64,000 bases of DNA from Morchella semilibera. Lineage: Eukaryota; Ascomycota; Pezizomycetes; Pezizales; Morchellaceae. Of this stretch, positions 1 through 64,000 are shown one piece after another; position 1 is the stretch's first letter, and each line of letters begins with the position of its first letter. The stretch spans positions 62,001-126,000 of the forward strand of contig WBVU01000015.1 in assembly GCA_009192285.1 (NCBI GenBank), written 5' to 3'. Both the position numbers and the translations under genes were made by a program. The notes below the pieces were generated by a model. That model was not told the DNA's origin and did not search any database. It saw only the letters and a program-made list of their open reading frames with translations.

Positions 1-101
1 CTTTTCGCCCAACTTTTGGAAGCGCTAAACGGAAAATGGAAAATTGTTGACCAGAATCTTGCAGCGTTGGCACAGCCACTGCTAAAAGTTGGGTGAAAAG
101 T
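1..101. repeat. Inverted repeat at window edge, MITE-like
   Basis: Positions 1-17 (CTTTTCGCCCAACTTTT) are the reverse complement of 85-101 with one mismatch. About 67 bp lie between the arms. The element may extend left of the window, so its true ends and any target duplication cannot be seen. It is non-coding. Confidence 0.5.
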
Positions 102-179
102 TGGAGGTGCCGAAAGTCTCTATATATTATGTATGTATGTACTAGAGGTGCGGGTAAGATAATACATGTACTGTTCCAC

Positions 180-347
180 TTCACCAGGTCTTGGCGCTTT
201 TCACATACTAAAACAGGTAAATGGCATCGCTAATAACTTTTCAACAAGACAAGATATCAAGAATCTATGAAGCCAAAATCTTTATCATACCTATACCTAC
301 AATTTGGCTTCATAGATTTTCGATATCCTGTCTGGTTGAGAAGTTAT
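180..347. repeat. Hairpin element, copy A of a dispersed pair
   Basis: A long imperfect inverted repeat: about 44 bp at 231-275 pair with about 44 bp at 303-346, with roughly seven mismatches. The left flank, with the words TTCACCAGGTCTTGGCGC, and the arm sequence recur at 3121-3290, so this is a repeated family rather than a chance hairpin. It has no coding capacity. Confidence 0.6.
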
Positions 348-422
348 TCGCAGTGCAATTTATGTCACCTTTAAGGCGCGCCGCACCATATCTCCGGCCA
401 GGGATTACCTCCTTGAAGGGTG

Positions 423-562
423 TACCGCAAAATCTCAGTTCGTTCGGACGGTTGCCAAGAGGACAATTTTGAAAAATATCACCCCTTAAAGGAAGAGATC
501 AGAGCCTTTTACAGCCAACACCGCCCTTGGCAACCGTCCGAACGAACTGAGATTTTGCGGTA
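423..562. mobile_element. 140-bp MITE with 37-bp perfect terminal inverted repeats
   Basis: The arm at 423-459, starting TACCGCAAAATCTCAG, is the reverse complement of 526-562 over 37 bases with no mismatch visible. The ends read TA-CCGC and GCGG-TA, which fits insertion at a TA dinucleotide as in Tc1/mariner-derived MITEs. The family assignment is inferred from the TA ends only. The 66-bp interior is non-coding. The perfect arms suggest a fairly young copy. Confidence 0.75.
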
Positions 563-630
563 GATCAGGTCTGCTTATAGCAATTTGGATCTCATATGCA
601 TAGCGAGAATGGTGGTACTTAAGTATAACT

Positions 631-755
631 ACTCGCAGCAGGTAAGAAGTACCCAAATATGCAAGTCTTGAGATGCAATTCTTATTGGATTAAAAGAGGG
701 AAATACACCAATTCAGTGCAGCTACATTTTTGGGTACTTGTTACCTGTCGCGAGT
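631..755. mobile_element. MITE-like inverted repeat, family B copy 1
   Basis: The left arm, beginning ACTCGCAGCAGGTAAGAAGT, and the right arm, ending TTACCTGTCGCGAGT, are reverse complements over about 28 bp with a few mismatches. The consensus core ACTCGCGACAGGTAA also appears in both arms of the element at 42686-42822 and once at 23099-23117, which defines a dispersed family. Non-coding. Confidence 0.6.
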
Positions 756-862
756 AAGGCCAACCGTTTTAGCAAAGACCAAGACGGAGTTTTCACCCTT
801 AGTGGTTGCCTAAGCTTCGGTAGGTCGCACAAGCCCTAACCCTGGACTAATTGGTCGCTGAA

Positions 863-996
863 TAGAGCGTTTTGGCAACCAACTTCTGAGTCCAGATTTT
901 TAGTTCTTGGCGGTCGGTTTTTGGTGTGGATAGCCCGCCAAGAGCTCAAAATTTGGGCTCAAAATTTGAAAATTTGGGTGTTGCCAAAACGCTCTA
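863..996 (+). mobile_element. TA-flanked MITE, family A copy 1 (134 bp)
   Basis: The ends are TAGAGCGTTTTGGCAAC and its inverted form GTTGCCAAAACGCTCTA, with a second inverted pair inside (AGTTCTTGGCGG / CCGCCAAGAGCTC). The same structure and most of the sequence recur at 19865-19980 and, in the opposite orientation, at 33504-33637. It is a short non-autonomous DNA transposon with apparent TA target sites. No transposase source lies in the window. Confidence 0.85.
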
Positions 997-1009
997 ATCA
1001 AGAACCACT

Positions 1010-1124
1010 TACAGCGATGGGGAAAATTATTGTAGAAGTATGGTGCAAGTCCTATTGGCTGGGGCAGCCACCTAAACTCTGTTTTTGGGCCCCTGTTTCT
1101 ACAATAATTTTCCCCACCGCTGTA
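1010..1124. mobile_element. 115-bp MITE-like element with about 28-bp TIRs
   Basis: The left end TACAGCGATGGGGAAAATTA pairs with the right end TAATTTTCCCCACCGCTGTA with about one mismatch, and the match continues inward through TTGTAGAA / TTCTACAA. The ends begin and finish with TA, as in the neighbouring elements. It lies only 14 bp from the family A copy. Non-coding. Confidence 0.75.
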
Positions 1125-1493
1125 GACGACCCATCAGCGAGCTTTGCCTGCTATTTTGCCCGTTGCAACGGATGCGGGTGGACGCTCGCTGAGGGGCAAG
1201 CTGGCCTAAGTTGGTAGTGTAGGTCTTGTCTATAAAACTCTAGGGCCCAGCCTTGACAGATCTCGGGACATTAGAAGCAGCATGAAAAAGACGACCCGGA
1301 TAGCCTTTGCCAAACCCTATCCCTGGTTTATAATTAATTTGGGAGCTTGTAATATCATAATATTGTATATGGCGGAAAAAGGCCGAGAGTACACCCATGA
1401 CCAATCTCGTCTCGTCTCGTCTTGTTTTTCTAAAGGTCTCGAGATAACTTGTCCCGTGCCCATCACTAACCCATAGAGTACTGCAAAGTCACT

Positions 1494-1605
1494 CTGGGGA
1501 CAACGACGAAACTGGTTGAACGACGGACAGGGATTTTTGGCGGACAAAGCACGGGCTCTCAGGCTGGTACTAATCCTGAAACCTGTGTTTTCGTCGTTGC
1601 CCCAG
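1494..1605. repeat. Inverted repeat, 19-bp arms
   Basis: The arm at 1494-1512 (CTGGGGACAACGACGAAAC) is the reverse complement of 1587-1605 apart from a one-base indel. Size and structure match the neighbouring MITE-like elements, but I see no second copy in the window. Non-coding. Confidence 0.5.
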
Positions 1606-1866
1606 GTTCGTCCTTGCCCCCAAATTGACTTACTCTACGGGCTCTATAAATGTAAGTATCTGTAAAATCAAATTAGTATGGGGAAACGAATCTGCAAATG
1701 AATCCTAAGTTCATTTTGTTGTCTAATATTTCCAACCAGATTCCCAGAGAGAAAGAAAAAGTGTTATCTTCATGAGCGTTGAGCTCTCGCTATATAGGCC
1801 TTGAATAGGTGGCATGTATAGATCTTACCACTTACGCCAATATTCCATATGGTAGTGTACGTATAG

Positions 1867-2078
1867 TGGCGGACACTCAAAACCGACCCTTAATTAGTTA
1901 AGTTCTAGAAGCTATAGGGAAGTGGTTTTTTTATTTTATTTCGAAATCCCTTCTGTAGGGCTGTTGGGGGTAGGTAACAGAACTATTTTACAGAAGGACT
2001 TTCTTCCTGGACAAGTGTTGTGGTGTTGAAAGTCAGTGGGTGAAGGATAGTTTGATGGTCGGTTCTGTGTGTCCGCCA
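1867..2078. repeat. 212-bp inverted-repeat element
   Basis: Twenty-two-base arms at 1867-1888 (starting TGGCGGACACTCAAAACC) and 2057-2078 are complementary with two mismatches. A nested inverted pair around CCTTCTGTAG / TTACAGAAGG lies inside. The whole is MITE-like in length and fold. No second copy seen. Confidence 0.55.
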
Positions 2079-3120
2079 TGCACTGTACGTGTCCAATAGA
2101 AGGTTTTAAAAGTAAATGAATCGAGTAAACGGATCAGGTAAACGAATTAAATCCCCCGGGTCTTATATTTAATTAACGTACGTTCTTAGGTAATGAATCA
2201 TTTGATTCATTTCCGGTACCGGTTCAGCTGGAAACGCATCTAGTTATTGATTCGTTCCTAGAGCCTGGTAGAGACTAAGTCACCATGCACTGTCAAAAAA
2301 AGGCTGTACCATACTTAGTTCTTGCCCCCCCCCCCCCTACAGCAGCACCAGTAGAATTTAGATACGCTCCAACAGTAGATAGCCTTCTCAAGCGAGGCGT
2401 GCCTGTCGGGGCCCGTGGAGCGCAACACCCTGGGGACCAGATCTAACCTTCCTTATATATATACATGTATATACATGTATATATATATATGCATACCGAC
2501 GGTACGTCCCAGAAATGAGATCCATCGCTAGAGGGTACGGGAGGCAAAGTTACTAGCTATGTAATTGCGTGGGAATAAAAAAGGAGAATTGTTTGCACGG
2601 AAAGAATAGTTTCCAACTCAGAGTAACCCGAATATCCAAAGTTGAATCAGCAATTGAAAATACCGTGAGGTTTCTCCGGGCGAGAATCTCATAACGCGCA
2701 ATACATACTATATAGCAACCGTAAAAACTCCATTTCTGGACTTAGCTTTCCAGCTTCACCGGTGGCTAAGCCAAACACCAAGCAGTCCCGGATCCCGCAA
2801 GAGCAAATTCAGCATGAAAAGTTCAGACATCCCCCATCCAACCGTACGGTGCTGTACCCCGGCCACCCCTTCTTCTATCTCTAGTACACTAGCTACATGT
2901 ATTTCCTCCTTCGCGAGAATGCTCCGCACTACACCATGTGCACCAAAAACCGTCCATGCGAGTATGAATTAAACCAAGAAAACCAAAAACCATCGATAGG
3001 AGACCGCGCCGGTCGCGAGTGAGAACCCATGACCCCGACCACCCACACCCACAGTCGAACAATGGTGCGGCGCGTCTTAGTGGTGGCTCTAGCTGAAAAC
3101 TAGTCTGTAGGGTATAACAA

Positions 3121-3290
3121 AACTGTTCCGCTTCACCAGGTCTTGGCGCTTTTTCACACAAATCTAGGAAGTATCTAATAGCATTGCTTATAACCTTTTA
3201 ATTTTAACCAGAAAAGATATTAACTATATCTACAATTCGGCCTGTTAGATCTTGATATCTTGTTTGTTGAAAGGTTATCCCCGGGAGTCG
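3121..3290. repeat. Hairpin element, copy B of the dispersed pair
   Basis: This repeats the element at 180-347: the left flank reads CTTCACCAGGTCTTGGCGC in both. It is followed by diverged arms (TAACCTTTTAATTTTAACCAG and CTTGTTTGTTGAAAGGTTA) enclosing AAGATAT / GATATCTT words. It is more degraded than copy A. Non-coding. Confidence 0.55.
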
Positions 3291-3707
3291 CATGCCCCAT
3301 ATATTTTTACCGTGGGATCTCGCTCTCGGTAGCTATGGCGGCTGCGCGAGCGGGGTTTATATGTCGCCCGCCTTTGCTGGCCCAGCTATAGTCGAATCTC
3401 CTACATTGCAAGGATACCCACTATAAGAATTAAAGAGTAGAGCTGGGGGTCCCATTTATTCGGGCCGGGGGTTAAGTGTCAGTTTTCTTTCTATAAGGAC
3501 AAGTATATAATCCAGGGTTGGTGCAACGTATGACAAAACTTGTATGGAAATGCAACTTCAAAGACGTATTTCTCAACAACCACGAGGGGATGGAGCAAAA
3601 GAGTTTTAGATATAGATTCTCCAGTTGTCATGGTACCTGGGGCTAAAGTGTCAGCTCGAGAGTGCGACTCTGAAATTTTGATGATGTTAGGTGGTTTGGA
3701 TGGTTAC

Positions 3708-3953
3708 TACATGTACAGCCGCGTCCGCAAAGTTTTGGCACCCTGTAAAAACATCCGCGATTACAACAAACAAAATATTTCGGTCCCTTCCTCAAAAGGT
3801 AAGGTTGAGAAGGGTTGTGATAGACGGCACTATAGGGATATGTAACTATAAATGTCTTTGCAGTCACTCTTATTTGGTTGTTTATATCACGATTTGAACT
3901 CGTGAGCTTCGAGACTGGGGTGCCAAAACTTTGCGGATGCGGCTGTACATGTA
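3708..3953. mobile_element. 246-bp element with 36-bp TIRs ending in TACATGTA
   Basis: The arms at 3708-3743 and 3918-3953 are reverse complements over 36 bases with one mismatch (CGCGTCC against CGCATCC). Both outermost octamers are TACATGTA, the palindrome that is over-represented across the window. The interior of about 174 bp is AT-rich and non-coding. Because the octamer is itself a palindrome it could be either the terminus or a duplicated target. Confidence 0.7.
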
Positions 3954-4826
3954 CCCAACTGTGCAACTAACGTGCAATACGTACCGGGGCCTACTAGTTA
4001 GGATCGAAAGGTCACAAACCGTCACGCATGCTAAAAACTAGAGCTGCGCTACGCAGCTTAGCAACGCCCTGAAGCATACAGCTGGCTCCACTCTAGCAAA
4101 ATAATATTTCTGGCTCTGCACCGCCGCTCTATAGATCAATTTTATCAATTCCGCTGTGTAGTTTTGCAGTTGCAACTACTAATTTCAAGTATCAGGTATT
4201 ACTTCCTGTGAAACTAAACTTTGGGCACTGCAACTTCATGTTACCATCCAAGGTATTGAAGTTAGTATGGTGGGCGATACGATATCGAGGTCGGTCTTGG
4301 CATATGTAAAAGATCTCTATTAGGGAAATAATCACCTATATAGGAGTGAAACAAGTACCGTTTTTGAGCTCATAGATGGTAGATCGTGGCGTTTTTGTGG
4401 TAAACCGAGTGCTTTATGGTGATTGATAGGTATTTTTAGCGGGTTTTGATCAGGCCTTAACAAATTGACTCGCTATAAGATAATTAAAATTAATTAAAAA
4501 CGTATTGCAGAGATGTGGGTAAGTGATCGAGACTTTCTGTGCTTATATAACTCAACAACTAGGGCTCGGGTAGAGAACCCAAATAGTGGACACGAATAAC
4601 TACTACTTAGAGAAAATAATCTGTATGTTTTCGCGGGGTTTCACCTTCGCTGCCGTTGCGCTCGCTTCAATTTCACCAGGCGCGCTCATGGTAGTACTAC
4701 GGGTGTAGGGGTAAGTCTGGCGACACTGGAGCCTTAGTTCTTACCCCTACCATCAAATCTCCACCCCACCACAACCACAACCACCCACCATCATCCACAC
4801 ATTTCATGCGCCCGTTATGCAGGCAC

Positions 4827-4952
4827 TACTCGTTTTTCGCTGACGTTTTTGAACTGGGCCATTATTGCATACACCCAAAATCATGAGCTTGGCGTATTTT
4901 TGTATGGCATGCAATATCAGTCGCGCCCACAAACGTCAGCGAAATACGAGTA
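4827..4952. mobile_element. 126-bp MITE-like inverted repeat
   Basis: The 22-bp arms TACTCGTTTTTCGCTGACGT(TT) at 4827-4848 and 4931-4952 are complementary with one mismatch. The intervening sequence is non-coding. It resembles the other short elements of this region in size and in its TA ends. Confidence 0.6.
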
Positions 4953-5241
4953 CTCGGGATCCCATAGGCGTATTACAGGTTACACTGTTATCCTTTAACA
5001 TGGATGGGCTGGTATGATACCGGTATATACCGCTCGGACGGATGACTTTTGTCAAATTCGCGACTTCCCTCTTTCAGCTATCACTAGCCTTCTATGGTAA
5101 TTGTTGTGAATTCGTGATTGGCTCTGTTGTTCTTAGCAACCGGAAAAAAGCCCTTACACTAAGGGCGCACGGTCCAGGTCGCCCAGGCGATACGTATATA
5201 TACCCGACTCCTCCGAATACGTATATATATATATACTCGTA

Positions 5242-5625
5242 ATGGAAGACCCAACTTTAACAACCACGGCCGTTTCGATGACAGCTACATGTACTTTTGC
5301 CAATTCTGCAACCGGAGTTCAGGATATTCCGCTCCATACAACGCTGCGCACCGCCAACCGAGAGGAGCAAAGCTATATTTTCGGTGTAATCAATACTGTT
5401 AATAGTACTGTTGGTGTTTTGGTCGCGACCCTTACACTAGCGTTTATGGGATACAAATACTTGCAAAAAAGGCGCCAGCGAAATGTGAGCGCCTTGTTGT
5501 CATCAAATCATGCCCTATACCCTATGCTTTCTCTCTTGCCCCACCTATTATTCTCTTTTGCCCTATGCCCTATACCCTACTCTTTCAGCCTATGCCCTAT
5601 GCCCTATGCTTTATATCATAGCTGA
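5242..5625 (+). CDS. Candidate small membrane ORF, 127 aa (doubtful)
   Basis: An ATG ORF with one hydrophobic stretch near residues 58-74 (GVLVATLTLAFMGY) followed by a basic KYLQKRRQR patch, as in a single-pass membrane protein. I recognise no family. The C-terminal third is translated from a CCCTATG/CCCTATA low-complexity tract (about 5513-5612) and is not believable as protein. A GTGAGC donor-like site at 5484 could remove that tract by splicing, but I could not settle an acceptor. It sits in a MITE-rich region with no gene neighbours. It could equally be a chance ORF. Confidence 0.2.
   Translation: MEDPTLTTTAVSMTATCTFANSATGVQDIPLHTTLRTANREEQSYIFGVINTVNSTVGVLVATLTLAFMGYKYLQKRRQRNVSALLSSNHALYPMLSLLPHLLFSFALCPIPYSFSLCPMPYALYHS
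5513..5612. repeat. Degenerate CCCTATR heptamer tract
   Basis: Repeated words CCCTATAC, CCCTATG and CCTATGCCCTATGCCC with interruptions over about 100 bp. They resemble telomere-like heptads only loosely; the unit is not the TTAGGG complement. Low-complexity DNA. Confidence 0.6.
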
Positions 5626-8600
5626 TCCGCTTAGTCATCGAGCACCCCTGTCACGGACCTTGCGTGCCCACACCCGCGCCCAGATAACAACGACATTCTC
5701 TGCCTCTGTTTCCTCCTCATATACATTACATCGACTACCCAAAGCCGCGACCTCCTCAGACCCACGATCCAGGCCCCGAGAACCCGCAGAGAAGGTGCCT
5801 AGGAACGGAGTGCACTTTTTGTGATGGAGAGTGTGGTCTAGCTACATGTTCTGACTTTCATCTGTTTTTTTTTTTTTTTTCATAGCCTCGCGATCGCTCA
5901 TCGTTCTTTCCTTTGTATATACACACTCATATATATGGACCTTTCATTTGTATTTATATGCGCAGTCATATTTTCCACTACAGCACACTCCCGCTATGTC
6001 CTGGACATGTGAAACATTGTGATTGACTGGAGTAGATGGAATTTCAAGTAGGTAATTTCAAGACTGATACTGCAGCAAACTGACATGTACAGTAAAGCTT
6101 GAAGATCACATTTCGCCAATGCCTGATCACAACTAGATACATGTCTATATATAACAGCTGCATGCCAGCACCAGCCGGATCAATTCGTCTCGGCCACACA
6201 GGACGTCGAAGCTGCCTTTTCCAGCGGTCGAGAGTCTGAGGGGCGTATACGTATTCAAGACCGATAAACAAACTCCAGCGTTTTGTGCGAGACGGATTTT
6301 GGCGCGGTATTTTAGTATGTATATACTTACGTTTCTTATTCAAGGCCGGCCTACACATGTACATGTATGTACAATACGAAAAAATGGGGGTATCACTATG
6401 GTAGTAGTGCGGTATTCTTATCTATACCGTATTCTCCTCAATACCGATTTATGACGGCGTTAGGGGAAATATATATTACAAAGAATACTAACTAGCGCGC
6501 TCCGGTATAGCTGATTAGGTCTAGTACTTCCCAAAGAGGTGCTAGACACTACATGTACCTAGGATTACCGGAAAGTGATGCAACGACTCGACTTACCACT
6601 CACAATTTCAACCACATGCAGCCCAATTGTAGCAACAATATATGGTATACAGAGTAAACAGATCAGTAAAAAGAATTCATCAATCATATTTATATAAAAG
6701 AAATCAAGGTGGTTGTGAATTTACCAAGGCCCCACCTAACAGTGCAATCCCAAGCCGTTGCACCACTTTTAGAGACCCCTGGGTACATGCAGTATGCTGT
6801 CCATACATGACATGTATGTAAAGGGGGACTGTCTTCTTCGTTCCTAGGCTCACACCCAGCCCTCTCTACACTGGCACCCGCGGTACTATATCATCATCAT
6901 GATCATCATCATCATCACGATAATTGTCGCTTGAGTGGATGGCACTTGTATTAAAAGTACCTAAGTATGCCTATATCATGAAAATCTATTTTTTTAAAAA
7001 GTATTTCCCAGTTCTGGAAGGCCCATCATCAGTAGATAAGCCCTGAGGTATCTGTTGATGAATTAATATCTGGTGATGTTCATATTTGAGATGCTTCAAG
7101 CTTAAAATGCGGAATTAGGGTTAGGGAATGAAAGTTTTGAGCGCTTCCCTATATTCTGCAGTTTCACTAGAGTACTACTGTAGTTAGTAAAAACCCAGTA
7201 TTAAGACTAACCTTGCATTCTCTAAAATATGTATTCTGGCCACAACTGTATTCTTACTGTATTTCTTCAAATTTCGGTATCCTTTTCCTTATCGTAGTGA
7301 TACGATAGTGACCCCACCCCCTTTTTTCGTACTGTACCTATGCCGTCGGTCCGTCCGTCCATATGTTTCTACATATAAGCCCTAGCCAAATCTATACTTA
7401 CTGTATCTACATGTACTCGCATACCCGCAAAGTATTGGCACACACACCAAACTGCACAGAACCCCGAGGTTTGCCCATTTAATTCTCCTCATATCATGTA
7501 CTCTATGTACGTAGTATCTAGGCCTCACCATGGCCAGCAGGAGCCTTTTTTCTTCTTTTTTATATATCAGCTGTATATGTTTAAGGTACAAAAAAACATT
7601 GCATAGAGTATAAACTATGGCATAAAAAACCGCTGTGCCTCCTCAAGACTACAAACGCCGACAAAGGAGAGAACATTGGGGGGAATGGGACCTCTTCGGT
7701 TGGTTGCCTTAGCTCAGTGGGTGCCTAGATTGCAATTGGGACACGCAGGAGTCTTTTTTTTTTTTAAAAAAAAAACCAATTGAATTTTGGTTTACGGGTA
7801 CAAAACCAGTAAAGGAGAACCTATGGCATATACACCGGCAGGAGTCTACATACCCATATTTATATGCATGTATAGGCCTTGTCCATAAGGGCCAGGAGTC
7901 CTCAGCCCATGGTAAACCGTGTCCAATTGATTAAAGGTATATCTATTCGCTGCGTTTCTCTATAACTTTGCCAGTACCGCGTCCCAGAAATCTAGCCATG
8001 AGCCTCCTGCACCCACACCATACCTGGTAGGTCAATTGCAGCTTTGGTATATTTCCCAGTTTTGGTGGTTGCGCCAATACATGTTGGTTGGGTATGCGGG
8101 TAAGCTAGCTAGCGAAGAAGTGCTTCGGTTGTTTCATATAAGCGTTTAATTCCGGACCCCAAGGCTGCCTTTTTTGTACGGCATGCTAGTCTCGTTCCCA
8201 GCCCATACGGTGTGATGTTGGTGGTGATGTTGGTGGTGGTGGTGGTGGTGGTTGTGACCGATAGGTTCATCACAGTAGGGTCTGAAGCAATAACCTCCCG
8301 GAAAAAATCCGGGCCTCTAAATAACCCCGCTGGACTTTTTTTGGTAGAGAATCCGGGGGCTCGTTGGCATAGAAACCGGACTTTTGGCATATATAGCAAC
8401 CGGGCAAAAAAGGACTGGTACAAACCCCTTGGTTGGGCAAGCACACCAGATCACCCTTCCGGTATTGAGCCATACAACAAAAAGGTACCGCTGGGGTCTG
8501 GGAACGAGCTATATCTATAGCTATAAGTAGTGGCCGGGTCGGGTCCATGGATTTGCGAGTATAGCTGCTGCAAGAGTGCCCCGGCTGTATATAGAATACC

Positions 8601-8851
8601 GACGCCGTACATACATATATATACAAGACATTGGTGGTGGGGAGGGGGAGGGTGGAATGTATCAACAATAGTATGTGGGTGGGGGGTGGGGGGGCTGACA
8701 AAGGATTAGATTAGATTAGGTTAAGGTTTCTTCACCGACGGGTGTCAATGATCACATTACCACAATTGAGCAATTGCAACCGGCACAAGACTGCGCATCT
8801 ATCTACGACTAAACTACCTGCGGTATCTACACCATTGATCCCCCCCCACGC

Positions 8852-9682
8852 CTACTCCCCTCTAAACACCGGCTTCCTCTTCTCCCTAAACGCCGCCAGC
8901 GCCTCGTCCCTATCCCTAGTCCCCACCACCTCCTCATACGCCCTATTCTCACTCTCCTGGCCGCCCGCCCCCCTGCCCACAACCCCCAGCGCAACCCTCA
9001 CCGCCACCGGGCCCCCCTCACAAATCTCCATAGCCATCTGCACCGCGCCGTCCACAGCCGCCCCATCAACAACCCTACTAACCAACCCCATCTCGGCAGC
9101 CTCCACGGCCCCGACCCTCCGCCCCGTCAACACCATCTCCAGCGCCCTCGCCCGCCCCACAAGCGCCGGCAGCCGCCACGTCCCCCCAGCACCGGGAATA
9201 ATGCCCAGCCGTGTCTCGGGCAGGCCCAGCTGCGCCGCGCGCCCAGCTACACGCAGGTCTGTCGCCAGCGCGAGCTCGAGCCCGCCGCCTAGCGCGACAG
9301 CGTCGATTGCGGAGATGGTGGGCACGGGGAGCGTCGACAGCGCGGACAGCGTCCCGCGTAGCTGGGACAGGAAGGAGGCGGTCTGTGCGGGGGTGAAGGT
9401 GGCTCGCTCTTTTAGGTCTGCGCCGGCGCAGAAGACGCCCGGAACGGAGGAGGCGAGGATTAGCGTTCGGGTGGTGGTGTCGGTGCCTGTTGCGATGGCG
9501 TGGATGTGGGTGGAGAGGTGGGAGAGGAGGGAGAGGGAGATGGCGTTTTTGGCGGAGGGGCGGTTGAGGGTGAGGATCTTGATGGTGCCGGTGTGAGGGG
9601 CGGGGAGGAGGGTGGTGGTTATTAGTGGTGCGGTGGTGGTGGTGGTGGTGTAGTGACGGAGGAGGGAGCGGAGGGCGGGCAT
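8852..9682 (-). CDS. Mitochondrial enoyl-CoA hydratase/isomerase family protein (AUH/ECHDC2-like)
   Basis: An intronless 276-residue crotonase. The N-terminus (MPALRSLLRHYTTTTTTAPL) is basic and hydroxylated like a mitochondrial presequence. The CoA-binding segment NRPSAKNAIS is near residues 40-50 and the oxyanion-hole segment FCAGADLKER near 84-93. GGGLELALATDL near 130 carries the first catalytic-type glutamate, and LPETRLGIIPGAGG near 155 the second. Both acidic residues of active hydratases are therefore present; the usual Q of GGTQRLP is W here. The length fits the family. The likely reaction is hydration of a 2-enoyl-CoA, in fatty-acid or leucine (methylglutaconyl-CoA) breakdown; the exact substrate cannot be told. 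The gene is much more GC-rich than its surroundings. It diverges from the next gene across 655 bp. A slightly longer antisense frame (8742-9596) is a GC-driven shadow. Confidence 0.9.
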   Translation of the reverse strand: MPALRSLLRHYTTTTTTAPLITTTLLPAPHTGTIKILTLNRPSAKNAISLSLLSHLSTHIHAIATGTDTTTRTLILASSVPGVFCAGADLKERATFTPAQTASFLSQLRGTLSALSTLPVPTISAIDAVALGGGLELALATDLRVAGRAAQLGLPETRLGIIPGAGGTWRLPALVGRARALEMVLTGRRVGAVEAAEMGLVSRVVDGAAVDGAVQMAMEICEGGPVAVRVALGVVGRGAGGQESENRAYEEVVGTRDRDEALAAFREKRKPVFRGE

Positions 9683-10337
9683 GGTGTTGATTGATTAGTT
9701 GATGAGGTGAGTGGGGATTTCTGTTTTGTGGATTTCGTGGTGGTTGTGAGAAAGGTTGTTGGTGGAATTAAGGTTGTTGTAGCTCTGTTGGGGAGCTCCG
9801 AGACCGAGGGTAACCGGCGCATGGAATCTCACTCGCTGGGATGAAACACCATTATGTATTTATACGAACAATTATAGAGTTCAAGTTAATATTTCCACTA
9901 CTCGTGTGTATATAATTAATCTAGTGTTTCATCTAGTCTCCGATCTGCCAGTGATTGGGTCTGCGTATAAAAAATCGGAGTTAACAGAGCTACGTATACC
10001 CACACGTATGAAGTATTTATATACAACCCAAGCCCTCAGAACTACCAATTAGACACAACACTAACTTAGAAGACACGAAGAGATTTCACTCCAATAATCT
10101 CTAATAGACAATCCATCCCTTAGACAGCAGGTACAATACAATAAAATACCTGCAGACACACACACAACCCTGCACGCCACACACAGCAGCCAATCACAAC
10201 TGACACCCACAGCCACAGCCACAGCCGGTGACGACTACTTCGCCGAGGTTGTCTAAGAGTAGAGCATTACAACTCAGCTATACCAGCTAGCTAACTAATA
10301 CTACTACATATACCCTTCCCCCCGCCCTGTACTATAC
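9683..10337. promoter_or_regulatory. Shared divergent promoter region
   Basis: A 655-bp interval between two divergently transcribed genes. It starts (hydratase side) with GT-rich sequence, contains AT-rich stretches with TATATAATTAAT near 9908-9921, and carries an ACAGCC repeat near 10208-10226. No specific binding site can be defended. Confidence 0.45.
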
Positions 10338-11819
10338 ATGGACACCGTCTATCCCAGTGCCAGTAGCAGCAGCGAAGCAAACACTGACATGCCGCCAATC
10401 CAAGCTGGGTCGCTGTCCACCGTGACAAAGCTTGCCGACAACCCACCGCTGTACGTAAACCCAACGGCGCCGGTGATGCCCTCGCTTGTGCTCTACATTG
10501 TGAGGGTCCCGGGAAGCAAAGGTTAGCTTTTCTGGTTTGTGATTGGGGAGAGGGGGGGGGGGGTTGTCTCGGTGGTGCCACAATAGATTATACTAACAGG
10601 CCTTACTCTCCAGACCTCTTCATCACAACGCTGCACCCCCTCTCCTCTACAGTGACGGCGGAAGACATCAACGCCTGCATCTACTACATTCACATCCACC
10701 CAAGTAGCACAGACCCCGCCACCGCCACACCATCCACCCACCACCTCTCCCCGCGCCCCACCCACCACCGGCGATGGTCCTCGCAGAGCCTGCGCTCGTC
10801 GCGCTGGCACAAGCCCGTCGGCACGCTACCGACAATGACCATTGTGCGCCGCGACCCCGCCAGCGGGGCGCAGTGGAACGTGGCCCGCGTCAGCCAGCTG
10901 CCGCCGGGGAGCGAGGACGGCAATGACCGCATCATGCTCGAGGTCACGGCCGAGGGCTACGAAAAGTTCCTCCCGCCCCCGAAACCGCCGTTTCACCCGC
11001 CGCCGCCGGCGCGCGGGGTCTCTGTCACCGGCGGCCCGGACCTGGCGTGGCAGGACTTTGCGTATAGGACTGAGGCGGAGGAGCGGGAGGCGTGGGAGGT
11101 GAGGCGCCGCGAGCTGGTGAGGAAGGAGAGCTCGCAGTTTGGTATGGACGATTGGATCATTGATGATAATGATGGTGGCCGGCCGCTCGAGGAGGTGGAT
11201 AGGGTGTTTAGGCGGGTCATGGCCCTGGAGGGCGCCGGATTCTGGAAGAGGGTCAAGGGCATGGGCCACCATCGGAAGGGTAGGAGCCATGATGGAAATG
11301 GGAGCAGTGGGGGTGATGAGAAGAAGAAGGAGAAGGTGAAGAAGAGGGGGTATGTGTTCCAGGCGCTTTGGGGTGCAGGCGCGGATGGAGGCACCGGTAG
11401 ATGTGGGTTTAAGGATGAAGCTGGTGGAAGGTTCTTGAAGGTCAGCATTTCTTTTTCCATCCTGGAAACTTGATAGCACATTGACCAACTCACATAATCT
11501 ATAGTGCAAATACTACCCACCAGATATCAACTCAGCCCCCCAGCGCTCATCTCTCCTCTCAGTCATCGAATTCAAACCCCCGTCCGCAATCGCCATGTCC
11601 TCATCCTCCTCTAGTCGTCATAGAACCCCAAGTCCCTCGACGGACATCAACTCCGCTGCCCCAGAGACAATCACATCCACAAAATCGAACCTGGGCATGC
11701 TGGTGCTGCACAGCGATGGGCAGTACATGATGGACCTCCTGGTCTCTGCGAATATGGCCGTGTTCTGGAGGCGGTGGGAGAGCTGGGCCGCTGAGAGGAA
11801 TGCGTTGGGTGGGATATAG
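10338..11819 (+). CDS. Uncharacterised ascomycete protein, 441 aa, three exons
   Basis: I do not recognise a named family. The model is exons 10338-10521, 10614-11440 and 11505-11819, with frame preserved at both joins. Intron 1 contains a TACTAACAG branch site and a 12-G run; intron 2 has the donor GTCAGC. The N-terminus is low-complexity Ser. An ordered segment, VLYIVRVPGSKDLFITTLHP to VTAEDINACIYYIHIH, spans the first splice. The middle is acidic/basic (EEREAWEVRRRELV, DDWIIDDNDGG) with a Lys-rich linker. The final exon ends in a hydrophobic stretch containing LGMLVLHSDGQYMMDLLVSANMAVFWRRW. The conserved look of the ends and the clean splicing argue that it is a real gene. It is read divergently from the hydratase gene. 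Confidence 0.75.
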
Positions 11820-14800
11820 GCTGAGGGAATAATGGTTGGTGGGTAGGCCTTCTTTTTTATTTCTATTTTTAATTTGTTTTTGGTTCTCGGTTTTTCGTGG
11901 GCACGTGAGATACCTAGATGGATAGCAATAATCGCTCCTCTGTTTTATTGTAGTTCTCTTTGTTTTAAAAGTCATGATACATAGAGTGTGAAACTTATGT
12001 TTGGTCCCAAAATGCAAAGTATGTACCTACACACCCCCATACGCGTCCCTTGTCAACTGTTTTGAATGTACTTGAAATATCGCCAACGGCTGCTGTTCCA
12101 CCATGCCATTAGTCACAGTTACTGGGGGGAGGGGGGGGGCCATTGGTTTCCACAAACATCACGTACCGGGTAGAACCGTTCCACAGGTGGTATTTGTGGG
12201 GATATCATGTGGGTCATCTTGTGTCTCGAGCCTTGTATGTAGCCCTGACAAGACAGCCTCGACTGCACATTTCGTTTCGTTTCATTTCGTGGTCGTGAGT
12301 ATATGGTCCGAATGTTGCATCCAGGCCATGGTACCATGCCCGCCTGACGGCATGGTACGTACCCGGGATCTTGGTAATTGGGTAGAGCACGTCCGATATG
12401 TACCCCTTTTGTAATCAACCAATTAACATCAAGCCAGCTAGGAGAATGAATATTCACCCCCCAACCCCCACTTTACTCTATGAGTCCCCCCCCGGGGGGG
12501 GGGGGTTGCTTTAGGCTTCATTGCTGACGTCGCTCAGATAACAGTCTTTTAGGCCGGCCGCTTGTCAGCCTCAGAGATGAGTCTTTTTGGTTAACAGAGA
12601 TGGACACTTTGCTCGGTTGTTGGGACCAATCAGTATGCTGCTTGAGATGTAAACCCGTTCCTTGTTTCTCGGGAGGGATTGGCTGTAGTAGTAGCAGTAG
12701 ACTGTAAAGCAACGGGTTCTAGACGCCAACTAACTACATCTAGGTTCCTAGGCCTACATGTACTTATTCTACTTGCGCTATAGAGGATCACATGAAGACG
12801 CGGCTGGACGACGTAATCATGGATTATCACTCGGTACTCAGTATGCAATCCGCTTGGTTCGCAATGCATGCAACCGCCCCCCCACCCTGAAATCCAGGCT
12901 GTCCTGCTGTTCCTCGAAATCTATTTATGTATCCTATGTATGCCCCATTGCCAGCTCAACGTATGTACCCAATCCGTGCTAGTGGCTCGCGCGCACGGAC
13001 CACTGATTCCACTCTATTGGTAGCTATATTGGCTTGGCTACACGCTGAATGGTGAAGCAATGTGGCTGATTGTATAATACCTACCAATGGCTACAGTTTG
13101 TTTCTTCTGCTCTGGCCATTGGCTCATGTACCCGCCCGAGCTGCTGGTACCCCAGCTTTATCATCATGTAGTGGGTTATTCAGGGGCGGTTTCGCAATTG
13201 ATCATCTTTGGGTAGGTGGCTCGTTGGAAAGAACACTGCGCTTTTTTTCTCTTCTTCTCCGGGCTTCTTTCACTAGTTAGCTGGCTAGCTATGGCTGAGT
13301 AACATAGCAGCTTGTAATTGTGGCGACTACGCAATTTGGTTTTTTCTTAATTGATTGGAATAGAAGTGTGGGTAGAGTCACAGAGGCACGTACGTCTCTC
13401 TCTTTCCTTTACAGAGCAGATGAGTACATGTAGGTAGCCATGAGTCAGTTGGAAGGAGAACGGTCTTGAGACTGGGCCTGAGAGGACCGTGTGAGCGGTA
13501 CAGAACAATGAAAGCACAGCGAGCAATGTATAGCTGAAACGGTGTGGCGTTGTCACTTCCCACTTTGATCGGCTCTATGCCAGCTGTCGGTGTAGTTGGT
13601 AGTTGTTCTTAATGATTCCAGAAGCTGTACGTCTGCTGATGCTTTCTCGGTCTCAAACGCCCGTGGATGTGGCTAGATGTTGGGTTCTCTGCCCTGGCCT
13701 CTAACCGTGGGTGAAACCTGGTACTCGTTATGCTAGGCTGAGAGATAGGGTAGGGCGAATAGATGTTTGGAGCTTGTCATTACGGGACACTAGCGTAGTT
13801 GAGAGGCATATGTAGAATTTTAGGCCTCATTCGTGCCTCTGGTGGGGCGTTCTAGATAGAAAGGATTCCCAGGTGACTAGCTTGACACATTATGCGGGGT
13901 CCGAAATTAGGGTTTCTACCCTCGTTTTGGATTGTCTCTTGCCCCAGAGATCTACTGGATATGGGCATTAGCTCTGCGCCCCTCGGCCTGTGAAGAAATG
14001 AAGAAGATAGACAAGGCTTAGGCTTTTGGAAGCATGTATGTCGTCGAGCGAATCTTAAGAACAGTGGATGCTGAAGCTAAATGCTTATGGCCGGGGTTGA
14101 GGCCGGGGTTGAAAAACCCCAGCAGGGGGTTTTTTGGGGGGTGATCCGCTCGGTATTTAATTGAAGTTAAATGTTGGGGGTACATACCAGGTACGTGTTA
14201 CCCTGAAGTTTAGGCCTTAAAGTGTGGGTACGAGTGTGGGTATGTAGTTGTACATGTATACATGTGTTGAGGGATCTGGCGACCACCGTAGAATATCAGG
14301 AACATCACCTGCCAAGCGAGACCTAATCTGCGGATGAGCTTTCCCGATCGACTTGCTGTGCGATGTCATCTCACGCATTCCATTCCTGCGGGACCCGTCT
14401 GTTGCAACTCGAATATAATACTCGGTGAAGTATAGTAATGATCACCAGTTATAATTATATGTAGTATTAGCCTTAACTCATTTGAATATTTACTACTGTA
14501 ATAGCTAGTAAATATAAATATAGTAGTGCTATTGGGAATTATTTGCCCTGCGGTGGAAGGAGGGGGGGGGGGGTGTACATACAGGGGTCTGTATCGTATG
14601 TTTTAGATATGTGCCTGTGTCGTGCAACCACACCGTAGTTGTGGCACTGCCTCTAATACATAGTAATGGGCTTTCGTCATCAAGGTATCGAGCTGGCAGA
14701 TAAAAGTCCCCACAAGCTTCCCCCATTTTTATCAGAAGGCACGGCTCTGTCGCCTTTTGCAAGAGAGAAAAAAAACTTGAATATACACGCGGTTCATAAT

Positions 14801-14949
14801 TCATTGTCACGCGCGAAGCAACGCAACAGGAACATCTGTCTCCCCCGAATCCCTGTTCTGCGTCACAGCTGAGGGGTTCCTTTAAGTAGCAACAATATTT
14901 TCCGTCGCTCATCTCATCACCTCCAAAAGTCTTCGTTACTGAGAACCTC
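11820..14949. other. 3.1 kb without a recognisable gene
   Basis: Contents noted: a C8-G12 mirror run at 12486-12505, TACATGTA at 12755, 13425 and 14251, a tandem GGCCGGGGTTGA pair at 14089-14113, and a 12-G run at 14562-14573. Reading frames are short and show no protein-like composition. The last few hundred bases are presumably the promoter and leader of the NLR-like gene. Confidence 0.6.
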
Positions 14950-17900
14950 ATGGTATGTGATATCGGCTCCATCCGTGGTCGGGCTGCTGCACAATTACCA
15001 CGATACTGATATCTGCCTAGTCATTAAATTCTATCGGGGTCAAGGTTATAGTGAGTGGGAAGGAGCCCACCGTGGAGTATGTGGACACCCTGGCAGCTTC
15101 ATATCGGAGCTTATCCGTACCCTGCGCTTGATGCAATGTGCCATTTACTGACCTAGGCGGGATAAGCATAATTGCTGTTCACGGCCTTCACGGAGACGCT
15201 TACAGAACATGGACGGCCAAACCGGAAAAACCTGGAGGGGAGGAGGTGATGTGGCTACGAGATCTTCTTCCCGCAGAGATACCTAATGCTCGGATCATCG
15301 CATACGGGTACGACTCGGATCCTGGGAGGTTTCTTGGAGGCGCCAGTACAAGCATGGTCCACCACCATGCACTCACTCTGGTGTCGGAGCTATATTTCTT
15401 CAGAAGAGTAAGCCTCCGTTTGGTAAAAAAGTGAACAATAACATAAATCTAACTGGAAGTTTAGCGGGAAGACGAGAGGAGAAGACCTATCATCTTTGTT
15501 TGCCACAGCTTAGGAGGGATTGTTGTCAAAAGAGTGTGTTTCCGTCCGGTTTTTGAGCAATGGAAGTGGTTACACCCAACTAACCGGTTCTGGTTTGTGG
15601 CAGGCACTTATATACTCCAACAACTGCAACCTTAGTCACAACTCTCACCTCAGGTCCATCAAGGTCTCGACCTATGGGATATTATTCTTGGGCACACCCC
15701 ATATGGGTTCTGACCTTGCGAAATGGGGGAAAATGGCCGAGATGCTTTTCCGCTTAGTAACACCAAAGGCCATAGTGGACTCAAATAGCGCCCTCCTTAA
15801 AACTCTCGAGTCGAATTCCGAGACGCTGCAAAACATTACAGACAACTTTCTGGGAATCTCAAGGGACTTCAAAATGTTCTTTTGCTGGGAGGAATTGAGG
15901 ACATCAATACCAGGCGTGGGGAAAGAATTGGTAAGCTACTATAGGTATTATCTCTGGGTAAATGTGGTTATTAATTAATTCCTAGATTGTCGAATACTCT
16001 TCTGCCGCGCCTGAAGCGCTCGCAGACGCTGGCCGTGCGGCTATTCATGCAAACCATAGCGAAATGTGCAAGTTCTACGATACTAACTCGCCAGGGTGGA
16101 ACGTAGTGGCCGGGTGTCTATCTGATTTTGCTCAACAGGCACCAGCCGTCATCGAGAGAGGTTGGTATCAGGAGACTCGGCGAAATGTGCAAGAGACCCG
16201 TGATTATGTGACGAATGTCATTCAAAGTATGTCGGCCCCTGGTTTCCTAGTTGAAATAATGCTTACCTGCAAATAGATACGGGAGAGCGGCTTTCACCAA
16301 CACCCAAACCCCAGCATAACTCAAGAACATCTTCCCCGGGGAGTGCGGTAGTAGTTAGAGGCGCTGAAGGAGGTTTTATTCAACCAGATGACATCTCAGA
16401 GTTTGGTGAGCATTACGAATCAGCAAACACTTCTCATAGTATGTGGCCCTATCAAGATTCATAAAACGAATAAATTAGTCTCATTAAGTTCCTTCTAATT
16501 GCTAACAATTAAACAAGATTTTCTCATCAAGGATACGCCATTCGTTAAACCCCTTTCACTCCAAGAGAACAAATATTTTGAAGGGGGAGATGACGAGCTA
16601 AAAATAATCCATTCGATACTTACCGACGCAAACAAGAGGGTGGTCAGTATATCCGGGGTCACTGGCGCAGGTAAAACTCACCTCGCGCGGGAATACTTTT
16701 TTCACAGAAAGTCGGAATTTCCTGGAGGCGCATTTTGGATCGACTGCAAACACACTGGAGATACATCATCGACGGAATCTCCGTTGGACTTGGGGTATTG
16801 CATGATAGCGGAAGAGCTTGGATTAGTAAACCAGCAGAATTTCAACCAGAACATTGACCCGAAATTAACCACCAGGTTTGAGGTAAACAATTGGTTCGAC
16901 AAACACGATGGATGGCTACTCGTACTTGACGGTGCGAATGTGGAAACAAACGAAGAAGTTAACATATTATCGGAGTATGTTCCAAAAAGCAAAGGCGGAA
17001 GCATTATTCTTACAACCCTTAACTCTTCTTTTGCTGGTGCTGCCCGCTTGGGAAGCCCGGAAAGATTAGAACTTGGACGGATTACGGAAGATGAGGCAAT
17101 TAGAATGGTTGTGCATTACGGGCAGATAAGCTCGCCGATAGGAGCCGAAATTGAGGCAGCAAAAAAATTGGTAAAGCATTTGGAATACAATCCGTTGGCA
17201 ATTCAATCAGCAGGAAGCTATATCAAGGGGAAAAGGGTGTCAATATCCGACTACTTGAAGAAATATGAAAAACGCCCATTTGTCGAACGAGAGTTTTTAG
17301 AGCCCTTCCACATCATATTTGACCGCTTGGATGTCCGCTATGAGGAGGCCCGTAATCTGCTACGCCTCATCGCGTTTCTTCACAGAGAAATACCCGTTCA
17401 AATGCTGGAATTCGGTATAAAAAATATACCAACACACATCAAGCTTCGCGCAAAAGATGCCGGTAGGAGGGATTTGAATAACACAATTGGACAACTTTTG
17501 GCATATTCGATGGTCGATAGAATTGGAAAACAGTCTGACGATGTTCAAATCGATACCCTGGTAATTCACAGCGTCATCCAGGAGGTGTGCATTTCCCGAT
17601 TGCGCAGAACACCTGGTGAATTGAAGATGTGGCTTGAGTTGGCGATTGGAATGTATTGCAAATCCTTCGATACAATGGAGTTACGGCAGAACCATACGAG
17701 ATTTTTAGCATCGGATTATCGACGATACGAACTTCATGGGGTGAGGCTTCTGGAGCACGCGAACAAGCACAAACTTGCAACGGTGGAGCTAGAGAGAGTT
17801 TTGGAAAAGCTCAGAGAAGCAATCAATGGTGATGACCAAGTGGAAGGACCCAGAATTTCCATGTTCACCAGCGGGAGCGGTTCTGATAGCGCACCCGAAA

Positions 17901-19474
17901 CCCCATCTGCATCACCAGAAAGCTCGAGGCAGCCAACCTGGGACGATAAGCCCGGAACGAACAGGCCAAAAGGGACCAGACAGGCCGGCCCTTTTGACAT
18001 GGTTCAAGATCATTTGAACCAGAGGGAACATTGGAATCTTCTTGCAGAATATGACGGCCCCTACGATTCTGATGTCGAATTTCAGCCACCAAGACGTCCG
18101 AATCGGCGAACACACCTCCCAAGACCCAGGGCAGGCGAAAAGCCTTACACTTTTCGCTACGAGCCCCCGGGGGTACCAATAAATGGGCAAGTGCGTATAC
18201 CGATGTATTCTAGACCACTAGATTCACACCTGGTCACTGAAAATGCGTCCCCTCAACACAACTCTAGACGCATCGGTGACCAATTACCAGTTACTAGTAC
18301 CGAGCCGGGTGTAGCCCCTATTTCTAGCCGTGCTTTATTAAGGTCGCTTCTAAGAACGCCGACAGGGTTTTCTTCCCAATCGCAAATTAGCTGGCCATGG
18401 AATCGCGGTCATTCCCCTCCTCAAAGTGCATCCCCTTCAACACCTGTGCAAGCGCCCCAAGAAAGCTCAACATTTCCTATGCCCAGCGGGGCCCAAACTC
18501 CAGCTAGAGGAAGATCCCCAGTTAGAAGTGCCTGGGAGTCGCTTCCTAATATTCAATTACCCGCGAACCAGATGCCGCATTCTCATGACGTAGAAGGTCT
18601 TCGTTCATCTATACACGACGACGATTCTCTACATGCTGATCCCCAAGAACTTCCTTTTAGTGGGAGTGGTGGTGGACCTTCAAATTATACACCCCCGCGA
18701 ATTAAAACCCCTATTGATTATCAGGGCAAAGGAGGCATCCTCGACATGCCATATGAACCTTCACATACTGAAGCTGTCAGCCAATCAAGGTCATCCTCGC
18801 GCGGGTTCTCGCCAAGCAGTGACCCATCAAGCTCTCCAAATGCGAGAAGTCATGCTATTGTTCCGAGATACGATAGACCGCCTTCAGCCGCGTGGTCGGA
18901 GCCTATACTAGAACACGAAGGTGATTTCTCTCCACAGCCTTCACCTTATGGTTCTGTAAACATGATAAGAACGCGGTCCTCGACGGCAGCAACGAATGGG
19001 GGGAGGTCGCCTCGTATTGCCCAGTTACAAGGTCTGGTCTCCAGAGCTAGTTCGCAGGCATTGGGCCACCAACGATCTGTTAGTGGCGGGGGACGGCCTT
19101 TACAAAGATCAACAGGGCACCCAGTACATAGGGCTGTCTCAGAACCATGGCAAGTTCCTTTAGCAGAGCAAAACCGAGCTTCCCATTCTCCAGGCTTAGG
19201 GATCGATGGCCTTCATATCCCGTTTGGGCTTCCAGAGGTCACTGTCGACCCACACTCGCCTGATATCTTGGCATCTGGAATGTTCGTAGGTGGAGTGCTT
19301 AGATCGGAGGATGTGGGATTATTACATGGTCAACATTACCTAGGAGAGAGACGAAGCTCAGTGCCTGAAAAAAGCGCCGAAATAGGATCTTCAGATATGC
19401 AGAGATCCACCAGCGAGCCAATAGCAGGGCTTGGTTCCCAGGTTAGGCGAAGGTCCCCACTCCGGGAGGAATGA
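14950..19474 (+). CDS. NLR-like STAND protein: alpha/beta-hydrolase (SesB-type) + NB-ARC + long disordered tail
   Basis: Model of 1347 aa. Exons are 14950-14956 (tentative), 15021-15050, 15157-15407, 15465-15533, 15604-15930, 15986-16226, 16277-16438 and 16518-19474; every join keeps frame. Residues about 13-300 form a SesB/PGAP1-type serine hydrolase: VHGLHG (20-25), nucleophile elbow CHSLGG (Ser111), LGTPHMGS (about 148-155) and a conserved His in HANHSEMCKF (His252). NB-ARC follows: Walker A GVTGAGKTH (409-417), Walker B LLVLDG (496-501) and a GLPLA-like NPLAI near 600. From about 810 to the end the chain is Ser/Pro/Arg-rich and looks disordered; I see no TPR, ankyrin or WD repeats where fungal NLRs usually carry their sensor. 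Family knowledge ties such proteins to heterokaryon incompatibility and immune-like cell death. The start is inferred from a GTGATA...CTAG intron; an upstream start is possible. Confidence 0.85.
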
Positions 19475-20518
19475 TGAGTGATAGAGGTTGGGGGTGATGC
19501 TGCGTAAATTGCTGGCATTTTGTATGTGGTGTGGATTGTTTAATTTGCTTGTTTTTCTTTTTATTTCATTTTTATCTTTTCGCTTTCTAAATGTTAGTTG
19601 TTTCGTGGAGTTGGCCAATTAGGTGGATATGGCAATTTATATTAGGTGGGTTACAGTTTATGGAGTTTATTTTTCTATTGTTATATTCATATCCTGGAGT
19701 TGGAGTTGGAGGTGGCTTGATGTATAAATAAATCAATAAATGAGTTGAAGTTGGCTTTCGAGTGATGGCTTGTGACGCAAGCAAAACGTAGATACCCCTA
19801 CGCTTGAAGGTTGATCAATTGAGCCTTTTAGTTCTCATAGTGACTTGTGGATTAAAATTATTAATAGAGCGTTTTGGCAACCAACTTCTGAGTCTAAATT
19901 TTAGTTCTTGGCGACCGGTTTTTGGTGTGGATAGCCCGCCAAGAGCTCGAAAAAATTTGGGGTGTTGCCAAAACGCTCTATTAAATATACACGTATCTAT
20001 AACTACTAGGAACCCGCACCTCCACCTCCGCAGGCGTAGGCTAGACTGCTTAAATAACCGAAACAGGGCCTTCTCGAGGAAATTGGCTTCTGAACATAAA
20101 AGCTGGCCGAGCGGGTACAGACACCAATTGGGAGGCCGGGTCAAACAAATACTGGATGGCACCTTGGTCAATTGGAGATCTCAGATCTCCCTGTCGCTCT
20201 AAGCCGGGATTAGCACCTTTGCAATTTTCCCTCTTGATTCGGCAAATCATACAGTATGCCAGTGCTTCACATATGCGCATCCATATGCCACACCTGCTGG
20301 TAAAAGATGCATTGAGTAAACCGTCAGACGTCGATTCGCTCTACGCGGATATGCGTCGGTTCATGGACCACTAGTAATGGCTGTTACACCCAAAATCGTT
20401 TGTGGCCGCTGAATAGAGAATTCTGCAATTACTGAATTGATAGTGGAGATCATAGCTACATGAAACCGTTTTCATACATCCCCAATAGCCACACATCTGC
20501 TATACCAGGCTTAATAAA
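19475..20518. other. Convergent intergenic region with a MITE
   Basis: This lies between the 3' ends of the NLR-like gene (plus) and the FAX-like gene (minus). It contains a T/AT-rich stretch after the NLR stop and the family A MITE at 19865-19980. No gene is recognisable; the 132-aa ORF at 19804-20202 runs through the MITE and is rejected. Confidence 0.6.
19865..19980 (+). mobile_element. TA-flanked MITE, family A copy 2 (116 bp)
   Basis: Same ends as the copy at 863-996 (TAGAGCGTTTTGGCAAC ... GTTGCCAAAACGCTCTA) and the same central words (TTTTTGGTGTGGATAGCCCG). It is shorter by about 18 bp, lost mainly in the interior just after CCGCCAAGAGCTC. It lies about 390 bp past the NLR stop codon. 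Confidence 0.85.
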
Positions 20519-21283
20519 TCAATCCTCATGACTCTTTCTAACCGCCTCCAGAACCCCCTCATATTCTGGAAACCACCTCCTTGTCAACTCTGCTGTATAC
20601 CTTTTCAGCCTCTCGCTCCCAAACACCAGTTTCAAAAACTCCGGATTTCCTGGTTGTCCGATCGCATTCTGAAGAAACCCGCAAATAATCATATCAATCA
20701 ACGTCGGCTCACTTCCATGAAAGAATTCTACTCCCTCTAATCTCGCCTCGAGACCTTCAACCCACTCCCGTACCAGCCTCTCTCTCTCCACATCGGTATG
20801 CCGACCAACCCCGTGTCCCCACATCGCATTGGTGATATTACGCCTGAGGTAGAACCCAAGTAGCCATTGCACTGGCCACGGGCCTGGGAGGATAGATCGA
20901 GACGCGTAGAAGTTGTTGGGTATGCACCACCGCTGGTATACAATAGCCGGGTACAGCAGCTCCTCTGTCCATGTTTGCCATGCTCTTGAGTCTGCACGTT
21001 GTGCAGCGGTGAGCCGGCTGTCGGGATCCGGGGTCACTCCCTGCTCGATGAGTTCCCTGATAATAAAGTGGGAGTCGGCAATAGTGTCTGTTTTCTTGTC
21101 ATCTTTGAAGATCTCAATGTATGGGAGCTTCCCCTTGGGCGCGGATGTGGCCTGCACATGGTGGACCGTATAGTTTGTGAAACCGGTTGCGCGGAGGAAG
21201 GTTTCGAGTTTTTGACAGTATCCCGAGGGACTTGGCGCGTTTGCGGGTTGAGGAAAGCCATAAAAGTTGATTTTGGTGGTCAT
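20519..21283 (-). CDS. FAX-like glutathione S-transferase family protein
   Basis: A single exon of 254 aa. The N-terminal half has a thioredoxin-like GST_N fold pattern: INFYGFPQPANAPSPSGYCQKLETFLRATG, then KGKLPYIEI with the cis-Pro that binds the gamma-glutamyl moiety in GSTs, then ADSHFIIRELIEQG. The C-terminal half is helical and includes GHGVGRH, typical of the failed-axon-connections (FAX)/metaxin-related branch, and EPTLIDMIICGFL near the end. Family knowledge suggests a cytosolic or membrane-associated GST-like protein whose substrate is generally unknown. Length fits. It converges on the NLR-like gene. The ATG at 21283 is followed directly by the conserved first strand, so the start is secure. 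Confidence 0.85.
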   Translation of the reverse strand: MTTKINFYGFPQPANAPSPSGYCQKLETFLRATGFTNYTVHHVQATSAPKGKLPYIEIFKDDKKTDTIADSHFIIRELIEQGVTPDPDSRLTAAQRADSRAWQTWTEELLYPAIVYQRWCIPNNFYASRSILPGPWPVQWLLGFYLRRNITNAMWGHGVGRHTDVERERLVREWVEGLEARLEGVEFFHGSEPTLIDMIICGFLQNAIGQPGNPEFLKLVFGSERLKRYTAELTRRWFPEYEGVLEAVRKSHED

Positions 21284-24122
21284 GATGGGTGGTGGTGGTG
21301 GTGGTGATAGGTGTATGGGAATCTAAATGATTCAGTGGCAGTAGTATATATATACACACGAGCGCCTCGGAGCTAGGCAGCCCATAGCCCAAGAGGGAAA
21401 GTAATAACTCAAAAGACCTCACGAACAAGGATTAACTGATTTATTTATTGGTGCAGATACCTATACAACTGCAACAATTACTCTGCCTAGCCCCAAACTG
21501 CTATGGCCCCATACCTCATTGATAGAAACCGTTATTAACCTCATGCAACGCAGGACGCCGTTGGTTTGTCCTACATGTGCCGGGGCTGTGTTCGACAACA
21601 GATCTAGATTAGTGATCTTAAACGTACCACCTAGACGTTGCTTACTTACTCTTACTTATATTATCAGATAAACCTTGTCTTAACGTATAGTTAGGATCCC
21701 AGCAGACAATCGATCATAGGTTCTCACTCGTTACAACTTAATTTTGTCTTTTATAGTTTATAGGCTCCTAAGGGTTCTAGGTGAGATTCGGGAGAAAAAG
21801 GGATGATAGACTTGCCTCGTGGCCCCTAGTAGATCTAACACTGCCGGTCGAGAGTTTCTAAAATACCAATTAGTATACACTGTATAGATGAGAATGAGGT
21901 CAATATACTTACGAATCCACGCTTAGTTCAACTGATTGCGTTAATGACGTTCCTAGAGGGCGTCTACCACAACTGCAGCCCTCTCCCACCCTGAAGACTG
22001 AGATCCCGAGACCTGTCCTGAAGCCTGGCCAATTAGAGGTCATATTAATGGGTTAATTGATGGACCTAGTGTTTGCGGAATCTTAAGCTAAAGGCCTCCA
22101 TATACATAACCCAATGATGCCGACTCTTCCGATTTATAATCGTTTTCGTATCGTCTCATATGCATTATTACCTGCGCAGACTCTCTTACTCCACCTACGT
22201 TGAAAGATCACAACAGTCAGACAGCGCTACCCACGTATAATTCTCATATCACGTATCATGGGTCTTAACTTGGTGATTGTCTTGGGGAGGGAAGTATCCC
22301 CAGTCTATATAGACCCATGTTTTCTGGAAACTGCAAAGAGGTAGTAAATCAGTTTTGGCGCGTGCCGGATAGTCTCGATAGTCTATTGATAACGTTTTCC
22401 GTGCGCGTACGGGGCGTGGGTTGGTGTGATAATCTTAAGTTCATCAGTAAATACATGTAATTATAGTGTTATTAGTTGGGATCCCAGAGCTTCATGTTAT
22501 TTACTAGAGTCGACGTCGATTGTATACATGTATTTAAGCTTCAGGGTGTTTTGAAGCGCAGCGCAGCCCAGTGCCTACATGCTTATTTGGCCAGTTGGTG
22601 CGAGCTTGTGTAAATAGATACAGACTTGGCCATTAGCCATACCCGCGTGGTTACATATACATGTATACAAGTCCATAGTTTGTTATTTGTTAGATACCAC
22701 AGCCCTAATATTTTTAACCTAGGACTACGAATAGCATGATATAACTTGACTACCATATCTTCGCTAGCCGCAATTAGTACATGTACCACCTACATATATT
22801 CCAGCGCTCTAATTTAATTACTCGCGACAAGCTACAGTATCGTCGCCAGCCCCATGGCCATATATACGGCGTAGTGTTAAAATTAGTGGTGTTGATGTTT
22901 AGAATGGCCGTGGGATAGTACCAAAAAAAGGTTGGGGGGGGGGGTGGTGGATCATAGCTACAATATCCCCGTCAACACGCTAAGAACACGCTAAGAATAC
23001 GGTACTGGTGCAGTACGTCTCTTCCCCCACTGCCGGTCTAACTCGGTATCAGTCACTAAATTCTGTAGCGATTTCACCCCCGTTATTTCATACTGTACCT
23101 CGCGACAGGTAATAAGTCACCGAAAGTACATCAACACTTACAGCTCCCATGCATGTAAGCAGATGTACGAATCACTCCTAGAAAGCAACGACCAATTAAT
23201 CACTGTATCGAATTAGTACTAGTCAAGTACATCGTAGATATTACTTTGGTGGTAGAGTAATCATATGCGGGATGCGGACAAGCTTACTTTCTGACTCATT
23301 TACTCCCGATATCACTAGATATATGAAGCCTCATAGAGTTGGTAGCCTAACTCACTGCGCCTCTATGTTCTTTGCCCAGTAAGATAGTTTATCAGTAAAG
23401 CACTAGGTACTATAGAATCCTTAACTATTTGCCTTTATGGCCTGACATGATCAACACCGGCTAATGATCGTGTAAATCTGCACTTCTGGGTAGCCCAATT
23501 AAGATGCACCTGCACGAACAGAAAGACGGTGTGGAGAATTTTAATCATTAAACTCAACGTAAACTCAATTATGCGTGTCCTATCTAGTAGCTAATTTACA
23601 AACATTGTACTAGTACATACTCGTAAACAAATCAAATAACCCTCTCCAACTCAACTATCCCAGTTACCATTAAACCTCCTCAATAGACTCAACATAACAA
23701 AGGAAAATGACAACGCAAAATTTAACAAAACATAAACATCATTAATCAATAACAGTAGCTTGATTTTTTTTTCTTTTTTTTCTTTTTTGTAAGTTCGCGA
23801 AATCATTGCTTCAAAACAGTAATAAAAAGACCAACATCGTTCTCGCAGACATACGAAATCAAAGGCCAACATAAAACATGGAATATAAGAAAGGGAAATC
23901 ACTAAAAACTGATATTCATGAATTTCATTAAAGAATTTGACCACCACCGACCAAAGGAAACCCAGTTATCCCGCAATCCCAAAGAGTGAAACCAACTCTT
24001 GAATCAAAGCCGGAAATCGAATAAATCAAATCTTCTCCTAATACTCCGTTTACAACCCAATTGCCTCATAGTCGTTTGGCAAACTCATATTCCAGGCTCC
24101 TGCGGTTCCCGCATCAGCAGCT
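21284..24122. other. 2.8 kb AT-rich intergenic region
   Basis: Upstream of the FAX-like gene and downstream of the zinc-finger gene. It contains four TACATGTA sites in 333 bp (22453-22785), an 11-G run at 22934-22944, one arm-like copy of the family B core at 23099-23117 and T-rich tracts near 23766-23790. There are no plausible ORFs. Confidence 0.65.
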
Positions 24123-26034
24123 TCAAAAGAAGGTGTCCTGTGAGTTGTTGAGTAGTTCAGGTTTTATGTAATCTTGAAAGCCCAAAATATCTGGGTCTCT
24201 TTCCAAGGCAGTTAAGTCTAAAACCCCTTCATGTGTAAACATTGAGTATTCTGGCTGGGCTAGTAGCTCCTCGGTATACGGATTTTGGGGCTTTCTCATA
24301 GATGAATTCTCCAACGAATGAGTTGGGACCTCATAACTACCATCCAGTGTGTTGAATGTCAGGGAGTTTCTGCCTGATGATGAGGTAAAGTCCTCAAAAT
24401 CATATCCCCCATGTGGCGAAGGGGGAATACTGAAATCATGAGAAGCACTAGGGGAACTCTCTCTCAACGATGGCGTTCCCTCAACAACGTATTGTGGAGT
24501 TTGTGGCCCTGGACTGTGGCCGGCTGGGCTGCTGAACTCTGGAACATCGCAAGGTGAGGGAGGACTGGAAGCGTCAGATGCGAAATAAGCCTCTTCCTCT
24601 GGGCCTTCAGTATTTTCTTCCGGTTTAACAGTTCGGTCCTCTTCTTCTTTGAGTGGCTTCTTACGGGGTCTTCCCCTCTTGACCACCTTCCTAACGACTC
24701 CCTCAAATGCCCCACTGCACATTCCACGCTGTCGATGTCTAGTCAAAGCATCGTGCCTAGCAAATGCATTTCCACAATCGCAGGGATACGGCTTAACCCC
24801 AGTATGAATTTTTGAATGTCTTTTCAAATCATGGTGTCGAACGAAACACTTCTTGCAAGTCTCGCATAGGAACTGACGATCTCCAAGGTGGGTTTGAACA
24901 TGGGACTTGATATTCTCCTTCCTCCCAAACCTCTTCTCACAATCGGGGTAAAGGCATAACCATTTCCCATCAGTAGCCTCAGGCCCAGAGATGTAGCTGT
25001 TTATTAAATCAATTGTGATCTCTGTGGCCTTTTCACTTGGTGAAGATGATTCCCTCACTGGGGCAGGGGGTGGTGTTTCTAAAACAGTACGTGGGGCCGG
25101 TGCCAAGGCCGGGAGGTCCACCTGTTGGAACCTCTTTGCTGGAGCTGGCCCTTTCTGGACAACTATATTCAACGGACTCCGAAACATTTTTTCATAACGA
25201 ACTGGTGGTGACGATGGAATGGGGTCGAAAGCCGGTGATAGGGGTGAGTACGGAGGTGCGCCTTCAAAATCGGCATCCGACCCCATATTACTGATGGCAG
25301 ACATGCTGGCAAACTTGATGTGTGGTAGTGGCGCCATATCAAAAGTATTGTGACTTAGACGAGCAGTATGCGGAGGGGTGGGTAAATCATGAACTTGAGA
25401 ACTCTCAAACTGGAAATTAGCTCTTAATGGAGAGTGATTCGACACAACTGAGACTCTTCTAGACATGGCTGGCGAGTCAATTCCAGAGAGGAATTGATCA
25501 ATATCATGCGGGATCGAGGAGCTACTTTGTTGGTAACAGGTAAATGGGCTTTGTGGAGTGACTGGATTGAAATCTAATAGACACACGTAAGCGGGTGATA
25601 ATCCATGACCAACCCGCAGTGGTTGACTTACTAATAATTCCTTGGCACGTAGGCGTTCTGGGTCTTTGATCATTCATGATATTCCAATATTCCATATCGA
25701 TACCATTATCTGCTGTTGCTGGGTGGTTGTGGTTTTGCTCGTCACCGTTCACTTTAATGCCGAGTCCGCTCATGGTTCTAACCGCAGATACATTGGCGTT
25801 GCTGTTTATGGGGCTCTGAGCCGTAGCCGAGCCGAGAGTCAGTGCGTCCGCAACAGAGTTCTGCCGTCTGTGTTGATACCCTCCGCCTTGACGCTTCGAA
25901 GGAGATGGATAGGGTGCTGGACGGTTTGTCTGTTGTCGCTGCTTATGTTGTTTGGCAGCCTGTTTACCATCCATAGCCCGGTTTCCTTGGGGCGTATGCA
26001 TATGGAAAGTGAGTTCCTGTGCTGACATTGACAT
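24123..26034 (-). CDS. Swi5/Ace2-type C2H2 zinc-finger transcription factor
   Basis: Two exons on the minus strand: 26034-25632 and 25573-24123. The 58-nt intron starts GTAAGT, and its removal joins CQGII to NFNPVTPQSP in frame, giving 617 aa. I start at the ATG at 26034 (MSMSAQELTF); the frame extends only through a TTG upstream. Three zinc fingers lie at about 341-421: C-x4-C...H-x3-H (LCLYPDCEKRFGRKENIKSH), C-x2-C...H-x3-H (FLCETCKKCFVRHHDLKRH), and a third C-x1-C...H-x5-C finger (YPCDCGNAFARHDALTRH to GMC). That unusual third finger and the RKENIKSHVQTHLGDR linker match the Swi5/Ace2 group. A KRGRPRKKP AT-hook-like basic segment follows. The flanks are Ser/Pro-rich and disordered. It is expected to be nuclear; in yeasts this group controls cell separation and daughter-cell genes, but the targets here are unknown. 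Confidence 0.88.
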
Positions 26035-28740
<2,706 letters not shown>

Positions 28741-31247
28741 AGAATGGCAAGTTTTTCGGTGTTAGGGAAGAAACGGGCAACTGACCCATGTACTTTTTTA
28801 ATATCAAAAGCAGGTTAGAATAAAAAGGGTTTCTTTTTCCTTTCTTTTTTTGTTGTGGAAATCTGTGATGTGATTGTGCGTGATTACGGGAAGACCCCTA
28901 TCGTCACACAAAAATGAGCTTCCTGCTTCTAGAAGCGATGACTCTTGTAACCACTTTACTGTTCGCAATGTAATCAGTACCAGATATCAGGAATGATCTA
29001 CCGTTAAAGGCACAAGTTTCAGAAGAAAGCTATGAAGCGCTATTTCTTGGACATGTGATTGGTCTAGTCCCTCAACTTAGCAGTCTAATTTACGGGGGTC
29101 ACACAGAATGTAACTCAATCTCCAACTCTAGAAGCTTCCTAAATCTCGTCTGACTCTTATTCCCTCATAGAAGCGTCAATTTACATATTATTGAATCGCT
29201 CAAACTGTTCTAGCACCTAAATGTAGTACAAAATGATATAGAGAATGAATTGGGTATATACAGAAGATGTTCTGGTATAAAAAATCGATAATTGACATGT
29301 AACCGGGTTAAACATGACCCATCACTCGCATATTAAAACCCTAGCAGAATCCACCAAACCCTGGGAATTAGGTAGATCCTGTAGTAGTCGTAGGTAAATA
29401 CATAATGGGTTAGGATCTTATTAGAGTAACCATAATTTATGAGTCTATAAGCCTTAGTTCCTCTCGCTTCCAGTCGCCGGTTTTGGGCGAAGGATCAGGA
29501 CTAAATATTATTAACAACCTCATGTACCTACAAATACATGTAAGCGCTAATCCTGAAGCCCATAACGACATGTGAATGAGAATACATAGGTATAAAGAAT
29601 GAGATGGCCCTGCAGGTATTAAACGTTAGCAGATCTAAGACCCGATACCAGAAATCCGAACCCTCCCAACCACCACAACGCACAACCATAAACTTTTCTC
29701 AGCCCTAATTAAGAAACACGTGGTATAACCCTCGCGACATTTTCATTACCTCGTGGGTATTAAACTAGAGGCTCATTCCAAGATTTCGCGTCGGTAGCTG
29801 ACCGGGCCCGGCATGTACGCGTGCAGTGGTGAAACCTGCATGTACTCCTGGGAGGCAGCATAACTCTCAACCCACGATAAGTCGAGACATCCTTATCCCC
29901 CCACGGCTCCGAGACATCTTCCCAAATCGGGCCACGAGAGAGAGATTTCGCAACCCAGGAATCTAGCTCCCTCCGGGGAGCTGCATAATAGCAAAGGGGG
30001 GGGGGGGGTGGAGATTGGGTACTTAAACATCCTTATATCTCAGTAGTACGTATTCTTTACCCCTCTGTGACATGGCAATTGGGTCCGTAAAGTTAAGGAG
30101 ACGAACGCCAAATCTATCCTCTTGACACGGCACGATTTTTTTCAATTGTCGGCTATATATGAGAATTACTAGGAGAATAAGTCTACGATTTCTGATTTTA
30201 ACCCAGTTATAGTTGGGGAGTAGGAACCTGAAGTGACCCGTACGAACTGGGTAAGTTTGTTAAGATCAAAAATCGGAACCCACCCCTGTTAATCACTAAG
30301 AAGCACGTTTACTGCCACATTATATACATAAGTACATGTAAGTAGGAGGCCTTGGGTTTTGCATTGTGTGGCCCGCAATAATGTACATGTATGTATCTGT
30401 GAGCTCACAATTCTCCGACTTAGTCATCAAAACAACCTCGAGGTGTTCGATACCAATTTTTTAAAAACGGCATGTCAGATCAGCACTTTCCAAGGTAAAC
30501 AAATGATCAAAGGGCGGTTATGTACCAATAAGAGAATAAGAGGCGTCTATGTTTAGAATTCCCCTACCAGACGGAGCTTAACCTTAGTTATCCCAGAAGA
30601 GCGGCAAGAACGTTTCAAGCCCGCCCACGTCCTGATTCGTTTACTCGCCCTCGTTAGACTCACCACCCGCGCTACTCCATAACCGGTTACACTACTGCGC
30701 ATCCCCCAACACAACAACCTTGTGATCTTCAGGTACAGAGCGCTTGCTTTCTGCTCCGTTAGGTGATTCCTTCCTCCGAAGCTCAAATAAAGAAACCCGT
30801 TTCTTTTGCCATTAGCAATCGCGCAATGATTGGCAACTGACTCGGTTCCCGGCTATTTTTGCATGGAAGCTTTTGCTTGCGGTGGTTTTAGGGTTTGATA
30901 CCAAGATTTTTGAGGTTTCAAATCATAGACAACGGACAACCTGGATCTGGTAAATATAATAGACACCTGTGTTGTCATTCCCAACACCAAGAAAAGAAAG
31001 AAGCAAAGACACTGTGTGAGTGACACTGTGTGAGTGAAAGGGGCTTGTTATATCTATCAATGCCTTCCCTCCGAGGCCCACCAGACCTCTTCACCTTCTC
31101 CCATCACTTACTTCACTGTCTCTTCGATCAATTAGAATTTTGTCGCTATTATAGGGCCGGATCTTATTTCCCTATTTCTCTATTTCTCTATTTCCCTGTT
31201 TCTGCTTTTTATTACCATATTCTCTCACGTTTCTCCGTATACATACC
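28741..31247. other. 2.5 kb intergenic region
   Basis: The AT-rich UBI3 3' flank includes a T-rich stretch near 28827-28852. TACATGTA occurs at 29535, 30333 and 30384, and a 13-G run at 29996-30008. A tandem GACACTGTGTGAGT pair lies at about 31009-31037 and a TATTTCTC repeat at about 31171-31200, immediately upstream of the secreted-protein gene. No gene is recognisable. Confidence 0.6.
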
Positions 31248-32495
31248 ATGAAGCTCCACATTGAGCCCACCCTCCTTTCACTGCTACTACTCAGCACGTC
31301 TGTTATATCTGCCCCCACACCAGACGATGAAAGGGATGGAGGCCGAGGGCGGGGTAACGGTCGCTGCAGGGGCCGAGGCTGTGATAGCGAGAACGGTACG
31401 TCTATATAAATGCATAAACCCACCACAAGATCATTAATATAATCCTAACGCATGTCTATATGCAGATGTAGTAATAACAACAACAGTCCCTGGCGGACCT
31501 GTTGTTACTATGACACTCCCAATTGGTGACTTCTTTGGCGGTATCCCATCTGCTACTGGAGATGCAGACGCACCCACTGAGACTGGCAGTGGCAGTGGCA
31601 ATAATAGGAGTGGTAGTGGAAAGAATGGAAGTAATGGTGGTAATGGTAGTGATGGTGGCGGTGATGGGAGCGATTTAGGTGACGGCAATAGAGGAGGTGG
31701 TAGGAGAGGGAGTGGAAGAAAAGGTAACTCTCTATTCAACTTATTTTAGAACTTAAAGAAACCTGTCTAATAAATACACCCACTCTAATAGACCTCGTTC
31801 TCTCACCCTCCAACGTACAATCTAACTCCGCTAAAACCGGGCAAGAGGACACCACCGACCCCAACCAGGCCGACTCCCTCACCGATTCGGCAAACTTTAT
31901 CAACTTCTGCACAGACAAAACACTTACCAACGGCCAGCAGGTCAAATCCGGCTCCTGCAACGGCATTCCCATGGGTGACATCCCTTCAACAGATAACATG
32001 GTCTCCACAATCATCATATTTCCAGGGCCTGGCGAGGATATCCCCGCCGAGACTCCATTCGATATTGAGATACAAGTCCTCAACCTCGCTGTCGGAAGCT
32101 TCACTAGTGAGTACTCGATCCAATTCTAAAAACTAATAGCTTCGATGCTGATATATGTTCCTCTATAAGATCCAGCATCAACCTACTACTCAGCTCCACA
32201 AACCCTTAAGGGCGGGAAGATCGTAGGCCATACTCACGTCGTCATTCAGCGTCTCGGCTCCCTCACCCCAGGAACCCCACCAGACCCGGCATCGTTCGAG
32301 TTCTTCAAGGGCATCAACGACGCTGGCGACGGTAGCGGGGGACTGAAGGCTACAGTTTCAGCAGGCTTGGAGAAGGGCTTCTATAGGGTCTGTACGATGA
32401 GCTCAGCGTCGAATCATCAGCCAGTGCTCATGCCAGTTGCACAGCGGGGCGCCCAGGATGATTGCCAGAGGTTCTCGGTGGGGAGGAAGAGGTAA
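31248..32495 (+). CDS. Secreted fungal protein with Gly/Ser-rich linker (family often mislabelled ribosomal protein S17)
   Basis: Exons 31248-31395, 31466-31723, 31792-32106 and 32170-32495 give 348 aa in one frame. Residues 1-22 (MKLHIEPTLLSLLLLSTSVISA) are a classical signal peptide. A charged RGRGNGRCRGRGC segment and then a Gly/Ser/Asn-rich linker (about 80-135) follow. The conserved domain covers the rest: NFINFCTDKTLTNGQQVKSG, SCNGIPMGDIP, IIIFPGPGEDIPAETPFDIEI, GGKIVGHTHVVIQRL, and the terminal NHQPVLMPVAQRG. These signatures match a widespread fungal secreted family of unknown function found in appressorial and extracellular fractions. The low-complexity linker is likely an insertion specific to this lineage. 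All four exons have standard borders. Secretion is inferred; no enzymatic motif is visible. Confidence 0.87.
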
Positions 32496-33503
32496 AGGAG
32501 TGATCAACCGGCATTTATGAAGAGTGTATTATATAGTTGGGCATCGTAGATTGTTACTGCTGATTTTAATGAGTGATTGTTAGCTAATGCTTTGGTAGAG
32601 GTACTTTTGGGCTGTGGGTCTTGGACAGGAGATAGGTTCGTTGTCGCCGTTTTGTGGATGTTGTTGTTGTGGTGGTGGTAATGGCATGATTAATCTTGTG
32701 TTGGTCAAAATAGTAGTCTATCTCAACTGTTTTTATGTATATAAAGAAATAGGGATGATAATATGCAGGGGTTGGGGAAATGGATGACGAACTCGAGATG
32801 TTTATAACCTAGCTGTAATAATAGTGCTTGTGATTGGAAATTCATACGTATAACTTCCTACTATATAGTGATAACTTTAGAGCTCGTTTGGTTGGGCGTG
32901 GTATTTAATATTATGGTAAGTCCGGTTTCAAAGTATATCGTCTTCAAAGTAAATCTGAGAATAAACAGGCCCTGAGATGTTTATCAATATTTTCACGAAT
33001 ACCATAGTAACATTACACAGTTTTGCGGTCAACATCCAATTCCTCAGTGAAACCACAACACTAGAACTGGGAAGCGTAGGGCCCCACCCATTGCAGCTCG
33101 CACAGACACGGTAGGCTACTTGTTACCTACAACGAAAACCCACGAACCCGGAAATACCGACCTTCAGCTACTAAGACCCATCTAACCTACGCAATTATAT
33201 GTATTTACCGTCCGACATTACCCGTGATCTTCCAGCCCCGCAACCCGTCATATAACACTTCACCCTCCGTGCGCAGCAGCCAAGCATCATTATCGGCTTC
33301 GGTATTCGTAGCTCTAGGTCCGCGAGTGTGCCAAAGTCCCTCTCGTGGTTTTCAAACCAACTGGCAGGCTGTGTGTATTTGGTGCTGAAGTAATCATTTC
33401 CCGCTCGCTGCCAAGTGACTCATCCACACACTAGATTTAGTGTTTGTTTTGGCCCGGGTGCGTGCATTAGCGTTTCTTTCCACCCCTAGTGCGATGCGAC
33501 TAT

Positions 33504-33637
33504 TAGAGCGTGTTGGCCACACTCATATTTTCAAATTTTGAGTTCAAATTTTAAGCTCTTGGCGGGCTATCCACACCAAAAACCAGTCGCCAAGAACTAA
33601 ATATTTAGACTTAGAAGTTGTTGGCCAATACGCTCTA
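33504..33637 (-). mobile_element. TA-flanked MITE, family A copy 3 (134 bp, inverted)
   Basis: The ends are TAGAGCGTGTTGGCCA and TTGGCCAATACGCTCTA. The interior reads AGCTCTTGGCGGGCTATCCACACC, which is the reverse complement of the interior of the copies at 863 and 19865. It has more mismatches in the TIRs than those two, so it appears older. Confidence 0.8.
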
Positions 33638-33804
33638 TTGAGCGAATGTATTAAAGGAGTATATGTAAGGGTTTGGGGTATCAACTGTGTAAAGATAGAC
33701 GCGTGGGTTCCTAGCTAGGCGAAGTCGGAGAATGTGGTCTAAACATGAGAACCGTTGCAAATATACGAGGTGAAACGTCTACGCCTTCCTCTCTTGTACC
33801 GGGT

Positions 33805-33878
33805 GTTGAGGGTAAGTGACCAGAATCTGATAAGTGGATGTTGTGTAATTGTCTTATCAGATTCTGATCACTTTTCGC
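33805..33878. repeat. Short hairpin, about 18-bp arms
   Basis: TGACCAGAATCTGATAAG and CTTATCAGATTCTGATCA are near-perfect reverse complements, separated by under 40 bp. It is too short to call a known element. It could be a MITE remnant or a structured transcript end. Confidence 0.45.
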
Positions 33879-35335
33879 TACACCCTAGTACTTCTTATCC
33901 TCTTGGAACATCAGGAACACGAATACACCTGCACGATAGTGCAGAAATAATGTCCCGATTTCCGCTCGCCTATGCATGACGTTGCCCGTCACGCCCTGTA
34001 GCACACAGCCCCTGTCCTCCCTTTAACAAGCTTTAGGTCGCAAAGGCCTACCATAACAATTAAGCAGCAACACCCAAACCTTTCGTTAATTAAACAAAGA
34101 GACACGACTACGGGCTTCATCCGGCCGAGAGAGGGCGGTCGATGTCCTACGGGATCAAGATTTAGAGTACGCACTTACAAATCAGAACTTCATAGAGATA
34201 TTTACACCCCTAGTAGGTAATCAGGGGGGGGGGGGGGAGTATCAAGAAGCATGCTCCATGGGTGGACAGTACCCGATTAGACGTTCTGCCTGATGAAGGA
34301 GCAATGACTGACTCGTCTATCTGCTGCTGCTTCTTAGAATATGGCGTCAGTCCCATCGCCGGCTAGCTGCACGTGCCTATCGTATGTTTTCCGGCTCTAA
34401 TGTGATACTTTGCCCTGTAAGACTTCGATCAGCTATCAAAAGAATCGTCCGTAATGAGCTCGCCGCCTCTAGACTCTAGATTACAAAACAACTGCTAGCT
34501 TATAAGTAGTAATTACTGATTTTTTTCCTTATCAGATGGTATATACGTATAGAGTGGGGGAGTGCCTACTCTCGATATTTGTAATTCACAGCATTGAAAT
34601 AAGCTCTACTCCCGCGTTTGCCCCACATGTGCGAATAGGGTAAATTAGGCCCAATTGCCTCATGATCATCCCATATATACCGAACTTGCATCCGCCACAT
34701 ATAGAGTAGATCTCGTCAATTATTTCCCACCAGGGCCTCAATCAGATCCGCTCCGGCCATGTAGATACAATACCTCTACATTTCATAGCCCTTTTGCTAA
34801 GTGCTAATGGTAGAGATTCTTGATAGATACATGTATGTAGGCGCGATATCTAGAATACTCTTAACTACAGTACTGTTCGGCCAGCATCGGCGTCGACGGC
34901 CCCTATCTCCATCCATGTAGCTAGCTAGCGCACCCAGCGCGCAACAAGCCTCAGAGATGCCGGTTAACCGGGAGATGCGTATACATACGCCTTGTGAGTC
35001 GTGCACGCTCTTGGCACGCCTAGCTAGAGAATAAGCATAGCAGAATAAGGTGCATGGATTCGGCGAAGAGTCATGCCGGTTTTTTAATTTCTTCAATAGC
35101 TTGTATAGTGTAACTATTGCATGCAGTGTAATCAATTTTTTCTTTCTTCCTGATGCAAAATTTTTGGGGAAAGAAGAATGATACATTATAAAGGCTCTTT
35201 CCGTCTGCTCCATTTTTTTTTAACATCAACCAAACCTTACGGATTAGCACCTACCAACAGTACCAGGAGGCAAAACACTTGCAGGCAAACCACAAGAACC
35301 CTAGCTTAAACTTAATATTGATAGCAGTAGCATCA

Positions 35336-36741
35336 ATGCCAGCGGAACCCACACCTTCAAGCTCCTCTCCAACTCTTGCAGGTACTCCTCCCCTTGGAGA
35401 AGACCTCTCTAAGGATGTCGAAAGGCGGACCGATCTAGAGAAAGTCGAAACCATGGTGTCAATACACCACCCATCACAATTCCCAGATGGGGGCTTGAAG
35501 GCATGGTTGGCAGTATTAGGAGGGTTTGCGTGCCTGTTTTGTAGTTTTGGGTGGGTTAATTGTAAGCACCCTTGTTTCACCTATCAATGGTGAATGCCCA
35601 TGCTAATTTTGATATAGGTATTGGAATATTCCAGAGTTACTATACCACACATCAATTGAAAGACTATACACCATCGCAGGTATCATGGATCTCGTCCCTT
35701 GAAACATTCTGTATGTTCTTCTTTGGTCCCGTAGTCGGAAAATACTATGATGCCTACGGTTCCCGTTTCATCCTTCCGCTGGGATCTTTTATGCATGTCT
35801 TTGGCCTCATGATGACCAGTATCTCGTCAAAATACTGGCACTTTATCATCTGTCAGGGCGTTGTCTCCGCCACTGGCGCATCCCTGATCTTTTATCCAGC
35901 ACTTGGCGATGTCTCCACCTGGTTCTTCAAGAGGCGCGCCTTCGCCCTTGGTATCATGGCCTCTGGCTCGTCTCTCGGGGGCGTTATCATGCCCATAATG
36001 ATTGATCGTCTCATTCCCCAACTCGGTTACGGCTGGTCAATGCGCATTACCGCATTCTTGATCCTTGGGCTCATGATCATTGCTAATCTCACGCTGAGCT
36101 CACGACTCCCGCCGAAAGGATGGACTCCATTCGTGCTGAGTGATTTTACACGGCACTTCAAGGAGCCCGGGTTCGTCCTGACGGTAGCTGGTGCATTCTT
36201 TTTTTTCTTTGGCATGTTTTTGCCATTTAACTACATTGTAGTCGGGGCAAAACAGAACGGCATGAGCACCACATTGGCCAACTACCTGGTTTCGATGCTC
36301 AACGCCGCCTCGGTGTTCGGCCGAATTCTCCCCGGATGGATCGGTGACAAGGTTGGACGGTACAACATCATGGTGGCGATCAGCTATATGTCTGGGATCC
36401 TGGTTTTTGCTTTATGGATGACAACAACTGGAAATGCTCCCACGATTGCGTTTGTAGTGCTGTATGGGTTCAGCACGGGTGCTTTCGTTAGCCTTGCGCC
36501 GGCGTGTTTGGCACAGATCAGTCAGATCCGTGAAATCGGAGTGAGAAATGGAGCGATGTTTGCTGTGATATCTCTGGCTGCATTGACTGGTGTACCTATT
36601 GGAGGTGCCCTAGTAACAAAATATGGAGGGGGCTTTGAAGGCTTACAGATATTTACCGGGACCATGCTGCTATGTGGAGCAACCGCATTTGTGCTTGCGA
36701 GGATAGCAATAGGAGGGCGTTCGGTTATGATGGTGGTGTAA
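35336..36741 (+). CDS. Monocarboxylate-transporter-like MFS carrier (MCH family)
   Basis: Exons 35336-35561 and 35618-36741 join TGGGTTAAT-T to GT-ATTGGAATA, giving 449 aa. I start at the ATG at 35336; the longer frame upstream begins only with TTG. A cytosolic N-terminus of about 45 residues leads to the MCT signature PDGGLKAWLAVLGGF at the first helix. About twelve hydrophobic segments follow, with a loop after TM2-3 containing GKYYDAYGSR and the MFS-type GDKVGRYN between later helices. Family knowledge: fungal MCH proteins are plasma- or organelle-membrane carriers for riboflavin, nicotinate or other organic acids, often not true monocarboxylate carriers. The substrate cannot be inferred. 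The intron lies just before the GIFQ of TM1, a position common in this family. Confidence 0.88.
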
Positions 36742-38058
36742 TGCCTGGTGCCGGTTCTTTACGACCCTCTAATATCTTGTTTAATGCTGGTTCTTTTAAT
36801 GCTGGTTCTTGTATTTTATTTGCTTCATGGTCTGAGGTATATACGGTTTTATAGGTAGCCCCATGGCCAGGATGGTTTGCATTTGGCTGGAGCTTGGTAT
36901 TATCAATAGCTTTTCACTTTACTGTTTAATGGGAAGTTAGGATATTTGAAGAGTAATGACGTATTTAATGGGTATTATGATCGATAATAAGTTCTATGTG
37001 TGAATCTCCTATTATACTTTAACTATCAAGGGGTGATATTACATAGGTTTCAGAGTCAATTTTGCGAAATGGTAATACTTGAGTTCACGAGATGATGATA
37101 GTTTTTTAAGGAGTAATTACAAGCATATAGTGTGTGTACCTCCCACCCCATCTTGGTTATATACCTTCATGTCTACACCTATCACACTAGTATGATCACA
37201 GCATCAGTATGAGGTGCACTTCACGGGCAAAGTGTAATTCTAAATTACAACCTCATGCTCCCTCAAGGGCTCCCATCACGACCCATCACTCACACCGCCA
37301 AGACAAAGATCCTGCAATAGTAAGCTGTGATATATCATATCCGCACTCCAAAGGCCAATCGTGTACCTTAGATAGAGTAATTTACTTGGTCATCCTCCCA
37401 TTCCTCCTCCAGTCAGAGCTTTCACCAGATTGGGCATGGCCATCTCTTATCGCTGGACCCTGGGTGCGCCACTAGTAAAGGAATCTACAGGGTGCGCTTG
37501 CTTTCCTGCTTGCCCCGCAGACCTTAGACAGAGCTAGAGTAGAGTAGGTAGAGAGGTATTGATCGTGACACTGTCTAACTGTTGCTGAGCTACTGTGGTC
37601 TACAAGTACATGTAGTTACCCCTCTATACTCCACTACCTACCTACATCAAGTTGTTATTCTGCGCCTACTTCTCGATTCTCTCTTGTGTCATCCTCCTCC
37701 TCCTCCTCCTTCTTCTCGAGTCGTACATACGTGGTGTGGTGGATACAACAACCCTGCTGTTGCATTCGTCAGGTACCTACATCATACATACATCTACGTA
37801 TCTACCTTCCAGATCCTACTTACATACACACCTTCATTACGCGAGAGTGTAAGGAGAGCCTCACCGAAGCCAAAAGAAGAAACGAAGAACTAAGCTCTAC
37901 AGGACCCTTACATACACCTCGACCCCCAATCCTTGCCAACCAACCCTCACCACCAGCTCCCCCACACAGAGTTAACCCCACCCCACAGAAACTTTATCTA
38001 AAGCTTCACCCAGAGCCCACCACCACCACCACAACCACAACCACAACTCTCTCGTTAT
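36742..38058. other. 1.3 kb intergenic region and VAC14 leader
   Basis: MFS gene 3' flank with a tandem TTTAATGCTGGTTCT pair near 36780-36811, one TACATGTA at 37607, then a CT/CAC-rich stretch with a CCACCACCACCACAACC repeat just before the VAC14 ATG. Overlapping ORFs here (37582-38066) are low-complexity leader sequence, not genes. Confidence 0.55.
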
Positions 38059-41000
38059 ATGGATAACTCAATCCAACGCAGTCTCAACGACAAGCTCTAC
38101 GACCGTCGGAAGCTCGGCGCCCTCGAGTGAGTCCACATAGGAGAGAGAGAGAGAGAGAGGAGAGAAAGAGAGAGACGATCAGGAAGGGGTGGGACATAGT
38201 AATATGGCAGCTGACTGAGGCAAGACTAGAGAAGGTAGTTCGGGAGTGCGTCGCGCGTGAGGACCATGACCGTATCCGCCTCATCATCGACCAGCTCTGC
38301 CACGAGTTCGCGTACGCTGTTCACCAGCCACATGCGCGGAATGGAGGACTTATTGGGCTTGCTGCGGCGAGTATCGCGTTGGGACCTGTGAGTTGCTTCT
38401 GTGTTTGGTGCGGGCATGAGGGGTGTAGGGAAGGACTAACATAGGCTCTGTGGTGATCATTAGGAAGTCGCGAAATATCTAAGGGAGATCGTGCCCCCAG
38501 TGCTAGCATGTTTTGCGGATCAGGATGCAAGGGTGCGGTACTATGCTTGCGAGAGCATGTACAATATCGCAAAGGTCGCAAAGGGCGAGATCCTCCCGTT
38601 TTTCAACGATGTGTTCGACGCATTATCAAAAGTATGTCATAGTTAACTCCCCTCCGACTTTCTACAAACTAATACACTAACCCCCACTTAGCTAGCCGCG
38701 GACTCCGAGCTCTCAGTCAAGAACGGTGCAGAGCTACTAGACCGCCTCGTAAAAGATATCGTAGCAGAGTCAGCGCCCACCTACGTCTCCATTCTGCAGT
38801 CTCCAGAGCAGAGTATAATAGAAGACCATTCAGACTCGAATTCTCCTATTTACGCCTCGGAAGTGGCCTTCAAAACTGCATTCTCACTGCCACTGTTCAT
38901 CCCACTATTAACAGAGAGAATCCATGTTATCAACCCCTTCACCCGCATATTTTTGGTATCATGGATAACTCTTCTTGACTCAATCCCAGATCTAGAACTC
39001 GTGACCTACCTCCCGAACTTCCTCGGCGGTCTCTTCAAGTTTCTCTCTGACCCCAACCAAGACGTGCATGTCGCCACACAACAAGCACTTGAAGGATTCC
39101 TCTCCGAGATCAAGCGTATCGCGAGCGTAAAGCGGGGAATCGAGGAGTCCCGAAAATCACGGGCTAGGGAGCGGGCGCGCAGCGAAGACGGCAGTGTCAA
39201 CGATGGCACCGATGAAGGCATCAACCGCCACCTCTCGGAAAAACTCTCTCTCAGCGACACGGGAGATAATACCATAACGCCTGAGGACGAAAAGAGCGGT
39301 GCGGACGGTACTTGGATACCAGGACAAGATGTAGTCGTCGCGTACCAGAAAATTTTAGAGATTTTCATTCCATTCATCGACTCGTCAGGTGGGTTCTACT
39401 TTTTCTCTAACGGAGAAAGTACAAAAGCCAGCGACTTACCGGCAGAGATAGAGGAGGAGATCCAGCTTACTGCGCTGCGATGGGTCGATAACTTCTTCGA
39501 GATATGCCCAGATGACATGCTACCCTTCGTTCCACGATTACTCTCGCATGTTCTTCCGGCCATCGCACACGAGATTGAGGTTGTGCGCCAGGCGGCACTG
39601 AAGGTCAATAATAACCTACTAAATCTAATTATATCATTGGGCGAAGATAGTGTATCGCCGCCTATGTCGCGGCAGCCGACAAGAGAGAGTACAGGCATGG
39701 GGGAGAGGAGCGGGAGTGATAGGCGGGACTCTATGCCGAGACAGTCGCTGCCTAAGGAGTCGGACTCAATGGGGAGGCGCACGCCGTCAAGTATCCCACC
39801 TGCGCCGCCGACACCTATACCTCCGCCATCGCCTACCCCTCCAAAACAGGTGGACCTGGATTACTCGGCAACAGTTAATGCATTAACACTACAGTTCCTC
39901 AATGAGCATGAGCAGACAAGGGTTGTTGCCCTGGAATGGCTATTGATGCTGCACAAGAAAGCACCTCGTAAAGTTTGTCCTCATATCTAGCTGTACCAAA
40001 TAATGAAAATGTAGATACTAACGATGTTTATGTAGATGCTTGCTATAAACGACGGTACTTTCCCAGCACTCCTAAAAACCCTCAGTGATCCCTCAGAACA
40101 AGTTGTAACTCGTGACCTCCAACTTCTCTCCCAAATCAGTCACAACAGTGAGGATGACTACTTCACCTCCTTTATGGTATCTCTCCTCTCTCTCTTCTCC
40201 ACTGACCGACGGCTTCTCGAACAACGTGGGAACCTCATCATCCGACATTTATGTGTAAACCTAAATCCAGAGCGGATTTACCGCACACTTGCAGACATCC
40301 TCGAGAAGGATGAGGATGTAGAATTTGCCAGTATCATGGTGCAAAACCTGAATAATAACTTGATTACTGCACCTGAACTAGCGGATCTGAGGAAACGGCT
40401 GAGAAGCTTGGACACAAAGGACGGACAGACTTTCTTTGTGAGTTTGTTTAGAAGTTGGTGTCATAATGCCGTCGCGACGTTCTCGTTGTGTCTGTTGGCA
40501 CAAGCGTATGAGCAGGCATCGAACTTATTGCAGATCTTGTAAGTTTATCCCTTAAGATATAAGGGCAGCCACTAGCACTGAGGGACCGGGTGCTAACCTA
40601 TGCTCCAGCGCCGAGCTCGAAATTACTGTCAATCTCCTCATTCAAATCGACAAACTTGTGCAACTCCTCGAATCCCCTGTCTTTACATACCTTCGCCTAC
40701 AACTTCTCGAACCCGAAAAACATCCATATCTTTATAAATGTCTCTACGGCCTTTTAATGCTCCTGCCACAATCTTCTGCCTTTGCTGCCCTCAAGAATCG
40801 TCTCAATAGCGTTAGTGCAATCGGTTACCTTCACGTGGCGCCGCGTGCCGCGCCCCCAGAACGCGAAAGACCGGGGAGACTAAAGGGGAAGGTGGACGAT
40901 ATCAAGTGGGTCGAGCTACTAGAGAAGTTTAAAAGTGTCCAAGAAAAGGCGAGAAGACAGCAAATGTATCATGTTGGCGGCGGCGCGAACGGGGGAACGG

Positions 41001-41143
41001 CAACGCCGCAGGTCATGTCGCCGACAAGATCGGGGACACCAGCGGCGGCGGGGAAGAGTACCACAGGGACAGTGAGGCCTGGAGGGTCCGGATTAGGTCT
41101 CGGGGGAAGGTTGGCAGCAGGTAGGAGGGGAGTTAGGAAATAG
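38059..41143 (+). CDS. VAC14: VAC14, scaffold of the PtdIns(3,5)P2 kinase complex
   Basis: Exons 38059-38126, 38225-38387, 38464-38631, 38692-39972, 40036-40538 and 40609-41143 all keep frame, giving 905 aa. The N-terminus ([23 protein letters not shown]) and the HEAT-type helices ([60 protein letters not shown]) match Vac14. [39 protein letters not shown] and [34 protein letters not shown] are further hallmarks; the last lies in the C-terminal Vac14/Fig4-binding part. A Ser/Pro-rich linker follows the HEAT block at about residues 515-560. It works at the vacuole membrane, holding Fab1/PIKfyve kinase and Fig4 phosphatase together. The last 50 residues are Gly/Thr-rich and unordered. A GA-repeat lies inside intron 1. 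Confidence 0.95.
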
Positions 41144-41895
41144 TCTCTTCTTTGCCGTCGCTCGCAATGTCTCTTTATGTGGTTTATGCTCTGCTCTTTT
41201 TCCCCGCATCTTTCTGTGCAGTAGACTGTATTTGTGTACTGTAGCCATGTCTTTCCCTTTCATTGTCTCTTTATGTTTCCGAGAGAGAGCGATTACGGTG
41301 TTAGTAAATGCGTTGTTGGGCTCTAGCCTGTTTCTGCGAGTGGTTAAGTACATGTATCATATGTACTTTCCTTGTATTTCTCTCTTTAATCTTTTTTCAT
41401 ATCTCATGTTGCCATCTTTCTTCAGTTCTCCTCGATTGGCGTTTGTTTGTTTGGTTTCAGCATATGAGCATGTGAGCATGTGAGCGATGAGTGTAAGGAA
41501 TATAATCTGAGATTGGGTCCTCAATTTGTGAACGAGGAGAGAGTGTGGTTGGGATGATTTTGGTTGTAGCGATTGTGCTGCCTAACGCGGTTGGGGTTGG
41601 TTGGCGTTAGGTGCGGTTGGGACCAGTGTGCAGCAGCAGCAGCATCTTGCAGCATGGGATATCACTCGTGCGTCATGGCGGCTCACTCGAATACACGCCA
41701 TGAACCTTTGTGGACCTGTCTTACTATCCCTTGCACAGATGAAAACTACCAGACCGCGACCCTCTATCAGCGAATATTAACCTAGTGCGGTAAACATTTC
41801 GAGATTTTTGTTTGGTTCACCGTAACAAGCAATATAATTCCTCTACTAAGCTGTACACGGTCCAGGTCGCGAATTTGACAACTTTCATTAGCCCT

Positions 41896-42081
41896 TATCG
41901 CCTGGCAGGCCGAAACATGCTCAGAATCTGGTGCACTGCATAATAAACCCGGCTCTTGACTTTCTATATAAGGTAATGATATAATTAAGACATCAGAAAC
42001 TCCCCTAAGCGGTGTTTGGCGAAAAGTTGCCAAGGCTGTAGTGCACCAGATTCTGAGCATGTCTCGGCCTACCAGGCGATA
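41896..42081. mobile_element. 186-bp MITE with about 44-bp TIRs
   Basis: The left arm, starting TATCGCCTGGCAGGCCGA and continuing through ATGCTCAGAATCTGGTGCACT, is the reverse complement of the right arm ending TACCAGGCGATA, with four mismatches in about 44 bp. The ends start and finish with TA. The interior is AT-rich and non-coding. No second copy lies in the window. Confidence 0.75.
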
Positions 42082-42685
42082 CCAATAGTTGGCTTGGCAT
42101 AGTAATGGTATAATAGATGTTCTCTATTACAGTCGGGATGTATTTTCCCAGGCACGTTACACAGTGACTCCAAAAAAACTAGATATCTGCAGCGAGGGCT
42201 ACCTAGGGTGAAGTGGAAGTGTGATAGAGGATACAGATAATCATCAAAGGATTACTTACGCAACACACGCCGCCACTGTCAGCACCCATTTCCCTCCACA
42301 GACATTTCTATCTTTCCATCAATCGCTACATAGAGAGTCTCTGGACAGAGATCGAGCCTTTGTGATATTGCTTGAATCTAGTACGAGTGTGCTAGGCTGG
42401 TTGCTTTTTATCAGCCTCCTGATCAAGACCTTTGTCGAGTGACAGCTTAGCATTGTTTATACACCGATTGTAGTTATTGTGGAGGCAGCAGTGGTATCCA
42501 GGCTGCCGTGTTGACGATCAAAGCTTATGATCATCGTATCTTTGCCCCGCTCCTCCCTGGGTGTCTCTCAAACTTAAGCACTTCTATTCAGGTGCACTTT
42601 TATGATCATTGTCCAACCAGATTGGGGTACTGGAGATGTCGTTTAAAGGCCTAGGGGGTGGGGGTGTTTGATGATTCTCGTCCAA

Positions 42686-42822
42686 GTACTCGAGGCAAGT
42701 AAAAGGTACCGGACAATAAGGGTCCACCAATGGGTGCGAGTACTAGGCGAGAACTGCCGCAAAAAAAAGTCTAGAGACAAAACTTGCATTGTCCGTTACT
42801 ATTTACCTGTCCCGAGTACGAA
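42686..42822. mobile_element. MITE-like inverted repeat, family B copy 2
   Basis: The left arm GTACTCGAGGCAAGTAAAAG and the right arm CTATTTACCTGTCCCGAGTA are complementary over about 32 bp including GGACAAT / ATTGTCC, with several mismatches. The core ACTCGGGACAGGTAA matches the element at 631-755. Confidence 0.6.
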
Positions 42823-43631
42823 ATAATCAACGTGTCGCTACCTTATCCACTGACTTTGGGGTGGCTTATTATTGATTTTGGTTACGGATCGATATGTGGT
42901 GGCGGGTCCACCTTTAAATTTCGCCTCGCGGCTACATATGTCTAAGACAGAAGAAGCAAAAGCACACAGCCTAGCTTCCCCGCTCTTTCACAAACTTATG
43001 TATATGTAGTTCAATTAAGTCATAAGTGATCACTCGCGCGTCGAACTATTGGTGCGCTTTATTGAATTAGGCTTATATTAATCTTGAATAGTGGAGAAAA
43101 AAGAGGTAATACATGTAGCTATAGAGGATTTGCGACGTGTTCTTCTGGGTTAATTACAATGAATGGTCATTTAAAAATGGTTAGGGTTTACGAACAGTGG
43201 GGCTCTTCCCCATGTGGGATACGTGTATAGCCAAGATAGATCCGCCGCCAGATTAGATGAAATTTACCACCCATTTTGAGCTGCACTCCCAAACAACTCG
43301 ACTCGTCGAAGACACCTCACATGGACGGGACAGCCAGCCAAGCAGAGACAAATGTTTACTAGTTAATTCTAAATATTTCCCGTCAAGTTCCCTGCTCGGC
43401 GAGCCTTTAATTGGGGCCTCCTCCACAAGGCTTATAGCTTACTGAGTATCTTTTCAAATTTATGAGGAGCTGTTAGTCGTACCCTCAGGAGTGTGTCTAC
43501 AGTCTTTCGCACTTACCCAGTCGACGAATGTCATCTGCAGCACAATCCAATGGGCCAACACGCAGCCCTCTAAGGCGTACAGAGCTGCGATGTAGGTACG
43601 TAACTATTTCAATTACCGCAGATACTCGAAA

Positions 43632-43713
43632 AATTCGCTAGCGTCGTTTGCACCAAAAGGTACTCGAGGTGCTGTTTTTTTGGTGTGCCAAAGGGCAACA
43701 ACGCTAGCGAATT
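43632..43713. repeat. Inverted repeat, about 20-bp arms
   Basis: AATTCGCTAGCGTCGTTTGC at the left and GCAACAACGCTAGCGAATT at the right are complementary with one or two differences. Between them is a second small inverted pair (CACCAAAA / TTTTGGTG). Non-coding. Confidence 0.5.
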
Positions 43714-43849
43714 AATCATATATCGCCTTGGTTTTGCAGACGATCGAACAAGGCCCGGCCCTAATCTCTGGATTGGCGAGCTGGGAGTTTCTGGTATTCT
43801 AATCTCATAGGTAGGTTGCGCCCTATATTGCCACGTGCATAACTTAGAC

Positions 43850-44021
43850 GCCTTCCCCCTCCACCGGAACACCCCCTCAGCTGGAAAACTAAACCCAAGT
43901 AGAGAAATATCGTCGTTGTAAGTTGTAACCAGCCTCTTTAGCTCGAGCCGGCTTTACTAACCAAATATCAACTAATTAATATCTGTTCCAGTGAGGGGGT
44001 TGTTCCAGTGGAGGGGGAAGC
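43850..44021. mobile_element. 172-bp MITE-like element with about 35-bp TIRs
   Basis: The left arm GCCTTCCCCCTCCACCGGAA and onward (CACCCCCTCAGCTGG) pairs with the right arm CCAGTGAGGGGGTTGTTCCA and onward (GTGGAGGGGGAAGC), with about four mismatches. The arms are GC-rich and the interior AT-rich. Confidence 0.6.
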
Positions 44022-44712
44022 TGTCTGTTGGCAGACAAGATCTACACCGTTCAGCCAATTTTTAGGCAGATAATCCCGGCCGGAGATAGCCAGCCCTTCG
44101 AGTTTTTGGATGGAGTGCTCAGATATCGATTCTGGCAGCAAATATATCTACGTATACGTACATATGTGTGCTGCCGATGATCGTAAACAACGCGCAGTAA
44201 GACTGTGCGCGTGATATATATGTAGAGGATTGTTTATGATATAACTTCTGCGAGGGGTAATTGGTACGTCCCAACTGGTGCAATTCATCTGAGCTCTGCT
44301 AGTGGAAGCGAGGTCCGACAGGTTGGGGAACAAGGCTTAAGATCCAACTAATAAGAGGTGCAGGGCTTTCGCCCAAAGCTCGATGGGGTTTTACGTCTGT
44401 AGTAGATATTGATGTTTCAGCTGCGCACCCTGTATGTGGCCATTCCCCCCCATGACACATCGAATATGCAGAACATTCAAATTCGAAATAATATGTGTAG
44501 TATCTATCCTATAATTCAAAGATATCCCACTCTTGAACATAAATCAAACAACTCTCACCACCAATTGGCATAGCGAGCAAAACATACTAAATTCCACACA
44601 AAGTATATATCCTGCGGCTGGAAGAGATCATTATCATTTTATAGGTAATATTCATAGCCTTCCTTATGATTCAGCTTAATATCTGATAATAAGGTAGTTC
44701 AGCGTTCACATC

Positions 44713-46697
44713 ATGTCTCAAACTCCAAATACTGCCGCTCCGAATACTGAACATCCGCCACAAGCAACCCCCTCGAGTGAGCCCAGCAATAAGGGGCCAG
44801 ATACCAGAGCCCGCGTGCTTGGACCTCAGGGTCCTGGGTCTCCTCCACTACTTCGGAATACACATAGTTCGGCGGAACTGGATATCAATATGTCCTCCAC
44901 AGAACCACAAAACAATGAACCTACGAAAATACCTGCTAAAGCTAGGCTCGAGAGCTCGGGGACAACCACATCACCAGCCCCCAAACCCACGACTGGGGCC
45001 TTGGAGATGACCCCGGCATATAGGGTCACTAGCGTCTGTGAGATGACCCCGGCATATAGGATCACTAGCGCCTGGGGTCCCCTTAATAAACTTACTGGTT
45101 TTCGGGGGGGGAGTGCCTCGAAAATTCCAGAATGTATTCTAGTACAGCTAGTACAAGCAGCTCTTAAAGAAGACGATATACAGTTTAAAGAGCTTGTGGA
45201 AAAATGGAAATCGGCATTGGAAACCGCAGCAGAGGAAGGCAACAAAAGAGTAGTGGAGTTATTATTGAGTATCATGATCAAGGGGAAAGTCACTACCAAC
45301 AATGAAGACCCGAATGCTATTCCCAACAGAGTCTCGGACGCCGCTGAGGGGGAACCCTAGATGCCACTGACGCTGCTGACAAAAAGACCCCGGATGTCAA
45401 TGTGGCCCCGTGCGCTATTGACAATAGGGTGTTGGATGCCAATGAGGTCTCGGATCTTTTGAGAAAAGCTACTTCTGAAGTTTTTGATAAGTTTGCCAGC
45501 AGTGAACCTCCAATGATGGCCGCTGTGGGGTTGCTGCTGAAGGGGATCACCAACGCCGAACTGTTGCCAGAAGAAAAGGATAGGAATCCCCTACAGCTGG
45601 CAGCTGGAAGAGGATATGCTTCTACAGTGAAAATATTACTGAAATATTTCGATCTCAATGAACCCCTATCAATATATCAACCTGGAGGAAGAACAGCACT
45701 GCAGGCGGCAGCTGAAGGTGGATATCAAGATGTGGTAGGGTTTCTACTGTCCAGGGGCGCGGATATCAACGCCCCGCCGGCACAAATTAACGGAAGAACA
45801 GCCCTGCAGGCGGCGGCTGAAGGTGGATATCAAGATGTGGTAGAGCTTCTACTGTCCAGGGGCGCGGATATCAACGCCCCGCCGGCACAAATTAACGGAA
45901 GAACAGCCCTACAGGCGGCGGCTGAAGGTGGATATTGGGGTGTGGTGGATCATCTGTTGATCAAGGGCGCAAATGTCAACGCGGGGCCAGCGGAAAACGG
46001 GGGGAGAACAGCACTGCAAGCGGCAGCTGAAAGGGGGCATACACTGATAGTGGAATCGCTACTGCGTTACAAAGCCGACATAAACGCCAAACCAGCAAGG
46101 TTACATGGGAAGAGCGCACTTGAAGCAGCCGCGAACCACGCCTCTATATTAGAACGTTTCAGGAATCTCACAACTTATGATTATAGCTTACATTCAATGT
46201 GTCTCCATGAGCCAGTTGACAAGCCAGTTGACAAGCGTTTTCTTAATCTTATAGGAAGCATCAACTCAGAAGATAGCGCAGGGCAAACTCCACTACATAT
46301 TGCTACGGCTAGACCATTTAAGAATGCTGTCGAATGGTTACTAAAAAATGGAGCAAGCACCAACCTGACTGATTTAGATGATCGAAGTCCGTTAGAGTCA
46401 ACTATTTATAGTCTGTCTAAAGTCCGCAAATTGGTAAACGGGTCTTCAAAAACAGTGCCACCCGATACCGAAAATGAAGTCGAAATTTTTCTAGAAATCA
46501 TACAGCTCCTTCTAAAGTACGGTGCTACTCCTCGCGCTCACACCACTGATCATGATCGGTCCCTCGATTGGCGCAAAATATTCCCCCGTGAAAGTGACAA
46601 GAGCGGCAAAATCCTTGAGTTAAAAGAAACACATGATCTCGATCATACTGCCAATAAGTGGGGTTCCTGTCCTTGCTCCCTCTCGTGGGAAAGCTAA
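44713..46697 (+). pseudogene. Ankyrin-repeat protein gene interrupted by a one-base frameshift
   Basis: Two adjoining frames read as one protein: 44713-45360 and 45348-46697. The shift lies at a run of five Gs (45348-45352); one base more would join SDAAEG to GTLDATDAADKK, and the text on both sides shares the motif NAIPNRVSDA / CAIDNRVLDA. No intron that restores frame was found. The N-terminal 180 residues are Pro/Ser/Thr-rich with a tandem EMTPAYR pair. Ankyrin repeats then run from about NPLQLAAGRGYASTVKILLK. They include two almost identical 105-bp units (45687-45791 and 45792-45896, about four differences), a third close unit, and more diverged repeats to about 46360. The function is probably protein binding, as in fungal STAND or Ank-CorA proteins. 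It could be a sequencing error in a homopolymer rather than a true break. A CorA-like module follows. Confidence 0.7.
45687..46004 (+). repeat. Near-identical 105-bp ankyrin-coding tandem repeats
   Basis: Units start at 45687, 45792 and 45897, each beginning GGAAGAACAGC and encoding GRTALQAAAEGGY. The first two differ at about four of 105 positions, including silent ones, and the third diverges in its second half. Such high DNA identity implies recent duplication or conversion. Confidence 0.85.
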
Positions 46698-47145
46698 CTT
46701 TATAAAGGGATCCGGAGCATCCTCGCCCTATGAAAAATGAACTCACGTACTACCCCTTCACCTATATTTAGTTTATCATTAAGGAACTAAATCTGTTTGC
46801 GAAGCTATACGGCTTTTGACTCCACAGCTCTTGAGATGAGATTTATAGAAAATTGGTTGTCTAGGAGTCCTAGTCGATCTCTCTAGTAAGACCTTGACCA
46901 CTTGACCCTACTCCCCCTCTCATATTGTACTAGCTCCAAAGAAGTCTCGAGCTATCAGTACCTCCTGAGCTATCAGAACCTCCTAAGACTAGAAAGTTGG
47001 GGACAAAGCTAGTCTGGTTGCCATATGTCCCAAATAGACCCGACGGGTGGAATACCGATTCACCAAGGCTAGCAAGCGTACACTTGGAACCGCGTATGTA
47101 TAATTCCCTGGGTATTATTAAACCCGCATTTCTAGTAGCTTACAG
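46698..47145. other. 450 bp between ankyrin ORF and CorA-like exons
   Basis: All frames carry several stops and no splice model joined the two coding blocks. It contains a duplicated GAGCTATCAG phrase (46951-46993). It is either a true intergenic spacer or a decayed middle part of a single gene. Confidence 0.45.
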
Positions 47146-48568
47146 AACTATATGAAGTCGTGATTAAATACTCTATACGGTATGAATTCTTTACCAAAGC
47201 TGAGAAATCTGATGTCGACGGAGGGAAACCCGCTACCAATGCAAAATCAACTAGCCTTAAACCTTGGCTTAGCCACATTTCCAAAACCGAGGACCCAGTC
47301 GACGGAGGGAAACATAAAAAGACAACTGGCCTCAAACTCGGGCGTCGGCTTGGCCACATTTCATGGACCATGTTAGCCCGGCAAGACAAAAGGTTAGCCC
47401 GGCAAAACAAAAGCGAGGAACACTCCCCCAGCGGGTCCGGTAGGGGCGGGTCCCAGATACAGGTGAAAACCATGAGGTACCGAAGCACCCTAAGCCATCA
47501 CTGGATTCCTCAACATTCGTTTGAATGCTTTACCTTCTTCTTTCATAAATTGGATGGGATGTGGAGTGATCTCCTTACTGAATCGCGAAATCACCTGGAT
47601 CAAGACGTAAGTATCCATCTCACTATAACTCAGTTTGGGTGCGCGCTCTAACGACGTGTTTCATGGGTTTTAGCATAACGAACTCCTGGATGGAAAATAT
47701 GGCCTAGAGGAGGCCTCAGAGACTGCATCTTACCTGGAACACCTTTTTGATGATGCGCGGATTTGGAGTCAATTTCGGGCCCAATTAACAACGCATGTAC
47801 AGATATGCCACAATACGTTAAACAAGTATAAGGATGATGGATTTTTCTTAAGAGAAATTGAGTGCAGCACTAAGAACTTCAATAAGGAGAAATTCAATGA
47901 AGAGGTAGAATCTTTATCGCAGGAGATCTCGAAGTTTGAATCGAGATTTAAGGGTGAGATCAAATCATTAGAAACAAAGACGCAAGAGCTCGTTGACTTC
48001 GTAAGTTTCTCTATCGACGTCACTTGCTAGCTAGGCTAACAATCGTCCAGAAACTGAATCTGCTTCAAGCCTACGAGTCTCAGAGATCAAACGTAACAGC
48101 TGTCAGCATGAAGCGACTTACCTGGATTACAGTAAGCCCTGATCTGTATTATACTATGGGACTGAACCGAGTTGACTCTTTCCAAGTTTATATTTCTTCC
48201 GTCTATGTTTGTTGCAGTATGTACTCGATATCTACATTACTCCTACAAAGTCCCCTTGTCTAACTATTAACAAAAATAGAGTTTATTTGGCATGAACATC
48301 GATATACTTTCCGCAAACCCTAATTGGACCTGGTATCCTATCATTTGCGCCCCTTTCTTGGTCCTGTTACTCTTTGTCTGGATTATCAGCAAGTATATTG
48401 ATGTATCACAACACACCCCCCATGATTTGGTTATATATACTGACTGTGGACGGAATTAAGGTAAGCATACAAAAAAGAAGGATTAGAAAGAGTAGGGAGA
48501 AACAGCGTGGGGATCTTGAAGCCCGTTCACTGAAAATCTTTCAACAAAAGGAGGTCGGAACTTCTTGA
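47146..48568 (+). CDS. CorA-like Mg2+ transporter-type membrane protein (5' end unresolved)
   Basis: Exons about 47146-47606, 47674-48000, 48051-48131, 48187-48216, 48280-48392 and 48478-48568 all keep frame. Removing the introns gives TWIT-FIFLPSMFVA-SLFGMNIDIL: a helix ending in the GMN signature of CorA family channels, built through a 30-nt micro-exon. A second membrane helix (WYPIICAPFLVLLLFVWIIS) and a basic tail (KRIRKSREKQRG) follow. Before the membrane part is the long coiled helix typical of CorA (EVESLSQEISKFESRFKGEIKSLETKTQELVDF). The usual fungal N-terminal cytosolic part is not recognisable and the first exon has no good ATG near its start. It may therefore depend on upstream exons, possibly the ankyrin gene, since ankyrin-CorA fusions are common in fungi. 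Ion transport is plausible; many fungal relatives are uncharacterised. Confidence 0.7.
48187..48216 (+). other. 30-nt micro-exon of the CorA-like gene
   Basis: Bounded by a CCAAG acceptor and a GTATGT donor, it encodes FIFLPSMFVA. Without it the predicted membrane helix before the GMN motif would be missing; with it the helix matches CorA-like proteins. Confidence 0.75.
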
Positions 48569-51500
48569 CTAACGGTTATGTCTTTTACGAAGATTGTCTC
48601 ACTTTTTATTTTCACTCATGTTTTCACATAATGTTCCCTTCACTTATGTTTTCACATAATGTTTCTTTCGCTTATCTTTTCTTTTGTCTTGAGGTAGAAG
48701 TGACGGATGTTCAGAGTCAATGGAGTAATATATATATCTGCAGCTGCACGTGTATCCGTGACAGGGTCTAAAATCGCTGCACAAAATGATCTTAAGACCT
48801 CCACTGAAACCTTTCAGTCTACCAGATAATCCAGAGACCAAAGAAAGCGAACTAAAACTGCGTACAGAGAGAGTAGTTAATAGGCAAGTGCATGTACTTT
48901 TCCCCTTGCCAAGACATCTAAGGTTCCCCCATTCCATGGTAACGACACAGAATATCACTCGGTTATCTGCCAAACCTACTTGTAGTCCCGTGCTCAGCCT
49001 ATGGTGGTTGATTCTCTGCACATACTGCTGTGCGACAAAACGCGACAACAAAACAACAGTCTGGGAACCGAGACTATGCCAAACCCTGTCTAAGCGGCCA
49101 TACGAAATTCGCAGTCGAATATTTCGCCCCCTCAAGCCCCGTCTTTATCCACTTACTCTTTCTCGTGACCACATAATCCCGTTGGGTCGTGGAGGGCTTC
49201 ACCTTTACACCCATCTGTGGAAACAGGCTTCAAGATCACAAGGATCACAACCCATCACTCGCGCCCCGCAACACCAACTCTGTCCCACCCCACCAAACCA
49301 GCTGCATGCTGCTGCTGCCCAAAAGCAGGGGGGGTCATGACATGTACCACACATCCGGGAGAATAAGCAGTAGAGCACACCGCATGTGCACAAACGGTTG
49401 CCAAGACCCTGAGACAGGAGCCGCCCCCCCCGCCCGCCCGCCTGCCTACCCCACGGAACGGACGGAGCAGACCCTCATAACGTGTCGGGTCCGCCATAAA
49501 ATATAATAGTTTACCGCCACGCCACGCCCCCTCCCCAGATATGACGCCTCGGGTGCTATGACGTTTTCTCATGCCGCCGGGGACCGGGGCCTTTCTGTGT
49601 GTGTGTGCGTGCTCACCTCCGGGCGTCTGTGGTGGGTCATGTTGTACGGTTATGCTCGTGTGTGTGCGTGCTCCGATTCCGTAGATTGGAGAGTGGAGAC
49701 GAGGGGACGGGGGTGGGTCGTGGTGCCCTGTGGGTGGGCGGGCACTCATGGTACATAAGCAAGTCCGAGTTATCTACATGTATGTAGGACGCAATGGTAT
49801 TGACATAATCTGAGTTCAATTTCTGTTTTCTCTTTCACACACCAGTCTAGTCTATTCCCAGCACAAACAAAAACACAGTACAGCACGGCCAAAGAAAGAG
49901 AGGGCGGTAAACATGATAAACAGATCTAAAACCACAACAACCAACTCGGATTACAAAACTTGTATGATGATATAATAATAGTCGCCGAGAAAAAAGGATA
50001 CCTGATGATTTTTTGATTTCTTTTATAAGCTTTAGCTTTCTTTCTTCTGTTGTCTATATTCAACCTATCAAACAGTGCGCGACGAGCAACCGCTGAAGGA
50101 GGACATATATATAAAAAAAGAGGTCTTAAATCAGAACACCATCCAAAGCTGCGCCCTTTTAAGAGAAAAAAAAAATCACAAAAAAAACAGAAGCCATTCT
50201 CCTGGCCCTCCCGTTTCCCATACACAGACACAGATATAAAAATAAAGGAAATATAAAATGAAAGAATATTCTACAGTGGGAAAAAAGAAAAAGGCACACA
50301 ATTGGTATCAAAACAAGAATCAAAGATATCAAAAATTCCCGGGAACCTTTCCCTTAATAAAAAATAAAAAAACCAACCAGACCAACCCAATAACTATAAG
50401 AAAGGAAACCCAAAATGTCCATAAAAGAGCGTAAGAATCGAAACGGTCCTGAAGGGGAGGAGGAGGGTGAGGTGAAGGGTTCGCCGAGAAGAATATTGTA
50501 GCATGAGTACGTGGGGGTAATGATGATGCTGAGGTTGCTGCTTGTAGTAGTTGTATAGCCTCCGTATTGTAGTGTTCCGGCCGGCCGAGCTGTAGGTAGA
50601 GGCTATATATCTCCTTCATTGTTCTTTCTTCTTCGACTTCTTTCTACCGCATCTCTCCCTATAACCCTATCCTTCGGACCTCCAAGGTTGTCGTGGAAAA
50701 TAATACAAATCATCATTCAAATACTTCCTTCCCCCATTCCATTCCATCCCAACCACCAAACTTCCCCCGTTCCAATCGGCTATGCGGTGCTGTGGTGCGG
50801 CATGCATGGATGGGGGGATTCCAGCGGGTTTGGTTGGCCTGCCTTCCTCCTTGGGCCTAACTGTTGTTTGAGCCCCGTCGACTCGACGATCCCGTCTCTG
50901 AGGCGCGGAAACTGCTCTTTTGTGGACTGGCGGGCTGATATGAGTTGTACACGTATTCACCACTACATGCACATGTTAGCCTTGTCCAAAGGGCAAAAAC
51001 CCCAAACAAGGGCGACGTGAACATACTCGACATATTTTGCGTCCGAGATGAAGGTGGTTCTTTTACGCTTGGTGTATCGCTGCTCTAGTTTATACAGTTC
51101 GTACTCTGTTTGTTTCCCCGGTTAGCAACAGCATCTCTGATTCGCGGATCTATCAAACAAGTAGAAGTCCAAACAACCTAACCAATCACGTGGAGGGTGG
51201 TAGATTGCTGGGTTGCTAGGTAGAAGGGACAGAGAACTACTCACTTGCGTGCAGTTTATCAAAGAGCCCCATGTTGAATCTCACAGACTGACGAGGTAGA
51301 AGGCCCGGTTGTTTGACTTTGGCTCTTTAGCTTTGGGAAGGGCGGTTTGTTCCCTTTCTCTTTTTTTTTTCTTTTTCTTTTCCTTCTACGGGACGGTGGT
51401 ATCCAGATTTGCGGCGGGCAGCAGCAGCAGCGAGCAATGAGCGGATGGGGGTGGGGTGAGAGGGTGGGGAAAGAGAAGAGAGGAAAGGGAAAAGAAGAGA

Positions 51501-54500
51501 AGAGAGGGAAAGAAGGAAGGACGGGAATATAAAGTAGAAGTAGAATGTAGTAGAACGGGAAAGGGTAAAATGAAGTAGGTAAGTAGTACAGTTAGGTAGA
51601 TCCCAGCCAGCCAGCCAGCCAGAAACAACGCAGTTTAGTTGGTAGGAATTACAAAAAAAAATGAGGAAAAAGAAAAGAAAAAAAGAGGAGTGGCGGCTGC
51701 TATGGTAATAATTAAAAACTAATAATAATACGGTGCAAAAGGGGGGGGGGGTGGGAGTGGTGGAGGTGGAGGTGAGGCTAGTAATACCTTAGAGTAGGCA
51801 CTACTACTCTTAGCTGCTCTGGGATTGGATGGGGTGGGGGGGGGGGGGAGCCCAGGGTTCGGGTACCTAAATTGATAAACTCTGGGTAGATGCAAGTTGG
51901 GCAAAAGACGGCTAAACCAGCGAGTTAAAATGGATATGGACAAAAAAGCTGCAACGGGCCAGGGTGGACAGCTAAGGTACATTACTCTAGCTGACTGAGG
52001 GCGCGGGCTTTTTTTTTCCTGGCAGCAGCTGCTGCAAGAGGAACAGCTAGACCAGAACATCAGGCGTGCGTGCAGCCAGGCATTCAGGCATGTTTATTCA
52101 CATCCATACAGAACAAGAGTGTTTCTATGTGCGTGAGAGTGTTTTATTGGTGGGCTTACCCACGACAAACACACACCATGGTTCGGGTCATTCCTGAGCT
52201 ACTTGCTAGGGGAAAAAAGGAGGTGGATCGCACTCTCTCCACGCACGCGACAAGCCCAACGCCACAAATCCGCATCTGACACTTCTGGTTGGCCCTGTTC
52301 CTGACCATCTCCTGCCCACCCGTGTCAGGGAAGAGAGCGAAATCAAAAAGTCTCCCTTCGGCCTGGGGAGGAAGGAGGGCCTGTGCGTTGCACACAACGG
52401 TAAAGCAGAGAACCCTTCGAGGGAATGTTTCAAAGACATATCCTCCCATTCAGGCATAGCTCCGCTCGCTGACAGAAACGGGCAAGTGATCTATCTCGAC
52501 AACCAAACCAAACCAAACCAGAGGGGGAAAAAAATGGCTGTGAGGCCTTTTTTTCCCTCGCCCTCTCAAATTTTGTGCCGTTCACGCCGGCTCTACAGCT
52601 TTGTTTATTGGGGAGTAGGGGGTGGGGATGTGTGCGTGTGGGAAAAGAACCTCGCTTTCTCTCCTCTCCGCAGGACTGGTACCGAATTTCCCACTCCTCC
52701 ATTCCTGGACCCGCCGCATAACCGCATTTAGAAAAATAGTTCAGCCAGGCTAGGGAGGGCCGGGGGGGCCAGAAACCGCATTTTTTCTCAACCCGGAAAA
52801 TGTGCTGTACAGCTCAACAAGAGGGGTCGATTTGCGTCTAGAGTCTACATGTACCTACATACATGTAAAGTAGCTTCCAGCTCGTGGACCTCCAGCTAGG
52901 TGCTTGAAGTGCTATCGACTGCGCTGGACAGGACAGGTAGGACAATTTCTTTTTTTTTTAGCAGGCAAGCAGGCAGGCATTTTTGAACCATTATCAAATT
53001 CCAGCCCATCATCTCCCATGGAGGCTAAATTATTGCGCGCGTCTAAACCTGTTTTAATTTCTATTTAACTTTTTCTCTATTTCAAGCCACATTCTACTCC
53101 CCCCCCCCCCAAACAGTAGAGGTAGACAGACGCCCATCATACGACTGCGGCTTGGGCCGCCCCATATTCCCATTCATTATTATTCATCCCCCCGAATTAG
53201 AACAGGACACTGGCCCGCCCGCGCAGCAAGCAAACCACCACGAGTCCACAGAAGGCCGAACACGAACTCGGGTCCGGACGACCCAACCCGGGGCTCGGCA
53301 GGCCAATAGGTAAGCGCAGGGAAAAAGGGCAAGCACCTAGCTCCTGCCGTGAAACCCGCCCATGGGGGGGTGGTCGGGGTAGGAGGGAAAGTGCAATGTT
53401 ATATTTATTGCTCCGTATTGAAACAAACCCGATCGCGAGTTGTACAGATCAACGATCAAGGGGAGAAAAGAAAAAAAAGCAAAAGAAAAAATATATATAG
53501 TAGGATACCCAACAGCATATGTAACTTACAGTAGTAGGGTAGAAGAAAGTGCTGTTGCTGCGTGCTGGTCAAAAGTGCACTTTTTGGTTTTTTTGCATCT
53601 TCAAAGTACCTGCATAGGGTTAGGTTACGAAGTGAGGCGGGAAAAGCAACAAAGGAAAATGAAGATGCGCGCGAGAATCCCATCCGATGCTCTAGCTCTA
53701 GAATGTCGAGATGAGCTGTCCGGGGCCAGGACTGTGCGCGCGCGCATACGTACTGGCACATAATCTTCTGCTCGGGCCCGCTGCTATGTGGAGCTATGTA
53801 CTTTATGTATGTGCTCTACAGAATCGCTAATCTGATTCTGCTGCGAAAGGGGATACATCACATCAATGACAACATCGAAACAGCACAACATTTCCCGTTT
53901 CACGCACAGTTTTCAGATAGAGGGTGAATCCGTACATAGAGTAAAGTACATGTTAGGGGGAAGAGTGGGGAGGGAGGGAGGGAGGGGGTTGCTCTACATG
54001 TAGCCAACCACAATGATGGATCGCAGCGGAAGGTCGGCCGTAAGGGGCGCTCGTTGGTTCAGATTGAGTGCTCTATAGTCAACTCTGGGTGTTGTGTATA
54101 GGTACGAGTAATCACGCCCTGATTACCCTACCTGCCTAGGTGTACCTAGTTACATACTTGCCTTGTAGGTCCTACTTTGACAAAGGAGACCATAGATCGT
54201 GCAGAATGTACCTACATGGTGTATGTAGGTATCACCACCATTAACCTAGCGAGGGGACGAGAGCACACGCATGTATGTACTCTAGAGTGGGTATTCACAT
54301 ACATGTACTCTATACAGTATTCTCCCCTTCCTCTTCCCCCCCCCCCCCCCCAAATCACCCAATCACCCAACCAGAAAACAGCTAGATATCAACAAAAACG
54401 CACGAGAAACTGTGTTACTCTAAGGTACAGATCTCACTTTTTTTTCTTTCCCTCTCTACTTCTAGAGCAGATTCACGGACTCTCGAGTACGAGTGTCTAC

Positions 54501-54696
54501 TACTATAATATGCAGGTACACAGACCTTATCTCAACCAGAACAGACATTCATGCATGATAGAAACGACATTGACAACGACAGCGACATTGATAATGACCA
54601 GGCTTAAATAATTCAACGAAGCGAGACGAAAGCAGAAGAATGGGAACAAGGGCAAGAGAGGGGGAGGTAATTTCAATCACCGGGAGAATTAAAGCC
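48569..54696. other. 6.1 kb without a recognisable gene
   Basis: The largest gap on the right half. It contains a roughly 28-bp tandem repeat at about 48616-48670 (TATGTTTTCACATAATGTT) and GC-rich low-complexity DNA (49400-49750, 51400-51530). Long G/C runs lie at 51741-51751, 51836-51848, 53100-53110 and 54336-54351. TACATGTA occurs at 49775, 52846, 52860, 53995 and 54300. A 184-aa ATG frame at 48786-49340 and several Pro-rich frames exist, but none has conserved-looking composition and opposite strands are equally open. It could hide a non-coding RNA, a long UTR or a finely split gene. Confidence 0.55.
48616..48670. repeat. Short tandem repeat, about 28-bp unit
   Basis: Two full units and a partial one of CACTYATGTTTTCACATAAT followed by a short CT-rich spacer, just downstream of the CorA-like stop codon. 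Confidence 0.6.
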
Positions 54697-57600
54697 TCAG
54701 CGCCTCGATGTCGTTGTTGTTGATGATGATGAAGACGAAGACGTTGCGCCATCCTCCAATGCCGGCATCGTTTCCTGGGCTAAAGGCGCACGCTAGTCGT
54801 TAGTTGCAACCCTTACCCCAACACGCATGAAACAGCTGGCGTTGGCTGGCTGATGGTTGGTTGGCTGGCCGGCTGGCAACCCCGGGACATTCCCCGCAAG
54901 CAAGCAAGCAACATGCATCCCCGCCGCCCCGCCCACGCCAAAAGGAAGAAAGAGGACGAAGAGAGAGTAGGTAAGGAAGAAAGAAAAAACACGCACCTGC
55001 CCAAAGAGTGGAGTAGACGCCGCCCGAATTAATGAGTTGCTCGTGAGTGCCTGGAGTCTCGGCAACGGTACCGTCCTTCAAGACGATTATTTGATCTACA
55101 GAGAAAACAAAGTTAAAACTTAGTGTGCCGTTCTGGAAGGTTGTTGACATTATTCTGGTGTTTGATGTAGTGTGTGTACAAGGGGGAAATAGTCTCACCG
55201 CTGTCGTAGATGGTGCGCAGGCGGTGTGCGACAAACACACTGGTTCGCTCCTTCTCCTTCAGTATGGAGTTGATGTTGCTGAGCAGAGCCTGCTCCGTAT
55301 GCGTATCAAGGGCCGATGTCTACATTCCTGTCCATTAGCGCCCCCCTTCTACAATAAGACCCCGGGAATAGCTGAGTGCAATATGGGGGCAACGCACAGC
55401 TTCATCAAAGAACAAAAGCGGCGGATCCTTCAGGATTAGTCGTGAGACTGCAAGTCTTTGCTTCTCGCCACCTGTAATACCATTCCTCGGTTTTAGTCAG
55501 GAGTTCCAGAAGAAGAAACCCTAAAATGTAAGAATCGTGGGGTCCGGGCCAGTAGTCACCTGAGATCATCATTCCACGCTCTCCGACCATCGTTTGATAG
55601 CCCTCCGGGAACGAGGAGATGATATCGTGGATCTTTGCCCTCTTTGATACACTCACCACCTCCTCTGACGTCGCATCAATCCTTCCATAGCGGATGTTGT
55701 GCTCAATAGTGTTATTGAACAGTGGCGTGTCCTGCGGCACAACACCGATGCTCTTGCGTAGCGACTCCGTAGTGATATCCCTGATATCCTGGCCGTCGAC
55801 CAGAATCCTACCATCATGCACATCATAGAAGCGGAACAGCAAGCGCAAGATAGTTGATTTACTGCCCGCACATCCCATCAGTAAAGCCTCCCTAACATCC
55901 CCGCAAAACACCAATTCCGCAGGAGAGGAAAAAACACTCACCCGCACCCACTCGGCCCCACAATCGCCGTCTTCTTCCCCGCCGGGATCGTGAAGCTCAC
56001 GTTCTTGAGGATGGGCCTATCCGGGTGGTACCCGAACGTGACATTCTCAAAGACGATCTCGCCGCCCTTGAACTCGAGCGGCTTCGCGTTCGGCGAGTCC
56101 TTGACCGCCACATTGACCTTCTGTAGGTTGAACAGCGTCTCCATGTCCAGCAGCGACTGCCGCAGCTCGCGGTACACGGACCCGAGGAAGTTCAGCGGTA
56201 CGGACAGCTGAAAGACGAGTTGGTTGACCATGACGAGGTCGCCGACGGTCAGGCTGCCCTCGACGACGCCCTGGCAGGCGAGGTACATCATTGCCGTCAG
56301 TGCGGAGGAGAAAATGATGTTTTGGCCGGAGTTAAGGAAGGCGAGGGAGGTGGCGACTTTGATGGATGCCTTCTCGTAGCTCTTGAGGGCGGAGTCGTAG
56401 CGGCCGACTTCAAACTTCTCGTTGTTGAAGTACTGTCGTTGTTGTGAGAGCTATCAATCCTGGGCCCAAGAAGAAGGGAAGAAGGGCTATGATACTGTAC
56501 CTTAACCGCTTCATAGTTGATGAGAGAATCTACCGCTACAGTTGCGGCTTTATTGTCTGCAGCATTTGCCTGTTTTCTAAATTTTGTCCTCCACGACGTT
56601 GTCTTGATCGTGAACACTGAATACGCCAACATTGTCGCCGCCGTAACCGCAGCAAAGCTAGCTCCATATTTATATGTCTCTACAACTTAGCCACCGCCCA
56701 CATGAATCTCTCTGCTCTAAGGGGGGGGGGGGTCAATGATAATCCTACCAATATCCCACAAACCATCGAAATCTCCAAAAAGATTGGAAAGATGTGAAAG
56801 ACCATGGACGTGAGCAAGAAGCTGATCCCCTTCGTCCCCCTATCGATCGCCCTACTCAGCCCGCCCGTCTGCCGCGTCAGATGGAAGTTGAGGTCCAAGC
56901 GCAGCAGATGGTCGAAGACGTTGCAGGCCACCTTCCGGATCGCCTTCTGCGCGACATTGGCGAATATGGCGTTGCGGAACTCCTGGAACGCCGTGGCTCC
57001 AACCCGCGTGAGGCCATCTTAAGATTTAAGCATTACTTTAGGTATTTTCGTACGGGGGGGGGGGGGAGAAGGTTGAAGTGGGTGGGTGGGTGGCTCGTAC
57101 ATGCTAGTATTATGGCGCCGGCGGTGGTCCAGACGGTGCCGCCGAGGGCGAGGAAGTCGACGTTCATGGAGTCTACGATGGTCTTGAAGAAGAAGGGGAC
57201 TTGGACGTTGAGGACCTGGGCGGCGGGGAGAGTCAGTTTTATATTTCCGGGGCCCCCCGCATGCCTCCTACCACTACGTGTAGCAAAAAGATACGACATA
57301 CCTTTGCGCCCACCAGCAGTCCCAGCGATAGCCCGACGCGGACCTTGATCCCTAGCTCGCCCTAGAAGAAGAAGAAGCAGTTCTCAACCACATGGACAAG
57401 CCTCTACAAATTGCGAAGACGGAGACCCCCTACTTTCGGCCACAGGTACGTTGACATCTCCTTGATGATGCCCCAGTCGGCCTTGCGCTGCTCCTTCGTT
57501 GTGAGCTCCGCCTCTGCCAGCAGGTTGCTCCTCTTTTGGGGGTCGCCGGCTAGCGTCTTTGCGGCGGCCTTCTCCCGCTCCCCCGGGGTGCTCTTGTTGC

Positions 57601-57748
57601 TGCGCCATTGGTTTGTTGAGAAGTTGCGGCGGAGGTGCGGGAGCAGGAGGGGGGAGGTGGAGGTGGTGGTGGTGGTGTGTGGGAGGTGGTGGTGGAGCTT
57701 GAGGCGCCCTCCCCGCGCAATTGGCCGGAGAATGCGGGCCGAGAGCAT
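54697..57748 (-). CDS. ATM1: Mitochondrial ABC half-transporter ATM1 (iron-sulfur cluster export)
   Basis: Eleven exons on the minus strand: 57748-57434, 57361-57302, 57215-57101, 57017-56749, 56677-56501, 56432-55942, 55861-55560, 55471-55398, 55319-55199, 55095-54997 and 54779-54697. All phases agree, giving 701 aa. The N-terminus ([16 protein letters not shown]) is a mitochondrial presequence. A six-helix exporter domain includes [19 protein letters not shown], the [20 protein letters not shown] stretch and [19 protein letters not shown]. The ATPase domain has Walker A GPSGCGKST (471-479), signature ISGGEKQR (about 575-582), Walker B LLFFDEA (about 595-601) and H-loop His633. It acts in the inner membrane, exporting a glutathione-linked sulfur compound for cytosolic Fe-S protein assembly. 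One intron splits the Gly476 codon of Walker A. C-runs sit in two introns (coding strand). The C-terminus is a Ser/Thr stretch. Confidence 0.95.
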
Positions 57749-59585
57749 CGAGGCGGCGGTGGTGGGTTCGGGTGGGTGAATTTGCTGTGGAGGGGGAGCT
57801 TGGTGGGGGTGTAAGGCGGGGGGGGGTTGAATTGAGGTAAATGACGACAGGAAGGAGCTGCATGCGGTGCTTTGCTTGCTTGGGGGATTGAGCTTCGTAG
57901 TAGGTGTTGATTAGTCATTCATGAGTCATTGGGGTTTATGCTTTTTGGGGTTCTAGTAGACACTATTTTCTTGCTCTGGTGATTCCTATATGTCCCTAAG
58001 TGAGCTTTCATGGTGTGTTTGGGGTGTGATGTTTTGCGGAACGGGACATGCAAATGAGAGATGCGTGCGGGTGTTCTGCTTCCGTGAGTGATATTCCATG
58101 ACGCCCTTTCTCGGTGGCTGCACCCACACCAGCCTTTCCCTCCCTCCCTCCCATCACAGCACAGCAGTAACCAACCCCCCCAGTCTACGGTCCTGGGCAA
58201 GAGCACTTTCCCGGATTACACGAACACACTAATCTGAGTCAGATGAATAAGCGAAAAACAGTGCTGCTATATCGGGCGTTGACATCATATCAGCACTTCC
58301 CGAGATGGTACCAAGGACATGGTCGAGTGATCTTTTCCCGCACTTTAAGACGCAGCTGCCCAGTGGTGGTGCCGAGTGCAAGTGCGAGACTCTAGGCGTC
58401 ATATCTAACTGGCACGCGGTCTCAGTTGAGACTCACATCTCTTCTCTACCGCGGTACCAGCACTATAAGATACACTATAACCCCGGGGTTGGCTGCACCA
58501 GAGATACTACCGCCGTTATCCTGCGCTATAGGTTTGGCCTCGTTCTGCTCAATCAGGCTTGGACAGCGCTCAAATATAGGCTCGGCTGAACAGTCGAGTG
58601 ATACGCCATGATTGAAACACGGAAAGATACTGGGGATTACCACCTCGCCCCGGGTAGATACAGGTCCTGGTTATTTGGAACCGCTGTTGGGGAGGGCTAT
58701 GTGGACGTTGGGGTTGGGTTTCTTTATTGCACGTCACACCGGTGGGCGTGAACGCTTGCGGATCTGAAGCTACTACGGTGGTTGAACCTTTTCAGGTTCC
58801 TTTGATGCGAAGACTAGACCCGTAGCCAAACCCCCCTAGTACAAAGGGATCTGTGCAGGCATTATAAAAAGTCAAAAGGATCACAGCTACATGCCTGCCC
58901 AAAGGTCCTTGATACAAGACCGAAAATCAAGAGCCGAAATACATGCCCCTTCCAAAGTGCATTACTCAAACCTCGCAAGACTCTATGGGAGATGGATTAT
59001 CCTCGGCAGCATATCTACCGGAACACAATCCAGCGATACAGGTCCCAAACACCTATGTAGGTCTACATATGCCTTCCGCCGCTGCACCCGGCCCTGACGC
59101 CACCAGTAACCAGAGCCGCAACCAGCGCGCAACCCTAACCCTGCCGTTTAATGATCTCGAGTCTGGGATATTCACGCGCCCCTTGGGGTCGATCAAAAAG
59201 GCTGGGCCCGGCTGGATAAAAAGGCCGGGCGTATGACAGCATCCACAGTTGGAGATCTAATTTCCAAGTATTCGTGGGCAGCCGGCCTGTAATACTATTA
59301 ATGCGAAGGGGTAATATAAATATAAAGGGCAAAACCCCCCCCCCTCCTCGAACTCGTAGACGTACTTAACTTTTCTGCCTGTGACTGCCGAACCCAAAAC
59401 AAGCTCCGGACAAAGCAAAAAACCACAGCACATCAATCAACCCCTAGCTGCACTACATTCCCCCCCTCGAAAAGCGGTTACCCTCCCCAATATCACCCCC
59501 ATCCCCACTGCACCGCATCTCACCCCATCGGCCCCCAAATCCAAAGTTAACCCCCCAAACGTACCGCAAACAAAAACGCACCGCG
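57749..59585. other. Divergent region between ATM1 and the 106-aa gene
   Basis: 1.8 kb with the ATM1 leader (GGT/GTG-rich) and a C-rich leader before 59586. The middle part (58250-59300) has frames up to 97 aa with no convincing protein character. Nothing else is identifiable. Confidence 0.5.
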
Positions 59586-59906
59586 ATGGCCAAAAAGGGC
59601 GCCCCAACCAACACGCAGCGCATGCTCGCGCTGTACAACGGCGCCAAGCCCAAGAAAGCCGCGCCCACGCCCGCGCCCGCGCCCGCGGCACGGGAGGCAA
59701 CCCCCATCAACAAGGACGACCTGCCCGAGAACCAGCCGGGCCACCCAAACTTCAACAAGCTGTACGGGCTGGACCTCGGCGAGCGCGCGGCCCTCAAGAA
59801 GGAGAGGAAGGCCGAGCTGCGGGAGCGCGATGCGAGGAAGGATCGCGTCACCAGGAAGGGGAGGGAGAGTAAGAAGGTGAAGCAGGGGCTGGGGGGCGAT
59901 TGGTAG
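59586..59906 (+). CDS. Small basic protein of unknown function, 106 aa
   Basis: Intronless ATG frame, GC-rich compared with its flanks. The N-terminus MAKKGAPTNTQRMLALYNG is followed by a Pro/Ala linker (TPAPAPAA), then an ordered-looking segment INKDDLPENQPGHPNFNKLYGLDLGERAALKKERKAELRERDARKDRVTRKGRESKK that is largely helical and highly charged. I do not recognise the family. The Lys/Arg content suggests a nucleolar, ribosome-associated or nucleic-acid-binding role, but that is inference. It lies divergent from ATM1 and convergent with the LACTB2-like gene. Opposite-strand frames of similar length are shadows of its GC-rich codons. Confidence 0.65.
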   Translation: MAKKGAPTNTQRMLALYNGAKPKKAAPTPAPAPAAREATPINKDDLPENQPGHPNFNKLYGLDLGERAALKKERKAELRERDARKDRVTRKGRESKKVKQGLGGDW

Positions 59907-60886
59907 GTTGGGTTGCTAGACCTGGCTGGCGGGACTCTTTCTGTTCTTTCCTTGTTTTTCTTTTTTTATTGTTGTTGTTCTTGCTTCGGCTTCGGCTTGG
60001 GCTTGGGCTTGTTGGGGGTGGTTCGGTTCGGGTCGCGGGGGCTTTCTGGGTGTCGGGGACTATTTTATACGATAGATTCAACGATCGACTTAGACGGGGG
60101 CTTTTTTCTACTCTTCCTTTCGTTTTTTCTTTCTTTCTTTCTTTTTAAAGGGGCTATTATTATTAGGACTTGGGACTTGGGACTTGGCTCTTTCCCCCTT
60201 CTTTCTTTCTTTGAGTTAACCTTGTTTTTTTTTATTTGATTTGATTTGATACACCGAAGACTAGATGGTAGATACACATACACCAATTAAAGCTTCTACA
60301 CCCGTACGTAGTACCGTGCCAGCTATAGAGTACCAATGGGGTGAATATGCAGTGGGTGGGGTTGGTTGGCGTCCTTACATAGGCATTAGGAGTAGTCACT
60401 TAGTAGGGTAGTAGTAGCCTGCAGTCTATTTAGTAGCCACTAGCATGGTGGTGCTTTCCTACGGTTGGTTGGCTATGGTGTAATATAATATAATATAGTA
60501 CTGGCTGCGGGCGAACGAAGTCAAGTGAGAGTGGCTACATGCACTCTGTGGGCTCATGTGTGGCGGGTGGGCTTTGCGGGCCCCGTGTAGTTGGTTAAAG
60601 CTGGAGACAGGGCTAGGGTTCCCCGTATATGCTCGCACCGATCATTACCGGCTGAGCCATCATTGACCTGTCCCGGACAGGAGTGGTGGTATTATCGTAT
60701 TATCACCAAGTGCCAATGGATTCCTCTCGTTCGAGGTCGTCTGCTCTATTGTTTAATGGGTCTCAATATAGTGCCTACTATCGACACAAGGTCTGGGTTA
60801 TTCTAGGGTTACTAGATACTCATCTACAATACTGTCATTATACTCATATCATTAGTATGCAACCTACATGTGCTCTAAACAGCACC
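59907..60886. other. Convergent 3' region, 980 bp
   Basis: Lies between the 3' ends of the 106-aa gene and the LACTB2-like gene. It holds low-complexity repeats: CGGCTTCGGCTTGGGCTTGGG near 59986-60007, TTTC repeats near 60128-60146, GACTTGG repeats near 60167-60187, and TTGAT repeats near 60235-60250. No gene. Confidence 0.6.
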
Positions 60887-61966
60887 CTACAGCCTCGGTG
60901 GCCCCTCAACAATGAACCACCTCCTCACCCCATCCCCGCCATCCTCCCACCGCACCCTCCCCTCCCCCGCCAGCTTCTCCAATATCTGCACCACGCCCCT
61001 CTCCGCCGCCGCCGCCAGCTCCGGCCCCAGCCCTTGATACACCTCGGCGACGATCTCAGCGGCCGCGACGCCCTCGGACCCGCCCCACAGCGCCGCCAGC
61101 TTCGCCCTCTCCTGGCGCCGCCTCAGCACCGCCAGCACCTGGTCCTCCCGGTTCTGCCGGTGCCGGATGTAGTACGCGATCTTCCTTTCCGCGTCGTCGA
61201 CGGCGGCGCCGTGCGCGGGGTACAGCCTCGCCGCGCCCACGCCGGCCAGCTGCGCCAGCGACGCCATGTACGCCGCCAGATCCTCAAACACGGTTGTGCC
61301 GTGGCCTAACACGGTGTCGCCCGTGAGCAGCGCGTTCTCCTCGCGCAGGTGGAAGCACATGTGGTCGGGCGTGTGGCCGGGGGTGTGTAGCGCGGTTAGG
61401 GTCGCGCCGGGGACGCTGAAGGTCTGGCCGTGGGCGATGGGGTGCTGCGTGGCGGCGGGGGTGTGTTTGTGGACTTTTGTGGCGGGGGAGGAGGAGAGGA
61501 GGGCGGGGAGGCCGCCGACGTGGTCGCCGTGGTGGTGGGTTAGGAGGCAGGTGCTGATGGTGGCGCCCTCGGTGGTGAGGACGGACTGGAGCGTGCTGTG
61601 CCAGAGGGGGTGGCCGGCGGCGGTGTCGACTAGGATGCGGTTGGGGCCCGTGCCGAGGAGGTAGGTGTTTGTGCCTTGGAGGGTGAACTGCGGGGGTGTT
61701 AGGTGTGGCTGAGTGGGGTTGGGGGGCCTACTTACCTTTCCGGGGTTGTGGCCGAGTATTCGGATCACCGCTGGGGAGAGACGCTCTGATGCGGGGAGGG
61801 GGGGGAGACTGGCGAGCTGGGCAGCGAGGAACTCGTCATGGGCGGTCTTGGGCTCTGACATTGTATGTATTCTGTTCAAGAAGAAGAGGGGATGGTATTG
61901 ATTGATCAGTCGAGGCCCTTTAGTTGCTGTTGTTGTTGTGAGTGCTCTTCGTGTGAGAGTGGACAT
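60887..61966 (-). CDS. LACTB2-like metallo-beta-lactamase-fold hydrolase
   Basis: Two exons, 61966-61736 and 61687-60887. The 48-nt intron (GTAAGT donor, CCTAAC branch, GCAG acceptor) is a multiple of three with no stop, so the unspliced frame stays open with 16 extra residues (VSRPPNPTQ and onward). Splicing gives GHNPGK-FTLQGTNTYLLG, the family start, and 343 aa. Zinc-ligand motif HHHGDHVGG is followed by HTPGHTPDHMCF, TGDTVLG and the C-terminal YPAHGAAVDD His. Mammalian LACTB2 is a mitochondrial single-strand ribonuclease; fungal relatives are little studied and some act in polyketide clusters, but no PKS is nearby. A first ATG at 61966 adds a basic MSTLTRRALTTTTATKG presequence; a second ATG at 61861 (MSEPKTAHDEF) would give a cytosolic form. 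Confidence 0.9.
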   Translation of the reverse strand: MSTLTRRALTTTTATKGPRLINQYHPLFFLNRIHTMSEPKTAHDEFLAAQLASLPPLPASERLSPAVIRILGHNPGKVSRPPNPTQPHLTPPQFTLQGTNTYLLGTGPNRILVDTAAGHPLWHSTLQSVLTTEGATISTCLLTHHHGDHVGGLPALLSSSPATKVHKHTPAATQHPIAHGQTFSVPGATLTALHTPGHTPDHMCFHLREENALLTGDTVLGHGTTVFEDLAAYMASLAQLAGVGAARLYPAHGAAVDDAERKIAYYIRHRQNREDQVLAVLRRRQERAKLAALWGGSEGVAAAEIVAEVYQGLGPELAAAAERGVVQILEKLAGEGRVRWEDGGDGVRRWFIVEGPPRL

Positions 61967-62514
61967 GAAGTTGAATCTGGAATATATTGGGAGGATCTAG
62001 GATCGAGGACTCGAGAGCTGATGTGATTTTATATACAAGGAGAAGGTTGTATTTACACCCAATCAATATGACGCAGATATTTTTGATTACTTTTCTATTG
62101 CCATCCGTACCCGAGGTAACTTTTCTTTGTGGGGGGAGTCGCGTAATCAACAATGATCTCGTCTTCGTAAAAGTGCAGTCGGAGTCACAAGCAATCACAC
62201 ACAAAACCCACAAACCAATCATTTCCCTTCCCTCTGTCGGCTCATCACAGCAACTCACTCACCCTGGTAATGATCACGCTTGCATAAAAAAAAATATGTA
62301 TGAGGTGAAACAAAAAGCAAAAAAAAGAAATGGATTTAAATCGATTCCATTTGATGCCCGTACTGACTACTGCTACTACTACTGTCCCGGGCATACACAG
62401 AAAAACACACACTTGATATACATCTATATCCATCCATCCACCCACCCACCACCACCCACCCGACCAAACCCAAAGAAAAAAAAAAAACACGCACGGGGGA
62501 GGAAGAGGGGACAT
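61967..62514. promoter_or_regulatory. Promoter side of LACTB2-like gene and 3' end of complex I gene
   Basis: 548 bp upstream of the LACTB2-like start and downstream of the NDUFA9-type stop. Contains A-rich tracts near 62286-62330, a CCATCCATCCACCCACCC stretch near 62430-62460 and an A12-like run at 62475-62487. No gene. Confidence 0.5.
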
Positions 62515-64000
62515 CTAGATGAGGTCGTGCTCGACGTGCAGATACTTCCTATCCTCCCTCTTCTCCTTCTCCGTCATTGGCGGCAGATCATAGTATGTCG
62601 CAGGACTATCACCCCACCACCTCGTTAGCAGAAACCCCAAAACACACGCAAAGGAAGGAAGAAAGGGTAAAAGAGAAAAAAAAGAGAGACATACCGGAAG
62701 TGCCTGGTGTACTGATACGCCACCTCATCCACATTGTCCGGCGCAATCCCCAGGTCCGCAAACGTCTTCGCGCTAGGGTCAATAACCTGGTCGATAAACT
62801 CCCTCTCCACCTCATCGGGCGAGACCGTTGGCCACCACAGGTAGTCGAGCGCCCTCGCGATCGTCTTCAGCACTGGCTTCGGTAGGTTGATGTGGCGGCG
62901 CTTGTGGATGATGTCGCGGTCGACGATTTTTGCTAGCTCGGCCATGGAGTACTCCTGTGGGCCGTAGAGCTCAAACGTCTGCCCCGCCGTGGTGTCGTCG
63001 TACGCGATTGTTTGCAGGGCCTTGCCCACGTCCGTGACGTGCACGGGGCGGAAGCGCTGTGCCATGTTGTTGGCCGTAAACAGGTTGGTGATGGAGGCGA
63101 GCTTGAGCAGGAGGCGGTCCTCGAAGCCGAACATGGGCGAGGGGCGCACGATCGTCGTCTCTGGGAAGATCAGGCGGGCGTCTTCTTCGGCGCGGCCCTT
63201 TGTGGCATAGAACTTGGAGGGGGAGTTTGGGTTGGCGTTGTAGGATGAGACGTGGATGAAGCGGTCGACATCGTATTTGGCGACGGCTTCGGCGATGCGC
63301 TGCGTGCCTTCGACGTGGACGTCTTCATAGGTGAAATTCCTGTTATACCGTCAGCCGTAGCCTAAACGCAGCCTGTAGCAGTAAGAAGACGTACTTGGTG
63401 GTGTAGTCACGCCCGACGAGATTGAAGACTATGTCAGAGTGCCTTACGCTCTCCTCGATCGAGGGTGTGTTCCTCAGATCAAACTCCTATTTCCCCCCCA
63501 CGCGCAGATATCAGCGCCCGTCTCCAACCCATCTCCCCACACAGCCTTCTAGCTCCCTAAAGAATACTCACCACCATGACAATTCTACCAAGATCCCCAG
63601 TGAGCTTGAGATGGCGCTTGGTCATCTCCTCACGGAACGGGACCACAACGGTGCACCCATTGCAAGCTGTCCCCCGCAACCTACATCAACACACATCCCG
63701 TATACCCTTTTCTTCTCCCGGGGGGAAGTACATACCGAGCTTGTTGACGATGTAACGCCCGAGGAATCCAGTAGCCCCAAAGACAGTTACGGTGTGACCT
63801 ATATGCGTACTACAATTAGCAATCTGCGAGCCCAATCCCTCCGCCGCCATCATATATATCCGGGTACGAACCTCCAATTGAAGACCTATCCACCCCCCAC
63901 GCACACAGCATTAGCACCCACCCAAAGCAGCGACAGCGCAAGCACACACTCACCTCCCACCGCCCGGCTGGCGAATGATCGGCTTTCCGGTTCTCGTGAT
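62515..64000 (-). CDS. NADH:ubiquinone oxidoreductase 40-kDa subunit (NDUFA9), 5' end beyond window
   Basis: Minus-strand exons in the window are 64000-63954 (partial), 63885-63872 (14 nt), 63798-63736, 63666-63572, 63486-63395, 63339-62695 and 62605-62515. Together they read [46 protein letters not shown] in one frame. [10 protein letters not shown] is the dinucleotide-binding turn of this atypical short-chain dehydrogenase. VVVPFREEMTKRHLKLTGDLG, RNTPSIEESVRHSDIVFNLVGRDYTT and FIHVSSYNANPNSPSKFYATKGRAEE follow. The C-terminus ends RPATYYDLPPMTEKEKREDRKYLHVEHDLI. It is an accessory subunit on the matrix side of mitochondrial complex I that binds NADPH and stabilises the membrane-peripheral arm junction. 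The mitochondrial presequence is outside the window. The 14-nt micro-exon is supported by both flanking frames. Confidence 0.95.
63872..63885 (-). other. 14-nt micro-exon of the NDUFA9 gene
   Basis: On the minus strand a TATAG acceptor precedes GTCTTCAATTGGAG, which is followed by a GTTCGT donor. Only its inclusion links PGGGR to [10 protein letters not shown] as R-SSIGG-H with the family's GRSS..GHT pattern. Confidence 0.85.

What the first reader, a model, noticed from the sequence alone, without database searches (positions are those of the whole stretch)
173..54307. Palindrome TACATGTA is strongly over-represented and excluded from coding exons
Reading through by eye I find exact TACATGTA starting at 173, 2462, 2472, 2894, 3708, 3946, 5286, 6360, 6550, 7408, 12755, 13425, 14251, 22453, 22525, 22660, 22778, 27008, 27077, 27155, 27468, 29535, 30333, 30384, 34828, 37607, 41349, 43110, 49775, 52846, 52860, 53995 and 54300: 33 sites, against about one expected for any 8-mer in 64 kb. 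None falls in a confidently assigned coding exon (5286 is in a doubtful ORF). Sites cluster, e.g. four in 22453-22785 and four in 27008-27475. It could be a binding site for a very abundant DNA-binding protein, the footprint of a small element that ends in this word, or a context-dependent mutation product.
Basis: partly seen in the sequence, partly recalled or inferred. Interest (0 to 1): 0.7.

Follow-up and report, generated by a model that had tools for sequence, protein, structure and literature searches.

The report
Abundant TACATGTA palindrome in a fungus
A fungal genome carries over twenty thousand copies of one eight-letter palindrome, absent from coding sequence wherever that was checked and sometimes paired exactly one turn of the double helix apart, which looks like the landing site of an abundant, still unidentified DNA-binding protein.

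Summary
The window has 33 exact TACATGTA (about 1 expected), 30 at the stated coordinates. The 56.76-Mb genome has 22,206, against 3,723 for the reversed word. In a 263-kb sample it is 38-fold over first-order expectation; single-mismatch neighbours reach 5-fold at most. None of 123 sampled sites lies in predicted coding sequence, but coding composition predicts only 0.3-0.4 there: unenriched in exons, not demonstrably excluded. It belongs to a longer palindrome, TA-N-V-TACATGTA-B-N-TA. Perfect copies pair at exactly 10 bp 606 times genome-wide, against about 69 at other short spacings, with varied spacers. Sampled sites share almost no flanking sequence. A dimeric protein site fits better than a transposon footprint or mutation product. 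The same word is a published abundant promoter motif in Phytophthora, an oomycete (PMC3520976, PMC3597505, passages read); this organism is a true fungus, and nine paper searches listed no fungal report that I saw. The binding protein is unknown; the one KN homeobox gene found lacks the Irx-type residue (recalled). Function is inferred, not shown.

The parts
163..170 (.). TACATGTA site
2462..2469 (.). TACATGTA site, first of a 10-bp-spaced tandem pair
   Evidence: exact match; pair
2472..2479 (.). TACATGTA site, second of the 10-bp-spaced pair
   Evidence: exact match
2894..2901 (.). TACATGTA site
   Evidence: exact match
3708..3715 (.). TACATGTA site
   Evidence: exact match
3946..3953 (.). 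TACATGTA site
   Evidence: exact match
5286..5293 (.). TACATGTA site, inside a 162-aa frame without Pfam match
   Evidence: exact match
6360..6367 (.). TACATGTA site
   Evidence: exact match
6550..6557 (.). TACATGTA site
   Evidence: exact match
7408..7415 (.). TACATGTA site
   Evidence: exact match
12755..12762 (.). TACATGTA site
   Evidence: exact match
13425..13432 (.). TACATGTA site
   Evidence: exact match
14251..14258 (.). TACATGTA site
   Evidence: exact match
22452..22459 (.). TACATGTA site; cluster of four, 1.1-1.5 kb 5' of the predicted 20522-21304 (-) exon (Tom37/GST-like)
   Evidence: distance; Pfam
22525..22532 (.). TACATGTA site, same cluster
   Evidence: exact match
22658..22665 (.). 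TACATGTA site, same cluster
22778..22785 (.). TACATGTA site, same cluster
   Evidence: exact match
27008..27015 (.). TACATGTA site; cluster of four, 1.4-1.9 kb 5' of the C2H2 zinc-finger exon 24171-25580 (-) and 0.8-1.2 kb 5' of a weakly predicted segment 28251-28457 (+)
   Evidence: distances; Pfam
27077..27084 (.). TACATGTA site, same cluster
   Evidence: exact match
27155..27162 (.). TACATGTA site, same cluster
   Evidence: exact match
27468..27475 (.). TACATGTA site, same cluster
   Evidence: exact match
29535..29542 (.). TACATGTA site
   Evidence: exact match
30333..30340 (.). TACATGTA site
   Evidence: exact match
30384..30391 (.). TACATGTA site
   Evidence: exact match
34828..34835 (.). 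TACATGTA site, 800 bp 5' of the predicted MFS exon at 35629 (+)
   Evidence: Pfam
37607..37614 (.). TACATGTA site, 452 bp before the ATG at 38059 that I read as the Vac14 start; inside a 165-aa frame without Pfam match
   Evidence: sequence; ATG position; Pfam
41349..41356 (.). TACATGTA site, 272 bp 3' of the last predicted Vac14 exon segment
43110..43117 (.). TACATGTA site
   Evidence: exact match
49775..49782 (.). TACATGTA site
   Evidence: exact match
52846..52853 (.). TACATGTA site, first of a 14-bp-spaced pair
   Evidence: exact match
52860..52867 (.). TACATGTA site, second of the pair
   Evidence: exact match
53995..54002 (.). TACATGTA site
   Evidence: exact match
54300..54307 (.). TACATGTA site, inside a 153-aa frame without Pfam match
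   Evidence: exact match

Best explanation
TACATGTA is the core of a cis-acting recognition site for an abundant, dimeric, sequence-specific DNA-binding protein of this fungus. The full site is a palindrome of about 16 bp, TA-N-V-TACATGTA-B-N-TA. Each TACA/TGTA half is read by one subunit with no spacer allowed between the halves. Two dimers can bind side by side at a 10-bp repeat, one helical turn, so that the outer TA of one site is the core TA of the next; at most about 5% of sites (606 pairs) are in such perfect pairs. Sites occur at about one per 2.5 kb, singly or clustered, outside predicted coding sequence. I infer that they act as general promoter or enhancer elements, or as chromatin-organising sites. 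Shown here: abundance, sharpness, symmetry, rigid half-site spacing, 10-bp pairing, absence of enrichment in coding DNA, and little shared flank among sampled sites. Inferred: that a protein binds, that it is a dimer, and that it regulates transcription.
For: 22,206 copies genome-wide against 3,723 for the reversed word. In 263 kb, 126 against 3.3 expected at order 1; by (observed-expected)/sqrt(expected) it leads all 8-mers at orders 2-4, homopolymers included. Single-mismatch neighbours are 0.7- to 5.1-fold, the site 38-fold. Half-sites are rigid: TACA-N(0)-TGTA is 22-fold, spacers of 1-3 bases 0.5- to 1.3-fold; with full sites masked, TGTA-NN-TACA is still 5.2-fold. Isolated sites (208 strand-counted) have T 51% and A 61% at -4/-3 and avoid T at -1 (7%). 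TTACATGTAA makes 387 of 22,206, against roughly 1,500 if both flanking letters were free (my arithmetic). Pairs 10 bp apart: 606 genome-wide, against 8.7 for uniform scatter and about 69 per spacing for the other 30 spacings of 8-38 bp. The 50 listed pairs have 8 spacer classes, led by CC/GG 16, AG/CT 12, CA/TG 11. The reversed word also pairs at 10 (37 of its 129 short-range pairs), but 36 of those 37 have the single spacer class AC/GT, which builds a TACATGTA in the middle; so that control is not independent, and free spacers are seen with TACATGTA only. Coding 0 of 123. 3 of 123 site queries align elsewhere in the sample. Depletion within 750 bp of predicted coding ends relative to words of the same letters: odds ratio 0.35, p=4e-5. 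Site 37607 lies 452 bp before the Vac14 start as I read it. Precedent: Phytophthora Motif-1 and M93.
Against: No binding, expression or chromatin data and no relative's genome to test conservation. No significant 5'-over-3' bias: 31 against 26 sites at 750-2000 bp (p=0.50). Gene models are crude: 25% coding, and first exons can be missed, as at Vac14, so distances are overestimated and part of the near-gene depletion may be undetected exons. Other non-simple 8-mers of 5-6 A/T also repeat at 10 bp somewhat (40 of 344 short-range pairs, and 78 at 20 bp), so short-period repeats add to the background; in that sample TACATGTA has only 14 such pairs, 5 at spacing 10. Excess single-mismatch neighbours are mostly transitions (about 63 of 84 excess, my sum from the table), as neutral decay of former sites would give. 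The only KN homeobox gene found carries WFINARRR, not the Irx-type WFANARRR (the Irx residue recalled), so no binding protein is at hand. TACATGTA shows no clear series at 20 or 30 bp; degenerate partners have a second, smaller peak at 14 bp (14, against 25 at 10).
Confidence: 0.68

Rival explanations
1. Excision footprints of TA-inserting (Tc1/mariner or pogo/Fot1) transposons: both two-base ends of an element with CA...TG termini are kept on repair, turning TA into TACATGTA.
For: The genome is rich in such transposases: 69 DDE_3 matches (57 over the family cut-off) and 96 DDE_1 matches, exon pieces and duplicated chromosomes included. TACATGTA is cited as a rare Tc1 footprint in C. elegans (PMC3520976, passage). 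TACATA/TATGTA are 2.6-fold with TACATGTA masked. Excess mismatch neighbours are mostly transitions, like decay.
Against: Some 22,000 footprints of a type called rare, with TACATA/TATGTA only 2.6-fold. The 10-bp pairing has 8 spacer classes, while nested footprints would give mainly CA/TG (11 of the 50 listed). The one element whose inverted repeats I could read (L036, of three fetched) has GGTACAGC after TA, not CATG. PMC3520976 did not expect this reading for Phytophthora.
Confidence: 0.12
2. A mutational, slippage or gene-conversion product linked to TA-rich tetranucleotide repeats (TACA/TACC), without function.
For: TACATACA and TACCTACA are also raised; TACA-TACA direct repeats are 4.3-fold with full sites masked; flanks favour TA at -4; other AT-rich words also repeat at 10 and 20 bp.
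Against: TACATGTA is a head-to-head palindrome, not a tandem repeat unit, and is several times more enriched than these words; spacing 10 is favoured with free spacer letters; coding DNA shows no excess.
Confidence: 0.12
3. Ends or target sites of a small dispersed element (MITE-like).
For: Sites cluster.
Against: Among 123 sampled sites only 3 queries align elsewhere in the sample across the site; little information beyond about 4 bases of flank in isolated sites. The sample is 254 kb of 56.76 Mb, so small families are not excluded.
Confidence: 0.03

Closest known systems
Phytophthora Motif-1 (PMC3520976) / M93 (PMC3597505), TACATGTA
   Same: Identical 8-bp palindrome, very abundant upstream of genes (12,070 genes in three species; 4,150 occurrences in P. 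infestans promoters), inverted repeat proposed as a homodimer site (passages read).
   Different: Phytophthora is an oomycete; this genome is a true fungus (70 Fungal_trans matches). Here sites are not shown to be tied to promoters or expression. I saw no mention of a 10-bp tandem rule or of TA flanks in the passages read.
Irx (Iroquois, TALE homeodomain) binding site TACATGTA
   Same: Same preferred word, as stated in PMC3520976 (passage).
   Different: The single KN homeobox gene found here has Ile, not Ala, in WF-x-NARRR (the Irx residue is recalled).
Tc1 excision footprint taCATGta in C. elegans (cited in PMC3520976)
   Same: Same letters, and TA-specific transposases are abundant here.
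   Different: Described as rare; abundance, exact spacing and spacer variety do not fit.
HIP1, highly iterated palindrome of cyanobacteria (recalled)
   Same: An 8-bp palindrome repeated thousands of times through a genome.
   Different: Different sequence, different domain of life; as recalled, HIP1 also occurs in coding sequence, unlike this one.
p53-type paired 10-bp half-sites (recalled)
   Same: CATG-centred decamers abutting at a 10-bp period.
   Different: Outer letters differ; no p53-like protein was searched for; an analogy only.

Membership tests
Phytophthora Motif-1/M93 type promoter element | Exact word TACATGTA, strongly over-represented outside coding DNA | tested here: met
Phytophthora Motif-1/M93 type promoter element | Concentrated upstream of start codons | tested here: inconclusive
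   31 against 26 sites 5' and 3' at 750-2000 bp, p=0.50; crude gene models
Phytophthora Motif-1/M93 type promoter element | Presence correlates with stage-specific expression | not testable with these tools
   no expression data held
Irx/TALE homeodomain target | Genome encodes a KN homeodomain with Irx-type recognition helix (WFANARRR, recalled) | tested here: not met
   one PF05920 match, read as WFINARRRRLP across an intron; exon-split relatives may be missed by a six-frame search
Tc1/mariner excision footprint | TA-specific transposases in the genome | tested here: met
   69 DDE_3 and 96 DDE_1 matches at E<=0.001
Tc1/mariner excision footprint | Site present as a 6-bp insertion relative to an empty TA site | tested here: inconclusive
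   only 3 of 123 sites have any aligned copy in the sample; none of the three shows an empty TA site
Tc1/mariner excision footprint | Resident element whose ends give CA/TG after TA | tested here: inconclusive
   the one readable element of three fetched, L036, has GGTACAGC after TA; n=1
Dispersed small element / MITE | Conserved sequence beside the word over tens of bases | tested here: not met
   (254-kb sample)

The most novel reading that the evidence does not exclude
A filamentous fungus uses a genome-wide system of more than 20,000 near-identical palindromic sites, on average about one per 2.5 kb, bound by one very abundant dimeric protein that can stack on DNA at a one-turn repeat. It would be a general regulatory or chromatin-architecture factor with no fungal counterpart known to me, arisen independently of the identical oomycete motif.
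Probability: 0.25. Interest if true: 0.75.

Novelty: new variant of a known kind. Interest (0 to 1): 0.52.

Why it matters
If a protein binds these sites, it would be one of the most widely used sequence-specific factors in this fungus and could be sought with a single DNA pull-down. The same word in oomycetes and in a fungus, two distant filamentous lineages, would point to convergence or to an old shared factor, and either can be tested. It also gives a clean case for telling a regulatory code from transposon footprints by comparative genomics.

Tried and rejected
Irx-type homeobox as the binder: searched PF05920; the one gene found is of the WFINARRR type. Tc1/pogo footprint: transposases are plentiful, but the one readable element end, the spacer variety and the weak excess of two-base footprints do not fit. 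Small element: sampled sites share almost no flank. Strict promoter positioning: an apparent peak 750-1500 bp upstream gave no significant 5'/3' difference at 750-2000 bp when each base was assigned to its nearest gene end, and first exons can be missed. Helical series beyond 10 bp: not seen. Spacing control with other words: the reversed word pairs at 10 bp too, but almost only with the spacer that contains TACATGTA; other AT-rich words show a weaker excess at 10 and a stronger one at 20. The duplicate chromosome copy as a conservation test: useless, 64,000 of 64,000 bases identical. Species name: not reached; the 5.8S search gave one sub-threshold copy, and the first rRNA search failed and was not repeated. 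Fusarium motif catalogue PMC2853525 (terms searched in its main text): no ACATG letters; degenerate spellings not checked. Papers on highly iterated palindromes in fungi: the ten papers listed did not hold that term.

Sample caveats: the first 13 non-window regions were chosen by hand (L016 lies in a stretch whose sites one search had already listed), and 6 came from a random list of 80. L005 and L006 were fetched because they hold a site. They are in the 263-kb count (126 sites) together with L003, and all three were dropped from the 254-kb count (123 sites). The genome-wide counts do not depend on the sample, but include the duplicated chromosome pairs. Spacing and spacer tallies use the first 100 places and the first 50 pairs, both on C1.


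Full report
Observation. The window holds exactly 33 copies of TACATGTA, against a shuffle mean of 1.05 and a maximum of 5 in 100 shuffles. The window is positions 62001-126000 of contig C12 of a 56.76-Mb, 23-contig genome. That genome holds 22,206 copies of the word, against 3,723 for the same letters reversed. The reversed word is itself inflated: 6 of its 8 copies in 254 kb lie within 12 bp of a TACATGTA. In 263 kb (window plus 22 stretches) TACATGTA occurs 126 times against 3.3 at order 1, 4.7 at order 2, 7.4 at order 3 and 20.3 at order 4. By (observed-expected)/sqrt(expected) it leads all 8-mers at orders 2-4, low-complexity ones included; at order 1 only poly-A ranks higher.

Organism. 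It is a true fungus: 70 matches to Fungal_trans, and NLR-type, ankyrin, MFS and Vac14 genes in the window (that these look fungal is my judgement). The species was not identified.

Anatomy of the site. Single-mismatch neighbours are 0.7- to 5.1-fold over expectation while the exact word is 38-fold. The two halves are rigid: TACA directly followed by TGTA is 22-fold, and with 1-3 bases between them 0.5- to 1.3-fold. In sites without a perfect neighbour within 24 bases (208 strand-counted), T is avoided just outside the core (7%) and TA is favoured at -4/-3 (51% and 61%); no position further out than -5 carries more than about 0.03 bits. TTACATGTAA is only 387 of 22,206 genome-wide. The extended palindrome is therefore TA-N-V-TACATGTA-B-N-TA.

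Tandem spacing. The pattern with starts 8 to 38 bp apart has 2,666 matches. Of the first 100 listed, 19 have spacing exactly 10, the next most frequent being 16 with 7. A direct count gives 606 pairs at spacing 10, against 8.7 for uniform scatter and a mean of about 69 for the other 30 spacings; these pairs involve at most about 5% of all sites. The 50 listed pairs have 8 spacer classes, led by CC/GG 16, AG/CT 12 and CA/TG 11 (spacers typed). Degenerate partners (6 or more of 8 matches, exact ones included) also peak at 10 (25, against 14 at offset 14 and 9 or fewer at all others from 8 to 40). With full sites masked, TGTA-NN-TACA is still 5.2-fold. Controls: the reversed word has 129 short-range pairs, 37 of them at spacing 10, but 36 of those 37 have the spacer AC/GT, which builds a TACATGTA between the two copies, and 1 has GC. 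Other non-simple 8-mers of 5-6 A/T, in 254 kb, have 40 of 344 short-range pairs at 10 and 78 at 20, against 5 of 14 at 10 and none at 20 for TACATGTA. So a weak general 10/20-bp repetition exists, but a fixed distance with free letters between is specific to TACATGTA among what I tested. That is what protein contacts one helical turn apart would leave; slippage or copying would also fix the spacer letters.

Placement. A simple codon-pair gene finder called 64.7 kb of 254 kb as coding; 0 of 123 sites lie there. Because coding composition alone predicts 0.3-0.4 copies, this shows lack of enrichment, not active exclusion. Within 750 bp of predicted coding ends sites are depleted relative to words of the same letters (18 sites in 65.6 kb, against 64 in 73.5 kb at 750-2500 bp; odds ratio 0.35, p=4e-5), with no 5'/3' difference at 750-2000 bp (31 against 26, p=0.50). 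The gene models can miss first exons: for Vac14 the first detected segment starts at 38698, but the ATG I read is at 38059, which puts site 37607 at -452 rather than -1090. That first exon was read by eye; its Pfam check was in the rejected and was not repeated. Distances are therefore upper bounds. Sites cluster beyond Poisson.

Not one repeat family. Of 123 site-centred queries of up to 308 bases, 3 have an alignment elsewhere in the 254-kb sample that spans the site; two of these are one reciprocal 31-base match, and the third is 68% identical. This excludes a common element behind most sites; it does not show that each flank is unique in the genome.

Transposon footprint tested. The genome has 69 DDE_3 matches (57 over cut-off) and 96 DDE_1 matches, so TA-inserting elements are plentiful, and TACATGTA is a rare Tc1 footprint (cited in PMC3520976). 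Against it: TACATA/TATGTA are only 2.6-fold with TACATGTA masked; the one element with readable inverted repeats (L036, of three fetched) has GGTACAGC after TA; and spacing-10 spacers are not mainly CA/TG. In its favour, the excess of single-mismatch neighbours (about 84 sites against 126 intact, my sum from the table) is mostly transitions (about 63), as decay would give. This rival stays open at about 12%.

Who binds. PMC3520976 (passages) states that TACATGTA is the preferred site of Irx homeodomains. The single KN homeobox match here (C14:782200) continues after an intron as VSNWFINARRRRLP, which has Ile where Irx has Ala (recalled). It is therefore not the expected binder, although exon-split relatives may have been missed. 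The CATG-centred decamer repeat recalls p53-type sites, but no such protein was searched for.

Known precedents. PMC3520976 and PMC3597505 (passages read; outline of the first) describe TACATGTA as a very abundant Phytophthora promoter motif (12,070 genes in three species; 4,150 occurrences in P. infestans promoters), associated with infection-stage or hyphal expression; the first names KN-homeobox proteins as candidates only. PMC6165875 (passage) mentions a similar motif in P. sojae. Nine paper searches listed no fungal paper naming this word as a motif in the titles and abstract starts that I saw; the listings were capped (for instance 40 of 229), fungal papers in them that contain the letters were not opened, and most subscription papers are not held. 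The finding is therefore filed as a new variant of a known kind, an abundant palindromic cis-element. The site features are shown; protein binding and function are inferred.

Noticed in passing
window 1-64000 (C12:62001-126000) and C13:62024-126023: A second contig of almost the same length carries the 64 kb with no difference. C9/C10 and C21/C22 show similarly paired hits: some chromosomes seem to be present twice in the assembly, nearly identical.
   Followed up: partly
L007 1501-1672 (C19:2699587-2699758): The only 5.8S rRNA match found in the genome is a sub-threshold copy (39.5 bits, cut-off 42); the 18S search failed, so the regular rDNA was not located.
   Followed up: no
window 16499-19474 (+): A 991-aa open frame with an NB-ARC domain, an NLR-type gene.
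   Followed up: no
window 45348-46697 (+): Ankyrin-repeat frame with an internal direct repeat of 240 bases at 85% identity.
   Followed up: no
sample of 254 kb: TATATATA/ATATATAT show 27 hits in the first 250 bp 5' of predicted coding ends, against 8 or fewer in every other 250-bp bin up to 2.5 kb on either side.
   Followed up: no
sample of 263 kb: TACCTACA and TACATACA are also over-represented (49 and 58 copies against 9-13 and 12-23 expected at orders 3-4); they overlap the TA-NV flank of the main site.
   Followed up: partly
sample of 254 kb: Non-simple AT-rich 8-mers repeat at 20-bp distance more than at other short distances (78 of 344 pairs); possibly a few minisatellites, not examined.
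   Followed up: no
L036 860-895 and 2260-2295: Tc1-like element with 36-base terminal inverted repeats, 97% complementary, around a 388-aa frame with DDE_3.
   Followed up: partly
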